Shown: positions 1 through 64,000 of the stretch, one piece after another
Layout of the letters: every line of letters begins with the position of its first letter
Position numbering within the stretch: position 1 is the first letter of the stretch
Assembly: GCA_030272155.1 (NCBI GenBank)
Contig: CP126193.1
Span: 7,564,001-7,628,000, forward strand
DNA length: 64,000 nucleotides
Direction of reading: 5' to 3'
Source: Tetradesmus obliquus
Taxonomy: Eukaryota > Chlorophyta > Chlorophyceae > Sphaeropleales > Scenedesmaceae
Notes under the pieces: generated by a model
What the model was told of the DNA's origin: nothing
Database searches by the model: none
Seen by the model: the letters and a program-made list of their open reading frames with translations, nothing else
Translations under genes and position numbers: made by a program

Positions 1-403
1 TGATATGAGAGGGCGGAGGGGCAATTGGGTGGTGGGAGCAGCATCATGATAGTGATGGCTGGTGCTGATGTACACGGATGTTACATGACATGTTCCAGTC
101 TGTTGGTGCGCATTCAACTGTGCGCAGTAGTGTTGCTGCCAGTGTGTTTGTGTGTGAGTGACAGGAAATCGCAGAAGGCAACCTTTTTTATTCCCGTTGA
201 GTTCCGGGCTGTATCTTGGCGTCTTACCACTGCGCATGGCTCTTTGAACCTGGTGATGATGGTTACAGTAGTCATGTTGATGTTGTTGTTGCCACATACC
301 AACTCTGCCGTGCTTTTTGCACAACAGATTATGCAAGAGATGAGGCTCTCTCGGGCCTGACACTCGTAGCGCTGATGGTGTGTACCGTTAGAAATGGTCG
401 TTG

Positions 404-476
404 CCAGTGTCACCTGGCTGTGTACTAGTGACACATGCGTGTCACTGGTGAGAGCTGTGCATGTGTCACTAGTGAC
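404..476. repeat. Cluster of GTGTCAC palindromes
   Basis: Positions 427-446 form a perfect inverted repeat: AGTGACAC, a 4-base loop ATGC, then GTGTCACT. Positions 465-476 are the 12-base palindrome GTCACTAGTGAC. A further GTGTCAC lies at about 407. Such clustering could be a protein-binding array or a small hairpin. No gene nearby explains it. Confidence 0.6.
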
Positions 477-910
477 GCCAGCTGTCGTCGCTGCAGCTGT
501 TCCCATGGGGTTCTGTCAGTTCTGCGGGGGAGGACAACATGGTGCACGGCCTGTGCATACGTCAACTGCTGTGCACCGGCCTGCATCTAGGACCTCTGCC
601 TGTGGTGGATCAACCGCCACGAGGCGCGATTGTGCTATTATGCATATGCATGCTGGCTGTGGCCAGATGGCATGTCAGCAACGCCTTGCAGGGCAATCAA
701 GGGTGGCTGCTATGGGGAGATCAATGCATGCTCTTGAGGTGCTGCTGCTCGCATCGTTGCAGTGCAGCAGCGCTTGGGGATGGAACTGTGGTGATGTTGA
801 CACACACCAGATGTGGATTTGTCAACAGAGGTCTCGGCGGTGTTTGGCATGGAACAGGTGTTGTTAACTCAAGGTGTTGAAACAGACGTGTGTGTTTCAT
901 CTGCATTGCG

Positions 911-2690
911 GCTGGCATGAATCAACAGCAGCTCCCACAACCCTTTTATGCAGGGATGGCAGGCGAGCCTGACGCATGGCTGTTGTTGTGGTTGTTTTGT
1001 TGCGATTCACAGGAGTCGGTTGGACTAACAGTGGCACTGCACATATGTTTTGCTGCCCTCGGCAGGGGTTGGCTGATGCCGCTGGCAGCAGCTGCTGCTC
1101 CAAGCAGCAGCCAACTTGTGTGGGTGCTACTACTACTGTCAGGAGCTCTTGGCGAGGCAGCCGCAGCTGCACCTTGCCCCTCATTGTGTTATTATTCAAA
1201 GGCAGCAGGCGTTTGTGCGTCTGAAGCACTCTGCTTTTTCTGGTTGCGGCAGCAGGCGCCATTTCACAATTCTACACTGACATATGCAGCACGTGCTCCT
1301 GTGCAGCCGCAGCTGCTCACATCAACACATGTGTCAGCGATCGGGGCTGTCACCGCACTTCATTTCGCGTGCAGGCGTGATTGCCGCCACGCGATTCATT
1401 GCCGCCGCTGCGTTGCTGGCGAGCTTTCACAGCAGGTGTTTGTAGGGATGGTTGCTCTTGAGAGTGTGTCGGCTGGCTTGATGGCTGGCAGTGACTGACG
1501 TGAACCAACAGCAGCCCCCACGCCCCTCTCACAGAGGAGTTGCAGGCAAGCCTGGTGCAAGGATGTTTCTACGCTGATTCACAGGAATCGGTTGGACAAG
1601 AAAGTGGCACTGCACGTATGTTTTGCTGCGCTGCGGCAGTGGCTAGCCAGTGGCAGCAGCTGCTGCTCAAGCAGCAGCCAAAGCATGTGTGGGTGCTACA
1701 GAGTCCGCAACTGTCAGGACCTCTTGGCGGGGCAGCCGCAGCGTTGCCTTGCCCCTCATTGTATGATTGTTCACAGGCAGCAGCGGCATTGTGCATGGCT
1801 ACTGCATGAGTTCGCCCACTCTGGATGCGGCAGCAGGCATCACTCCAAACTTCCTGTACTGACTCATGCAGGTTGCGCTCTTGTGCGGCCTCAGCTGCTG
1901 ACACCATCACATGTTTTGGCGATCAGGGCTGTCACCGCACTCCAACTTCCTCCTCGCGTGCAGGCGTGATTGCCGCCACGCGATTCATTGCTGCCGCTGC
2001 GTTGCTGGCGTGCTGTTACAACAGGCGTTTGTAGGAATGGTTTGCTCTTGAGAGTGTGTCGGCTGGCTTGATGGCTGGTCGTGACTGGCATGAACCAACA
2101 GCGGCTCCCACGCCCCTCTCACACAGGAGAGGCAGGCGAGCCTGGTGCAAGGATTTTGCTACGCTGTTTCACAGGAGTCAGTTGGACAAGAAAGTGGCAC
2201 TGCACGTATGTTATGCTGCGCGGGGCAGTGGCTGGCTGCTGCCACTGGCAGCAGCTGCTGCTCCAAGCAGCAGCTAAAGCATGTGTTGGTGCTACAGAGT
2301 CCGCAACTGTCAGGACCTCTTGGCACGGCAGCCGCAGCGTTGCCTTTGCCCCTGATTGTATGATTGTTCACAGGCAGCAGCGGCATTGTGCATGGCTACT
2401 GCATGAGTTCGCCCACTCTGGATGCGGCAGCAGGCATCATTCCAAACTTCCTGTACCGACGCATGCAGGTTGCGCTCTTGTGCGGCCTCAGCTGCTGACA
2501 CCATCACATGTTTTGGCGTTCAGGGCTGTCACCGCACTCCAGCTTCCTCCTCGCGTGCAGGCGTGATTGCTGCCACGCGATTCATTGCCGCCGCTGCGTT
2601 GCTGGCGTTTTTTCACAACAGGTGTTGGTAGGGATGGTGTGCTTTCGAGGGTTTGCCGGCTGGCTTAATGACTGGCCATGACTGATTTGC
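911..2690. repeat. Tandem repeat, three ~590 bp units
   Basis: Three consecutive units start near 911, 1492 and 2081. Each opens with a stretch like 'tgaaccaacagc', carries 'ggacaagaaagtggcactgcac' in units 2 and 3, and closes with 'gagtgtgtcggctggcttgatggctgg' or a variant. Units 2 and 3 are much closer to each other than to unit 1. Frames run through the units but are interrupted and show no family signature, so this is treated as non-coding satellite-like duplication. No terminal inverted repeats or transposase were seen. Confidence 0.8.
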
Positions 2691-3836
2691 GCGGGGAGTG
2701 CTGGCTCAATCTGCACTCCCATAACATGCCTCGTCTTCGAGCACTTGGCTTCTGGCCTGCTTTTAATCTCACACACCATTCATCAGCAGCCTTCCAGTAC
2801 TACAAGCTGGCTGGTATCCGCATGTGCAAAGCGCAATTGCACACCGACTCGTTACGCTATGTCAGGCACTGTTTCAAGAAAGGCATTGCAGGCATGATTG
2901 TGGTTATCCTTTGGCAACTGGTGTGTTACTTGTGTTCTGCGACGGCGTTTAGCTGGCGTTGTGCTGCGTCCGCAGTGCAGCGCACACAGCATGGCAGTGC
3001 TGGCCTTGCTATCTGCACACTGCACCATCTTTATTTCTGGCACATTCTGTGGTGACTTCTGCCGCACAGGAACGATTGTTCGTGATGATACTCCAGAGCA
3101 TTTGTTGCTGTCGAATAGATCCAGACCTGGAGCATAGTGGCTTGGCTGCGATACATTGGTTATGTCAAGGCTTCCGGTCAGAGATGGCAATGCACATGCC
3201 ATTTGTTATGTACGGGGGTTTGAGCCCCAAACGCATATGCAACACAGTCGCATGTATACGCCATCCATAGTCATTTCAGGTGATGGCTGCTGCTTTGCGG
3301 CAGCTCCAGACTGTGCATGTTTGTATGTTTCGAGCACCCTGAGAACCTTGCACGAGCAACACCACCAGCACTACGCAGTGCGGGTTTACTGCCCTCTTTA
3401 GTTTCCAACTCATGCTTGAGTGCCTCTGCCACTCTCATATGACTCTGGTTGTTGCACGGCACCAGGCAGGAGTTGCTGCTTTGTATCAGCTTGGTCTGCA
3501 CATGAAAAGTGCTTCATTGGCCAGGCACATCTCTGTGCCTTGCGCAAGGTGCCTTGTGTTCTGCATGGCTGCGCTTGTCTTAAACAGTAGCTGATGCGCT
3601 GTCTGGCTCCATGCTTTGGCACAGCAAATCAATGCTCGGAGGCTGCCAATGTGTTGTACAACAACGCATTGGCATAGTCCTGGGCAGAGCCATGTGCGCG
3701 CTTGCTGCGCTAATGCCTGGCGTCAGATTGCGAATTATTACCTATCTGCGTCATGTGCAGTCGTCAGGTGGTTTTGCAGTCCTCATGCACTGGCGCTTAG
3801 CACTACTGTTGAGCATCACTGCTGCGGCGCAGCCGC

Positions 3837-3985
3837 CACTGCACACTGCCTCAGCACATGACAGTTTGGCGGGCCTGTATAGGCTACCATATGCGACGAG
3901 GCCATATGTTACGGACGTCTACTGGATACTGCACGCTGCCTCAGCACATGACAACTGCACACTGCCTCAGCACATGACAGCTTTT
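3837..3985. repeat. Three copies of a ~24 bp motif
   Basis: The motif 'ctgcctcagcacatgaca' occurs three times, near 3846, 3938 and 3963. The last two are almost adjacent, and the first is about 90 bp upstream. No gene contains it. Confidence 0.6.
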
Positions 3986-6900
3986 GAGTAAGATCCATTT
4001 GAGCCTTGCTAAGCCGCACTGCTACGGGGTTCGGCGCACTGGTGTTCAATATCCAATCGCCATGTTTCACATGTTTCTTTTAGTTGCTCTGTACTTGCTT
4101 CCTTCTGATGGACGTGCAGCATGGGCTCCTGCAGCTCAGCCCATGCTTGCGCTTTGCATCACTGCGGCTCGTCCTGTGGTCTTGATCTATGCGGCTGACC
4201 AGTGATGACACAGCTGACGCTGTAGTTGTGATGTCTTTCTGTTGCTGCATTGCTGACTGGCCAGGACAGCATTTGTTGGCTTTTTCATAAGCAGCTGGCA
4301 GGCAGGCATTTCCAGCGAGCCTGCTGTTGCTAATGCAAGGCGCATGTGGAGGCTGCTGTGCTACTGCAGCTGTCCTCCCTTTCGGTCACAATGTAACAGC
4401 GTGTTGCAGTGTATGCTGTATTCTGCGTGTCTGTGCCTGCTGCATTTTTTCGGTGCCTGCAGTGTTATACACTGCTTGTGTTGTCAGAGCCTTCATTTGG
4501 TGTTGGCTAAGCCACATCACACACTTGGTCTATGCGCCTTTGAGTCTTGATGCATGTGGTTACAACCACGGCACACAGAACTATCTGCGCTCTGTGTGTG
4601 TGTTTCATTCACGTGAAATGCACAGTGCTACTGTTTATGATTTGGCCCTGGCAAGGCAGGGATGGGGTGGGTGCGGCTGCAGCAGCAGCGGGGCTGTGAG
4701 GAGCAAAAGGAGCTGCCTGCTGTTGTTTATGTTCCGAGGCGCATTGTATTGGCCAACCTGGCACCAGTCTGGCATGGTGTTGCTTCCCTGCACAACGGTG
4801 TACACAGCACAGTGTTAACACTGCTGCAGTTGCTCGGCATGCTGATGCCTGAGGATCCAGAGGGAGGCTTGGCTAGCATTGCGCTGCTGTGCTTGCAGTG
4901 TTGGCGCAATTATCGTACTATTGAATGGAGCTGGCATGTCACCCATGCTTTTGGTGGTGCTCGTACGACAGAGTATGCCAGTTTGACGTGATGCGTCAGC
5001 TGTGCGTGCCTAGCGGACACGCGTCGCATTTCCCGAGGCCATGATATGACAACGCTTTGTGCAATCCCCTGCTAACAGTCCAGCAGCAGGCTGCAGCTCA
5101 TGCCCACTGCATGTTCAATGTGTCGTGTTTGCTCCTTTGCCTTGTTTCTGTTGCACAGTGTGTGCAGCACTGTTACATTGGCAGCACTGACATGTATTGC
5201 TGTTAGCACGTATGACTGTGACGAAGTGCTTCATTCGGCTCTTGCCACCTGGCACGGTTTCTGATCAACGGCGTTTTGTTGCGCATCTTTGTCTTGATAA
5301 GCCTGCACGCATACTGAACGCTGCAAGGTTTTGCGCATGATGGATTTTGCAGCGCTGTGTAGGCGCTGGCCATGCGTGTGTGTGGCGTACTGTCCTATGT
5401 TATTTGCTATGTTCTGCTCCGTTGCATGGAAAGCACACACCTGTGTGAGGTATCGTGTCAAGGTGCATACACCCGATGCACGGGTACAGGCACCCATACG
5501 CACGTGGCTGTACAGACAAACATACATGCCGCGTGCTTCAGTACAGTGCTGGACTCCAGCACTGTTGAACAGTCAGTCCTGCACCCACTTGTTCCGTACG
5601 TACAGGTTACGATTGCATGTATGAGGTTGACCGTGAGGTACATGCACATACAGACACTTGCATGGCATATGCAAGCCGCACGCATTCCAAGATTGCGGCG
5701 TTTTGTGAGGCATGGGAGGTGCGGCCAGCCTTGCAGGCGTCTTGGCCGCACATACCATGTTTTGTTGTTATACAATTTCAACTGTGATGTGCATAGCAGG
5801 CGACACGTGCAGCAACCTTCTCAAAAGGCAGTTTTAGCTCGTGCGTCTGCTGGATGCACACTCACCTGCTGATGAGGTTTGAACAACACATGATATGCGC
5901 TGTACTTGTACATACATTGCTGCGGTAAACTCCCCAACGCAGGCATATGCTACTATTGCTGGGCACCTCTGGTGATAGGTTGCTGGATGTGCCATGCTGG
6001 TGAGGCCGTGCCTCACTGGCAGTGCAATTGGGTTCGCTCAATCGTCCTATGGCAACGAGCCAGCAGATTTTTGTGCGCCCCCGGGGGGGCCCCCTTGATG
6101 AAGATACATTGCATTGCAACGCTATTCTGCTTGCAATCTCATTAGCAATAATGCGCGCTGCTCCTGTTTCCGCACACCCATCTGCAGGTGTGCATCCCAT
6201 GCCAGCACCACCACACTGTGACAGGGGTCTTGGCTTGGTCAACTGCAGGACAAGTTGAGGACAGCCCGAGTTATGCTTTGGTGGCCAGAGCCACAGTTTT
6301 TAGGTACACGACGCTTCAAAGCGTCGCATTTCAAGTGTCGTGTAGCATCATCGGCTCGCCACTGCACACTGAACGCTCACCCGAAGGTCACTGCGAACCT
6401 GGGTTGGAGGCCTCGCCAGATAATCTCATCCACGATTCAACTGCGCGCAGTGTTGAGACCAGGAGCCAGACATATTGTTTTACTACCCGTTGAATGTGTT
6501 TTGCTGGCTTGTATCCGGCGCTCAAGTCGGTATTGACTTGAAGAAGCTATGACGCCTGCCAGCTTGACTGCTGCCTGCCGAGTGACAGGCGTGAATATGG
6601 GGCCTGAGACGTTCAAAAGATCGATCTTGTTTCTCGAAGGCCGTAAAGGTGCTTCCAATAATCTTCACGTTCCGCACACAGTTCTAACACTGTAGATTAA
6701 CAGCCAGCATCCCTGGTTTTAGATTGTCTACTCGCCGGCATACAGGCAAATTCTGATCATCATCATGCTCCGTGCATCTAGCCAGTCTGGTAATGTCAAT
6801 AGAGTAGCCTCACTTGCTCTCGAACCTTGCAGCTAGCCTGGTGTGATAGCTAGTGCCAACGCTAGTGCCAGTTCTTGCGAGCAGTTGTCGTTAGCACTTT

Positions 6901-7200
6901 TCTAAGGTTATATTTGCACGAATACAGCTGCACTCGTCGCTGGGAAGCACCGGTGAGTGGTTTTGAGGGCACTACATTCATTAGGGGTGCTGCGAGTTGT
7001 TTCAAGCACGATCAAGCAAAGTTTTTGGCTTTGCTTCAAGTTTGGTTCGCTACTGGTTGAACTTCAGACATGTCGTCATCCTCAGCGCGCATCCTCAGCA
7101 GCGATCCTCTTCAGGCGACATAGCACCTGGACAAGGTCCATTGCTCTGCATGAAAATGATTCGTTGTGTATTATGTGTGTTTTTGCCTACTGCAGGCGCC

Positions 7201-8012
7201 ATGGCATCCACGGACTCCTCAACGTCAAGCGGTGGCGCGAAGCGCAGCAAGCTCTCAACCTGCAAGGTGAGCAAAGATCTGGAAACAACTGCTGAATCAG
7301 TCACGCCTGCGCACCTCGACGTTTCCTGCCGTGGGTCATCAAGTGAATTTGTGGCCGACACGGCACTACACGGAAACAAGTGGCAGGCAGCACATCACTC
7401 AAGATTCGCGATCGTCTGATCGGCAATTAAAACACTGCCATCCATCTCTCAACGTGTCACAACCTTATGTTCTTTGTTTCAATAATCGTCCGCAGGCTCA
7501 GGGCTGCAACATGGACCTGAGTGATGCTGGCAAGTACTGCCTGAAGAAACGGCTGTGCCCCAGGCACTTAAGGGCAGATGCACTGCGGCTTACTGATCAG
7601 GGCGAGGCCCTGTTCAGGTTCTGCCAGCAGTGTGGCAAGCTGGAGCCCCTGGCACGCTTCGAGGGCAACAAAAGGTGAGCCCAGCCACTGCTAGGGTTTG
7701 CGGTTTACGCTCGGCTGCAGGCATTGTGCAGCCAGCAGCGAGCAATGTTCCAAGTGTCATCAGTGTTAGAGCAGGCTGCGGCATCTCTGCATCTGCGTAA
7801 ACACGAGCACGATGTGCATGGTGGATGCTGTCAGCGTGCCAGCCGCGCGCCAGGCAACACTCCCTTTCTTAAAAACCGCATGCTGTATGCTGCGCTGCGC
7901 TGTGCTTGCAGGAGTTGCCGCACCAGCCTCGCCAAGCGCCGCATCAGCCATGCAGATGATGACACAGCAGCAGCTCGTGCTCAGCCCATTCATGCCTGCC
8001 AGCAGCAGCAGC

Positions 8013-8049
<37 letters not shown>

Positions 8050-8884
8050 CCATGTCGACCTAATGATGCACAGCAGCAGCAGCCTTTGCAGCAGCCTGGA
8101 CACCTGTGCTGGCGTCACCCTGGCCGCCACACACGATGGTGCTGCGGCTAACACCATGTACCTGCCAGTGATGACGGCACCAGCAGCAGCACAGCGCGCA
8201 TGGTCGACAGATGCTGCTGCTGCCGCCCTTGCAGAGGAATGGTGTGGCGTCCTGCAGCAGCAGCAGCAGCAGGATGAGGATGAGATGGACATGTGTACAC
8301 TGCAGTCGCTGCTAGAGCTAGAGCTGCACCACAGCAGCAGCAGCAGCAGCGATGAAGTCATGGGCAGCGATGTGGACGTTATGCTGCTTCTTGAGCAGGA
8401 GCTGCTGGCTGCTGCTGCAGCAGCAGGCTGTGAGAAGAGCCTGGCACCTTCAGGCGCTGCTGCTGCTGCTGCTGCTGCCACTGCTAGCTCCGGATGCTTT
8501 GCTGTGGCGCAGCCTGCACTGTTCTATGGCACTCCTGCAACGCAGCAGTCATTCTACGCTGCACCAGCACAGCAGATGACAGCAGGTTGCGCAGCAGGGG
8601 CGCCTGGTATCTTCATGCCCGCAGCTTGCTACACCAGCATCCTGCCATATCAGTCTTACACAGGAACAGCCGCGCCAGCAGCAGCGTGCAGTGCGCCTGC
8701 AGCAGCGGCGTTGAAAAGGACCTACCTGCAGCAGAGGCTGCAGGAGTTGACAGTGCAGTGTGCTCAGCTGTCGCAGATGTATAATGAGCTCGTGTCATCC
8801 CAGTCGCAGATCCAGTCGGCTGCTGCTGCTGCTGCTGCTGTCTGTGGTGCAGATGTGTTGACGTGCAGGGAGGGCTACCTGTGA
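7201..8884 (+). CDS. SBP-box (SQUAMOSA promoter-binding-like) transcription factor
   Basis: Three exons: 7201-7266, 7496-7674 and 7912-8884; 405 residues. The SBP domain spans about residues 21-92 and is split by both introns. Visible parts are C-x4-C (21, 26), C43 and H46 for zinc site 1, the FCQQC motif (64-68), and KRSC (81-84), followed by a basic LAKRR-type nuclear-localisation segment. SBP factors bind GTAC-core DNA; in algae the family includes the copper regulator CRR1, but nothing here assigns that role. The site-2 histidine expected after FCQQC (CxxFH in the family) is a glutamate here (CGKLE). The rest is low complexity: Gln, Ser and Ala runs plus acidic patches typical of activation regions. 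The start ATG has a strong context (gccATGG) and follows an acceptor, suggesting a 5' UTR intron. Confidence 0.85.
7998..8048 (+). repeat. CAG microsatellite in the SBP coding exon
   Basis: A nearly pure CAG run encodes polyglutamine just downstream of the SBP domain. Similar CAG and GCT runs recur through the same exon, near 8250-8275 and 8455-8480. Confidence 0.9.
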
Positions 8885-10258
8885 TGGTTTTTTTGCGGGA
8901 GTGCTAGCACTGCCATGGCGTGACCAGGTTTTGCACAATCTGCTGCAAAGCGTGCGCTCTTTGCTCGGTGCAGGTGATGTGCCGTACCTTGTTTGCTGGC
9001 ACTGCTACTATAATAACTGATATCTATCTGGTATGCATGCTACATCACGACGCATACTGCTGTTGCATACGTGTGATGGCATAGTACAATTGCTACTGCT
9101 GCAAATGCGTGCATATTATTTCATCAGACCAGTCCCTGATGTGGTTTCCACATCGCATACTGGCCCACATACTTGCATGCATTTGGTCTTACTAGCAGTG
9201 ACAACGCTGCTGCAGTGGCTGCTTTCCTGCTGCCCATTGCTTGTTGTCAGGTTATTCTGGCAGTTGTTGCATTGGCCAGGCAGCCTGAATGTGAGATACT
9301 CCATCAGATACAGCACTGTTACTTTCGTGAGCAATCAATCGTAGTCTGATACTACTACCTTGCAGCCTTTGCAAGCGCACTGAAGCCTTTGACCAGCATC
9401 AACATGGCTCCTTTCTTGTGCTGCTCGCCTGCTACAGTAACTTACTGTGACAGTAGCAGCAGCACGCATGCATGCTGTATGGTGTCTGCACTGGCGCCAT
9501 GCATACTACTCAACCGGCTACTAGTTCCTTGAACAATCTGGGCACGTATCAAGCATTGTGCTGGCTTGTCAGCCATGACACATTGTTGCCAACGTGTCTA
9601 TTGCATGGCACAGCGTAGCGTGCTGTTTTTGCTTGCGTGCTTTTGCTTGTTGAGAGGACCGACTTGCAGTGCAGCGTGCTCCTTTGCTTGAGTGCTGTGT
9701 GCAGCTGTGGCGGCAGCCGCGCCATTTTGCTGGAGACCATCAATTCACACATACTATTGTCATCATCATCACTTCTCTCGGCAACAATTGCGTAAGTGCT
9801 ACACAGCTGCAGTGCACCTGCAGCAGCTGCCGCTTGCTATCTTTTGGCTACTATATGCGCTGTATTATGGGCTAACTAATATTGCACTTGTCAGTCAGCG
9901 GCATGTGTGGAGAGGCAGCTGGTTCCTTCATGCATGTTTGTTGCGCACAGGCAGGGTAGCATGGGTGGGTGAGGATGCCGTGCCATGTGTGTAGTTGAGG
10001 TTGGCTAGGCAGTAGCAGTTATACAGGTGCGCTGTGCCTGTGGCGGGAGTTTGGTTTGCTGTCGCTGCCTGTGCCCCATGCTTTGGCGCCGCATGTGTGG
10101 CGTTTGAGGCAGTACCCTGCTGGTGTGTTTGCTTGAGCGCTGTGATACGGCCTGCATTGATCTGCCGTGCTTGAGATCATGCATGTCACATGAGTAGTAC
10201 TCGGCCCACGACTTGCAGCATTAGATCTTCTCGGCGTTTGATCTTCAGTCTCACGCGT

Positions 10259-10400
10259 GCCTCCTGATGTGCATTGCTCCGTGTTCAATTGCAGCCTCAG
10301 GCGTTGATGTGCAGAGCTCAGTGTTTGATTCCAGCCTTAGGCATTGATGTGCAATGCTCAGATGTGAATCGCAGCCTCAGGTGTTGATGTGCAGGGCTTA
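10259..10400. repeat. Short tandem repeat of ~45-50 bp
   Basis: About four degenerate copies of a unit resembling 'cagcctcaggcgttgatgtgcag' followed by 'ctcagtgtt'. The copies differ by several substitutions, so the array looks old. Confidence 0.6.
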
Positions 10401-10975
10401 GTGTTCAGCCATAGTACTTGCGGTGTCATGGCATCATTCAAGAGCGCTTGATAGGCACAGGGCTGTGAAGTGTGAGTGCTGCTTCTGCTCCTCTTGATCG
10501 TGTATGTCATGCTTGCGCTGGCAGTATCTGTGACTGATTGTGTCTGAGTGTATAGTCGATTGCAGTGCAGTTGTCATTCAGTGTGCTTGCAAACGGTCTT
10601 CTGTGCTGCTCGCAGGCAGTGACCTGTGCTGCAGCAAATTCAGGCAAATGAGGCTCAGTCTGAAGTTCACTACAAATGGTTTTGAGTGCTGCTAGGCGTA
10701 CAGTTGCTTGCATCGTCAGCGAGCGGCCGTACTTCGTAGTGCACTAACCAGTTGCCAAACCTGGTATTGAATGCAGCTCTACATACTTTTTCAAACATGC
10801 TCTATGCCTGTGGTCCAATCAAGCATCAGAGGCTTCACTGTTCTGTGTCCCTCCACCGTCCGTGTGTCTCTTGATGTCGCCTATGTGTGCTCTGTCATGT
10901 AGCTGCCTGCCTGAGCAGCTATCGATTGGTCCAAAAAAGCAGCAGGCCGTACGGCCGTGCTACCCGCATGGATTG

Positions 10976-11352
10976 TGTGGGGTGTCGCAGTGGCTGTTGC
11001 GTGGTAGCGTCGTTGCATTGGCGGCGATTGCCGCCTGTACGCGCCAAGCAACTGATCTGCTCAGCCAACATTGTGCCATAGTTTGAGGTGTGTGTGAGGC
11101 GCAAGTAGCACTTGTGGCGCTTGCAGCTGTCATGAGTTGTACACATTCTGGGTGCTTGAATCTGTACAGGTCATGCGCTGGCTCTGTGTGAGTCCAGGCT
11201 GCTTCACAGGAAGTTACATTTCCGACCCATTGATTGATGATGTTGGTTGTAAGTATCAGTACTGCTCGCACTGTTATGTGGGGTGTCGCAGTGGCTGCTG
11301 CGTGGCGGCATTGCTGCACTGGCGGCGATTGCCGCCAAGCAACTGATCTGAT
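10976..11352. repeat. Direct repeat pair (~75 bp)
   Basis: The block 'ggggtgtcgcagtggctg' through 'ggcggcgattgccgcc' and 'caagcaactgatctg' occurs at about 10976-11062 and again at 11278-11352, in direct orientation. The second copy lacks about ten bases near its end. Confidence 0.7.
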
Positions 11353-12342
11353 GGGTCCCGACTCATTGTGGGGTGGAGCACAAGGCCTGCGCCTGATGCA
11401 CAAAAACCCTCTAGACTTTGTGCAGTACATGGTGTTGTGTTCATGGCCCGAGTGCCGCTCGTCAATCATGGGGCACTTCTGTCCTGTGCAGTATGCACCC
11501 TTGGCACATATCGCCTGCGGCACGTTGGATTTTCATGGCAGCGGCCGACTTTTGCGGTGGTTGGATGTCTCTGTTGAGGTCGCCAGGCAGCACAGTGCTT
11601 CAAATTGCAGCTGTTGGACTCTTGGTGTTGCAGCAGCCGCACCATTTGCGATGCGAATGCAGCACGAGTGTGGGTACTGCCGCGCTGCGGCACAAAAACA
11701 TCGCATGAACGTGTGAAATGGAGCCCCCAGCCATACCACAGGAACCTGGCGCTTCACTGATTACATATCCCTTTAGAGACTCTATATACAGAGGGGCTGA
11801 TTACCGTCCACCGCTACAAACTGCGCATGTGCTTTACATATTGGGCTGCTGCAGTACACTGTGTTGTGCTCGAAGACAGGGCACCTGGTGTGTGGCTGCA
11901 CATGCATTTTGTGATGGTCGCTGCATTTTCTGCTTGCATGCTTGCAGCGGCTTACTACGCGGCAGCTGTTTGCTGTGCCTGAATGCCCCGGCCAGTGCAT
12001 ACCAGACGGCGCATGGGCATGTATGGTGGATGAATGCTGTCGCAGCACCCACAGCAGCCTATCTTGGCCGCAGAATGTGCGTGGAATCATCGAATGATAT
12101 CTTGCTATGCTGCAGGCTGCCTGTTTATGATGCAGAATGCCTGCCAGAACAGCCTGTGCAGCTTGTTGCAGGCACAACTGACCTTACAGCTGCCAGTTAT
12201 TCGGAGTACTAATATTGTGTTGGCTACAATCAAGGGTTGTAGTGGCTGCGATTGACAATCAAAAGTGTGCATTGTTGCGCATGCTGCTGTTAGGCGCAGC
12301 CTGCCTCTGGCAGCTGGTCTGCGGGAATATGTGGCTGTTGAT

Positions 12343-12800
12343 CGCTTGACATGCATTCAGCAAGGCAGCATCACCCAGGGCAATGCTGTTGGCTTGCCTA
12401 ATGGGGCGTGTGGATGCCTTGCCCTTTTACAGCTGCTGCACTTGCAGCAGCTGGGGAATGCTTGCTCCATCATTGATTGCAGCACTGTTGAGTGCTCGCT
12501 TGACATGCATTCAGCAAGGCAGCATCACCCAGGGCAATGCTGTTGGCTTGCCTAATGGGGCGTGTGGATGCCTTGCCCTTTTACAGCTGCTGCACTTGCA
12601 GCAGCTGGGGAATGCTTGCTCCATCATTGATTGCAGCACTGTTGAGTGCTCGCTTGACATGCATTCAGCAAGGCAGCATCACCCAGGGCAATGCTGTTGG
12701 CTTGCCTAATGGGGCGTTTGGATGCCTTGCCCTTTTGCAGCTCCTGCACTTGCAGCAGCTGGGTGATGTTCGCTCCGAACCTTTGACTGCAGCATTGTGG
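12343..12800. repeat. Tandem repeat, three 154 bp units
   Basis: Units begin at 12343, 12497 and 12651 with 'cgcttgacatgcattcagc'. The first two junctions are almost identical, and the third unit diverges towards its end. Each unit contains the near-palindrome 'agctgctgcacttgcagcagct'. The period (154) is not a multiple of three, so the frames seen in each unit do not continue as a repeat protein. The unit length and absence of spacers argue against CRISPR. Confidence 0.85.
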
Positions 12801-14658
12801 ATTTTTTGCAGAGTGTCCACACTGTCGGTTTTTCAACCCGCTGGGGCTCAGGCCTTGCGTGGGCTGGCGCACACGAGGTCATGGATTTCTTGGCACCAAA
12901 CCTGCACGTGTACACACGTTTGAGTTGTGATGGCAGGCGCCTGCCGGTTGAACTGCTGAAAGCAGTAGTGCGCAACTTGTGTTTGTCTTGATTGCTGCCT
13001 TGGGGCAATATGGCAATGAGTTGTAGCATTGTGTATGATGCAGCATGCCAGGCTGTTTGCGCACCGCATCTGGCACCCGCTCTGATGCGATGCTAGCATG
13101 GTGTTGCTCTGCTCATGAGTGATGACGTGGCTGCCACTTCCGCTGCCATGCTTACTGCCGACACAAGGGCATGTCCGCCTTTTCTTGCCCTCTTTCTGGA
13201 GTACAAGTTATCACTGCTTACTTTGTGCCTGTGGTTGCAGTTGATGGATGAACACAATCCGGTGGAAGGAGGCAGCAATACCTGAGTGCTGCATTGTTCA
13301 TGCGTGCGCTGGCGCATCCTCAGGCATGTCGAGTATACTGCGTACGCATTATGTTGCATGTTGAGTACGCATTATGTTGCTGGCGTACGCATGCGGCTGT
13401 CCGCTCACAGCACCCTAGGGTCCTCTGCTGCAGACACAGCAGCATGTTACCACGCACTGCCTATCATAAGCATATGCGTGCCGTGCTCGCCATGCAAGTC
13501 CCACCACCTGGCTAGTGCTGTTGCGTGTTGCTTGCATTGTGCAGTGATGTGGAGGTTTCCAGGCTGTGGTTGCTTGGTTCGACGAGGATTCGAGGTTGAG
13601 CCTAAACTCAATGTTCACCCATGTAACTTGCCGCATACTATTTGTTTTGGAAACAAATCAACCAAGCAACGGCGTGGAGCGACTCGTGGTGACATTCTGA
13701 TACAATTACCCACACAATCCCAACACGAACGCGATCAGCTGCTGGGACGGCTACAGCCGCCGCTGCCGCCACACATTCTAGAGATCTCGGCGTCACTTGC
13801 AACCTCAGGCAGTTCCACAGCAGAGAGCCCGCTGCTGACAGACTACCCCTGGCGGCTGCGGCTGCTAGCTGCGCTCGCGTGTCCATGCAGCATACCCCAA
13901 AGCAGGCAGCTGCCTTGGCCTAAGTACTGCAGCTGCTGCCATGGCCATGGCCATGGTAGCTGCCACAATCAACAACACTGTGTCACCTCGCTGCACTGCA
14001 TGGCATCATCTAGGCCAGCAGCAACAGCAGCAGCCTGCTGCAGGCTATGCACCACCTGTCCAGACTTGGTTGTACCAAGCCAGCAACCCGCCCACGCTGC
14101 GGTGTCACACCGCAAGACGGTCTTGCGCACACATGCGCAGCTTGCATCCTCGTAGTGCGGCAAGCGCCCCCGGGCTAAGCTCCCTGGAGTGCATTGTTGG
14201 TGGCGCAGCAAACCGCTACTTTGCACACTGCACGTGCTGCGCAGCCTGTATCATAAGCAGCACCCCAGACATGCCAAACAACAGCCAGCACAGAGCATAC
14301 CCTGCCCTGCACATTCCGAAAAGATCCATGCACCCAGACAGCACATCAAGTGGGCTTGAAAGTGAGCGTTTGGCCTCTTGCACATCGCTCGCGATAGACG
14401 CAGCAACACTAGGGCAAGCACCAAACACTACTGGGCTTTCACAGCTCAGAAGTTTCCCCTCCGATGGTGCTAAGGTTCCATGATCTGGCTCAACAGCAAT
14501 GAAACGACGACCTACTTGCAGCCAGCTGCTGCGGTTGACACAATAGCAGGCAATGCAGCTGGCCAAGCAGCACCCGCGTACATACATACACCTCCTTGGG
14601 AGTAATCATGGAATGCATGCATGCATGCGAATCCATTGTGCCATTAAGCAGCAGCTGC

Positions 14659-14663
14659 TTACA
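14659..14663 (-). promoter_or_regulatory. Candidate polyadenylation signal TGTAA
   Basis: TGTAA, the usual green-algal polyadenylation signal, reads on the minus strand about 217 bases after the stop codon of the EAF1-like gene. A five-base motif is weak evidence on its own. Confidence 0.35.
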
Positions 14664-14879
14664 AGCCAGGCTCCCTTAGCACGTTCGTCCTAACAACCAA
14701 ACTGCATCATGATGATAAACACAGAGACAGCGCCCGACACACATACTCCAACCCAAACACAACACACACAATTAGGTGGTAGTGAGGTGTGCGCCAGCTG
14801 TCTGTGAACTACATCCAGCTCACATCACAAGGTGCACACACCCGCACACACACCCTCGTTGCACCACCACAAAGCATCC

Positions 14880-16246
14880 TTACCCAGCCGATGGCCCCTG
14901 CCCTGACTGCTGCTGCTGCTGCTGCGGATTGCCGGCCTGCTGCTGCATCATCAGCGCCAGGTTTGCCTGCTGCATGTTGCCCGCGCCGATCTGCCACAGG
15001 CCCATCTGCTGCGCGCCTGCCATGCCGGGATGCATGCCCGGTGCTCCCTGCATGACCTGCGCTCCTACACCGCCGGCCTGCATGAGCTGCATCTGCTGCG
15101 CCAGCTGCTGCTGCTGCTGCTGCTGCGTCAGCGCCTGCTGCTGCTGCTGCGCACCGCCGAGGCCTGCAGGGAAGGGCAATGCAGTCGGCACAGCAGCAGT
15201 AGGTGAGGTGGTGCGGATGTGCGTAACAATGTGCAGTGCGGAGGCAACAGCCAGAACTAAAGTACACTCCCTGCATCATCAGGCACAGCCTAGCGCCTGA
15301 AGTGGATGTGGCATCGCATGTTCGACTCGGACACCGCTGCTACATTTGCAGACATGCTGAGGCCTGCCAGCTGCCCACAGCTACCACCCTGCATGGCCCA
15401 TGCCAGCACGTCCGCACCGTGAGCTGCTGCCCCAACATACCATTTTTCTGATAATTTTAGTGCTCAACAGAATTGCCGCCATGACTGCATTGCTGATGCG
15501 GCCACATCCCATGCTGCAACCACATCCCAGGCTGCAACGGCATCGCTGCTGCAGCCCTAGCCGCCCTGCTGCGCCAACAAATCTACAGATCTACGAAACC
15601 GCCTCATCACGCACCTGCTTGCATGCCTCCCATCTGCTGCAGCTGCCCACTGCCCGCCTTCTGCATCTGCTGCAGGCCCGCCTGGCCCTGCTGCTGCTGC
15701 TGCTGCGCTGCCACCTGTGCAGCCAGTGCAGGGTTCATGGCTAAGCCCTGCATGGACATGCCTCCAGGGGCCCCTGCAGCGCCCGGCATTTGGTAGCCCT
15801 GCATGCGCTGCGCCTGCGCAAGTTCAGATCAGGATGATGCAGCGGCGATGCATACGCGTAAAAAAGAATGAAAGGGAAGCACAGCGGCAGCAGCGGATGC
15901 GGTGGTGCTGAGGTCAGAGATGCACGGTGCAGGTGGGATAATGCAGCACACAGCTCACACAGAAGAGGCAGCACGCAGGCCGTGACACTGAGAGATTTCA
16001 GCGCGCGAGAAGGGCGCCATGACGGCAGCAGATTAGTAAATTTGACAACACCTGCCCAACACTGCAGAGTAGCGGCACATGCAACTCAGCGCAATCAGCT
16101 TCGTGCTGCTCAGCGGGACAAGCAAAGTGAATCAAGCAGGCGTCCACAACACATGGGAAGCCGCCTTCCTGCTACAGCCACGCCAATCATCCTCACCATG
16201 AGCTGTTGCTGGTACTGTACTTGTGCCTGCCGCTGAGCCATCAGCG

Positions 16247-16278
<32 letters not shown>

Positions 16279-19200
16279 GCTGCAGTGCCTGGCGACGCCA
16301 CCTGCATGCCTGCAGCAGCTACCTGCTGCTGCTGCATGCCTGGCTGCTGCTGCCCCATGACCCCAGGCTGCATGCCCGGCTGCTGCTGCATCGCTACCTG
16401 CTGCTGCGTGGGTTGCATGCCGGGCGACTGCTGCTGCCGCTGCTGCTGCTGCGTCATTGCTGCCTGCTGCTGCATCAGCATCATCTGCTGCTTCTGCTGC
16501 TCCGCTGTTAGCTGCTGCTGCACGCCGCCAGGCCTTGGAGCCATGCCCGGCACAGCAGCAGCGCCAACAGCACCCGGCGTGCCCGGCCGCACGCCGCCTG
16601 CTGCTGCCACTGCTGCCGCGCGCTGCGCAGCCGCTGCTGCTGCCGCCGCTGCTGCTGCTGCAGTGCCGCTGCTCTGGGCTTGCATGAGCTGCGCGGATGA
16701 TGTTGGCGTGAGTGCTGCTGTAGGTGTGACTCCTGTGAGGGAGCCCTGCCGCTGTGCCAAGGCCTGCATGTTGGCTGCTGTACCTACACACAATGCAGAA
16801 GTGAAGCAGAGCACAAGCAAGAGCAGCTGCTAGTGAGCCAGACTGTGTCATGCAATGCGTGGAACTTGCCAGTGGCTGCTAGCTTCACTGCATGTGTGAC
16901 ATTACGATGCATGCGCGCTCGTGCCGCATCTATGCAGATCGCAGTCAACAGCTCAAATAGCCTGCTTGCTGTCATACCCACACAACAAGTACCAGAGGCC
17001 AGCCATGACGTCTGCTGCTCAAGCATTCTTATGGCAAGCAGCAACAACAGCAACAACAACACCGCCATAGTGCTGCGCTCACCGGCAGAGGTGACCTGGC
17101 CAGGCGTGCCTGGCCGCTGCTGCAGCCCCATTCCAGGAGCAATGCCGCCACCCTGCTGCGCCGCCACAGCTGCTGCCATCGCCTGCTGCGCAGCCATCTG
17201 CTGCTGCTGCTGCGTGGCGTGCTGCGCCTGCACCTGCGCAGCAGTGCCCGGATGCATGCCACCCCCTTGGCTGCCCATGGAGCCCCCTGCGGCTCCTCCA
17301 CCACCGCTCATCGCCTGCTGGGCCATACCCGGCTGCTGCTGCTGCTGCTGCTGCGCCGCCTGCGCAGCCGCCGCCGCTGCTGCAGCCGCCTGCTGCTGCT
17401 GCTGCTGCGCCGCCGCCTGCGCCGCCGCCTGCTGCTGCCGCTCGATCTCCGCCTGGCGTGCCATTGCCGCCTGCTGCTTCTTCGCCTGCTCCTCTTGCTC
17501 GGTGATTTCCATGGGGCTGAGAATGCGGCCGCCCGACTGGTTGAGCGTGATCTGTGTGAGCTTGAAGTGCGAGGCGTGGGGCTCTGCCAGCTCCATGTTC
17601 TGCCTGCGTACGTTGTCGCGGTCCTGCAGCGCCCAACACAGCAGCACACACAAGTTGAGGCAGCAGCGGGCGCATATGCATCAAGGGCAGTACAGGCAAC
17701 TTGACCAAGTGCCGGATGTGTGCAGACAGGATGCATGTTATCAAACCAGCCCACGTGCAATTGCACCAGCATCAGCCACACTCGCTGTGCAGCCAAACCA
17801 CTTCAAACCATTCAGCGCAGCTGCAGCATCTGCCCCTTCTTCTTGGTGAATGCTGGTGCGAGCATGCGCCACAATCGCTGAGGAAGTCAAAGTAATCAAT
17901 ACCAAGGCTTCTCACCTGCAGCATCTGCGCCTTCTTCTTGGTGAACGCGGGCGCGATGGCACTAGCATCGCTGAGCAAGTCAAACCAACCAAATCAATCA
18001 TTATCAAGGCTATTCACCTGCAGCATCTGCGCCTTCTTCTTGGTGAATGCTGGCGCGATGGCGTCCACGTGGCGCTGAGCAAGTCAAACGGATCAAGTGA
18101 ATAATTTATACCAAGGCTATTCACCTGCAGCATCTGCGCCTTCTTCTTGGTGAATGCTGGCGCGATGGCGTCCACGTGGCGCTTGAGCACGCCCTCCGGC
18201 ACAGGCAGGCTGCGCATGATGAGCTCCTTGGCCTGGCGGCAGCGGCAGCAGCAGCAGCAGCGGCAATAGCGTTCATGTGGCAACTGATCGTTGAGCAGCA
18301 GCAGCAGCAGCTGCAGACGAGATGGAGCAGCAGCAGCGGGTTGATCCCACAGGGTATGCAGCATGATAACATGATTTCGACGCCCTTTCGATCGAGCGTG
18401 CTTGGGTACCTACATGCCTACATGCCATATTCAAACTCTCTGTCAACACCCGCCCACGTGCTGAAACACGTGCCGCGCTGTGCATGTTGCCTGGTGCTTG
18501 CTGAAGTTTGCCAGCAGCAGCAGCAGCAGCAGCAGCCAAGATCTGTGTGCTCACCTGGTGCTTGCTGAGGTTGGCCAGGTTGTTGTTTGCTGCTGCAGCA
18601 TCGCCCGGCTGCCCGTCCGGCCGCTGCTCGCCCGCCGCTGCTGCTGCTGCCGCCTGCGCCTCGCCTGACTTCATGATCTGGTTGTGGCGCTGCTTGCACC
18701 ACTCGCTGCGCCGCGTCACGCCCTGCGGCAGCAACAACGCAAAGACACAACATTTGTGTGAGTTGCAGGAACTGAGGGTGCAGCTACATACACTGCATGA
18801 GAGGGTGTGTGGCGGTATGCTACGCTACTCCAGAAAACATCTCAGGCACATCCTGCACTGCTTGCCGGGCCTGGAGGAGGCAACTGTACTAGCTGCAGCA
18901 CCCCTGCACCGCTGCCAACAACCACCCTCAGCCACCTCGCCTGCAGGGCGCTGCTGCTGCTGCATGTGGCCGTACTCCACCACCAGCGTAGCGCACATCT
19001 AATGCATGCATGCAACAACCCACAGCCGCACCTGCAGGGCGCTGGTGCTGCTGCAGGTGTCCGCAATGAATTGCCAGTTGTAGCCGTATTCCACCACCAG
19101 CGCCAGCACAACACATGTAATGCAGGCATGCAGCAACATGCAGCAGCTAGAGGGCAGACCAGACGAACTTCAACATGAACCTCACCTGCAGGGCGCTGGT

Positions 19201-19848
19201 GCTGCTGCAGGTGTCCGCAATGAAGTGCCAGTTGTAGCCGTATTCCACCACCAGCGCCAGCACACAACAAACACAAATACAGGCATGCAACAACATGCAA
19301 GAGCCGCACCTGCAGGGCGCTGGTGCTGCTGCAGGTGTCCGCAACAAAGTGCCAGTTGTAGCCGTACTCCACCACCAGCGCCAGCACAACACATGTAATG
19401 CAGGCATGCAGCAACATGCAGCAGCTAGAGGGCAGACCAGACGAACTTCAACATGAACCTCACCTGCAGGGCGCTGGTGCTGCTGCAGGTGTCCGCAATG
19501 AAGTGCCAGTTGTAGCCGTACTCCACCACCAGCGCCGCCAGCAGCGCATCCTCATCATAGCTCCAGGAGGCCGGCAGCAGCGAGCCAGGTGCATGCGGCA
19601 GCCCGCTGCGGGCGGGGCCCAGCTGCCCGTGCATCCTGCAGCAGCAGCAGCAGGCAGGCAGGCAGCAGCAGCAGCATGAAGCAAAGGAGGCCGGCAGCAG
19701 CGAGCCGGGTGCATGCGGCAGCCCGCTGCGGGCGGCGCCCAGCTGCCCATGCATCCTGCAGCAGCAGCAGAGAGTAAACATTGCAACAGCACATTAAGCG
19801 CTGCGAGGATGCATCAATGCAGGCGGGGCCCGGCTGCCCGTGCATCCT

Positions 19849-19884
<36 letters not shown>

Positions 19885-22800
19885 TGAAGCAAAGGAGGCC
19901 GGCAGCAGCGAGCCGGGTGCATGCGGCAGCCCGCTGCGCGCGGGGCCCAGCTGCCCGTGCATCCTGCAGCAGGGTTACAGACAGTAACATCACAACACAT
20001 GAAGCGGTGCGAGGATGCATCAATGCGGGCGGGGCCCAGCTGCAAGCGGGCGTGCAGCCGCAACAGTCACAATGTCTGCGCAGATTCAACTGCAACCGTC
20101 ACGCAAGCGCTTCGGCCACATGCGCACCGTGGCTGTCCCGGCTCTCCCGGCTTGGGCGCCATCTGGTTCTTCAGCCGCTTGTTCAGCCGCGGGTCCATGC
20201 CCCCATGCACCGCCAGGCTCATGTCGCTGCTGCTGCGCGGCAGGCCGCCGGCTTGCCCCGGCATGCCTCCCAGGCGCTTGTTGGCGGGCTGCTTGATGGT
20301 GATGCCGCCGCCGCCTGCCACGTAGTCCTCGTCATCGTAGTCCCGGTTCTGCAGGTTGCAGAAGTACCAAATAGATAAGCAAAAGTTACAAGGATTCAGA
20401 ACAAAGGTGGCATGCATGAGCCTGCCACGTAGTCGTTGTCATTGTAGTCGCAGTTCTGCAGGGATGCGGATGGACCAGCCCACACACCCTTATCAAAAAC
20501 ATGTCCAGTGCTGACTGGCGGGCAAGGCAGCTGGCGGCACGAACCTGATTGTCTCAGTCGTGGGTCTGGAGCAACCAACCACCACTATCCACAGATTATC
20601 CACAAAACAAACAACATCAGCACGCATGGTTTTGCATTCTCTGCCAAGCAGTGACAAAGGACAAGCTGCCTACACGACAGCATCTCGCCAGGCACCCCAC
20701 ATGCCCGTCAATCACACCGCCCCTAGGCGCAGTAGCAGCACACCCTAACCCCAGCAGGCCACATGCTAGTCGCTTCCAGCCCACCTTGCGTTTGCGCTTG
20801 TCCCTGCCTGCCGCATACGCCGCGTGCGCCGCCTGCGCCGCCTTGCTGCCCGCCATGTGCATGCCGGGCGTGGGCGTGCCCAGGCCCTCGTCCCCGAGCT
20901 CCTCCTCACCATCCACACGCACCTTGGGGCCCTTGCGCTTGCCGCGCTTCGCCAGCGCTGCAAAGCGACAAGTGCAAAAGCATTGAAGCAGGGGCAGAAG
21001 CAGAGTGATGTGACAGCAGGGGCAGAAGCAGAGTGATGTGACAGCGTGTGCAGGTGCTCTGTAAGGATTGTTACATGTACCTGCACCTTGGGGCCCTTGC
21101 GCTTGCCGCGCTTGGCCAGCGCTGCACAGCAACAACAGAGCAAGGCAGAGCAACAGCAGGGGTAGAGGCAGAGTGATGTGATGCGTGTGCAGGTGTTGTG
21201 TAAGGAGTCCTAGATGTCCGTGCACCTTGGGGCCCTTGCGCTTGCCGCGCTTGGCCAGCGCTGCACAGCAGGAGAAGGCAATGACACATTAACAGGGTAG
21301 CAATGTGTGTGCATGCATGAGCATGTGGTACAAGTATGCGGTGTACTTGTACCATATGTACAAGTATGGTGCAAGTACACTTGTCGTGTGTGTCGCATGC
21401 CTGGCAGCTGCCAGTCGTGCGCCGGGCCTGTGCCGTAGCACCTTGGGGCCCTTGCGCTTGCCGCGCTTGGCCAGCGCTGCAGACATAACAACGGAAAAAC
21501 ATGGCACAGGCACAGAGATGGGACAGTGCGTGCAGGTGTATAGATGAACAACTGCTTGGGGCCCTTGCGCTTGCCGCGCTTGGCCAGCGCTGCAGGGTAA
21601 AGAAGTGCGGCAAAAACAAGGTGTTGTAACAGTGTGTGACCCATGCAGCAGTTGCTGTGCTTGGCGATGAAGGACTGCTTGGGCCCGCTCCGCTTGCCGC
21701 GCTTGGCCAGCGCTGCAGATGTTAGGAAACAACAGCAGCAGCAGAGAGGCAAGGCAGTGAGACAGTGCGTGCAGGTAAAACACAACTGCTTGGGGCCCTT
21801 GCGCTTGCCGCGCTTGGCCAGCGCTGCAGGGTACAGAAGTGCGGCAAGAACAAGGTGATGTAAACAGTGTGTGACATGCAGCAGTTGCTGTGCTTGGCGA
21901 TGGAGGACTGCTTGGGCCCCTTGCGCTTGCCGCGCTTGGCCAGCGCTGCACAGCAGGAAAGGCAATGACACATCAACAGGGTAACAATGTGTGTGCATGC
22001 ATGAGCATGTGGTACAGGTATGGTGTGTGTCGCATGCCTGGCAGCTGCCAGGCGCCGGGCCTGTGCCGTTGCGCCTTGGGGCTCTTGCGCTTGCCGAGCT
22101 TGGCCAGTGCTGCAGGGAAATAAGTGCAAAAGCATATGAGCAACAGTGCTTGCCGCGCTTGGCCAGCGCTGCAGACAGTTGATGATACACGGATGTGTGT
22201 GTGTAAGGGTGAGGTGTGTACTGTAGGTCACAAAGACCTGTCGTGCAAGTCAGCAGGCAGCTGGTCCAGGCTTGGCAGCAGAGTGCAGATACCCATTGTT
22301 TGCAGGCTGACAGTGCAGTGCTGCTGCTGCACCACTGAGCGCACCTGCCGCGTCGTCCTCGGCCGGCTGCGGCTCCGCCTTGCGCAGCTCCGCGGCGCGC
22401 TGCTCCGCCTGTAGCCAGGCCAGCTCCCAGTCCGCCTCGTACTTCTGGCTGTACTGGTAAATGCGCAGCAGGCGCTGCACCTGCGGTTGCCAATGAAAAA
22501 ACAGGATGAACAGAAGGCGCACAGAAGAAGCAGGCTCAGCAAGCAGGTGCGTGAAAGTACTAGCAGATGCGCAGCAGGCGCTGCACCAGCGGGGTGCAAA
22601 CAGCGAACAGGACGGACAGACAAGGGGCACAGAAGACGCAGGCTCAGCAAGCAGGTGCTGGTAGATACAGCAGGCGCTGCACCTGCGGTTGCCGGAAAGC
22701 ATGTGTGGAAGGTGCACACAAGAAGCAGGCTGGCTCAGCAAGCAGGAGCGTGGGCGTACAGGTAGATGCGCAGCAGACGCTGCACCTGCAGGGGGCCAGT

Positions 22801-24940
22801 TGCGCATACAAGAGCAGCGGAATTGCTTGCAAATTGCCGCACATGCACTGGCGGTACCGTAAGCACTTCCTGCTGCTGCTGCTGCTGCTGCTGCTGCAAC
22901 AATTGCAGTAGCCCGGCTGCTGCGCCGCGGCTGCTGCTGGATGCTGTGCACGCAGCCGTCCGCTCGCAGACAAGCCAAGACCCCAGGCATCGCCTGCATT
23001 GCTCACGTCTGTGGTCTCCATGTGTGCGATGACGCACTGGCTGAACTCGCCGTTGTTGGCCCAGAAGTGCAGGAAGTCCACGGACAGCTCCAGGGACGGC
23101 TCGTCCAGCGCGAGGATGTCTGCAACAGCAGCAGCAGCAGCGGCAGCAAGAGCAGAACACACAGCATGAAGACAGAATGTCAGCCAGACCCTGCAACCAC
23201 TAGCTTAGGGCCATCATGGGTGCGTAACTCGCCCTTGGTGACCCGCACATGCCAACAGCACATTCAGCAGCTTGCATCCTGCACAGCCCTTCCTGCACGC
23301 CAATGTATGCAGAGCATGCGTCACAACTAGTCATAACGCCAGCTGCAGCCAGGTGGATCAGCCCCAGAGTGACTGCTGCGCCTGCGCACCTGCTATTGTC
23401 TCTGCCTTTTGCTTCTGCTTCTGCTGCTCCTCCTCCTGCTGCTTGGCTGCTGCTTTGCTGGCTTTCTCCTTAGTAGCCGCCTCTGCTGCTGCCGCTGCAG
23501 CAGCCAGGCGCCGCCTGCCTTCTGCGGCTGCTGCCTGCCCTATGTGGTAGGCTGCTCGCCGCTTCCACAGCCGCTCCTGCAAGCAGATGACAAAGGCAAG
23601 CATACACACACAGCACAGCAGCCGCAGCAGCAGCAGCAGAGTCGGGAGCTGTGTCCGTCCAGCTTGTGCTGGGCTGTATCGTTCATAGAAACAGCTGCAG
23701 CAAAGCCCAAGAGCCACAACAGAGAGCAGACAGCATCGCAGAATACACAGAAGAGACAGCCCAACTGCTGCCTGCCTACTGCAGCTACGCGCTGCTTGCA
23801 TCTGTACTGCCAGTCAAGCCTGCTTGCTTCTGCTCGAACACCATGCCTGCATGTGCGGCTGCCACTGCTCCCATGCTGAGCCTGAGCAGACCGAGAGTAG
23901 CTGCCGCTACTGTTGTCGCTGCTTCTTCCATTGCCACTGCGGTCGCTGCTGCTGCCGCCGCCACTGCAGTCGCTGCTGCTGCTGCTGCTGCCACTACCCC
24001 TGCCGCCGCTGCTGCTGCTGCTGCTGCCACCAGCCAGCGCGCCGCACCTGTCCCACGTCCCGTGCCAGCCAGTAGGCCTCCTTGAGCAGGAAGTCCCAGT
24101 GCGTCATCGGCCGGTGCGCGTCCTCAAAGCGCGGCCCGTAGCCCAGCGCGAGCCGCTGGTACTCAGCCTGAGAGCAAAACATGCGGCAGCAAGACAAGGA
24201 TTGCAGTTGCTACTTGACGAGCATGCGCAGAGCTGTAAAAAGCGTGGGGAGTTGTGGTGAGGCAGCCGTGCAGCTTGGGCTGGGAGCAGCGGAGCTGCAC
24301 TGCTGCAGCTGCAGCGGCTGTGCTGGTGTGTGCCACAGCATCTGCTGCACTGCAACCGACAGGATGTGAAGCAATAGCATGGTTCTGAGTGAAGCACTTG
24401 GGTCAGAATGACGTTGCAGCGGCAGCTGTGTGCATGCCTTGCTGGTGACGCTGAAATTGCTGTTGCAGATGTCTGCATGAGCTGCATGTAACTTGCTGGT
24501 TGCTGTGGCACCAGGCTCATAACCTGCCACTGCTGTTGCAGCAAAGGCATGCCTGCAGCTTGATGACGCGAGCTGCTGCTCACCGTTATGAGCCGGGCCT
24601 TTTCTAGCAAGACATCTTCTCTTCGCCGTTGCTCTATCGAGTCTTCCTGCAGTGCTGCTGCTGGTGAGGTGCCAGCTGCTGCTGCTGCAGCACCACCGGG
24701 TGCTGCTGCCATGGCTGCTTGCTGCGCCACAGCCTGCTGTTGCTGCAGTTGCTGTTGCTGCTGCATCTGCAAAGCTGCTTGCTGCTGCATCTGCTGTGGC
24801 TGCATCGCCTGCATCTGCTGTTGCTGCTGCGGCGGCAGCTGCATCGTCTGCTGCTGCGCCATAGCTTGCTGCTGCTGCATCTGCATCTGTTGATACTGCA
24901 TCTGTTGCATCTGCAACTGCTGCTGCTCAGGGCTCATCAT
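14880..24940 (-). CDS. EAF1/Vid21-like NuA4 subunit (HSA and SANT domains)
   Basis: Fourteen exons, all phase-consistent: 24584-24940, 24048-24167, 23390-23576, 23007-23119, 22345-22480, 20785-20957, 20128-20348, 19464-19635, 18555-18722, 18125-18232, 17083-17623, 16197-16777, 15615-15813, 14880-15163; 1119 residues. The N-terminal ~85 residues are Gln-rich. An HSA domain follows (HWDFLLKEAYWLARD, then ERLWKRR). A SANT/Myb domain lies at about 460-510 (WSYDEDALL, VVEYGYNWHFIADT, RRSEWCKQRH), followed by SLPVPEG. The C-terminal half is Gln/Met/Ala-rich. In yeast and plants the HSA + SANT combination without an ATPase is typical of EAF1, the scaffold of the NuA4 histone acetyltransferase. No helicase motif was seen, so p400/SWR1 is less likely. 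The start is the first ATG after an in-frame stop; an extra 5' exon is possible. The introns contain copies of their own exon edges (separate entries). Confidence 0.78.
16774..16780 (-). promoter_or_regulatory. NAGNAG tandem splice acceptor
   Basis: The intron before the 16197-16777 exon of the EAF1-like gene ends in CAGCAG. Using the first or second CAG keeps frame and adds or drops one alanine. NAGNAG acceptors are commonly spliced both ways. Confidence 0.6.
17815..18190 (-). repeat. Exon-end/donor array, EAF1-like exon 10
   Basis: The real exon ends at 18125 with the codons for TKKKAQMLQ followed by donor GTGAAT. Copies of that exon end lie downstream in the intron near 18018-18080, 17911-17960 and 17817-17850, at ~100 bp spacing. 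The first two keep CAG|GTGA; the third has lost the GT. Each copy also carries the intron start (ATAGCCTTGGTAT-like), so the duplicated unit straddles the splice site. Confidence 0.85.
18483..18512 (-). repeat. Single exon-end copy, EAF1-like exon 9
   Basis: The end of the 18555-18722 exon (encoding LSKHQ, donor GTGAGC) is repeated once, about 60 bp into the downstream intron. There the donor reads CAG|GCAACA, a possible weak GC donor. A CTG microsatellite lies between the two copies. Confidence 0.65.
18940..19545 (-). repeat. Exon-end/donor array, EAF1-like SANT exon
   Basis: The last ~75 bases of the SANT exon (encoding VVEYGYNWHFIADT and STSALQ, then donor CAG|GTGAGG) are present at 19464-19540 as the true exon. 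They recur in the downstream intron near 19310-19385, 19180-19260, 19028-19112 and, degenerate, 18948-18995. All of the full copies keep the donor GT; none has a good acceptor before it. The blocks 19118-19260 and 19396-19540 are nearly identical over ~145 bp, so a dimer was copied recently. Confidence 0.88.
19565..20045 (-). repeat. Acceptor/exon-start array, EAF1-like SANT exon
   Basis: The true exon starts at 19635 after CTGCAG and encodes MHGQLGPARSGLPHAPG. The same acceptor plus exon start recurs in the upstream intron near 19680-19755 and 19885-19970, with fragments near 19805-19850 and 20010-20040. CAG runs of varying length sit in the polypyrimidine position of each copy. This exon therefore has acceptor copies upstream and donor copies downstream. 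Confidence 0.85.
19847..19883. repeat. CAG microsatellite in an EAF1-like intron
   Basis: About eleven CAG triplets (CTG on the coding strand) lie directly before a duplicated splice acceptor. On the coding strand they form a CTG-rich tract in the place of the usual polypyrimidine tract. Confidence 0.85.
20335..20460 (-). repeat. Acceptor/exon-start duplication, EAF1-like exon 7
   Basis: The true exon begins at 20348 (CAG|AACCGGGAC, encoding NRDYDDEDYVAG). A diverged copy encoding NCDYNDNDYVAG with its own CTGCAG acceptor lies upstream at about 20414-20457. Confidence 0.8.
20920..22175 (-). repeat. Ten-copy acceptor/exon-start array, EAF1-like exon 6
   Basis: The real exon starts at 20957 with CAG|CGCTGGC and encodes ALAKRGKRKGPK. 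The acceptor and the first ~38 exon bases recur nine more times in the upstream intron, near 21087-21127, 21227-21266, 21443-21481, 21557-21595, 21679-21717, 21788-21826, 21912-21952, 22076-22113 and 22145-22172. Spacing is roughly 60-215 bp. Three copies carry AAG|GTGC, a possible donor right after the core, which would give a 35-nt micro-exon. Four instead continue AAGCAG and cannot end there. The copy nearest exon 5 is truncated. Confidence 0.92.
22460..22797 (-). repeat. Acceptor/exon-start array, EAF1-like exon 5
   Basis: The true exon start (22480, encoding VQRLLRIY) is echoed upstream near 22566-22592, 22668-22692 and 22763-22797. Two copies keep CCGCAG or CTGCAG before GTGCAGCG; the one at 22566 has CTGGTG and has lost the acceptor. 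Spacing is about 100 bp. Confidence 0.8.
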
Positions 24941-26153
24941 GCTGGCCACTGCTGCTGTTGCTGCTGCAACAGCGCTGTTGTAGTGGTTGCAGCAGCAGCT
25001 GCTGCTGCTGCGTCAAGAGTGATACAACTCGGAAGCCAGCGCCGGCTGCGTGCTATTGATATGGGCTGCAACAGGTTAGAAATAATCAGCAAGGGCTGTT
25101 AGGGCTTTGTGATTGTAGCTCAGACACTCAGGATCATGCCATCGCTGACCTGTGGCGTTGTTAGCTACTGCTGCTGTGTTCGACACATGCTGTTGTCAGT
25201 GCCAAACAGCCACATGCTGGCAGCTGCATCCCCTCATTGCATTGAAAGTGGCTGTATATGTGGTATGGCGAGTTTCTCCAGCTCAAGGCTTTGTAGGCAC
25301 CCGGTTGTTGTGCAAGCAGCTGTGCAAAGTACAAACTGATATGCCTTCCCGCGCTGCACGCTGACCCATGTGCCAAACAAACATGTCAGAATCTCAAGTG
25401 CAGAACAATAAATACTTTTCGACCATCGTGCGGAAAGAACGGACGCCTGCTGCAAGAGACCGTGCTGTGATTTCAATAACCACGCTGCCAAGTGCTCGAT
25501 TTCACCGCATGATGGTTGATACATACTAAACTTGGATCATATCTGTAAAGCTTGACACGACCTCATGTGCTAGGCCCACCTGAACTCCCTCGCAAACATC
25601 ACGCCACCCAGCCTGATCGTCTAAGCTTCCAGACAGTTCTTCTGAAAGTGATTCGTCATTTCCACTGCATGACTCCAGCCCAGACTTGTTTCGTGCACCA
25701 TGGAGGGAGGCGTCTACACAAGGATCAAGTTCAAATGCTTTATGTCACCGTGCTGCCTCCGGTCCCCATCGCATACCACTGGTTACATTACGAGCGAAAC
25801 ATTCGTTGAGAAAGGTCGCCGTTGGGGTGAAGGGGCCGTTTGCCCGGGTATTGCGGTTCAGATACTTGAAGTAGACGTACATTTGTCACGCTGTGTTCAT
25901 CATTCGTTCCTCTCAACGCATTATTAGGTGATGCAGCATCGTGTGAACGCTCGGCATACGCGAACACTGGCTATTCGACACCATCAGTTTCCTTGTCGCT
26001 GCTGCTGCAGCTCGACCCCACGCAATACGCCCGAGGAGCTGTTATACTAGTTTCCTCATACGAATCACCTGATGTATCACTAGCTTGCAGAGGAGTACAC
26101 TCGCCAGAAACGGAAGCAGCATCACCAGCTCAGGCACAGCACGATTTACTGCT
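24941..26153. other. Divergent intergenic region
   Basis: About 1.2 kb between the starts of the minus-strand EAF1-like gene and the plus-strand membrane protein gene. The part near 24950-25020 is CTG-rich and probably 5' UTR. No domain-bearing frame was seen. It should hold the promoters of both genes, but no clear TATA box stands out. Confidence 0.55.
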
Positions 26154-29100
26154 ATGGCAGCTGCAGCACAGCTGCACTATGCCTCTGAATCCGAGGCAGA
26201 GATGGCATACGACGCGGAATACCAGCCCGACCACACCTTGCTGCTGGGTGGCTGCCTGTGCGTGGTGATGGCAGCATACATGCTTGTGTCAGTGCTGCCC
26301 TGGCCATGGCTGCAGCGCAACAGCAAGAGCAACGGGAAGCAGCAGCGGCACAGGTGGGCAACAATAGTCATTCATGGCACAGCTGCTGAGCTGCAACTGA
26401 GCAACAGCAGCATGGCAGCAAAGGAACACACCTGCACAGTCTGCTGTGTTGCAGGCGACCATGTTGCGGACACAGTAACAGCAAAGTGCTGCTGATGTGT
26501 GATACAACAATTTGTTGCTTCCTTGTACCTGAGTACGTGTGATTGCTGGTACAAGTGTGCAACAAGCTGCTACAGTATGCTACGCAGCAGACCTGCAACA
26601 GCTGCCAGCTGCCCAACTGCCCGCTTGTTGCCTGCTTGAACCCCTCCCACCAGCACAACGTGTGACGCAAAGCCAACCTTTTTCTTTGCCTCCACATTAG
26701 CTGATAGATGATGCTCGACTTCACTGCGAACCGTTGAGTTTCATGTCTGTGGAATATCAACCCAGAAATTCTGCTTCTGCCCCCGCAGGGTCCAGGTAGA
26801 CGAGGCGTCTGCCCGGCCTGCATCACCAGTGCATCGCCGCCCACCATCACCAGAATGCACGCAGACCTCCCCACGCCGCGCAGCAGCAGCAGCAGCACCA
26901 GCAGCAGCAGCAGCAGCAGAGCCTGCGGCAACGCTGCAGACTGACTTTATCTCGGCTATCAGCGACCACGCGCCTGGCAGGCCGTTCAGGTTCAGGGCAC
27001 CTGACTTTGATGCAGACGGTGCGGTGTGGGCCTCGCCAGACGCGCCGGCGCAGAAGCAGCAGGCCCAGCAGCAGCAGCAGCAGATGTTTACAACTCCGCC
27101 GCCATCAGCCAGGCGCCAGCAGCGGCGGGAGCAGCAGCAGCAGCAGCCACCTGAGGAGCAAGAGCCGGAGTCAAGTGAGTGTGGTCCTGATAGTGTGCCT
27201 CAACAGCACAGCCAAAAGAGCCCTGCTTCAGTAACAGAGCTGTTGCTGGGAGTGCAAAGCTGCAACGTATCCTTGCACAGCTGTCGGCTTGTCAGCCGCG
27301 TGCCCTGCACGCCGGCTTGCAGTGCAGCGCAAGCTAGTCCGGTGAAGCCTACGCCAGCTGCTTTTTTCATTACAATACGCAAATCAGCAGCAGCAGCAGA
27401 AGCACCACCTTGCGGGTGACTCTACTGCACACACGTTGTCAGTAACTGCCTCCCTGCACCTACTGTCCTGCAACCGCTGCAGGCTGGGAGCCCACGCTGC
27501 TGTCGTCGTGCGCTGCCGCCTCGCCCTACATCGGCAGCGTGGAGGCGCTGCAGCGCTCGCCCGCCTTCCGCAGCCACATCAGGTGCGGCAGATGGCTTTG
27601 TTGCTATGGCTTGATGGCGTTGATGATACCTTTTGCAGCAGCGCGCATTGTTGCTGGCAGCTGTCAACATTGCAGTAAGTCCCAAAATGCTTTAGTGCCG
27701 TGGGGCCTCTGTGGGGTGATGTTGCTGAGGCAGTGCAGCTGTGCCTGGTGACAGGGCTGGCTGCCAATTGCACATCTGCATGCTGGGCCTGCCATTGCTT
27801 GCGCTGTGTGTCAAATCATCATCAGCTGACGTCCCCTGTTACATCATGTCGTGTTGGTATGCTTGCCTTCTATGTGCTGTGCTGCTGCAGCCAGGTCAGG
27901 GGCCGGCGGCTGAACTACGAGACCGCAGAGTCGCACAAGCTGCGCGTGTACAAGGTGGGCTGCTGTGTTGGTCGTGCTTTGTGTCTGGACGTGTTTCAAT
28001 GCGGAGTAACCAGGGGCTGCTGTTGTTTAAACACAAGCTGCGCGTGTACAAGGTGGGCTGCTGGTGGGCTGCCTGGACATGCTTGGATGCAAAGTGTCAT
28101 TTAGTAGTTACCTGAAGCTGCTGTTGTTCAATCACAAGCTGCACTTGCACAAGCTAGGCGGGGCTGCATGGGCAGCTGCTGGTAGGCGCTGCAGGGGCCA
28201 CATGCCCTGCTGTGCCCGTTGGTGCGGCAGGCTACGCTGCAGCTGCTCAGGGCCCAGGTTCGCTTATGGTCAGGCTGCACCTGCTGCATGTAGCGCGTAC
28301 GGCCCGCAGGCGCCAGCATGCTGACTGCGGCACATGCATACACTTGCCATGCACAGCAACCTCTGGTTGCTGCTGTTGTCATCTCCTGAGCTGTAGCGCG
28401 CCTGTACCATCATGCATCTTCACGGTGGCTGCAGGTGGTGCGCGAGGTGGAACCATGCACTCACTGTCGGCCAAGCACTTATTGTTGTGTTGCTGCACTG
28501 GCTGTGCTGTGTGTCCGCTGCAGGCGCTGCGAGAGGTGGACCCGCCCAGCTTCCAGCAGCTGTTCAGCAGGCAGGACGTGCAGGTGGGTGGGTGTTGACA
28601 TTTGCAGGGAGAATGATGTGCAGTAGCTGAATGCAACACAATGCTCACTCACATGTCTAGAAGGGCCTCCGCCACCAAGTGTCAGCAGCTGTTCAGCAGG
28701 CAGGACGTGCAGGTGGGTGGGGGTAACAACGGCTTTGCGTTGCTGAATGTGGGGGACGGGGGTGGGGGTATAGGTGGGTGGGAGGGGGCTGCAGTATGCA
28801 AGCTTCAGGAGTTGCTGTTCCGTAGGTGCTGACTGTGTCGCGCTGCAGTGCAACAGGTGCAACAGGTTGGTTGAGCACCTTTGTTTTGCTGAACTACACG
28901 GGTGATAGCAGAAGCTTTTGCAGCACATGCAACCAGATGCAACATTTGTCTCATATGCGTGCGCATCCACTAATCCCATCCCAACTCTGCATGCATAATC
29001 CTTTCACGCCTCCTCACTGAGGCTTAGTGTCGCCTCTCGTGTCTCGCATACTTCCCTGCTCTGCCCCACCATACTTGCTGCTCCTGCAGGAATATGACGA

Positions 29101-29557
29101 GGTGCGGCCCTCTCGGCTGATGTCAGCATTTGACTGCCTCGCCAGCTCAGCACTGACCCTGGGCCTGCTGGCCCTGCCCTGGCTGCTGCCCAGCCTGGCA
29201 CCCTACCGCGCTGCTGCTGCTGCCACCTGGGCAGGCCTCACCCTACTGGCTGCTGCATACGGTTACACCTCACCCGCTGCTGCACTGCTGAGGGTGCATG
29301 CCACCGAGGGACCCTACAACATGCTGCCGCCGCTGCGGCGGCTGCTGCTGGCGGCTGCTGCGGAGGCGGGGCTGGTCGTGCTGACGTGCGGTTTAGGCTT
29401 GGTGGTGAGCCTGGGGTTTAGGCTGCTGAGTCAGCAGCGGCAGGGCTTTGGGGACCGGCTGTGCAGGTTTGTGCCGCTGCGGGAGGTGGTGCGCCCAATG
29501 CACTTCAGTGTGATGCCGCCTGGCGCTGCTGCTGCTGCTGCTGCTGCCGGCCTGTAG
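26154..29557 (+). CDS. Multi-pass membrane protein, probable RDD family
   Basis: Six phase-consistent exons: 26154-26353, 26789-27174, 27483-27582, 27891-27954, 28524-28583, 29090-29557; 425 residues. One hydrophobic segment lies at about 29-52 (LLLGGCLCVVMAAYMLVSVL). A long Ala/Gln/Pro-rich stretch follows, then a conserved-looking middle (WEPTLLSSC, RGRRLNYETAESHKLRVYK). The last exon has about three hydrophobic helices. It carries SRLMSAFDCLAS near the first helix and RQGFGDRLCR after the last, which resemble the R-x-x-A-x-x-D and R-x-G-x-x-D-R motifs of RDD membrane proteins. The substrate is unknown. The start is the first ATG of the exon, in good context (ctATGGc). Introns 4 and 5 hold copies of the flanking exon edges. 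The gene structure is better supported than the RDD assignment. Confidence 0.65.
28030..28157 (+). repeat. Exon-end/donor copies, membrane protein exon 4
   Basis: The end of exon 4 (HKLRVYK, donor GTGGGC at 27955) is repeated in the following intron at about 28034-28056 with an intact AAG|GTGGGCTG. A second, degenerate copy at about 28131-28157 (HKLHLHKL) has lost the donor. Confidence 0.8.
28420..28455 (+). repeat. Acceptor/exon-start copy, membrane protein exon 5
   Basis: GGCTGCAG followed by 'gtggtgcgcgaggtgga' lies about 100 bp upstream of the true exon 5 start at 28524 (GCTGCAG|GCGCTGCGAGAGGTGGA). It looks like a diverged acceptor plus exon-start duplicate. Confidence 0.6.
28680..28722 (+). 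repeat. Exon-end/donor copy, membrane protein exon 5
   Basis: The end of exon 5 (QQLFSRQDVQ, donor GTGGGTGGG at 28584) is repeated almost exactly about 120 bp downstream, including the donor and the following G-rich intron start. Confidence 0.85.
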
Positions 29558-32105
29558 CTTGCGGCTACTAGTAGTGATGGCTGGTGTGGTGCGTAGTGCG
29601 TGGTGTGGGCACACAGGGTGGGTTGCTGAATGATCAGTCAGTGCGGCGATGTCAGGCGCTGTCAGGCGCTCGGCTTGCTGGTACTAATCGGGTGGTGTGT
29701 TTGTAGCATTCTATCATCATCATGTTACTCATTGTAGCATTCTATGTGTGTGCATGTGGTGTGCGTTGCTGCCTGGTTGGCATGTGTGCTGCGCCTGTTT
29801 CCTGTTTGTCATCAGATTGCGAGGGCAGGTTACGAGTGGGGAGGCGGGGCACGCTGCCTCAGTTGTCAGCTATCATCGTCAGATTTGCGTTCAGGTTGGC
29901 GTCATGCACTGCAGGTCTCTTGTTCACGGTTGTTGGGGGTTGCGTTACTGTGGGCGCGGGAGTCAAATAACCACGCAAGTCTGCATGCTGCATCACCTTC
30001 GTGTGCAGCAGCAGCAGCGCCAGAGTCTGGCACCATGTTGCAGAATGGTAGACAGCGGAAGCAGCAGACAGTGCAATTCCTCACTGCTTAAAGTGATCAT
30101 GCTGCGGCAGGGCGGGATGGTAGTATCACTAGAAGCGCCTGATTGGTCAACCTGTGTTTTCCTTTCCATCGCTGTTTTGACGCAGCAGGCTTGAACGTGC
30201 GTGTCGCCCAGGAGTGGCTATCATGCTGGTGCTGCTGCATTTCATTGTGTGGGCTTGTGTTGATGTTGTGTTGGGAGGCACATCTGCTGGTGTAGTCGCC
30301 ACAGCCGGGGGTAGTGGGGACAGAGATATGGAGTAGTGCTGCGTGTGATGTTTGCATGCAACGCTTGTGTATGACATGTGCACTATGAACTGGCTGACTG
30401 CCTGCATTGGTGATTGCTTAGACTATTCCTCAACGGGTTTTAAATGTCAGTAGATGCCAGATGCGTGTGACTGAATGGTTTGCTGGACAGGATTCGCATG
30501 TCGTTCATATCTCCAGCTATGTTCTTCTTTGCAGCTTGTTTAATTTCTGCAGTGCATGTGGCCGCTCCATTGGGGCGCGGGGCCGATGGCGTTGATGCTA
30601 TGGCTTGATGAGTAACATGATGATGATGAGTGCATGTGGCCGCAGTAGTTTGAACCTTGCATGTCTGCTCAGTGCACTGCGCTGTGCTATTCAGTGGCTT
30701 GTGCTATGGTGCTGCAGGTCCACCGCACTCGGTGCTGGCAGCTGTGAACCCTGATCTGCCCAATGAGCCTGTCATTGGCTCCCCAACGGGCGAGGTTACT
30801 CTTGTAACTTCCAAAATGTGATTAGGGTTTAGTAGCTGCCAGCCCTCCCCACACCGCACATTGCTGCATCTTTTATTGCACTTTTGGCACTGCAGGTGCC
30901 CGGTGGCAGCGGCAGCTGCAGCAAATGCCCCCGTTGCGGCGCAGCTGGCTGGGCTACCAGGCATCTGCAGTGCGGCAGCCAGGCAGATGCTGTCTGGCTC
31001 CTATAGCTATATCTATACTATAGTATTAGCCACTTTCCTGGTTGATTTGAGGGGCAATCCAGCGTTTCATATCATCTTTGGCTATCGGTGGGCTTGTGTA
31101 TGGGCGGTGCGCTGTCTGTCAACCCACTGGACCGTCCACTGCACCTCAGAGTCCAATGGTGACCCTTATCTAGATAGTAGATTAGAAGTTGAAGACAGCA
31201 GCCATGGTGGCAGGGGGCGCCTCCTAGATGCGTGAGTGAGCAGCATGTTGCATTCACCTATTGCAAACCGTGTTGACATGTCAATGCAAGCTTTTTAATA
31301 GACTAGATAGTACAGAGTAGTCATTGGGTATGTGCCGATGTGCTGTGATTTTCAATGGCTGCTCGAGTGCAGGAACTCCATTTCGCTTGTGTCGGCTGGC
31401 GTGGTCTGTTGCGCCGGCAGTGCATTGCATCATGTGGCGAGGCAACAAGTTTGACCAGTCACTGGTGCCATGCACGAGCAGTCACCACGTGGACACCTGA
31501 GTGGCCAGCCGGGCCTATAGGCATATGAACATCAGGGGGAGGTTGGAAAAAACCCAGTAAGCAAACATTGCGGAAACCATCGGCACTGTCAACTGTCGAA
31601 AGTCAACCTCGCGAGGTGACAAGTGTGATGACAGTGACAGCGCGATCCACCGTGAGCACGCGGGAGAGGCTAGCTGTATGTCACGCAATCAGCGCATGTG
31701 TTTGTATGTCCATTGAATTCCTCACCACAGCTGGCAATTGGCTGTTCAGAGCTGAGTCGGTTGAGCTATAACCACCCATCGACACAGCTTGGGCCATCGC
31801 ACGGACCTTCTGCCAGGTGAGACATATATTTTAGTAACTCAAGCCAGATTTACGGCCCCAGATACCGGCTTGGCTGGGCACAGCTCCTCGCTGCCGGTCT
31901 TCCGCTGCCTGTAGTGCCGTTGAGCTCCAAACTGCAGTGCCACGGCAGAGCACAGCAGCAGTTTCTCGTGGTTCTGAAATGCAACCAAATCCCTCGCACT
32001 TTCAGGGCTGGGATGCCAGCAGCAGCTGGCAAGAGCAACTGCACAGGCAGCAGCTGGGGCCAGTCTGTGTAACCACACCTTGCTGTTACTGCTGCTGCAG
32101 GGAAC
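29558..32105. other. Intergenic region
   Basis: About 2.5 kb with no supported gene. It contains a TTAGGGTTT (telo-box-like) motif near 30826 and GT-rich 3' sequence after the membrane protein gene. The right-hand part upstream of 32106 probably holds the promoter and 5' UTR of the CBM1-like gene; an acceptor-like GCTGCTGCAG lies just before its ATG. Confidence 0.5.
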
Positions 32106-33226
32106 ATGGCTCGCCTGGCGTGTGCACTGCTGCTGCTAGCTCTGGCGTCTGCTGCTTCAGCAGCAGAGGTCACCGAGATCAAGGCCTGGGCGCAGTGTGG
32201 TGGCACCAGCTGCACTGGCGGTGGCTGCCCTGATGGCCCCTGGGAAAGCTCGCAGTGTGCTGAGGGCTTCAAGTGCCTGCGCATGACAGCATTCTTCTGG
32301 TGGGTGCAGGGACGGCAGCAGCAGCAGCAGCACCACCGGTATCCAGCGGCTGCAAGCTGCTACATCAAGTGCTGGCAGGCAGCATGCCTCCGATGCATGA
32401 AAAGTTTTGCAAACAGCAACAATGAGTTGGTGCAGCAACTGCGAAGGTGGTGCATGCCAGCGTCAGCTTTGCCGAGCTGCCGCTGACCAATCCACACTCC
32501 ACAGTCACTGGGACGTTCCCAGGTGGCCTTACTAAAAGGCTACAAGCAGCGACCTGCAGCAAACACAGCACCTAGCTCAACTCAAAGCATCATCCATCAC
32601 CACTACATGCATCTCTCTGCGTCGTCTCGTGTGATGTTACTAACCCTCTTAACCATTGCGCCCCATTCCCACATCCATCCACTCACAGGCAGTGCAAGCC
32701 CATCGCCAGCCTGTTCAGCCAGTGCGGCGGCAACGGCGGCGCCTGCAAGGGCGGCTCCCTCTGCGGAGACAAGGCCTGGGCAGCATGCCCCGGCGGCTCC
32801 ACCTGCCTGCGCCAGTCCCCATTCTACTGGCAGTGCGTGGCTGACGGCGAAATCGAAAACTACAAGAACAGCTTCAGGGTGCAATCCTTCAATGCAGCTG
32901 ATGCAGCCAAGCCCAAGGCAGCAGCCGCCGCTGCTAATGCTGCTGCCGCTGCCAAGAAGCCGCAGCCGGCAGCAGCCGGCAAGCCTGCAAATGCCCACCC
33001 TGCTGCACCTACCAAGGTCATTGCCGGGCCCGGTGCAGTGCAGCCCGCCAAGCCAGCAGCAGCAGCAGCAGAAAAGCCAGTCCAGGCTCCTCAGGCGGCA
33101 CCTGGCAAGGCTGGCACTGTGGCTGGGCCTGTGCTGCCGGGTGCTGTTGCGCCCCCGCAGGTCACCAGGGCTGCGCCCAGGCCGCTGTGGCCCTGGAGCA
33201 GGGCTGCCGGCAACAACAAGCCCTGA
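32106..33226 (+). CDS. Secreted protein with two CBM1-like cysteine-rich modules
   Basis: Two exons, 32106-32299 and 32689-33226; 243 residues. Residues 1-20 are a clear signal peptide (LACALLLLALASAAS). Module 1 runs about 28-67 (WAQCGG ... CAEGFKC ... FFWQC) and module 2 about 74-114 (FSQCGG ... CPGGSTC ... FYWQC). The QCGG opening, C-x-x-G-x-x-C core and aromatic-Q-C end match the fungal-type CBM1 cellulose-binding fold, with extra cysteines in each module. The rest (~115-243) is Ala/Pro/Lys-rich and probably disordered or glycosylated. No catalytic domain is present, so the likely place is outside the cell or in the wall, binding polysaccharide; this is inferred. The intron interrupts module 1 inside the codon for W65, two residues before its last cysteine. 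Confidence 0.72.
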
Positions 33227-34025
33227 ATGTGTACTTGAGCAGTGTGGTGGTGGACTGCACCTGTGATGATGATGCTGGTAACGCAGATATGATGAGGATG
33301 TTCAACATCAAGTTGAAGGTGATATCACCCTTTCAAAAGTCCTTGACATAGGGTGGATTAGAGAGCGATGAACTGGGATGTGAATGTCATACCTAGGCAT
33401 GAATGCTTTATGTCTTGGTTATGCCTAGTGGTACAACTGCTTGCCTCGGCAGCTGGCGTGCTGAGCTGCCAGTGCAGTGCAATCTTAAAACGTTGGGCTG
33501 TCGACAGGTCGTGAGTTGCTGTGGACTGCTGCATTGATTTCACTGCAGTCTGTTGCGCCGTTGCCCTAGTGTACTGATGTTGCCTTGTAAGACAGGTTGG
33601 CTGCCAGCAGACCATGTAACCGCTCGTTTGGCCGCAAAGCAGAGCTGGATTGCTTGCCCAGGAGAGACGTGCCACCAGTGGTGTCAGTCCTTTTTGGCTC
33701 AACATTTCACCAATCGAGCCGCAGCAATGCAACCCTCAGGGCGAAAGGGACCAAGCTTGATACGGGGTTACCAATGACTGCAGCTGGCACCAACAGGTTC
33801 TGTGCAGCGCTGAAGCTGATGCAGAGACAACGAATACCAGCATGCTGCGCAGCTGCGTAATGGCACGCAACACATCACCACAAAAAGCGACCTCTTGCTG
33901 TTGACAGCCTCGCAAACACTCTCGTCCACAAGCACTCAATCCAAGCAGAACACCGTCAAGCAACACTCAACACAGTGTGCTCTGCTACTCTCCCATCCAG
34001 CAACACACACACACCGCTACATAAT
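33227..34025. other. Convergent intergenic region
   Basis: About 800 bp between the ends of the CBM1-like gene and the mTERF gene. Nothing coding was recognised. It should contain both 3' UTRs. Confidence 0.6.
33615..33619 (+). promoter_or_regulatory. Candidate polyadenylation signal TGTAA
   Basis: TGTAA about 390 bases after the stop of the CBM1-like gene, on the same strand. It is compatible with a green-algal poly(A) signal but weak on its own. Confidence 0.25.
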
Positions 34026-34548
34026 CTACAAGCTCTCAAACCCAGCAGTGGCTGCAGCAGGCTGCCACAGCTGCTGACCCTGCGGTACTGCGGACTGCTG
34101 CTGCTGCTGCTGCTGCGGGATGGCCTTCCGCCTGATGTACCTTGCAGCATTGCCGTTGCTGCCGTTGCTAATGTTCACCATGCGCTGCTGCCGCTCCTGC
34201 GGCTGCACGAAGCGATCCTGGTCTGCGGCGCCGTCATGCTGCATGCTACTGCTGTAGTGCTCTAAATGCTGCTGCTGAGTACCTGACAGAGCTGGTACCT
34301 CAGCAGCTGCTGCAGCTGCCGCAACTGCTGCCTGTGTATGTTGCTGGATCAGGCTACTGTCGCTGCTGCTGCCTGAGCTGTCTTTAGCCCCCGCCTCAGC
34401 TGCTGCAGCAGAACTAGGTGCTTCTAATCTGTCAGGCAGCAGCAGCAGCTGCTGCTGCTCCTCAAGATGGCTGTGCAAACCAACCAGCTGCTGCTGGTGG
34501 TGCTGGTGCTGCTGCTGTACACTCTGCTGATGTGCCTGCTCAAAGACA

Positions 34549-34580
<32 letters not shown>

Positions 34581-37573
34581 AACAGGCTGCACGTACCTGC
34601 CCCAGAGGTACCCTCCACCAGCAGGCAACTGCTGCTGCAGCTGCTGCTGCTGCAGCTGCGGCATCGGCTGCATGTGTTCACCCGACCCCAGCCCAAGCTG
34701 CTGCTGCTGCAGCTGCTGGTGCTGTTGTAGTTGCAGCCGCTGCCGCTGCAGGTGCTGCTGTTGCCGCTGCTGCTGCTGCCACTGCAGCGCCCGCTGCTGC
34801 AGCACCAGCGCTCGGTGCTGCTGCAACTGCAGCTGCCGCTGCCTGTGCCTGTGCTGCATGTGCCGTAGGTGCTGGTGCACCAGCTGCTGATACTGCAGCT
34901 GCAGCTGCTGCTGCTCCTGCGGGCCTGGATGCAGCAGCGGCCCTGCCGCCTGCTTCATCTGCAGCTGCCAGTGCTGCCGCGCCTGCTGCCCTTGCTGCTG
35001 CCGCCCCTGCGGCTGCCCCTGCTGCTGCTGTTGCTGCTGCTGCGCCTGCCATTGCTGCTGCTGCTGCCGCACACGCTGCGCCTTAAGCTCCCACCAGCTG
35101 CTCCAGCCAGCAAACTGCTGTTCGAATGCAGCACCTGGCAGCAGCAGCGCATCTAACAATGTGATGCTACCTGCCTGCTGTGTGGCCACTAGAAACTCGA
35201 GCCGCTCAAACCTGCTGTAGTTCACAGCAAAACCTTCCTCGGCTTGTGGCGGCCGCAGCGCCTGCCACTGCTGCTGCCAGGAAGGAACCAGCTGCAATGC
35301 TGCCTGCAGCCGCGCGCCGCGCACCAGCAGCTTGGCTGCGGGTGCCAGCAGCAGCCGGCCGTTATGCGCTGCCATGCCGAAGACGAAGCCCTCGCTGCGC
35401 TGCAGCAGCAGCGGCAGCAGCTGGTAGCAGATGCGCACATGCTCCAGGTTTCGGCGCAGCAGCTGCGGCGTTTTGTACACAACCACGCGCCCGATGATGT
35501 GTGCATCCTTGTGCATGATTGCCATGAGCACCTTTAGCTTGTTGTTCATGATGCGAGGCGACATGAACAGCGCACTGGGGTATGCCGCAACCAGCCGCTG
35601 CATGCACACAGGCTTGAGCCGCAATATGCTGCGCAGCGCATCCGCGCGCTTCTGAATGCTTGGAGCTGAGTCGCTCAGAAGCTCTGGCGCCTGAGCAACC
35701 ATGGCAAGCGCGTGTACTGGCGTGACGGCAAACCAGCTGCACAGGCCCTGCAGCCTCCGCAGCAGCCCTGGCAGCGGCCGCGCCAGCAGCGCCGGCGCGT
35801 TACACGCCGCAGCAACCACGCGTGACGCGCTGCTCAGCTGCAGCGCATCAGCGAGCTGCTGCGCGGCCTGCAGGATGGCCGCAGCCGGCCGCAGCAGCAG
35901 CTGCAGCGGCCAGCGGCTGCACATGAAGGCTGCTGCTGCAGCGCTTACGCCGAGGGTGTCTGCCAGCTGCTGCACGTGTGCATGTACATCAGCAGGCTGC
36001 AGCACAAGCAGCTGCGGATGCTGGTCCAGCAGGCGCTGTGCATCTGCTGATGGTAGCTGCAGTGCGCTGCAGAAGGCTGCTAGCTGCGCGGGTGTGCAGG
36101 CGCGGGCTGCAGGTTTGCAGGACGGCAAGCAAGCAGATAGGTTTGCACGTCAGATAGGATTGCGCGCAGGGCTACGATAAGGATCAAAACAGGGTAGGTG
36201 CAGCGGCTCTTGCTGATACTTTCTGCAGTGCCATGATTGGCCTGTGGATGCTGCAACACCCAGCCTGTCCTGTCATGACTGCCGGCAGGGGGATGCAGAA
36301 GAACCTGGCACAATGGCATCGATTGCTAGCTGCAAATGCTTCGCTGCTGCTGAACACGTGTATACTACACAGCGCTTAGCCAGGCGTATGCTACCAGCTG
36401 CAGAACACACACAGCAAGCTGCCTGCCTCGTGCGCAAGAGGCATTCAACACAGATGCACATGTACAACCAGCTGCTGCTGTTGCTATGCACTTCAGCCAG
36501 CCAACAGCAGCAGATGTGTTGTGCCCAGCCCTTGCTCACCTCCTGCTACTGCAGGCCCCTCTAACGGCCGCACCAGCTGCAGCCCAGAAGGCGATCTGCT
36601 GCTGCTGCTGCCGCCACTGCTGCCGCCACTGCTGCTGCTGCTGCCGCCTGCTGGCGACCGTAGCAGCTGTGCGCCGTGTTGCTGCTGCTGCTGCTGCACA
36701 TGCGTGCCTTCGTCTGCTGCTACATGTTGGCTGCAGCCATTGCTACTGGAGCTTGGGCCTATGCTGGCTAAGCTAACTACTGCAGAGCTGATGGCGTGGT
36801 GCTGACTGTCACTGCTACTGTACAATTGGCCAGCACTGCTGGTGATGCTACCTGAAGTCGATGCTCTGCTATTGCTCCTCAGCCGCTCCAAGTGCTGCTG
36901 CACCTCTTGCTGCTGCTGCTGCTGCTGCTGCTGGCCATTTACCTGCCTATGGAGCAGCGGCAGCGGCAGCTGCTGCAAGTCTTGCTGCTGCAACTGCACT
37001 GCCTCAGCACAGCCGCTGCTGCGCTGCAGGCCTGGCCAGCCATTGTGCAGCTGCACGCCGTTACGGCTTGCAGCAGCCTCCAACGGCTGCAGCACATGGC
37101 CTGCAGGCTGCTGCTGCTGCTGCTCATCTAGGTGCTGCAACTGCTGCTGCGCTGCTGCGCTGCTGCAGGGCTGCCTGTTGCCTGCAGTGCTTGCGAGCTC
37201 CTCGACAGAAGCTAGCTCGCCTGCCAATGCAACCTCTCCAGCTGCTGCTGCTTTGTGGACACCTGCAAAGTAGCACGTACAATACGTTTGATATGTTTCA
37301 CTCCAATGAGACCTGTCATGTGCACAGACAACCAGCTTGCAAGCTGATGTGGAGCCCACAGCTTTGCTGCTGCTGGGAGGTGTCTCACCTGGCCGAACGA
37401 CCAAACGTGCCTGCCTGCTTGGTGCTGGACGATCGTAATGAACCTGAACATAACAAACAGAGTCACAGGCTGATCCTGCTTGTCGCTGAGAGCTAAGACG
37501 GGGCCCTGCAGCGAGTGCACACCTTGCTCCTGCTTAAGCGAGGGCAGCTACAATGTCCTGCCTGAAAAGCCAT
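34026..37573 (-). CDS. mTERF-family organelle protein with long Gln-rich tail
   Basis: Four exons: 37523-37573, 37389-37410, 36540-37262 and 34026-36106; 958 residues. The third exon is Gln/Ser-rich. The mTERF part begins near residue 266 (TPAQLAAFCSALQLP) and runs to about 600. Its repeating ~30-residue helical units carry the family's L-x-x-x-P signature (LLDQHPQLLVLQ, MVAQAPELLSD, LVAAYPSALFMSP, VVVYKTPQLLRRN). mTERF proteins bind organelle DNA or RNA and act in transcription, splicing or ribosome assembly. The N-terminus read here (MAFQAGHCSCPRLSRSK, then ARLVVRPG) is basic and Ser/Arg-rich like a transit peptide. It depends on a 22-nt exon chosen by phase and is the least certain part. 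After residue ~610 come about 300 residues dominated by Gln with Leu and His, unusual for the family. Confidence 0.75.
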
Positions 37574-38822
37574 GAAGTACTGACTGCAGCATGTGATTCT
37601 GCTCAATCTTTCGAATACTGCATGGTGTTCATCGGGACCTCTGTGCTTCTGTGCTGTTGTCCATCGCTAGACAGCGCGACACCACAAACAACTATTTCAC
37701 CTGAAGTTCAAGGCATTGAAAGTGAATTGTGCTGGTTCCAACGCACAGGTAGCAGTGGATCTGTAAATGGTTTAGGGCCTGGTTGGGGTCTCGCTGTCCG
37801 CGCCTCTCGCAGTTGTATAGTTGCTCCTGCATCACACGCAAGTCCCAAACACTGTTCTTGGTAATCTTGTCGTGGCCGAGCCTGTCGGGTCAGGATACCC
37901 AGCTGCTGGCTGCAAGCTGGTGCCTACTGGGCGAAACTGCTGCCTTGGGCTTGTGATGTGGTCAAGGGTGCAGCGTTGCAGAGAACACACACATCCCTAC
38001 AATTTAGAACACTTCAGCTGGCGTGCTGCTGGTCAGTCTTACAGACACTTGCAAGACAGCTGTGCCGTTCAACCTGGCAGCGGGCACGTGTGCAGCCGGT
38101 GCTGTTGCATGAGGACCATGGGGACCAGCCAACCCGCCTCCGTTGCGAACCATAGTTACCAGGGGCTATGTACTGCCTCTAACGTACTGGCAGAGACCAA
38201 CCGCAACAGGTGCACACTGTCTCAAACAGCAAGGCGGCACCACATGCCACATCTGCCACTGCGTCCCTAGTTGACGCGTGCTACGCTACATGCATTGGAC
38301 AAGCCATGTCCCCCGCAATGCAGTGCTACGGGATCTGAAACAAACTGAAAGCGGTGGCTGCTGATGCTGAGCGTGAGAGCAGTTGGTGCAAGTTTACTGT
38401 ACAAACCAACGGCCGCAGTAAGCAGAGCCTCAAGGCTGCCCTGATACCTCGAGGTATGCGCTCATGCTGTCGCTGATAAACAGACTGCCATACGCTGCAT
38501 ACGCCACACACCAGCTTCCTAGCTCAGGCTCATCAGCCCTGACAGTACCGGCTCCGCTGCATTGCCACTGCTGTAACTATGCTGCTGCATCCGTGCCGTT
38601 ATGCTAGTCAAACCTCCTGCTGCTGCTGCTAGGACTGCCGCTGCTGCTGACTGAGATGTACAACAAGTGCTGAGCCTGCATGCTGCCGCTGCGCAACCAA
38701 CCACACACCCGCCTGCATACTCCAAACTCACATAATCACGTGACACACCAGCTGATGTCACCATCGGGTGAAAGATTACTGCTGCTGAGTTCATGCTGCT
38801 GCTGCTGCTGCAGTCCTCAAAA
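37574..38822. other. Intergenic region
   Basis: About 1.25 kb between two minus-strand genes. No coding signal was recognised. It should include the mTERF promoter and the 3' UTR of the tail-anchored protein gene. Confidence 0.55.
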
Positions 38823-40907
38823 TCATGCCCTGCTCTTGCGCTTGCCCCCCAGCAGCACACCCAGCACGATGGTTGTCACTGCTAGCGCAATTCCACCCAC
38901 TGCCATGAGCTGCGTGTTGGGCCCAGACTTGCCTGTCAGCGCAGCCTGCGCAGCAGCAGGCAGCAAGGCAGCAAGCACAGCGCAGCAAGACGGTCAGTTA
39001 GCTTGAAAGAAATGCATTTTGCTGTTGTTCAAGTGAGCATGGCAGTGCGCAGCTACAAGGGATCATTTGCGCTGATGTCGCATCAGTTCATTGCAGCGCT
39101 ACAGCAGGTACAGAGGACACAAACTGACTACCTATCATAAGCCCTGCATACATGCCTGCTCTACACATGCCTGGCCTACGCGCTTGCATGCACAGAACAC
39201 ACACCCCTCCCCGCCTGCCGCATGACAGTACAGCAAGCACACCCATTGACACAGCAGCAGCAGCAGCAGCAGCAAGCAGTCGCTCTCCCGGCAAGTCAGC
39301 AAGACAGCAGCAACCTCCGCCACCCTGAAGCAGCAACCGCACACGCAGCCAGGTGTAGCCGAATTTCTTGCAATGCATGATGCGTGCTGGCGACCTTGAC
39401 AACACAGTGTACACACAGGCATGCAGGACACACTCGCAGCCATGCCACAAGCACACGCCCCCCTGGCACACCTGCGCCCCCTCAAACCAACTGCAGCTGC
39501 CACATGACCAACTTGAACTCCAAGTGCGTGCCTGGTTACTGCCCTCGCCCTCTGCCGCGCCCTGCGCAGCGCCGTTGGCCTGCTGCGCTGCTGCAGCGAG
39601 GCTGCTGCTGGCGGCCTTGCCTGCTTCCTGCGCCTTGGCCACTGCTGCAGCAGCAGTCTCCTTGGCCTGCATGAATGATAGTGCAAGGTGGTGCAGCAGG
39701 GCACGTGTGTGGGTGTAAGAAACCAACAGCCAATGCACCTCAGAGACATGCACCAAAAGCAGGGAGAGTCTACAGTGCACTAGGCAGCCGCGCAGGGGCA
39801 TACATCGAGGTGCTGCTGCAAGGCAGCTGCAGCGCATGACGTGTTGTCATGCCATGCAGGTGGGCACAAACGCAGCAACAGCACACCGCAGGTCTGCGCA
39901 CCTTGCCCACTGCTGCTGCTGCCGCCTCGCCTGCCTTATGCCCTGCCTCAGCAATCGCTTCCTTTGTGTGCTGCGCCGCATGCGCCACTGCATCCTTGGC
40001 TGAGGCCGCTGCTGCTGCTACTGGCTGCTCCGATCCCGCTGCTGCTGCCGGCTGCTGCGCTGCTGCTGTTGCTGGCGGCGGCGGCGCTGCTGCTGCTGAG
40101 CCTGCCGTCAGCAGGCTGAACTGCAGCAGCTTGTTGCCATGCTTATCCACCTCATCACCATACTGCAGCTGCGAGCTGAAGCCCTCCTTCACAAACCTGC
40201 AGTAACAACAGCACAAGCGTTATAACACGTATTCAAATGTGAGGGTCTCCCACCGTGGCGGCTTCTGGAAAGAGACAGCTCAGCTCAGCACGTGCTTCCG
40301 GCACAGTAAAGCCGACACACAGACGTCTCACGAAGCACCAGAAGCAGGCGGATAATGCTGCATGCACGAGCTGAACATCCAGCGCACAGCAGCGGCGCCA
40401 CGACACTGCTGCTTCGCGAGCCAGCAGCCCGCCGCTGCTGCTGCCGCTTCCTTTGCTGCTGCTTCACCAAGGCAGGCAGTCATGCAACACCCGCAGGGCC
40501 ACTGTGCACGTGCTGCTCGCGCCGCTACGGCATTGTTGCTTTGTGCTAGGCAGACGTTTTGACGCTGCTGCTGCTGCTATTGCTGCCGCAGAACCAAGGC
40601 AGCCAGAAAACCAAGTCCTCCTGCAGATCCTGCGTGGCGGCTGTGCACATAAAACCAACCAGCTGTGCCGCGCTAGCTCTGGCTACTCTGTATTCTGCCG
40701 GCAGGTCCTGGACGACGGCTGTGCAGGTACCAGTAAAACCGCCGAATGCCAACAGCTGCCAAATGACAACAGCTGCGGCCACTCACGCCTGCAGCCACGC
40801 CTTGTCGCTCTTGGTCGCCTGGCACACGACCAGCCGCGCTGTGGGGTCCGCGGGGGCCATGGCGCTGAACCACGCAATGATGTCCCCCAGGTGCTCACGG
40901 ATGGGCT

Positions 40908-40946
<39 letters not shown>

Positions 40947-41921
40947 CAGCTGGTCGCATGCTGCCTTCATGTTTTCGCAGATGTGATGCATGAACGAAGC
41001 GCATTAGGATGAGGATGTGATGGTGTGTTACAAATGGCATGGCACTGCCGAGCATACCTGCGCCAGTCAATGGCTGGTGCGCCAGCCTGGCATCCTGGAC
41101 ATCTCAGAGCCAGATCAAGTGCTGACACGTCAATGGCTGCGAGCTCGCTGCAACTCCATCATCCTATCCCTATCCTGCTGGGTGGCCAGGTGTGATCCGC
41201 ATTGCAGTGTTGCGGGCTGCCTGGTTTCCTGCAAGCAGGCTGCTGGTGTCCTGCAAGCCAGCTGCACGCTCACCATGGCCAGGCGGATTGCGCCGTCCAC
41301 AGCTGCAGGCTTCACCTGTGCTGGGCACTCTGCAACAGCAGCAGCGGCAGCAGCAGCAGTGCAGGTGGGTGAGTTGCCGTAAATACAACGTAACTTCATG
41401 ATATGGTGCTGAGGTTAGCGTCAATCATGCCATGGCAACAGCAGCGGGATATAATGTGTTCGCCCAGTCGCAGGACGTGCGTGCATGTAGGACACTGCAC
41501 CATGCTGCTGAAGGCATCACTTGCTGCAGTTGCTGGCACATACAACACAGCTGGTATGGCAAGCTGCACCAATCAACAAACGCAGGCCCTAACCAGCTGT
41601 GAGTGCATGCCAGGCAGTTCTGCACGCGCTGTGTCCTTGCAATACCGCTGCACATAATTTACGTGCAGCTGCTGGTGATCTGCAAGCACCATCAACAGCT
41701 GAGAGAGCTATGCTGATTACAGCGTAAGTTAGGCTTGCCGGAACGCATTGCAACTCACGCTCCATGGGAAACTGCTCTGATGCATACAGGTAGAACTCAA
41801 CGGGGTTCTGGGGTGCCCCGCCTCCCTGAGCTTGGCCAGCACCGCCATAACCACCACCGTTTCCACCTGTCCTGCCACCGCCCCTGCCACCACGTCCACG
41901 AGACTTGCGGCTGCCGGACAT
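38823..41921 (-). CDS. Unrecognised RG-rich, predicted tail-anchored protein
   Basis: Six exons: 41759-41921, 41274-41329, 40787-40905, 39902-40196, 39532-39666, 38823-38945; about 296 residues. No family was recognised. The first ~37 residues are RG/GG-rich (SRGRGGRGGGR). A globular-looking part follows (NPVEFYLYASEQFP, HLGDIIAWFSAMAP, TARLVVCQATKSDKAWLQ, FVKEGFSSQLQYGDEVDKHG). Next is a long Ala/Lys/Glu helix with LEA- or apolipoprotein-like 11-residue periodicity (AKDAVAHAAQHTKEAIAEAG). A single C-terminal hydrophobic segment (LMAVGGIALAVTTIVLGVLLGG) is followed by KRKSRA, as in tail-anchored proteins. The last intron is ambiguous: a GC donor at 39531 with acceptor before 38945, or a GT donor after 39540 with acceptor before 38932. 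Both keep frame. An internal exon may be missed. Confidence 0.6.
40908..40943. repeat. CAG microsatellite next to an acceptor
   Basis: About eleven CAG triplets on the plus strand are CTG on the coding strand. They directly precede the acceptor of the 40787-40905 exon, again in the place of a polypyrimidine tract. Confidence 0.85.
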
Positions 41922-42555
41922 GCTGCTGCTGTTCTGCTGCTGACCTGCACGACCAGAGCAGCAGAATGAATCAGCTGCACGTCGCTACGGTACACGTTTT
42001 GCAGCTCGTGGCTTCGTAGTGCCAATGCGAATGCTTTCAGACGTATAAATGGATGGGAGGCGCACGTTCCGCTGTAGTGAGCTACCAGAACAGTGTGGGC
42101 GCTTGAGTTGGGTGCAGCAGATGACCCTTTCGAAGGCAATGATCTAGCAATGACACGTTGCACAATTGACTAATTTGCTGGCACGATCTGTGGAATGCCG
42201 AGATCCATGGACCTCACCTTGACGACGATGTCTGTGCTCTAGCTATTCAGTAACAATTATTTTCCGCAGGTTTACAGCTTTGATGCAGCTGCTGAAGTGT
42301 GAGCAGCTGGCTTAAGCAAACGCCTCGTGGTGGAGTGACAAACAGAACAACTGACTGACAGCCAAGGCCCCAGCGTCAAAGCAGCCCCAACATAGCTTGT
42401 AAACAGTAGCCCATGTGACTGGAAGCCACGATCGACGGATGACGATGGCTGCAACACACACATGTCTGCACAACACTTGTCCATAGACACCTGTACAGAG
42501 ACACCGCAGCACATCACAGCCAGTCTGCACCACGTCACGAGGCTACAACGCTGCA
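41922..42555. other. Divergent promoter region
   Basis: About 630 bp between the starts of the minus-strand tail-anchored protein gene and the plus-strand USP gene. A TATAAAT motif on the plus strand lies at 42044-42050, about 510 bp before the USP start. It could serve that gene only with a long 5' UTR. Confidence 0.45.
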
Positions 42556-43662
42556 ATGGACATGTCAAACCAAACTCAAAGGAACATAGTAGTTGCCGTT
42601 GATGCCAGCGATGCTGGCTTACCAGCAGTGCAGTACGCTGTCAGCGAGCTGGTCAGGCCTGGGGATGTGCTGCATGTGTGCCACGTGGCTACTGTACTGC
42701 CTCCTGCAACGTCAATTTCCCATCGTAAGTTGCAGCTGTGCAGCTGATACTGACCTGTGTACGTCAATGAGGGCAGCCAAGCTGATGCTGAACTGTGATG
42801 ACAGCTCACAACGTTGTTTTGCTTGCGCAAGGCGAGTCCACTGCATGCAGATGCCATGTGGACAGTGTCCTGGTATGAAGCACAGCAGCAAGATCAGCTG
42901 TACATTCAGCATTGATCACGACACCGTAGTAGGCGGCCGCATTCGAAGAGCATTCCTTACCCAACTGCGGGCAGCTTGATGGCACATGTACAGAAGTTGG
43001 CGCTGATGCATTGTGGATGCATGTTGCTGAAGAATAACATGTTAGATGCTTGCAGTTGCACCCCAGACCACCTACGATGTGCCAGCTGCAGACAGCGACC
43101 AGCAGCAGCTGGCAGAGAAGGTGCAAGCCTTCATCAAGGCCAAGTGGGTGCACAGCAGAGCTGCTGCGTGGTGCGGCAGCTGCATGTTTGCTGCTGTAAC
43201 AGCTGCGCACATCGCAAACGTGTGCATTGCACCCCAATATGGAGGCAGCCAGCGGCATTGCCGCAAGCGGGCGTGTGTTGGCCTCTGGATTTTGCTGAGA
43301 CATGATAGTGAGGCGTGGGCCAGCTGTTGACAAGATAATCACAGGCACACAAGCAGCAGGCCTGCACAAAACTGACAGCTGCGGTGCCAGTCGGCAGCAG
43401 CAGACACCAGCACCTCCACACTGCGCTATGTGTGCTATTACGCAACACCGCCGTCTGCCTGCCTGCTGCTGCGCCCAGGTTCTTGAGGGATGCAGAGGTG
43501 TGTGAGGTGCCCTGTTTCCCGTATGTGTACCTGGAGACAGTTGGCGCCAGCGCAGATGACATTGCAGCGCTGGTGGTCAAGACATGCGAGGAGGTGGCTG
43601 CTGATATGCTGGTGGTTGCGCACCAGGAAAAGGTGCGCTGCTACTGCCTGCGCTGCCGCCGC

Positions 43663-43699
<37 letters not shown>

Positions 43700-43983
43700 A
43701 GGTCTGCAGATCGTGGATAGCTAGGTGACAGCACACTGCAGCTCATCACTGCACTGCTGCTGGGCCCTGCATGACCCGCTGCTCTGCTGTGCTGCCTGCT
43801 GCGCAGGATCATACGCTGTGGGCCAAGCTCAACCAGAGCTCTGTGCTCAAATCGATCATGGCGCAGAGCCGCCGGCCGCTGATGGTGGTCAAACACTACT
43901 CGCCAGGGTTGACCGATGACCTGGCAGCGGCACCGGCAGGCTGTGGGGCTGAGTCAGCAGCAGACTGGCTGGCAGGCCGCTGA
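42556..43983 (+). CDS. Universal stress protein (USP) family
   Basis: Four phase-consistent exons: 42556-42724, 43056-43143, 43479-43632, 43807-43983; 195 residues. The N-terminus NIVVAVDASDAG begins the USP fold (first beta strand with the conserved Asp). AVQYAVSELVRPGDVLHVCHV is the first helix and second strand. VETVGASADDIAAL-type and KTCEEVAADMLVVAHQEK segments follow, and the core ends in SIMAQSRRPLMVVKH, the usual last helix and strand. In the family a G-x2-G-x9-G(S/T) loop near the end binds ATP. It is not clearly present here, so this may be a non-ATP-binding type. Plant and algal USPs are small soluble proteins linked to stress responses. The last ~100 bases of the coding exon are tandemly triplicated (next entry). 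Confidence 0.75.
43668..43699. repeat. CTG microsatellite in a USP intron
   Basis: An uninterrupted run of CTG triplets lies inside the third intron of the USP gene, about 35 bp after the donor. Confidence 0.85.
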
Positions 43984-44181
43984 TGGTGGTCAAACACTAC
44001 TCGCCAGGGTTAACCCATGACCTGGCAGCGGCACCCGCAGGCTGTGGGGCTGAGTCAGCAGCAGACCGGCTGGCAGGCAGCTGATGGTGGTCAAACATTA
44101 CACGCCAGGGTTGACCGATGACCTGGCAGCGGCACCCGCAGGCTGTGGGGCTGAGTCAGCAGCAGACCGGCTGGCAGGCAG
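43879..44181 (+). repeat. 101 bp tandem triplication across the USP stop codon
   Basis: Three units start at 43879, 43980 and 44081, each opening with CTGATGGTGGTCAAACA. Unit 1 is coding. Its frame ends at the TGA formed where unit 1 meets unit 2 (GGCCGC TGA TGG). Unit 3 ends in GGCAGCTGAGGGG, which probably preserves the ancestral stop. The shared CTGA at both ends suggests duplication at a short homology. A period of 101 would shift frame if read through. Confidence 0.9.
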
Positions 44182-45744
44182 CTGAGGGGCGGTACGTGCT
44201 AACAGCAAGTGCTTTTAAACGTCTGCATGCGGCTCGTCAGCTATCGACTGCGCCCCACAGGCCACTGCATTCTGCAGCTGGTTGAGCCAGCCGCGTCTGC
44301 ATGTGAGCACTTACGATAGCAGCGGCAGCGAGGGGTGACTATCAGCATACTGCGTGCCCTTTTCTGCCGGGTTGCCTGCTGATGCGCTACTGCTGTACTG
44401 CATACGGCAGTACCACCGCCTGGCTAGTTGGCAGCATTGTACAGCATGCTGTTTGTTTCTGTTTTGTAGGTGAGGGAAGCCGGCAGGGTGACTCTTATTC
44501 ATCGTGTTGCCAACCCAATCAGTTAGCATTGGAAGATTTGTCACATGGTTGTACAGAGGTTGTTGACGTCACCAGCACACCAGCTGTGTCTGGCATACGG
44601 CCAGGCCAGCATCAGCTGCTAAACGCTGAGCTGCCACACCAGCATAAAAGACCCCAAGAAGCACGCTGCTGGTCAGGAAACCAGCAGGTGCTATACGCTG
44701 GTGGTGGCTTGAGTTGACGCTGCAGTGCTGAAGCTCTACGCTCCAAGCACGCGGGGGAAAAACCGTGCATTGCCATTGGAAGCCTGATGACTACACATTT
44801 GGGAGGCGTGCTGCTAAACAATTTGGGGGCGTACCTAGAGAAATACAATACAAACCACCAGGCATTGCCCATCCACATGCAGCAGCGTGAGCTTGATATC
44901 TTGGGGCCAGTGCAGTTCACATATCATGATGTGAGTAGTTGTACATAAAAACTGGTGGGCATGCATTGCAGCGGCGCATATATGTATTGTGCCGCCACCT
45001 TGTTGTGCAACCTTGAATGCAATGCAAGGACTGCCAATGCAAGGGTGGCGGCTGTATGCAATTTTGTTGGCAGCCAAGTTGGGTGCCCTATATAGGGCAG
45101 ATGTATCTGCATCCTGCAAGCATGCCGTATGCACGCATGCATGCGCGCAGCACGTCATGCAGGCCATATCAGTCCACGTTGTTGTGGCAAAGGTGAGATA
45201 TGCGAGCCTGCACTGCAGCCGCCAGCACAACACAGCATGTGTAACATACACGGCCTGATGAGGCATGAGGCCAGACCAGCACGACTGCGTGTGTATGTCT
45301 GGCAGGTAACACCGCCATCATGATGCACACATGCAGCCAGATGCCCTGCATTGTGCTCCAAAAACAGGACCATGCAGCATGCGCATTCTGCCTGCATGCA
45401 GGCTTGTCCACAGAGCGCTAAGCGGCATGCATTGTGCTGCTGCACGTTATTTCAGCATACATAACACCTGCTATGTACAACATGTCCTCGTGCACCCACG
45501 TCTCATGTTTCCTCCTCCGCAACATGCGTGCCAATGACAGCTTGGGATGCGTGGATGGTGCGAGCCTACAATACACGGGGCTGCAAATAGCGGTTTAAAT
45601 ATATGTACAAGCTGAGACCCAGCGCACACAGTACGGTACTGTACGGTACCAGGAGCGGGCCAACGCAGTGCATGGGCTGCGCCTGCTGTAATGGCTGGTG
45701 CCGCGCGTCAACCTAGTTATATCTCTGAATGCATCATCCCTTGA
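43984..45744. other. Convergent intergenic region
   Basis: About 1.75 kb between the USP and subtilase genes, starting with copies 2 and 3 of the 101 bp repeat. A stretch at about 44725-44932 reads like protein in two plus-strand frames and ends at a donor-like CATGAT|GTGAGT. No start, partner exon or family was found. The motif GGTACTGTACGGTACC lies near 45633-45650. Confidence 0.5.
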
Positions 45745-48016
45745 TCAAGGAGAAGATGTAGGTGGTGCTCGCAACCTGCCGTATGCAACGACAGTGCTGT
45801 TCACCACAACCAGGTTGTCACCGCTGCCAATCCTTGCCTCCAGTGCAACTGTCCCGGGGCTCACGATGCTGCAATGCACCACTGCAACACCAGCTGCATT
45901 TGTCTTCACCACATTGGAGGTGCCGCAAGCCATGCTGTATGGCGGGCTGGGCCGCAGCCTCACATTCACGTTGTGAACTTCAGCCCTGGCAGTCTCTGAG
46001 CTGGTGACCTTCGCAGTGAACCTCACCACAGAGCCCACACGCACCCGACCTGTTGCATTGGACGCGATCGTCAGCGATCGCACCGGCGCGGGGGCGGGCT
46101 CGCCTGCAGGAGTCTTGGAGGGCTCGGTCGGGCTGCGGGTGCCTGTGCAGCGGTTTTCCTGCAAGTACTTGTGCGCAGCAGCTGCCTGCACGAGGCCGTG
46201 GCCGAACTCGTTATCGTAGCCGGGTGTGCCGAGGTCTGCTGCGCTCCAGCTGATGGCAGCGCGCAGCTCAGGGCCGCTGCACTCGGTGTGTGCTGACCAC
46301 ACGAGGCCGGCAACACCAGCTGCTGTCGGCGTGGCCTGCGTGCGGATGGAACGGCGGGCAGCGCAGCAGCGCCGTCGTCAGTCATCATATCAAGCACCCA
46401 AAGCAGTTGATTCTAGCTCTACTGCGATGAACGTCGCGGTGGTGTCTGGCTTCCTCAGTAGCAGCAGCTTGTTTACGTGCTGCAACCCCAACCAAAACTA
46501 CAGCACCATGCATGGCATGTTTGACCACCTTTGAACGCAGCATGTTTGACCATGCTTGACCGCCCCACAACTCACCATGCTAGTGCCGGACATGAAGTCA
46601 TACGGCAGCGGGCTTGTAGACTTGCGGGCATCGATGGTGAGCGCCAGGTTTGGCACCTCTGCAATCTTGGTCTTCAGAGCCTGGCCCTGCGCCTTTGTGA
46701 TGGTGAGCCCCACAGGCCAGCCTGCTGCCGGCTTGGTGCAGCCGCCGTCCATGCTGCCATCGAAGGTCTCGCAGTCATCCATGTCATCCCTGCGCAGGAT
46801 TAGGCATTGTGCGGTAAGGTTTAGATAAAAGCGGGCACGCTGCTGCTATTGGGTGACTAGTAAGCTGGAAAGTGTGCAGCAGTCCATCTTGGGAGGTGTG
46901 CATGGAGCGCAACCCAATGTTACATACGGGTGCCGTCAGATGTGGCAAGCTGCGCAATAATCGCAAGTGTACCGCTGCGTAAGCGGCTGGCAGCTGCATG
47001 CTGTGTATGTCGTGATGCCAACGGTTGGTGGTGTGCTTCCGACCTCACTTGCCATAGATGATGTGCAGGGTGTGCAGGCCGATAGTACACAAGGGTGCCG
47101 ATATATGTATTGATCTTTCGTCTGCCAGCATATTGCTGTGCTGGCGGCCTCACCTGCCGTAGATGATGGCCCCGATGCCTCCACCAGCCACGCAGCTGGA
47201 CACCTTGGAGCAGAACGTGTTCTCTCCGCGCTGGATCAGGCAGATCTTGTTTATGGCACCTGCACACACAACAGCCACGTTGCAAAGCCGCACAGCAAGC
47301 ACGGTCAGGCCTCAGGTTTGCACTGCAAGAGCAGCAGCTGCCTTCTGCTTTGCTGCCGCGCTTGTCGCTGTGCTGGAAGCAGTGCAGGGCTGTTGACCTG
47401 TCTGCTCCTTTCACCTCCAGGGGCCTAGCAGCTGCAGCAGGCACTGCTGCTTGATGGATACACAATTGCACAATGTGTGTTTGCCCATCTTCTATGACCG
47501 GTTATGATTGCAGCTGCTGGCTGCAGTTCATCTTCCAGCCTCCGCTGGCGCTGCCACTCGCCTGCATGCTCTACATGCATAAATTACCAGCAGCCTGCAA
47601 GTGTGCTCGCACCTTCGCATGTGGCCTTGCCCAGGTCGCAATCCACCAGCTGTGCTGTGATGCGTGCAGTCTTGCTCTGGCCCAGCAGCCTGGGAGCTGG
47701 GGTCTTGAGCAGCTCGGCATCCATTGTACTTGGTGCGTTGACCAGACTGACTGAGGGCATTGCATTGTAGCTGCTGCTGGCTGCTGAGGAGACCGGCACG
47801 GTTGACAGCGTCTGCACGCCGGGAGCAGCCCTGCAGCAGGTAGGGGGCAGCAACAGGAGCAGCGTTGAGGAGAGAAAACCCACAATGGGCATTTGTAGCA
47901 AGTGCTGTTATGACTATCTTAAACTGTTCAGCTGCAAAAGCTGCTACAAATCATGCGCTGCAGATCCAGGCGCTTCAAACTCAGCCCATATGCAGCCCAA
48001 CATCAGCGCTCCTATA

Positions 48017-48049
<33 letters not shown>

Positions 48050-50587
48050 TCTCACCAGTCGTTGTGGTCGTTGATCTGGCTGAACGACGCGCGCTTGCCG
48101 GACCAATCCACAGCCGCCACAGACACCACCTCTGGCCACGCAGCAGGGTAGCTATACACCGCACCCTCCATTGCACCGTTGCCGGCAGCTGCGATCAGCA
48201 GCATGTCATTAAACCGCTCGCGGGCCAGGGTTTTGACTGCCTCCCTGACAAGTGGTGTGTCACCCTCTGCTCCGAATGACATAGAGACCACCAGCTTCAT
48301 ATCGGGCTCGCTTTTTGTGATACGGTGTCCGTCCAACGCGTGCACACACTCGGTGATGGCCACAATGACGTCACTCATGCTGAAAGTGCCCATGGGACCA
48401 AAAGCGTTGTAGCTGCGGGTGCAACAGAGGGGCAGGCAGAAATCTGGTGTCAGAGGCATGTGAGGTGAGTGCAGGACAGTGGGGTGGACTGTCAGCACAT
48501 CTGCTGGCAGGGAAGCTGCGCATGTACTGCCAGTGCATACTGCGACGTACAGCTGCGCAAGTTGCCTAGCAGCCTTGCAGCCAAGCTGCTGCTTGGCTGT
48601 CAATTCATGTCAAAAAACAGTGAAGGTCTGCAGCACTCACTGGAACAGCTGTGCACCCTCAGCAGACACTCCCACAATGCCGTGTGACAGCCAGCTAAGC
48701 TACTGCTCAGCTGCTGCTTGATTGTGATTCATGCTAATTGAGGAAACGTTCTGGCACTCACTGGAACAGCTGTGCGCCCTCAGCCGACACTCCCACAATG
48801 CCGCGGCTGTTGCGTGCTGCTGCAATGGTGCCGCTGGTGTGTGTGCCGTGGCTCGACCAGTCCTTGGACCAGGGGAACTTGCAGGAGGTGTTGCTGCCAT
48901 CCACGCGCAGCGACTTGGGCACGCAGCCAAAGGTGTTCTCTGTTGTTGTCAATATCGTGTTTTGCCAATGGCAGCAGCAGCAGCAGCAGGGTGCATTTGT
49001 ATTGGTGAGAGAGCAGCAAACAGGACTAACAGGCATCAGTGTGGTTGCAGCAGGCGTTGCGATACTGAAGGCAGCAACCTAACGGTGGCTAGTTGCCAGC
49101 ACAATGCCGTGAGGACTCGGAGGATGTGTAAATGCGTTCTTATACAATGCTAGCACACTGCACATATGCTTGCACTTGTTTTACAGCTACACCAAGCGGC
49201 AGGCGGTGCTGTGCTGCTCATCCTGCAGGGCTGCTCTTCCACGACAGCTGTTGCTGCTGCAACCAAGCACGTGTAATGATGAAGCTAGCACACAACAAAC
49301 TAGTGGCTGCAGGGCTCACCTGAGAACTCTGGGTTAGTGATGTCCAGGCCTGTGTCGATGACGCAGTACAGCACCTTGGACTTGAATGCCTTGCTGACCT
49401 CAATCATGGCAGGCTCGATGGCCTGCACCATCTTGATGCCTGTGGGGAGATGTATGCAGGCCAGCAGCAGCAGCAGCAGGGGTGCTGTTTCAGGTACGGC
49501 ATGGTACGTGGAGCGACTCATGGCAACTTGCGGAGTGATGAGACATATCAGCCGCCCTAGGCTTGTGCGCTGTTCCACAGCAAGTGCCGCGGCTGCGTCA
49601 GCAAGGAACGCAGCGCCAACTCACAGTTTGAAGCAGCAGCCGCCACTCACCGTAAGGCGCCTCCTCAACAGTCTTGCCAATAGCCCCGTCAGGTCCGGGT
49701 GAGCAGGAGGATGACTGTGCCGGCTCTGCTGCAGCAGCAGCGCCTGCCTGCTGCATCTTGCGGTTCAGCAGATACACGGGCACATCTTCCTCAACAATGG
49801 CACCTGGAATGGCCATTGTTAGACTCTGAATGGTGAGCTCAGCTGGGTCTGCAGCAGCAGCAACCACAGCCTGCTGTGCAGCACGTGGGCCTGGGAAGGT
49901 TGGCTGGAGGCCTGCTGCACACCTAGCAGCATCGCTGCTGCTGGCGTAGAGAGGCGTGTTTGCAGATGTGTCACCAGTCAAGGCACAGGGTGCGGCAGCT
50001 GCTGCAGGCTGCTCGTCAGCAGTGTTCAAGCCTGCCGTGACGACCTCGCCCACGGTTGGGAGAGGTGTGGTGCTGAAGCTGACGAATTTGAACCTTGTGT
50101 CGATGTGCTTTACGTAATAGCCTCGCTGCCTGATCACATCGGCCACCTGCGCAATGGAGCAAGCAACACCGGCACAATTGTAAGTTTATGCAAAGTTATA
50201 AGTTGACATTCGGACGAAGATAAGTACATCTCTGTGTTGAAGAGCGATTTCCCTCCTTTTGTTGCGCCAGGCGGGTGCTGTGTGGCGCGAATGCCTATTG
50301 TGCTCTGGCACAGCCAGTGGTCAACTGTAGTTGTCAAATTATACTTTCAATTACCAACTACAAGTGTTTATACAGACCAAAGGACAGCCAGGCCTAGCAT
50401 GTTGCTCATGCAGTTCCACTGCCACTGATCATCGCCTGCTGGTATTTCATGAAGGGGTCCTCACCTGCTCAAGCCTGGATGGATCTGCTACCCGAACTGT
50501 AAAATGCTTGGACTCGCAAACTTGCGCGGCAAAGAGAAGGCCGAACAGCACAGTCAGTGCCAGGCAATTGCCTCTGCTGATCTTCAT
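45745..50587 (-). CDS. Secreted PA-domain subtilisin-like serine protease (copy 1)
   Basis: Nine phase-consistent exons: 50465-50587, 49651-50146, 49320-49439, 48762-48939, 48056-48412, 47613-47830, 47154-47259, 46576-46789, 45745-46335; 800 residues. The N-terminus has a signal peptide (LALTVLFGLLFAAQVC) and a pro-region-like segment. The S8 catalytic residues are visible: Asp235 (CVIDTGLD), His277 (HGTHTSGT), the oxyanion Asn (IAAAGNGA) and Ser603 (MSGTSM). A protease-associated (PA) domain sits between Asn and Ser (KICLIQRGENTFC, GIGAIIYGRDD). After the catalytic core come TPTAAGVAGLVWSAH and a Ser/Thr-rich beta-type C-terminus of ~165 residues. Subtilases of this kind are secretory-pathway or extracellular proteases, activated by removal of the pro-region. 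Intron positions match copy 2 (53021-57772), with which it shares ancestry. Confidence 0.85.
48636..48690 (-). repeat. Exon-end/donor copy, subtilase 1 exon 4
   Basis: The end of the His-containing exon (VSAEGAQLFQ, donor CA|GTGAGT at 48762) is repeated about 120 bp downstream in the intron with an intact CA|GTGAGTGC. In that copy the upstream codons have diverged. Confidence 0.85.
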
Positions 50588-50790
50588 GGCTGCAACGAGT
50601 CACTCGTGACAGTATGTTAGTGAAATAATGTTAATGTTTGCGTGTAATTTGCAGAATGTTTCTCCCAAAGAGCACTCAGATTACTGAAAACCCAGCACAG
50701 CAGCTGCAAGCTAATGCACTTGAGTATAGCTAAGAAGAGTTCAAAACGCAAACGATCATCCTGTGGCAGAACGAAGCAGAAGAACGTGCG

Positions 50791-50798
50791 CTTTATAG
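50791..50798 (-). promoter_or_regulatory. TATA-like box for subtilase 1
   Basis: CTATAAAG on the minus strand, about 205 bases upstream of the subtilase 1 start codon. Position and orientation fit a core promoter with a moderate 5' UTR. Confidence 0.4.
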
Positions 50799-51730
50799 TG
50801 CGAATGCTGGTCCCGCCCTTTCAGCTTCTGCAGAAGGACGATCACACTATCCTCTACTGACTGCCACTTACAAAGTACTGTATATCATACAAGTAAGTAA
50901 TTACAATAACCTTTAAGGTTCCTTGAAGCCATGCTCCGTCGTCAGCCGTCGCAGTCGAGGACGATTGCACAACTATGTTTCCCGATTGCTGCGTGTAGAT
51001 GCCTTTTCGAGCCAATATCACGTCGAACCAGCGTTATATTATAATTATAAAGGTGTAATATATGCAGCCTGGGCGGGAGTGACAGTTGCGCTGGAGTTTA
51101 CCGAACAGCAGCTAGCCCTGAGAGAAGAGCAGCCATCGGAACTGCGGGCCAGCCAGCAAAGGCGTCATGCCAGGCGGGGCCCAGACGCCTCAACAAACGT
51201 TAAGCAAGGTTGTATAGATATTATTGTGCAGTACTACACCTGAACCTGCACGCTCAGCCTCCTGCAGTAGCCCTACTGCCCCCACTGCAGTGCACTGGAC
51301 AAGTGAGCCACCGGGTGTGTGCCTCCCGCCTGATGGTCAGGCTGCACAACTGCAAGCAGCAGCAGCACCGCAGCCTGGCTACCAAATGCAACAAACAAAA
51401 GCAGAGTAACCCGGTCTCTCCTGCATGCCGCACTGGCAGACTGCGCATGGACGCAAAGCTGAACTGTCACAACACCCGCACCAGCATCGTGCATTGTGAC
51501 AACGCTGCACCGCGGGCAGGTGGAAATTTCCCCTAGACTCACAGCAAGACAGTGCAGTTGACGCCGGCTGCTCAGATGGGAAAATGCCACACAGCAACCA
51601 AACAAACCTGAATGCCGGAGATGCCGGAGTTGCCTGTGACTGGTCGTACGCATGTTGCAATCACTGATGCATTTGCCTGGCGTAGGCAAAACTGCCTTCA
51701 TGCCTGACATACCTGCAGTGGCTTTTCTAC

Positions 51731-51783
51731 ATGAGTACTACTCATGCTGACAGCTTATAAATGATTTGTAAGCTTTCAGCATG
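51731..51783. repeat. Nested palindromes / hairpin
   Basis: ATGAGTA-C-TACTCAT (51731-51745) is a perfect 7-base inverted repeat. It overlaps a longer hairpin, 51743-51783. The hairpin's outer stem is CATGCTG with CAGCATG, and its inner stem is AGCTTA with TAAGCT, separated by 2-base bulges; the loop is 11 A/T-rich bases. It lies midway between the two subtilases. Confidence 0.75.
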
Positions 51784-53020
51784 AGTGTTGCAAATTGTCA
51801 GCAAGCAGCAGGAAGCAGCTTGCTAATGACCAAACCTGGTGGCTGGTGTTTGTGACGCTTGCGCTCAGCGACGCACAGGCTATGCGTTTCAGGGACCCAG
51901 CCACCTGTGCCTGATGTCAGGGCACTCTGTGCGCTTCAGGAAGATCTGGCATGTGCACCTGTGTATACACAAGCCTTGTAGGCGCGCATTCCAGCAGCAG
52001 TGCTCGTGCCGCTGCGAGCCGCTGCTCCTGCAGCTATCCGCACCCCACAGCACTTGGAGTCCTTGCTGCTCGAGCCACTGAGAAGGACTCGTCCAGTACT
52101 GGATCGTCAGCGAGCTTCGTTGAGCGGATGGAATGACAGACCACAACTTGTGGTCAAGTTGAACTTGACTGCATCAGAGACTGCGTCTAAGGGACTGGCG
52201 GCATGACTCAAGGTTCACAAGCGATGCTTGCTGCATATGCAGAGGGAGCGATCAGCGACTGTTGCTGCACGTGCAATGTGTGTCATGCCTAGCCATGAGG
52301 ACCATCCGGGCCAGGGCCCCGGCATGGTGCCAGCTGCATCAAGAGAGTGCATCATCAGCTGATTCAGGGGATAGCTGTGGTACGACAACAAAGTGGTGAA
52401 AAGCGAATCCCTGAGTAGATTTCGATTGGTTGAATGATAGCATATACATGGTGATCGGCTCTAGGCAATCAAGTCAGCAGTGGGAGTATCACTGGAGTGC
52501 CTGAAAGGTGATTGGGCTGCGAACGCCTGCACAGTGAGCCACTTTTATGTTAATTTCATGACTTTCTTATATATTTTACATGAATGAGAGTTCGAACCTG
52601 CTGTTGCAACACCAACAGACCGTGTGACGCTGGCATAAACCTGCAGGCTTTTTGAGCCATCATCAGAACCCCAGCAGGAGAAGGATGGCTGCAGGTATGG
52701 CAATGTTTCAATGTAGAGTGTGACAGTGATGGCGCCGGGTGTTCAGTGGGGCGGAAGGTCGGTGTCACCACACAAATGACAGTTCCCTGCTGGTTCGTGC
52801 TTAAGCTTGGGCACGCCATCAAAGAGCGCAGAAGTCGACGAAAGCAGATACAGAAACAACCAAGCAACGTTCTGTTACGTTCAAACGGCACAGTTTACCG
52901 TGTTCTTATCTCGTGTGCAAGCCAGCAGCAACTGTCTGGGTCCGGTCCACGTTTGTCCCGTTTATTACTAGTACAACACCAAGCACATGCGTTAGATTGT
53001 GTCTGGTTGGTACATCAGGG

Positions 53021-56000
53021 ATGCAATCCCAAGCAGCGGGCGCTCGGCACAGTAGCAGGCCAAGCTTGGCAGCAGCAAGCTTGAGCTTGGTACTGGGAGT
53101 CCTTCTGGTTGCAGCAGCACTCGTAGATACAGCAGAAGCATCTTCATTTGTAGTCAGCATAGCGTCAGGCAGATCTATTGACAGGGTGAGCACGGGAATC
53201 CAGCAAGAAACTACGGCCAAGCTATAGCCATGCAGGACCTGCAGCGAGAAAATCCATTTTTGCGTTACATGGATGCCACCCAAAGCGTTTCTCGACAGCC
53301 TGAGATGCCCTGCGCAAAAATCGTCTTCGCCTTAACCACGTTCACGTCCCAATGTGCGCAGGTAGCAGCCCGATACGTTTCCAGGGGCTACGTAATAAAG
53401 CGGCGAGACGAGAAGCACCGTTTTCTGGTCGTTGCCACTCAAGGCGACGCGGTGACACAGCCCCCACCGGTGCTGTCTTCACCAGAGCCTGGGCAGGCTA
53501 CTGCAGCCTTTCCAGGCACCGCAGGCAGCAGAGCAGCTGCGCAGCTGCAGCAGGATGAGGTCCCCTCGCTTTCACCTGGTGGGGAGGAGCCAGAGCTGGT
53601 TGCAGGAGATGTAACAGCAGCAGCCAACACACAGCCTGCTGGTCCCAAGGCTGTACTCCCTGCCTTCACCAGCAAAACATGGGGCCTCAAGCCTCGTGAC
53701 AGCTCGTCAAGCGTCAGCATAGCAGCTACATCTTTTGATGCGCAGACTCTGCAAGCCATCGGCGGCACAGACGTCTCCTCCGTGCAGCCCAACCCCGTAG
53801 CGCGGCTGCTAACCACGCGGCCGCTGCCTGCAGCGCAGCGCCGGCAGCTGCTGCGGCAGCTGCGGGCTACTGCACCGCAGCAGACAGCTTCTTGCCCTCT
53901 CAGCAACGCCTCGCCTGACAAAGATGTGCAGCTGGGAAATGTGACTGAGGTTGTGCCCTATGGCATCAGCATGGTGGAAGCTGACACTGCAGAGATTATT
54001 GAGATCAGCAAGCAGTTCAGGAAGAAGGTGCTGTACTGCGTTATTGACTCAGGTGGGTGGTGACACACGCAGTTGAGCGATACGCCGCACCAGGACAGCA
54101 AAGCAGCTGGCTTGTTGCAACTGAGAGTATTGTGCAATGACAGCATGCTCTGCATTAGATGCACAGCAGGTGTTTTTAGGCAGCTCTCTGTTGCTGCAGA
54201 GTGCGCCACTGCTTCATGTCGCAGCAGCGGAAGATGCCTGCACACATTGCGCTTGGTTTCTCGCCACATCATATTATCAACCCGCAACTGAATCACCACG
54301 CATGTGACTGTGCTCTGAATTCCAACCTGCTGCGCCCGTGCAGGTTTCGACTCAAGTAACGCAGAGTTCCGCGCTGACTCATCCTCAGGCTGCATCGCCA
54401 ACAAAACACGCCCAAACGGCACGCCGTACTCTTGCCAGACCTCTTACAATGTTACCGCCACCTCCATGGTTGGCCGGCACGGCACACACACCAGCGGCAC
54501 TGTGGCCGCTGCACGCAATGGCCGTGGTGTGGTTGGCGTGTCAGCAGAAGGCGCCTTGCTGTACCAGTGAGTGCACAGCAGCTCCACATGTTTGGCTGCC
54601 TCCATGGGCTGCTGGCTGCTGTGTATCTGATGCCCGCAGAAGAAGCTTTGCTGTGCAGCTGTGCGGGACAGTGGCTGCAGCGCTTGCTATAGGAGCCGCC
54701 AGCTGATGGAAGTAGGCAGCAGCAGGTCTACAGCAGTGTAGTACCATCTCAAATCACCGCCAGCAGCAGCAGCAGCAGCGGCACAGTCAACCACGGCACT
54801 AACTGTCTCACCAGCCCATCGGTCTAATCCCCGCTTGCCTCTGCTTCCGCTGCCTGCTGCGCTGCCGCAGCTTCAATGCGTTCGGTCTGTCAGGCACGTT
54901 TGACTACATTGATGTAATCGCCGCTTGGGATGACTGCACCAACGAGCTGGATTACCAGAAGAACGTCACCAACACACCAGACATGAAGATGGTTGTGTCC
55001 ATGTCATTCTCATCTAACGAGGATGTGGATGTGGTGTCAAATTACCTCAAGAGGGCGGCAGTCAATAGGCCTGACATCATGTGGCTAGCAGCAGCCGGCA
55101 ATGACAATGACACACAGCCCAACTATCCTGCCATGTCGCCGGAGGTGGTGTCGGTTGCTGCAGTCGACTGGATTGGCAACAAAGCCTTCTTCAGCAATTT
55201 TGGCCCCACAGTGGAATGGTGAGCTTGCTGCTGCATGGCACCTGCGATCAACCTGCTATGCTGCTTCAGTGATGTTGCCTCTGCAGCAGCAGCCCGACTA
55301 TAATTGCTGCTCAAGTTATGTCAATCTCAGCAGGGCCAGGGCTGTTGGCATGCTGGTGCCTGCTTGAAGGATTGCTGAGCAGCAGCCAATCTGGTCGACT
55401 GCTCGAGCCATGTATGCACACCCAGCACCAACCATGCTGCCAACAATACTCACATCCGACTGCATAATGCTTGGATCGCATAAATCGCCTGCAGGGCTGC
55501 ACCGGGCGTGAACACGCTGTCATTGCTGCCCATGGCATCTACAAGTGCCTACTACACAGACACAGCAGTGACCCTCAGCCCTGTTGCTGCACCAGCAGCC
55601 TCGCCGGACATCCTGATCAATCCACGCTTCACCCTGATTGCTGCTGCCAAGACAGGCAGCATCAGCAGCCAGATGGTCGACTGTGGATTAGGTGGCAGCG
55701 CCTGCGCGAATGCAACCGGCAAGATCTGCCTAATCCAACGCGGCGGCGGCCTGCTGTTCTGCACAAAGGTCAGCAACTGCGTCGCTGACGGCGGCGTTGC
55801 GGCGCTGATCTACGGGCGCGATGATCAGCCCGAGTGCGAGCAGATAACGTCAGTTACACTGGTTTCAGATCAGTGCGTGGAGCCGGCCGGTGGCTGGCCG
55901 ATTGTGATGCTGGCGACGCGCAAGCAGGGCCTGTACATCAAGAATGTCACGGCTTCGCAGCCAAGCACGACGGTCACGCTGAACACTGGCGCTGAAGATT

Positions 56001-57772
56001 ACTCCCTGGGGATCATGTCTGGTACAAGCATGGCCACACCTGCTGCTGCGGGTGAGCTTTGCTGCAGCCGTTGGGCTGCAAGGGTAGTTGTGTGTTTTGT
56101 GGGTGGGTGAGTGGGTGCAGCAGGAGGATTGTGTTGCAGTCTGGCAGTGCCTGTGTGGGTTTTACTGTGCAGCAGCAGTTGCTCGCTGCTGCTGATGTAC
56201 ATAACACGCAGCTTGCAATCCGGTACGCTTGTGCAGCATTGCATTTCACACAATTGTGAACCACCACCTTCTTTGCCTGACATGAAACGCCCTGTCATCG
56301 CTGACAAGTTTTTATTCATATGCTGCCTGTGCTCTGTCATATCTCGCGGCAGGTGTTGCCGGCTTGGTGTGGTCAGCCCACACTGAGTGCACCGCCTCCC
56401 AGCTGCGCGACGCAATCAGCAAAAGCGCACAGGACCGCGGACCGCGCGGCAGGGACGACTTGTATGGCTTTGGAATCGTCAAGGCGCTGCAGGCACACAA
56501 ATATCTGCAGGCGAACCCCTGCGCCCCAGCCACTAACAACAGCGACTGTCTGGGTAATTGGACTGCATGGACGCCGTGCCAAGATGGCTCGCAGACCAGC
56601 ACGTTTGTGGTGACTTTGCCGGCAGCTGGCAGCGGCAAGGCATGCGAGGCGCCGGACTCGTTCCTGCGCAACCGCACGTGCTCAGTTGCAGTCGAGGCCA
56701 TGCCCGATGCTGTTACAGCGGAGTCTGGCATCTGGACGAGCGTGGATGCCATCATTGCAAACGATCTCGGCCTGATTACCAAGGTCGATTTCTTGCAGCC
56801 GCGCACGGCCAGGAATGGGCTGCTGCGCATGCTTCCCTTTCCTGAAAAGGGCACTCAGAAGTCAGTGGTGCCTGCAAACGTGGTGCTGCAGTACCTGTCT
56901 CCCCTTGGCTTTGTCGGCAACGACACATTCGGGTGAGTTTGGCGCTGCTGCTGCTGCTGCGGCGGCGGCGGCGGCGGCGGGCTGTGCCACAGCGCACCCT
57001 GCTTGCTGGATGCTGCTTTGCAAAGTGTCCTGAACTTCAACAGCTGCACGAATCTGATGCTGCAGCCGAGTTCGTCATGTCCTGGTGTACCAGCACATGC
57101 CCATGTCCCACCCCTGCACCTGCAACCTTTGAAACGGAGCAGTGAACCAGACTCCTCACGCCATGTCTGGTTTTGCTGACATGCCGTCTGCTGCTGCCCT
57201 GCAGGTACACCGTCTCTGACGCGTCAGGCAACAATTCCACTGCCAAAGTAACCGTCACAGTGGCGCCGAATACCTGCAAGAAGAGCTCCTGCCTGGGTGG
57301 CGGCAGCTGCACCGGCACTGGCTGCTTGTGTGTTCCCGGCACAGGCATGTTCAAAACATGGGTCACAAACAAGGATCGCGTGGAGCGCGTGACCATGCCA
57401 AGAGTTCCCGCCTGCCGTTTTGTGAACTTCACGCCGTCGCCGCCGCTGAAGTTCGATGGTAACCAGGCTGCTGCGAATTCCAGCGTGGTTCTTGATTACA
57501 GCGTGCTGAACTTCGGGGTGAAGTCGCGGTGCTTCCCAAAAACGGCGTCACCTGTCGGCAACGTCACTTTTGAGGCACAAGCGCAGGAGAAGTGTACAGG
57601 GACTGCTGTTGATCTTCCTCCAGCGCCGGTGAATGCTACTGCCGGCTGCATCAACGGCACGTACAGGTATGTGGCAACAGTTCCTGCGACGCCAGGCTGC
57701 TACATCATGTACGTGTGGATGATTGACAACCAGGCGCGGGGCATTAATGTGCAAATCAAGGCGGCAAGCTAA
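53021..57772 (+). CDS. Secreted PA-domain subtilisin-like serine protease (copy 2)
   Basis: Seven phase-consistent exons: 53021-53185, 53362-54052, 54344-54566, 54871-55218, 55495-56051, 56353-56932, 57205-57772; 1043 residues. A signal-peptide-like segment is at about 13-39 (SLVLGVLLVAAALVD). Catalytic residues are Asp284 (CVIDSGFD), His331 (RHGTHTSGT), the oxyanion Asn (AAAGNDND) and Ser654 (MSGTSMATP). A PA domain lies between (KICLIQRGGG, VAALIYGRDDQ). The C-terminus differs from copy 1. It has a thrombospondin-1-like piece (LGNWTAWTPCQDGSQ), then a bacterial-type cadherin-like module (IIANDLGL ... GFVGNDTFGYTVSDASGNNS ... VTVTVAP), then a short cysteine-rich EGF-like turn (CLGGGSCTGTGCLC) and a ~140-residue tail with several N-x-S/T sites. 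It is probably an extracellular or wall protease. The start follows copy 1 by homology (signal peptide, then a phase-0 intron before VAxxYxxRGYxxK). Confidence 0.85.
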
Positions 57773-60363
57773 CAGCAGCAGCTCATCTTTGTAGGTGGCA
57801 CTGTGTGGGAGAGGATACGCACCCAGAATGAGGGCTGGGCTGCTGTTGCAAGGTTGCAGCTGTGCATCAGGTGGCAGCATAGGGCCTTGACAGGTGGTTG
57901 CACTGCAAATACCTCGAACGTTTGACTTTGACTTTGGTGTTTGACCGGTCAAACTTTGACTTTGACTCTGAGCTGGGTCAGCGCAGCAGCCTGCCTGTCT
58001 GGTGAGGCAGCGCCACACTCATATCTGACACTGCACGGACGATTTGATTCAAATAATGATATGTGTTGACGCGTGTACATATTGTTTAAAGGCATTTAGT
58101 TGATATTTATCACCTGGCTGGGCTGTTGTGAGCGTCGGTGTGTTGACAGGAGCAAGGGACACCTACAGGGCATTGTCCGTTCCATCACGCTGTGCAAAGC
58201 AGCACCCACTGGTATGAAGGTGTGCAGTAGCATGCCTGCAGTACGTCTCTTGGTGTGGTATTGCTGCATTCGATACCCATGGCCTACTTGCAGGTGCTGG
58301 CATAGGCATGGCGTGTTGTGCTGGTTGCAGTGCATGTTAGTCTCAAGGTTTTGTCAGCATGGCAGCAGCCGCACATGCTGATCGTTTGTTGAACGGGCAC
58401 CTGGCATGCTGCTGCTGGCGCGCTTCACGCAAACAAACTGCGGAAGTTGTGTGGCTGTACTGCAACGCTGTTGGGGTGCGTGACCGGGGAGTGTTTGTGT
58501 GGGTGTGCCGCGTACTCTCTGCTGCGCAGGGTGTTTTTGTGTAGACCTGACACCTCCGGAGGAGCGAGGCTTCTGATCTGCAGACAAATGATCCCTGCTT
58601 GGTTCAACAAATCGCCTCCGGCACGCCGCAGAGTGTGGTGTGGCGGCTGCCGTTGCATTTGTGCATATCTTTTGTTGTGCCCTGTACATACGTGTCTTAT
58701 GAAATGCGGTGCACATGTGGCGGCGTCCTTGGATGCCATGCAAGCATACGCTTCAAGTGCGTTCCCAGGCGCTACTGTTCGTGCTCTACACTGTGTTGGA
58801 AGTGAGCTGTTTGTGCACGCATGCTCCAGCTTACCGCTGCTTGATCATGATCAATGTGTCATCATGATGTCTGCTGCTGCTGCTGCTGCTGCTGCCGCTG
58901 GCATGGGTTTCACGGTATGTGGCGCAGCTGGCAGCGCTGTGATCGAGGTTATGTGCAGCCAGATGTTGGGTGTCGTTTGGGTGACCAGCTTACGCTGGCA
59001 GCACATGTCTTGCAGCAGTGGCTAGTACTACTCGTTTCAGCAGTACATGCACTGCTGTGGTACAGCTAGCAGTGCAGATCACACATGATACCCAAGCACC
59101 AGCATGCCACACTCGAAGGCACACACGAAGGAATGCGCGACTTGCTGTCTGACGTGTTGGCAGGCACGAGTGAAGCTTCTAGGCACGTGCGGCCTGAATG
59201 CCTGTTAGGCCAGGCTGCAGGGTGATATGCAGCACAAGCTTGTGCAGAAATGCACTGCAGTCTCATGCACGCGTATTTCTGGTCTGTAGCAGCAAAATAG
59301 CAGCTGGTGCGTCAGGGGTGACAGAGTCATGAACAAGAGCACCTGCTTACTATGATGGTACAGCTGACACAGCTGCTAAAACCGTATGCTGCCATATGGT
59401 AGCAGCGCTGTCATGTTTGTGGCGCATGTAGTGATTACTGTCGGGATGGCTGCAACCGCAGGAGCAGTTGCACTGCTGCTGATTCGCCTCAGGCAAACTT
59501 GGCAACCTTATATGTGACAGGCACCGGTGCGTTGCGGTGCTGTATAAAGAAAGTTGCCGAATTGCATTCATTACAAGCACAAGCAGCAGCAGTGCTGTGC
59601 ACAGCTTGCACCCGTAGCCCTTCTGGGTCATAAATGTAACAGGACATGGCACCAGCCTGTCAATGTGATGATCACGTTCACGTGGCACACCTGTTTCCAC
59701 TGTGCTGCTGCAATGTGTGTTACCTGCAGTTCTTTGTACGTGTACTTATACGTTCAGCAACGTCTGGCCGACCGCAATTACAAATGTATGAGGCGCCATG
59801 TTACCAAAGTCCCACAGCAGGGTCACTGACAAAACAAATCAAAGCAAGGCCCATGAAGTCCACACGCGTGTGGACCGGCTCTCAAAGCCCATGGCCATGA
59901 AGCACCAGCACTGCACTACAGAGATCAGCATCTATGCAAGGCATCACCACTACGCGCAGGCCATTGAGCGCAACGCTGCCCGCAGCACAAGCAGCATGCA
60001 CCTGTGCACACAACTGCAGAGACACAGCAGCGCAGCGCTACAACACAGCGGCGGAGCGCTAGGACAGACCCCGCACGCGCAGCGCTCCAGCTACCTTGAA
60101 CCCGCAGCTTGAAAGCTGCATGAACAGCTAGCTGCTGCTGGCCCAGCGTCGCACTGACATCGACCGCACGTTGCGTGCCAAGACCCCATGCTTGCGCAAT
60201 TCGGCGCTGCATTGCATTGCTGTCAGGTCCTTTGCGGCCTCACCACAGCCACAACAGCCATGCACACCGACTGCTTCGGCACGCACTCAATACAGCCAGT
60301 TGGCTGCAGGCCACAGCCGCGAGGCGCCTGCTGCTGCTGCTGCTGCTGTTGCTGCTGCTGGGC
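57773..60363. other. Convergent intergenic region
   Basis: About 2.6 kb between the ends of subtilase 2 and SEC31. It contains the TTTGAC cluster at 57921-57972 and the palindrome TTGATCATGATCAA at 58841-58854. No coding domain or RNA gene was recognised. Confidence 0.55.
57921..57972. repeat. TTTGAC repeats around a 14 bp palindrome
   Basis: Two TTTGAC units precede, and two follow, the perfect palindrome TTTGACCGGTCAAA (57940-57953). TTGAC is the core of plant WRKY-binding W-boxes. The cluster lies ~150 bp after the subtilase 2 stop, so it may be in the 3' UTR. Confidence 0.6.
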
Positions 60364-63300
60364 TCAGCCCATGGACTGCCGTATCTTGATGAGCCGCTTG
60401 AGTGCTGTCAGCCACGTGCCGCACTCGTCCCAATCGCTGGCGGTCAGCTCCACCTGTAAAATCACAACGCAGCATCAGGCAAGGAGCAGGGTGACAAAAC
60501 AGTCAGGATGGTGAGTGGCAGGCGGTGCATTGGATGCCGCTTCAAGGGTGCAAGCCTCTGCAGTGCCCCATGTGTGCTGACAGAAGCAAGCCAAGCAGGG
60601 ACCAGCCATGACTATGCCCTCAACTGCAAAGAACTGTACTGGCGAGCGCGTCACCATCAGGCGCCTGAATGAACAACAGCCGCGCACCTGCAGGTGCTGC
60701 GCCGCGGGCCAGTTGCCTGCGTCCAGCGCGGCGCACATCTGCAGCAGCTTGGCCACCACGTGGGACGCCACCTGGCCCTCGTTCAGCTTCCAGAACAGCC
60801 CGCCCAGCCGGCGGCTGTTGTCGTCCATCTCGCGCTTGCGCGCTGCACAGACAGAAAGGGACAAATTAGAAAAGGACAGGATACAATGGTGTGTTAAAAA
60901 GGCTGTGCCGCTTGAGGTTGGGACCAAGAACAGATCAGAAAGCCCCCCAGCCGGCGGCTGTTGTCGTCCATCTCGCGCTTGCGCGCTGCACAGACAGAAA
61001 GGGACAAATTAGAAAAGGACAGGATACAATGGTGTGTTAAAAAGGCTGTGCCGCTTGAGATTGGGACCAAGAACAGATCAGAAAGCCCCCCAGCCGGCGG
61101 CTGTTGTCGTCCATCTCGCGCTTGCGCGCTGCAGTCATTGCAATCAAGACACAATATAATATCAGCACATAACAAGGCAGGAAAGCAAGAATGCGGCTGT
61201 TGTCGTCCATCTCACGCTTGCGCGCTGCAGCCTTTGCAATACAACACAACACAATGCAGCAGGTGACGAGGCAGGCAAGCGACTGGGCGGCAAGTGACTG
61301 AGCGGCTGTTATCATCCATCTTGCGCTTGCGCGCTGCGTGCTTTGCCATGTAACACAATACAACACAGCAGATAACGAGGCAAGCATGTGAGTGGGCGGC
61401 TGTTCAGGTCACAACGCCGTCCAGCAACAGCAACACTGCAGCATCATGCACTTGACTACATCCACCCTGTGCCAGCCCCGCACCTGGCGTGTTGGCCAGC
61501 GGCATGCACGCGTTAAACAGGTTGTTCAGGCTGCCCAGCACCGCCTGCTGCTCCCCAGGCACCTTGCTGACGTCAGCAGTCGCCATGCTGATGTGCGCAG
61601 GCGGCCCAGCGGGAGCCGCCGGCGGCTGCTGCCGCGCCGCCGCACCCCCAGCGGCAGCGCCATACGCACCGCTGCCGCCACCACCACCCATCATGCCCCC
61701 AGGCACTTGGGATTGGCCCATTCCCATTCCTCCCATCTGCATCTGCGGCTGCATGCCGCCAGCAGCACCCATCATAGGCGGCCCACCACCCATCTGACCG
61801 CCGGGAGCCGCACCGTAGCCGCCGGCAGCGGCTGCGGCGGCTGGCGGCGGCTGCGCAACTGTTGCGGATGCTGTCGGGGTGAACATCGCGCGCGGCTGCA
61901 CGGCCTGCTGCTGCTGCTGCTGGCTGCTGCCGGTTGAGGTGGGCATAGCAGGGGTGAAGGCTCCCGGGACGGCAGCGGGGACGTGCTGCGCGGGGGTTGC
62001 TGCGGGCGCTGCAGGTGTGAAGGTGGCCTGTGGCGCAGGCACCGCCTGGCAAATGCATCGGAAAGACAGCATAGGCCGGCACGAGTGAGTTGTTTTGAGT
62101 TGCTGTCAAGGTGCACAGACATGGCAAGAACCAATGCAGCTGGCAAGCGCTGTACACATGACAGCATCATCCAGCACAGCAGCGCCGCCGCAAAGATGCT
62201 GCGTTGGCATGGCACAACACAGTGCTTTTGCTGCAGCCATCTTTTGCTCAACACCCACAGCTAGAGAGCTCACCTGGCCTGGTGCGCCAGCAGTGCGTTT
62301 CGGCTGGTACACCGACTGCTGCGCAGGCTGCTGCTGTTGCCCATACCCTGCACCATACGCAGCCTGCTGCCCGTACGCTTGCTGCTGCCCGTAGCTTCCT
62401 GCAGCAGCAGCACCATACCCAGCAGCAGCGCCGTACTGCTGCTGCTGCTGTTGCGCCGGCGCGTAACTCTGCTGCTGCGGCTGCTGCTGCTGCCCGTACG
62501 CGCCGGCAGCCGGCGCAGCACCGTAGCCTCCCGCTTGAGCAGCGCTAGCGCCATACCCGCTGCTAGCTGCTGCTGCCCCATACCCCGACCCAGCTGCTGC
62601 TCCGTAACCGCCAGCAGCAGCGCCGTACCCGCTGCCTGCTGCAGCAGCACCTGTAGCCCCGTATGCGCCGTAGCTGCTCTGCTGCTGTGCGGCGCTGCCG
62701 GCTGCTGCCGCAGGTGCTGCGCCGTACTGCCCCGCATATGGGTTTGCTGCAGCTGCCCCGAATGTGTTGCTCCCGTATTGGCCTGCGCTGGGAGTTGCAG
62801 GCTGGCCGCTGGGCTGCACATTCTCCAGCTGGAAGGGGAAAGGCGGCGCAGCCACGTCTGTTGGCACGCTGGGGGCGCCACTCCTGCATCAGCAGCATAG
62901 ACACGCACACACAAAGGCCAGAGCAAAGTTTGTGTCTGTTTGTGTCAGGCATATGTTTAGGCACAGCTCGCAGTGTTCGGTCAAGGAAGGACACCAACGC
63001 AGACGCAGCGGGGGCACATGGCAATACGCGGTTGCAGGGGCTGCCGCTGCCGGGCGCCTGCCACAGCCATGTTGGTGCTGTCAACTTTACAACCAGGCAG
63101 CATGCACCTGCATTGTGAAAGCCCCACAATTCGCACCTGTAGATCCTGTCCTTGAGCACCGCCACGCTGGTGCTGCCTTTGCTACAGCCTAACCTCAGAT
63201 GCCCAACGCTGATCGTACGTTATCAACACAGCGATCCTCTAGCGCCACACCCCACCTGTAGATCCTGTCCTTGAGCACAGCCACGCTGGTGCTACCTTAT

Positions 63301-64000
63301 GTATGGCCTAACAACAGACACCCGATGCTGGCCATGCAATGTCATTGCAGCCAACCCTAACCTCCCCAGCCAACCCTAACCCCGCACCTGTAGATCCTGT
63401 CCTTGAGCACAGCCACGCTGGTGCTGGCCTCCCCGGGCACCATCTCCAGGTAGCGCAGCGCGGCACCCAGCCGGCCCTGCAGGAAACAGACACAGCACAT
63501 CGTGAGAAGCAGAGAAGCAGGATAACATCTGCAATGAGATGCGAGGCATGGCGCAGGCAGGTTGTGAGTGTGGCCTTGGTTGGCATATATCACAACGCAG
63601 TTTGTTTGATTATTGACTTTTTGAGGACGGGCAGCAGCCATCACAGCAGCAAGGTGGACACGCAGGAACCCCGCTAACCAAACGCAAACGTTCAAACATA
63701 AACAACACGGCTGAAGCAGCGCCAGCAGCAGGCAGCGCACGCCAACGCACCTGCGTGGCCAGCGTGCCGGCGTATGTGGTCACGATGTCGGCAAGGCTGC
63801 TGCTGGCTGCCGCTGTGTTGGTGGCCAGCCCCAGCACCACGCTCTTCTCGATGACGGCCTGCAGGCACTCCACGCCGCTGCCAGCAGAGCTGCGCAGGCC
63901 CTTGCTCCAGTAGGCCACAGCCTGCACGCCAGCAAAAGTAGAAGATGATGAGAAAAAAGGAGGCGCATGGTTACATGCATGGTGTGCACCGGCAACAGGC
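60364..64000 (-). CDS. SEC31: SEC31, COPII outer-coat subunit (3' part; 5' end outside window)
   Basis: Six exons visible: 63751-63921, 63388-63476, 62274-62883, 61484-62045, 60688-60842, 60364-60453; 558 residues of the C-terminal part. The N-terminal WD40 region must lie beyond 64000. AVAYWSKGL, AVIEKSVVLGLAT and IVTTYAGTLATQGRLGAALRYLEM ... LKDRIYR match the alpha-solenoid end of SEC31. A long Tyr-Gly/Gln/Ala/Pro-rich linker follows, as in SEC31's proline-rich region. The end is the conserved C-terminal helical domain (GLFWKLNEGQV, LLQMCAALDAGNWPAAQHLQVELTASDWDECGTWLTALKRLIKIRQ). SEC31 pairs with SEC13 to form the outer cage of COPII vesicles at ER exit sites. Two of its introns carry exon-edge arrays. 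Confidence 0.88.
60803..61340 (-). repeat. Five-copy acceptor/exon-start array in SEC31
   Basis: The exon 60688-60842 begins CAG|CGCGCAAGCGCGAGATGGACGAC (ARKREMDDNSRRLGG). The same acceptor plus exon start recurs upstream with equivalent starts at 60985, 61128, 61224 and 61333. The first two are ~143 bp apart and nearly identical along their whole length, including the intron. Splicing to an upstream copy would read ARKREMDD ... GGFLICSWSQ and soon stop. Confidence 0.9.
63135..63420 (-). repeat. Exon-end/donor array in SEC31
   Basis: The exon 63388-63476 ends in codons for VLKDRIYR with donor AG|GTGCGG. Copies of this end lie downstream near 63258-63290 (AG|GTGGGG) and 63137-63170 (AG|GTGCGA), at ~120 bp spacing. 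Both keep the donor. Confidence 0.88.

Follow-up and report, generated by a model that had tools for sequence, protein, structure and literature searches.

Partial self-copies of exon–intron junctions in neighbouring introns of the green alga Tetradesmus obliquus

Junction arrays in a 64-kb window

The window, a 64-kb stretch of T. obliquus DNA whose own numbering is used below, contains five genes in which the edge of a coding segment recurs nearby. A copy is defined here as a junction-spanning segment, consisting of an exon edge and its splice site, that is repeated in the adjacent intron. In the EAF1-like gene (minus strand), an acceptor array at 20898..22173 consists of the original exon start (20898-20963) and nine copies in the upstream intron; each copy comprises TGCAG plus about 35 nt of exon, and the copies are 0.88-0.98 identical to the original. 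Another acceptor array of this gene (22451..22796), placed by inspection, has four members with an exon start of the type CAG|GTGCAGCGCCTGCTG, and its acceptor was missed by the gene finder, though the reading frame runs through. Further acceptor arrays lie at 19576..19969 (original 19576-19641 and three copies) and 20289..20461 (one copy, 20420-20461, identity 0.88), and donor arrays at 18935..19523 (original 19458-19523 and four copies in the downstream intron, 0.89-0.98) and 17818..18184 (original 18119-18184 and three copies, 0.93-1.00). The membrane-protein gene (plus strand) carries donor copies at 28032-28058 (array 27895..28058) and 28683-28718 (array 28524..28718), the latter with a match of 42 nt at 98% between unrelated flanks. 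Subtilase 1 (minus strand) has one donor copy, at 48635-48682 (array 48635..48821, identity 0.96). The SEC31-like gene, also on the minus strand, combines an acceptor array at 60783..61337 (original 60783-60848 and four copies, the two nearest being young, with a period of 143) with a donor array at 63132..63447 (original 63382-63447 and two copies, 0.98). At the 3' end of the USP gene (plus strand), a coding-edge array at 43871..44188 extends a 101-bp unit, repeated 3.1 times, across the stop codon, with no splice junction involved.

The initial annotation of this DNA had placed such arrays at exon–intron boundaries of the EAF1-like, membrane-protein, subtilase 1 and SEC31 genes and had counted about eleven, plus the one in USP. 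Self-comparison and alignment of the copies recover them, giving 11 junction arrays and the USP array. This tally derives from 15 listed entries, five of which were not counted: a weak subtilase match (40437-40479, 79%), a 25-nt match (18490-18514) and three mirror entries that arose where a copy had been called an exon by the program. The accompanying rule that acceptor copies lie upstream and donor copies downstream is true, but by definition only, since whichever copy is contiguous with unique exon sequence is the one named the exon. Repeated arrays are indeed present, but several are not clean tandems; in an EAF1-like array, for instance, 7 of 10 occurrences differ from a 40-nt core by at most one mismatch, with copy starts about 70-216 bp apart and differing spacers. 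Many genes of the stretch are affected, as had been claimed, but the stretch itself is not special, as 19/108 of its junction windows have a match, compared with 132/476 in other loci when the satellite locus L019 is excluded. Chance matching was assessed at the same thresholds, and for 1,675 test segments neither the opposite strand nor the reversed sequence of the neighbourhood gave any match. A genome-wide search with one array (19024-19536) returned three matches, all in its own region. Judged by their sequence, the diverged and unevenly spaced copies argue against an assembly artefact.

Frequency of junction copies in the genome

The genome of Tetradesmus (Scenedesmus) obliquus (104.7 Mb, 17 contigs) was surveyed over 314 kb, about 0.3% of its length, comprising the window and 250 kb drawn from all 17 contigs. 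Gene models were built from the DNA alone, with the window and the 250-kb sample serving to train the gene finder. In the repeat scans, low-complexity segments were left out, which reduced 580 repeat pairs to 238. For the satellite L019, the first two gene models were left out of later counts, and the reversed and opposite-strand control includes this locus.

Beside exons of 150 nt or more, 53/285 junctions have intron-side copies, donors (28/145) as well as acceptors (25/140). In the intron interior, copies were found for 94/1026 segments, with an intronic partner for 49/1026, while start- and stop-codon edges gave 2/82 and intergenic segments 4/179 (L019 included). The ratio of junction to intron interior is about 2.0, varying between 1.8 and 2.4 with the exon-length cut-off. 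Nearly one in five exon–intron junctions possess partial self-copies in the neighbouring intron, with which they are apparently spliced out. When repeat arrays were collected without regard to annotation, 82/115 straddled a solid exon edge against 30.3 expected, and intron-only arrays (6 against 13 expected) and exon-only arrays (7 against 17.9 expected) were depleted. By inspection, two of the six intron-only arrays (22450-22793 and 43873-44185) look like an exon-edge array and the USP stop-codon array. Junction copies are commoner than random local duplication would give, as both the array excess and the simulations described below indicate, and the description of exon-edge amplification as a recurrent genome-wide feature is borne out across the 314 kb. 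Full-length duplications of at least 90% identity comprise 11 at junctions, 1 intron-only, 2 intergenic, 1 exon-only, 1 ambiguous and 1 other; because these youngest events are few, the counts do not separate biased origin from biased retention.

Geometry of the copies and a proposed origin

Copies typically extend over 35-85 nt of exon together with the splice site, and the duplication offset is mostly about 80-165 bp. For exons of 150 nt or more and offsets 75-180, the exon part is not uniformly distributed (KS p 6e-5) and does not exceed 85 nt; over offsets of 75-700 its median is 48-66 nt. Few exon copies are longer than about 85 nt, and few lie closer than about 75 bp. In-register expansion is seen in some arrays, in the order edge-spacer-edge-spacer-edge, and spacers are homologous (z >= 5) in 47/94 neighbouring copy pairs. 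Some spacers differ greatly in length.

An explanation held with about even confidence is that short-range duplication is linked to splice junctions, hidden by splicing, amplified in register and followed by decay. Direct duplication over short distances, at the offsets given above, would repeatedly place a copy of the junction region in the intron beside it; the copied piece would typically consist of the splice site and about 50-65 nt of the exon's edge, and both donors and acceptors would be affected. An intron-side copy would cost little, because the edge normally joined would be the one contiguous with unique exon sequence. Recombination between exon-derived repeats would then add further copies, and copies that are long (over about 85 nt) or close (under about 75 bp) would perhaps be recognised as exons or compete, and hence be scarce. 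That the duplications originate in connection with splicing or transcription is favoured over the view that the copies have a function. More tentatively, splice junctions may be hotspots of short-range duplication in this lineage, coupled to splicing or transcription, with about 55 nt of exon edge and the splice site copied into the adjacent intron at both donors and acceptors; splicing would then have to discriminate between nearly identical sites on some basis other than their local strength.

Neutral duplication and concealment by splicing

A plain neutral model, in which splice sites have no part in the origin of the copies, appears rather unlikely. It holds that tandem duplications arise at random, that exonic ones are purged, and that those at junctions are hidden by splicing and kept recognisable for longer by the constrained exon partner. 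The model is consistent with the depletion of exon-only arrays, with the largely neutral decay described below and with clearly homologous flanks in 52/85 close copies (26/39 and 26/46), by which much of the flank behaviour fits ordinary tandem duplication. Against it stand the start- and stop-codon edges, which are equally protected on one side and yet rarely duplicated, and the neutral simulations, which over a limited parameter range gave junction-to-interior ratios of 0.09-0.66 against the observed value of about 2.0. Within that range no run reached the observed ratio, nor did the simulated ratio rise when the indel rate was raised to 1.0. Neutral duplication with slower decay was given up as a full account after these simulations. 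A "protected exon seed" scheme, combining homology-driven expansion, deletion bias and gene conversion from the exon, likewise failed to yield the bias over the ranges simulated. The intron-side edge was sharp in 0.44 of 78 close copies, compared with 0.28 of 196 simulated ones.

The earlier suggestion that splicing hides such duplications fits the largely neutral decay and also the D1 protease gene, in which a copied acceptor in intron 4 outscores the used one and yet is missing from the solved protein. This single gene agrees with concealment by splicing. Concealment alone, plausible as it is, is nevertheless insufficient in view of the simulated ratios, because copies of the intron interior should also pile up, yet they are scarce.

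Decay and splice-site quality of the copies

Changes private to the copies occur by codon position at 0.055/0.060/0.096, a third-position ratio of 1.67 (1.26-2.13), and 46/55 gaps in copies are not a multiple of three, the arrays used for both counts still containing some mirror entries in which a copy was called as an exon. The copies decay largely neutrally, and the mild third-position excess would be compatible with some of them being weakly constrained. An unpolarised third-position ratio of 3.0, taken as a sign of strong purifying selection, was discarded, as it also reflects changes in the original exon, and the polarised count removed much of it.

That selection maintains the copies for a function, whether as splice sites (decoy or back-up) or as small alternative exons, is improbable. 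In its favour, a copy site scores at least as high as the exon-adjacent site in 68/133 arrays (44/70 donor, 24/63 acceptor), and interference with splicing is therefore possible; some cores, as in EAF1, remain near-identical while their spacers diverge, and the weak third-position excess points in the same direction. Against this, intronic copies keep GT in 41/58 and AG in 54/72 cases, after exclusion of those falling short of the junction (4 donor, 18 acceptor), and are thus no better preserved there than at neighbouring exon positions (0.81-0.93 per base). The proposal that they act as decoy splice sites consequently finds no support, and the same applies to a coding role, as far as sequence can indicate. 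Donor copies lack a further splice site at their far end (6/73, against 92/1716 in controls). Acceptor copies show a small excess of donor-like far-end sites (7/62 against 38/1716 at log-odds 2), although the original exons show a similar proportion (0.10 of 62). A mini-exon reading, suggested by SEC31, fails in general, as most copies are without a second splice site. The frame-shifting gaps and the absence of the copy from the D1 protease protein also count against function.

Similarly doubtful is an artefact of turnover, in which intron-derived sequence evolves far faster than exon-derived sequence in the same intron, so that only exon-edge repeats stay visible. This would account for the fall in identity past the splice site, from about 0.9 to 0.5-0.7, for the scarcity of intron-only arrays and for the large length differences between some spacers. 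However, the youngest in-register spacers diverge no faster than exon edges, as in the young expansion L008 (0.02 for the spacer, 0.02-0.08 for the edges), and the raised indel rate in simulation did not increase the ratio.

Relation to intron gain and other known systems

In the published intron-gain model, tandem genomic duplication of AGGT or a proto-splice site within an exon makes a new intron with matching ends (PMC3443670, PMC2891723). Both there and here, local tandem duplication occurs near splice-like words and is rendered harmless through splicing; in T. obliquus, however, junctions already present are duplicated into introns already present, and the signature of matching ends is absent. 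Recent intron gain of this kind is very improbable as a source of the copies, since donor and acceptor ends match within one intron (score >=15) in 4/379 introns, three of them from the L017 array, against 3/966 mismatched pairs, even though the raw event near CAG|GTG words is the same and L017, a 79-bp array, has the required layout.

Intronic minisatellites and tandem repeat arrays have units that expand in register while their spacers drift. Some of the arrays described here show such in-register expansion, with units of about 80-165 bp, but the arrays are concentrated on splice junctions and have one member fixed as a coding exon. Tandem exon duplication, including that of mutually exclusive exons, also repeats exon sequence within one gene; here, by contrast, one exon edge only is copied, mostly without a second splice site. 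Introners are genome-wide, recurrent and intron-linked, as are the copies in T. obliquus, but they place related copies in many unrelated genes, whereas the present copies seem to stay at their own junction, to judge from the one array searched genome-wide. Among the open-licence PMC articles retrieved by search, no title or abstract opening describes this pattern, which weakly supports its absence from the literature.

If nearly one in five junctions do carry self-copies, this alga would offer a natural experiment on spliceosomal choice between almost identical sites spaced about 100 nt apart, and also on the growth of introns. It would further suggest that local DNA duplication is linked to splice junctions. 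A published table lists an average intron length of 462 bp for T. obliquus, compared with 230-302 bp for the four other green algae that it includes (PMC5966456). In the gene models built here for the 314 kb, about half of the nearest copies (64/135) were called exons, and ab initio gene finders will put false small exons into such introns.

Exon-edge arrays in the window

Several genes of the window carry partial copies of an exon edge and its splice site inside the adjacent intron, with exon-end copies downstream (donor arrays) or exon-start copies upstream (acceptor arrays). The initial annotation had described about eleven such arrays and a related one across the USP stop codon, and aligned copies confirm 11 junction arrays and the USP 3'-end array. 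In the EAF1-like gene, the core that recurs consists of TGCAG followed by the first 35 nt of the exon, with at most one mismatch in 7 of 10 occurrences, and the spacers between cores differ in length and sequence. The donor copies of the SEC31-like gene are 98% identical over ~42 nt, with diverged flanks.

Gene models were produced by a purpose-written 15-state HMM with unsupervised training, which yielded 57 genes and 395 introns and learned a donor consensus resembling CAG|GTGAG and the acceptor consensus TGCAG|G. The model recovered the window subtilase (Peptidase_S8 at E 4.6e-37, plus a PA domain) and did not pick up USP. EAF1, SEC31 and USP are names from the earlier sequence-only reading; a Myb-like domain was found in the first 814 of 1,377 aa of the EAF1-like model, and a Pfam scan of the SEC31-like model gave no match. 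GC content of the window is ~57%, as also published for T. obliquus (PMC5966456). Many window exons (e.g. 16248-17442 and 34487-35067) contain dense CTG/GCA triplet repeats, which in several genes encode poly-Q and poly-A tracts. Other repeats include a ~590-bp unit present three times at 912-2685 (77-84% identical), which overlaps plus-strand open frames of 156-205 aa, three of them giving no Pfam match, and a recent tandem duplication outside predicted genes at 12339-12801 (154-bp unit, 2.7 copies, ~98% identity).

Concentration at splice junctions

The genome comprises 104,662,953 bases on 17 contigs, of which ~0.3% was sampled: the window, at 7564001-7628000 of one contig, and 250 kb made up of one 10-kb piece per contig taken at 1.0 Mb, three at 3.0 Mb and five from three random places. 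Recurrence across the genome, as initially proposed, is upheld in our own gene models of this sample, with 133 arrays totalling 249 copies; they occur in 33 of 60 intron-bearing models and on 20 of 26 loci. When 42-nt segments were scanned for copies on the same strand up to 800 bp away, at a minimum score of 22, matches were found for 92/312 donors, 85/312 acceptors, 57/517 intron-interior, 37/355 exon-interior and 4/179 intergenic segments, counts that take in the satellite models of locus L019 and intronic copies called as exons; reversed neighbouring sequence and the opposite strand gave 0 matches. A stricter count, restricted to intron-side copies and omitting those satellite models, found copies at 67/299 donors and 62/299 acceptors for any exon length, 28/145 and 25/140 where the adjacent exon measured 150 nt or more, and 19/109 and 15/101 where it measured 200 nt or more. 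Intron interiors had any partner in 94/1026 cases and an intronic partner in 49/1026. Start- and stop-codon edges carried copies in 2/82 cases, gene ends being predicted less well than junctions.

In L019, positions 1-5782 (orientation of its first two gene models) hold satellite-like arrays with periods of 279 bp and 345 bp that the HMM reads as chains of small exons. A gene model at 6648-10000 of the same locus presumably resembles a hAT-type transposase, judging from its predicted protein.

An annotation-blind set, obtained by self-BLAST, complexity filtering and grouping, held 115 arrays outside satellite. Solid-junction arrays, which overlap an exon continuing at least 45 nt beyond the array and reach the intron, numbered 82 of 115, against 30.3 expected from random placement of the same spans. 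The other classes, observed vs expected, were intron-only (6 vs 12.6), intergenic (7 vs 23.0), exon-only (7 vs 17.9), enclosing small exons (9 vs 18.5) and other (4 vs 12.6). Full-length tandems with 80% identity or more comprised 26 junction, 4 intron-only, 3 intergenic, 2 exon-only, 2 ambiguous and 1 other.

Shape of the copies

Most offsets lie between 80 and 165 bp. In the 28 events with an exon of at least 150 nt and an offset of 75-180 bp, the copied exon portion is never longer than 85 nt and falls short of the length predicted for random breakpoints (KS p 6e-5); across offsets from 75 to 700 bp its median stays at 48-66 nt. Recently expanded arrays are laid out edge-spacer-edge-spacer-edge, and in 6 of 9 recent arrays, their independence judged by inspection, one end of the outermost copy lies no more than 5 nt from the splice site. 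For copies whose exon part has diverged by no more than 0.08, homology on the intron side breaks off in the first 12 nt in a fraction of 0.44 (n=78) vs 0.28 in simulation (n=196), and flank homology is undetectable in 24/85 (bootstrap 0.21-0.37) vs 41/249 and 40/220 simulated. Intron-side edges and flanks depart moderately from plain tandem duplication. Array-bearing introns are somewhat longer (median 368 bp, n=40, vs 256 bp, n=130; p 0.04).

Hidden duplication, decoys and known systems

The proposal that splicing hides the copies is partly right but insufficient. A plain neutral model would have random tandem duplications concealed by splicing and decaying more slowly at exon edges. Simulations with observed offsets, constrained exons, free introns, purged exon-only events, indels and balancing deletions gave a junction/intron-interior ratio of 0.40-0.66, vs ~2.0 observed (1.8-2.4 by exon cut-off). 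Adding homology-driven duplication and deletion gave 0.09-0.62, and gene conversion from the exon 0.42-0.64; against intronic partners, models with either addition reached 0.39-1.38, vs ~3.9 observed. Since simulated ratios lie below those observed, hiding and slower decay do not explain the junction concentration in the models tried. Parameter ranges beyond those covered might do so, chiefly a much faster intron turnover, but where in-register expansion is most recent, spacers have diverged no faster than the exon edges.

The suggestion that the copies act as decoy splice sites is not supported: GT is kept in 41/58 and AG in 54/72 intronic copies, a retention that does not exceed that of neighbouring positions. 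Where an array has two or more copies, changes private to its intronic members occur at 0.055/0.060/0.096 across codon positions 1/2/3 (ratio 1.67, 95% 1.26-2.13), and those private to the original exon number 16, 13 and 66. Of the 55 gaps seen in copies over the full set of arrays, 46 have a length not divisible by three. Acceptors at the far end of donor copies show no excess (6/73 vs control 92/1716), and donor-like sites on acceptor copies are somewhat commoner (7/62 vs 38/1716). On these counts, most copies resemble noncoding relics, although a few may be exceptions. Among donor arrays 44/70, and among acceptor arrays 24/63, hold a copy site scoring at least as high as the exon-adjacent one, so that splice-site choice is a real puzzle.

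A D1 protease gene in the same genome offers a case in point. Six of its exon stretches agree with 1fc6/1fc7, a solved photosystem II D1 protease presumably from Scenedesmus obliquus, five without mismatch inside the exon and one with two; the genome is accordingly assigned to T. obliquus or a close relative. Of the 12 exon edges examined in this gene, 11 at junctions and one at the stop codon, a single one carries a copy: the copied acceptor, 91 bp upstream, scores 2.63 vs 0.54 for the used one, and the solved protein holds the downstream copy only.

In a genome-wide search, the one array used as query matched its own region only, unlike introners. No title or abstract opening found among open-licence papers describes the pattern. 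Intron gain by tandem duplication of exonic AGGT predicts a match between both ends of one intron (PMC3443670, PMC2891723); such end-to-end matches at score at least 15 occur in 4/379 introns vs 3/966 mismatched pairs, and the signature is absent. The sole place with the layout expected for such intron birth is 5797-6157 of the sampled locus L017, a 79-bp array with CAG|GTGAG in each unit.
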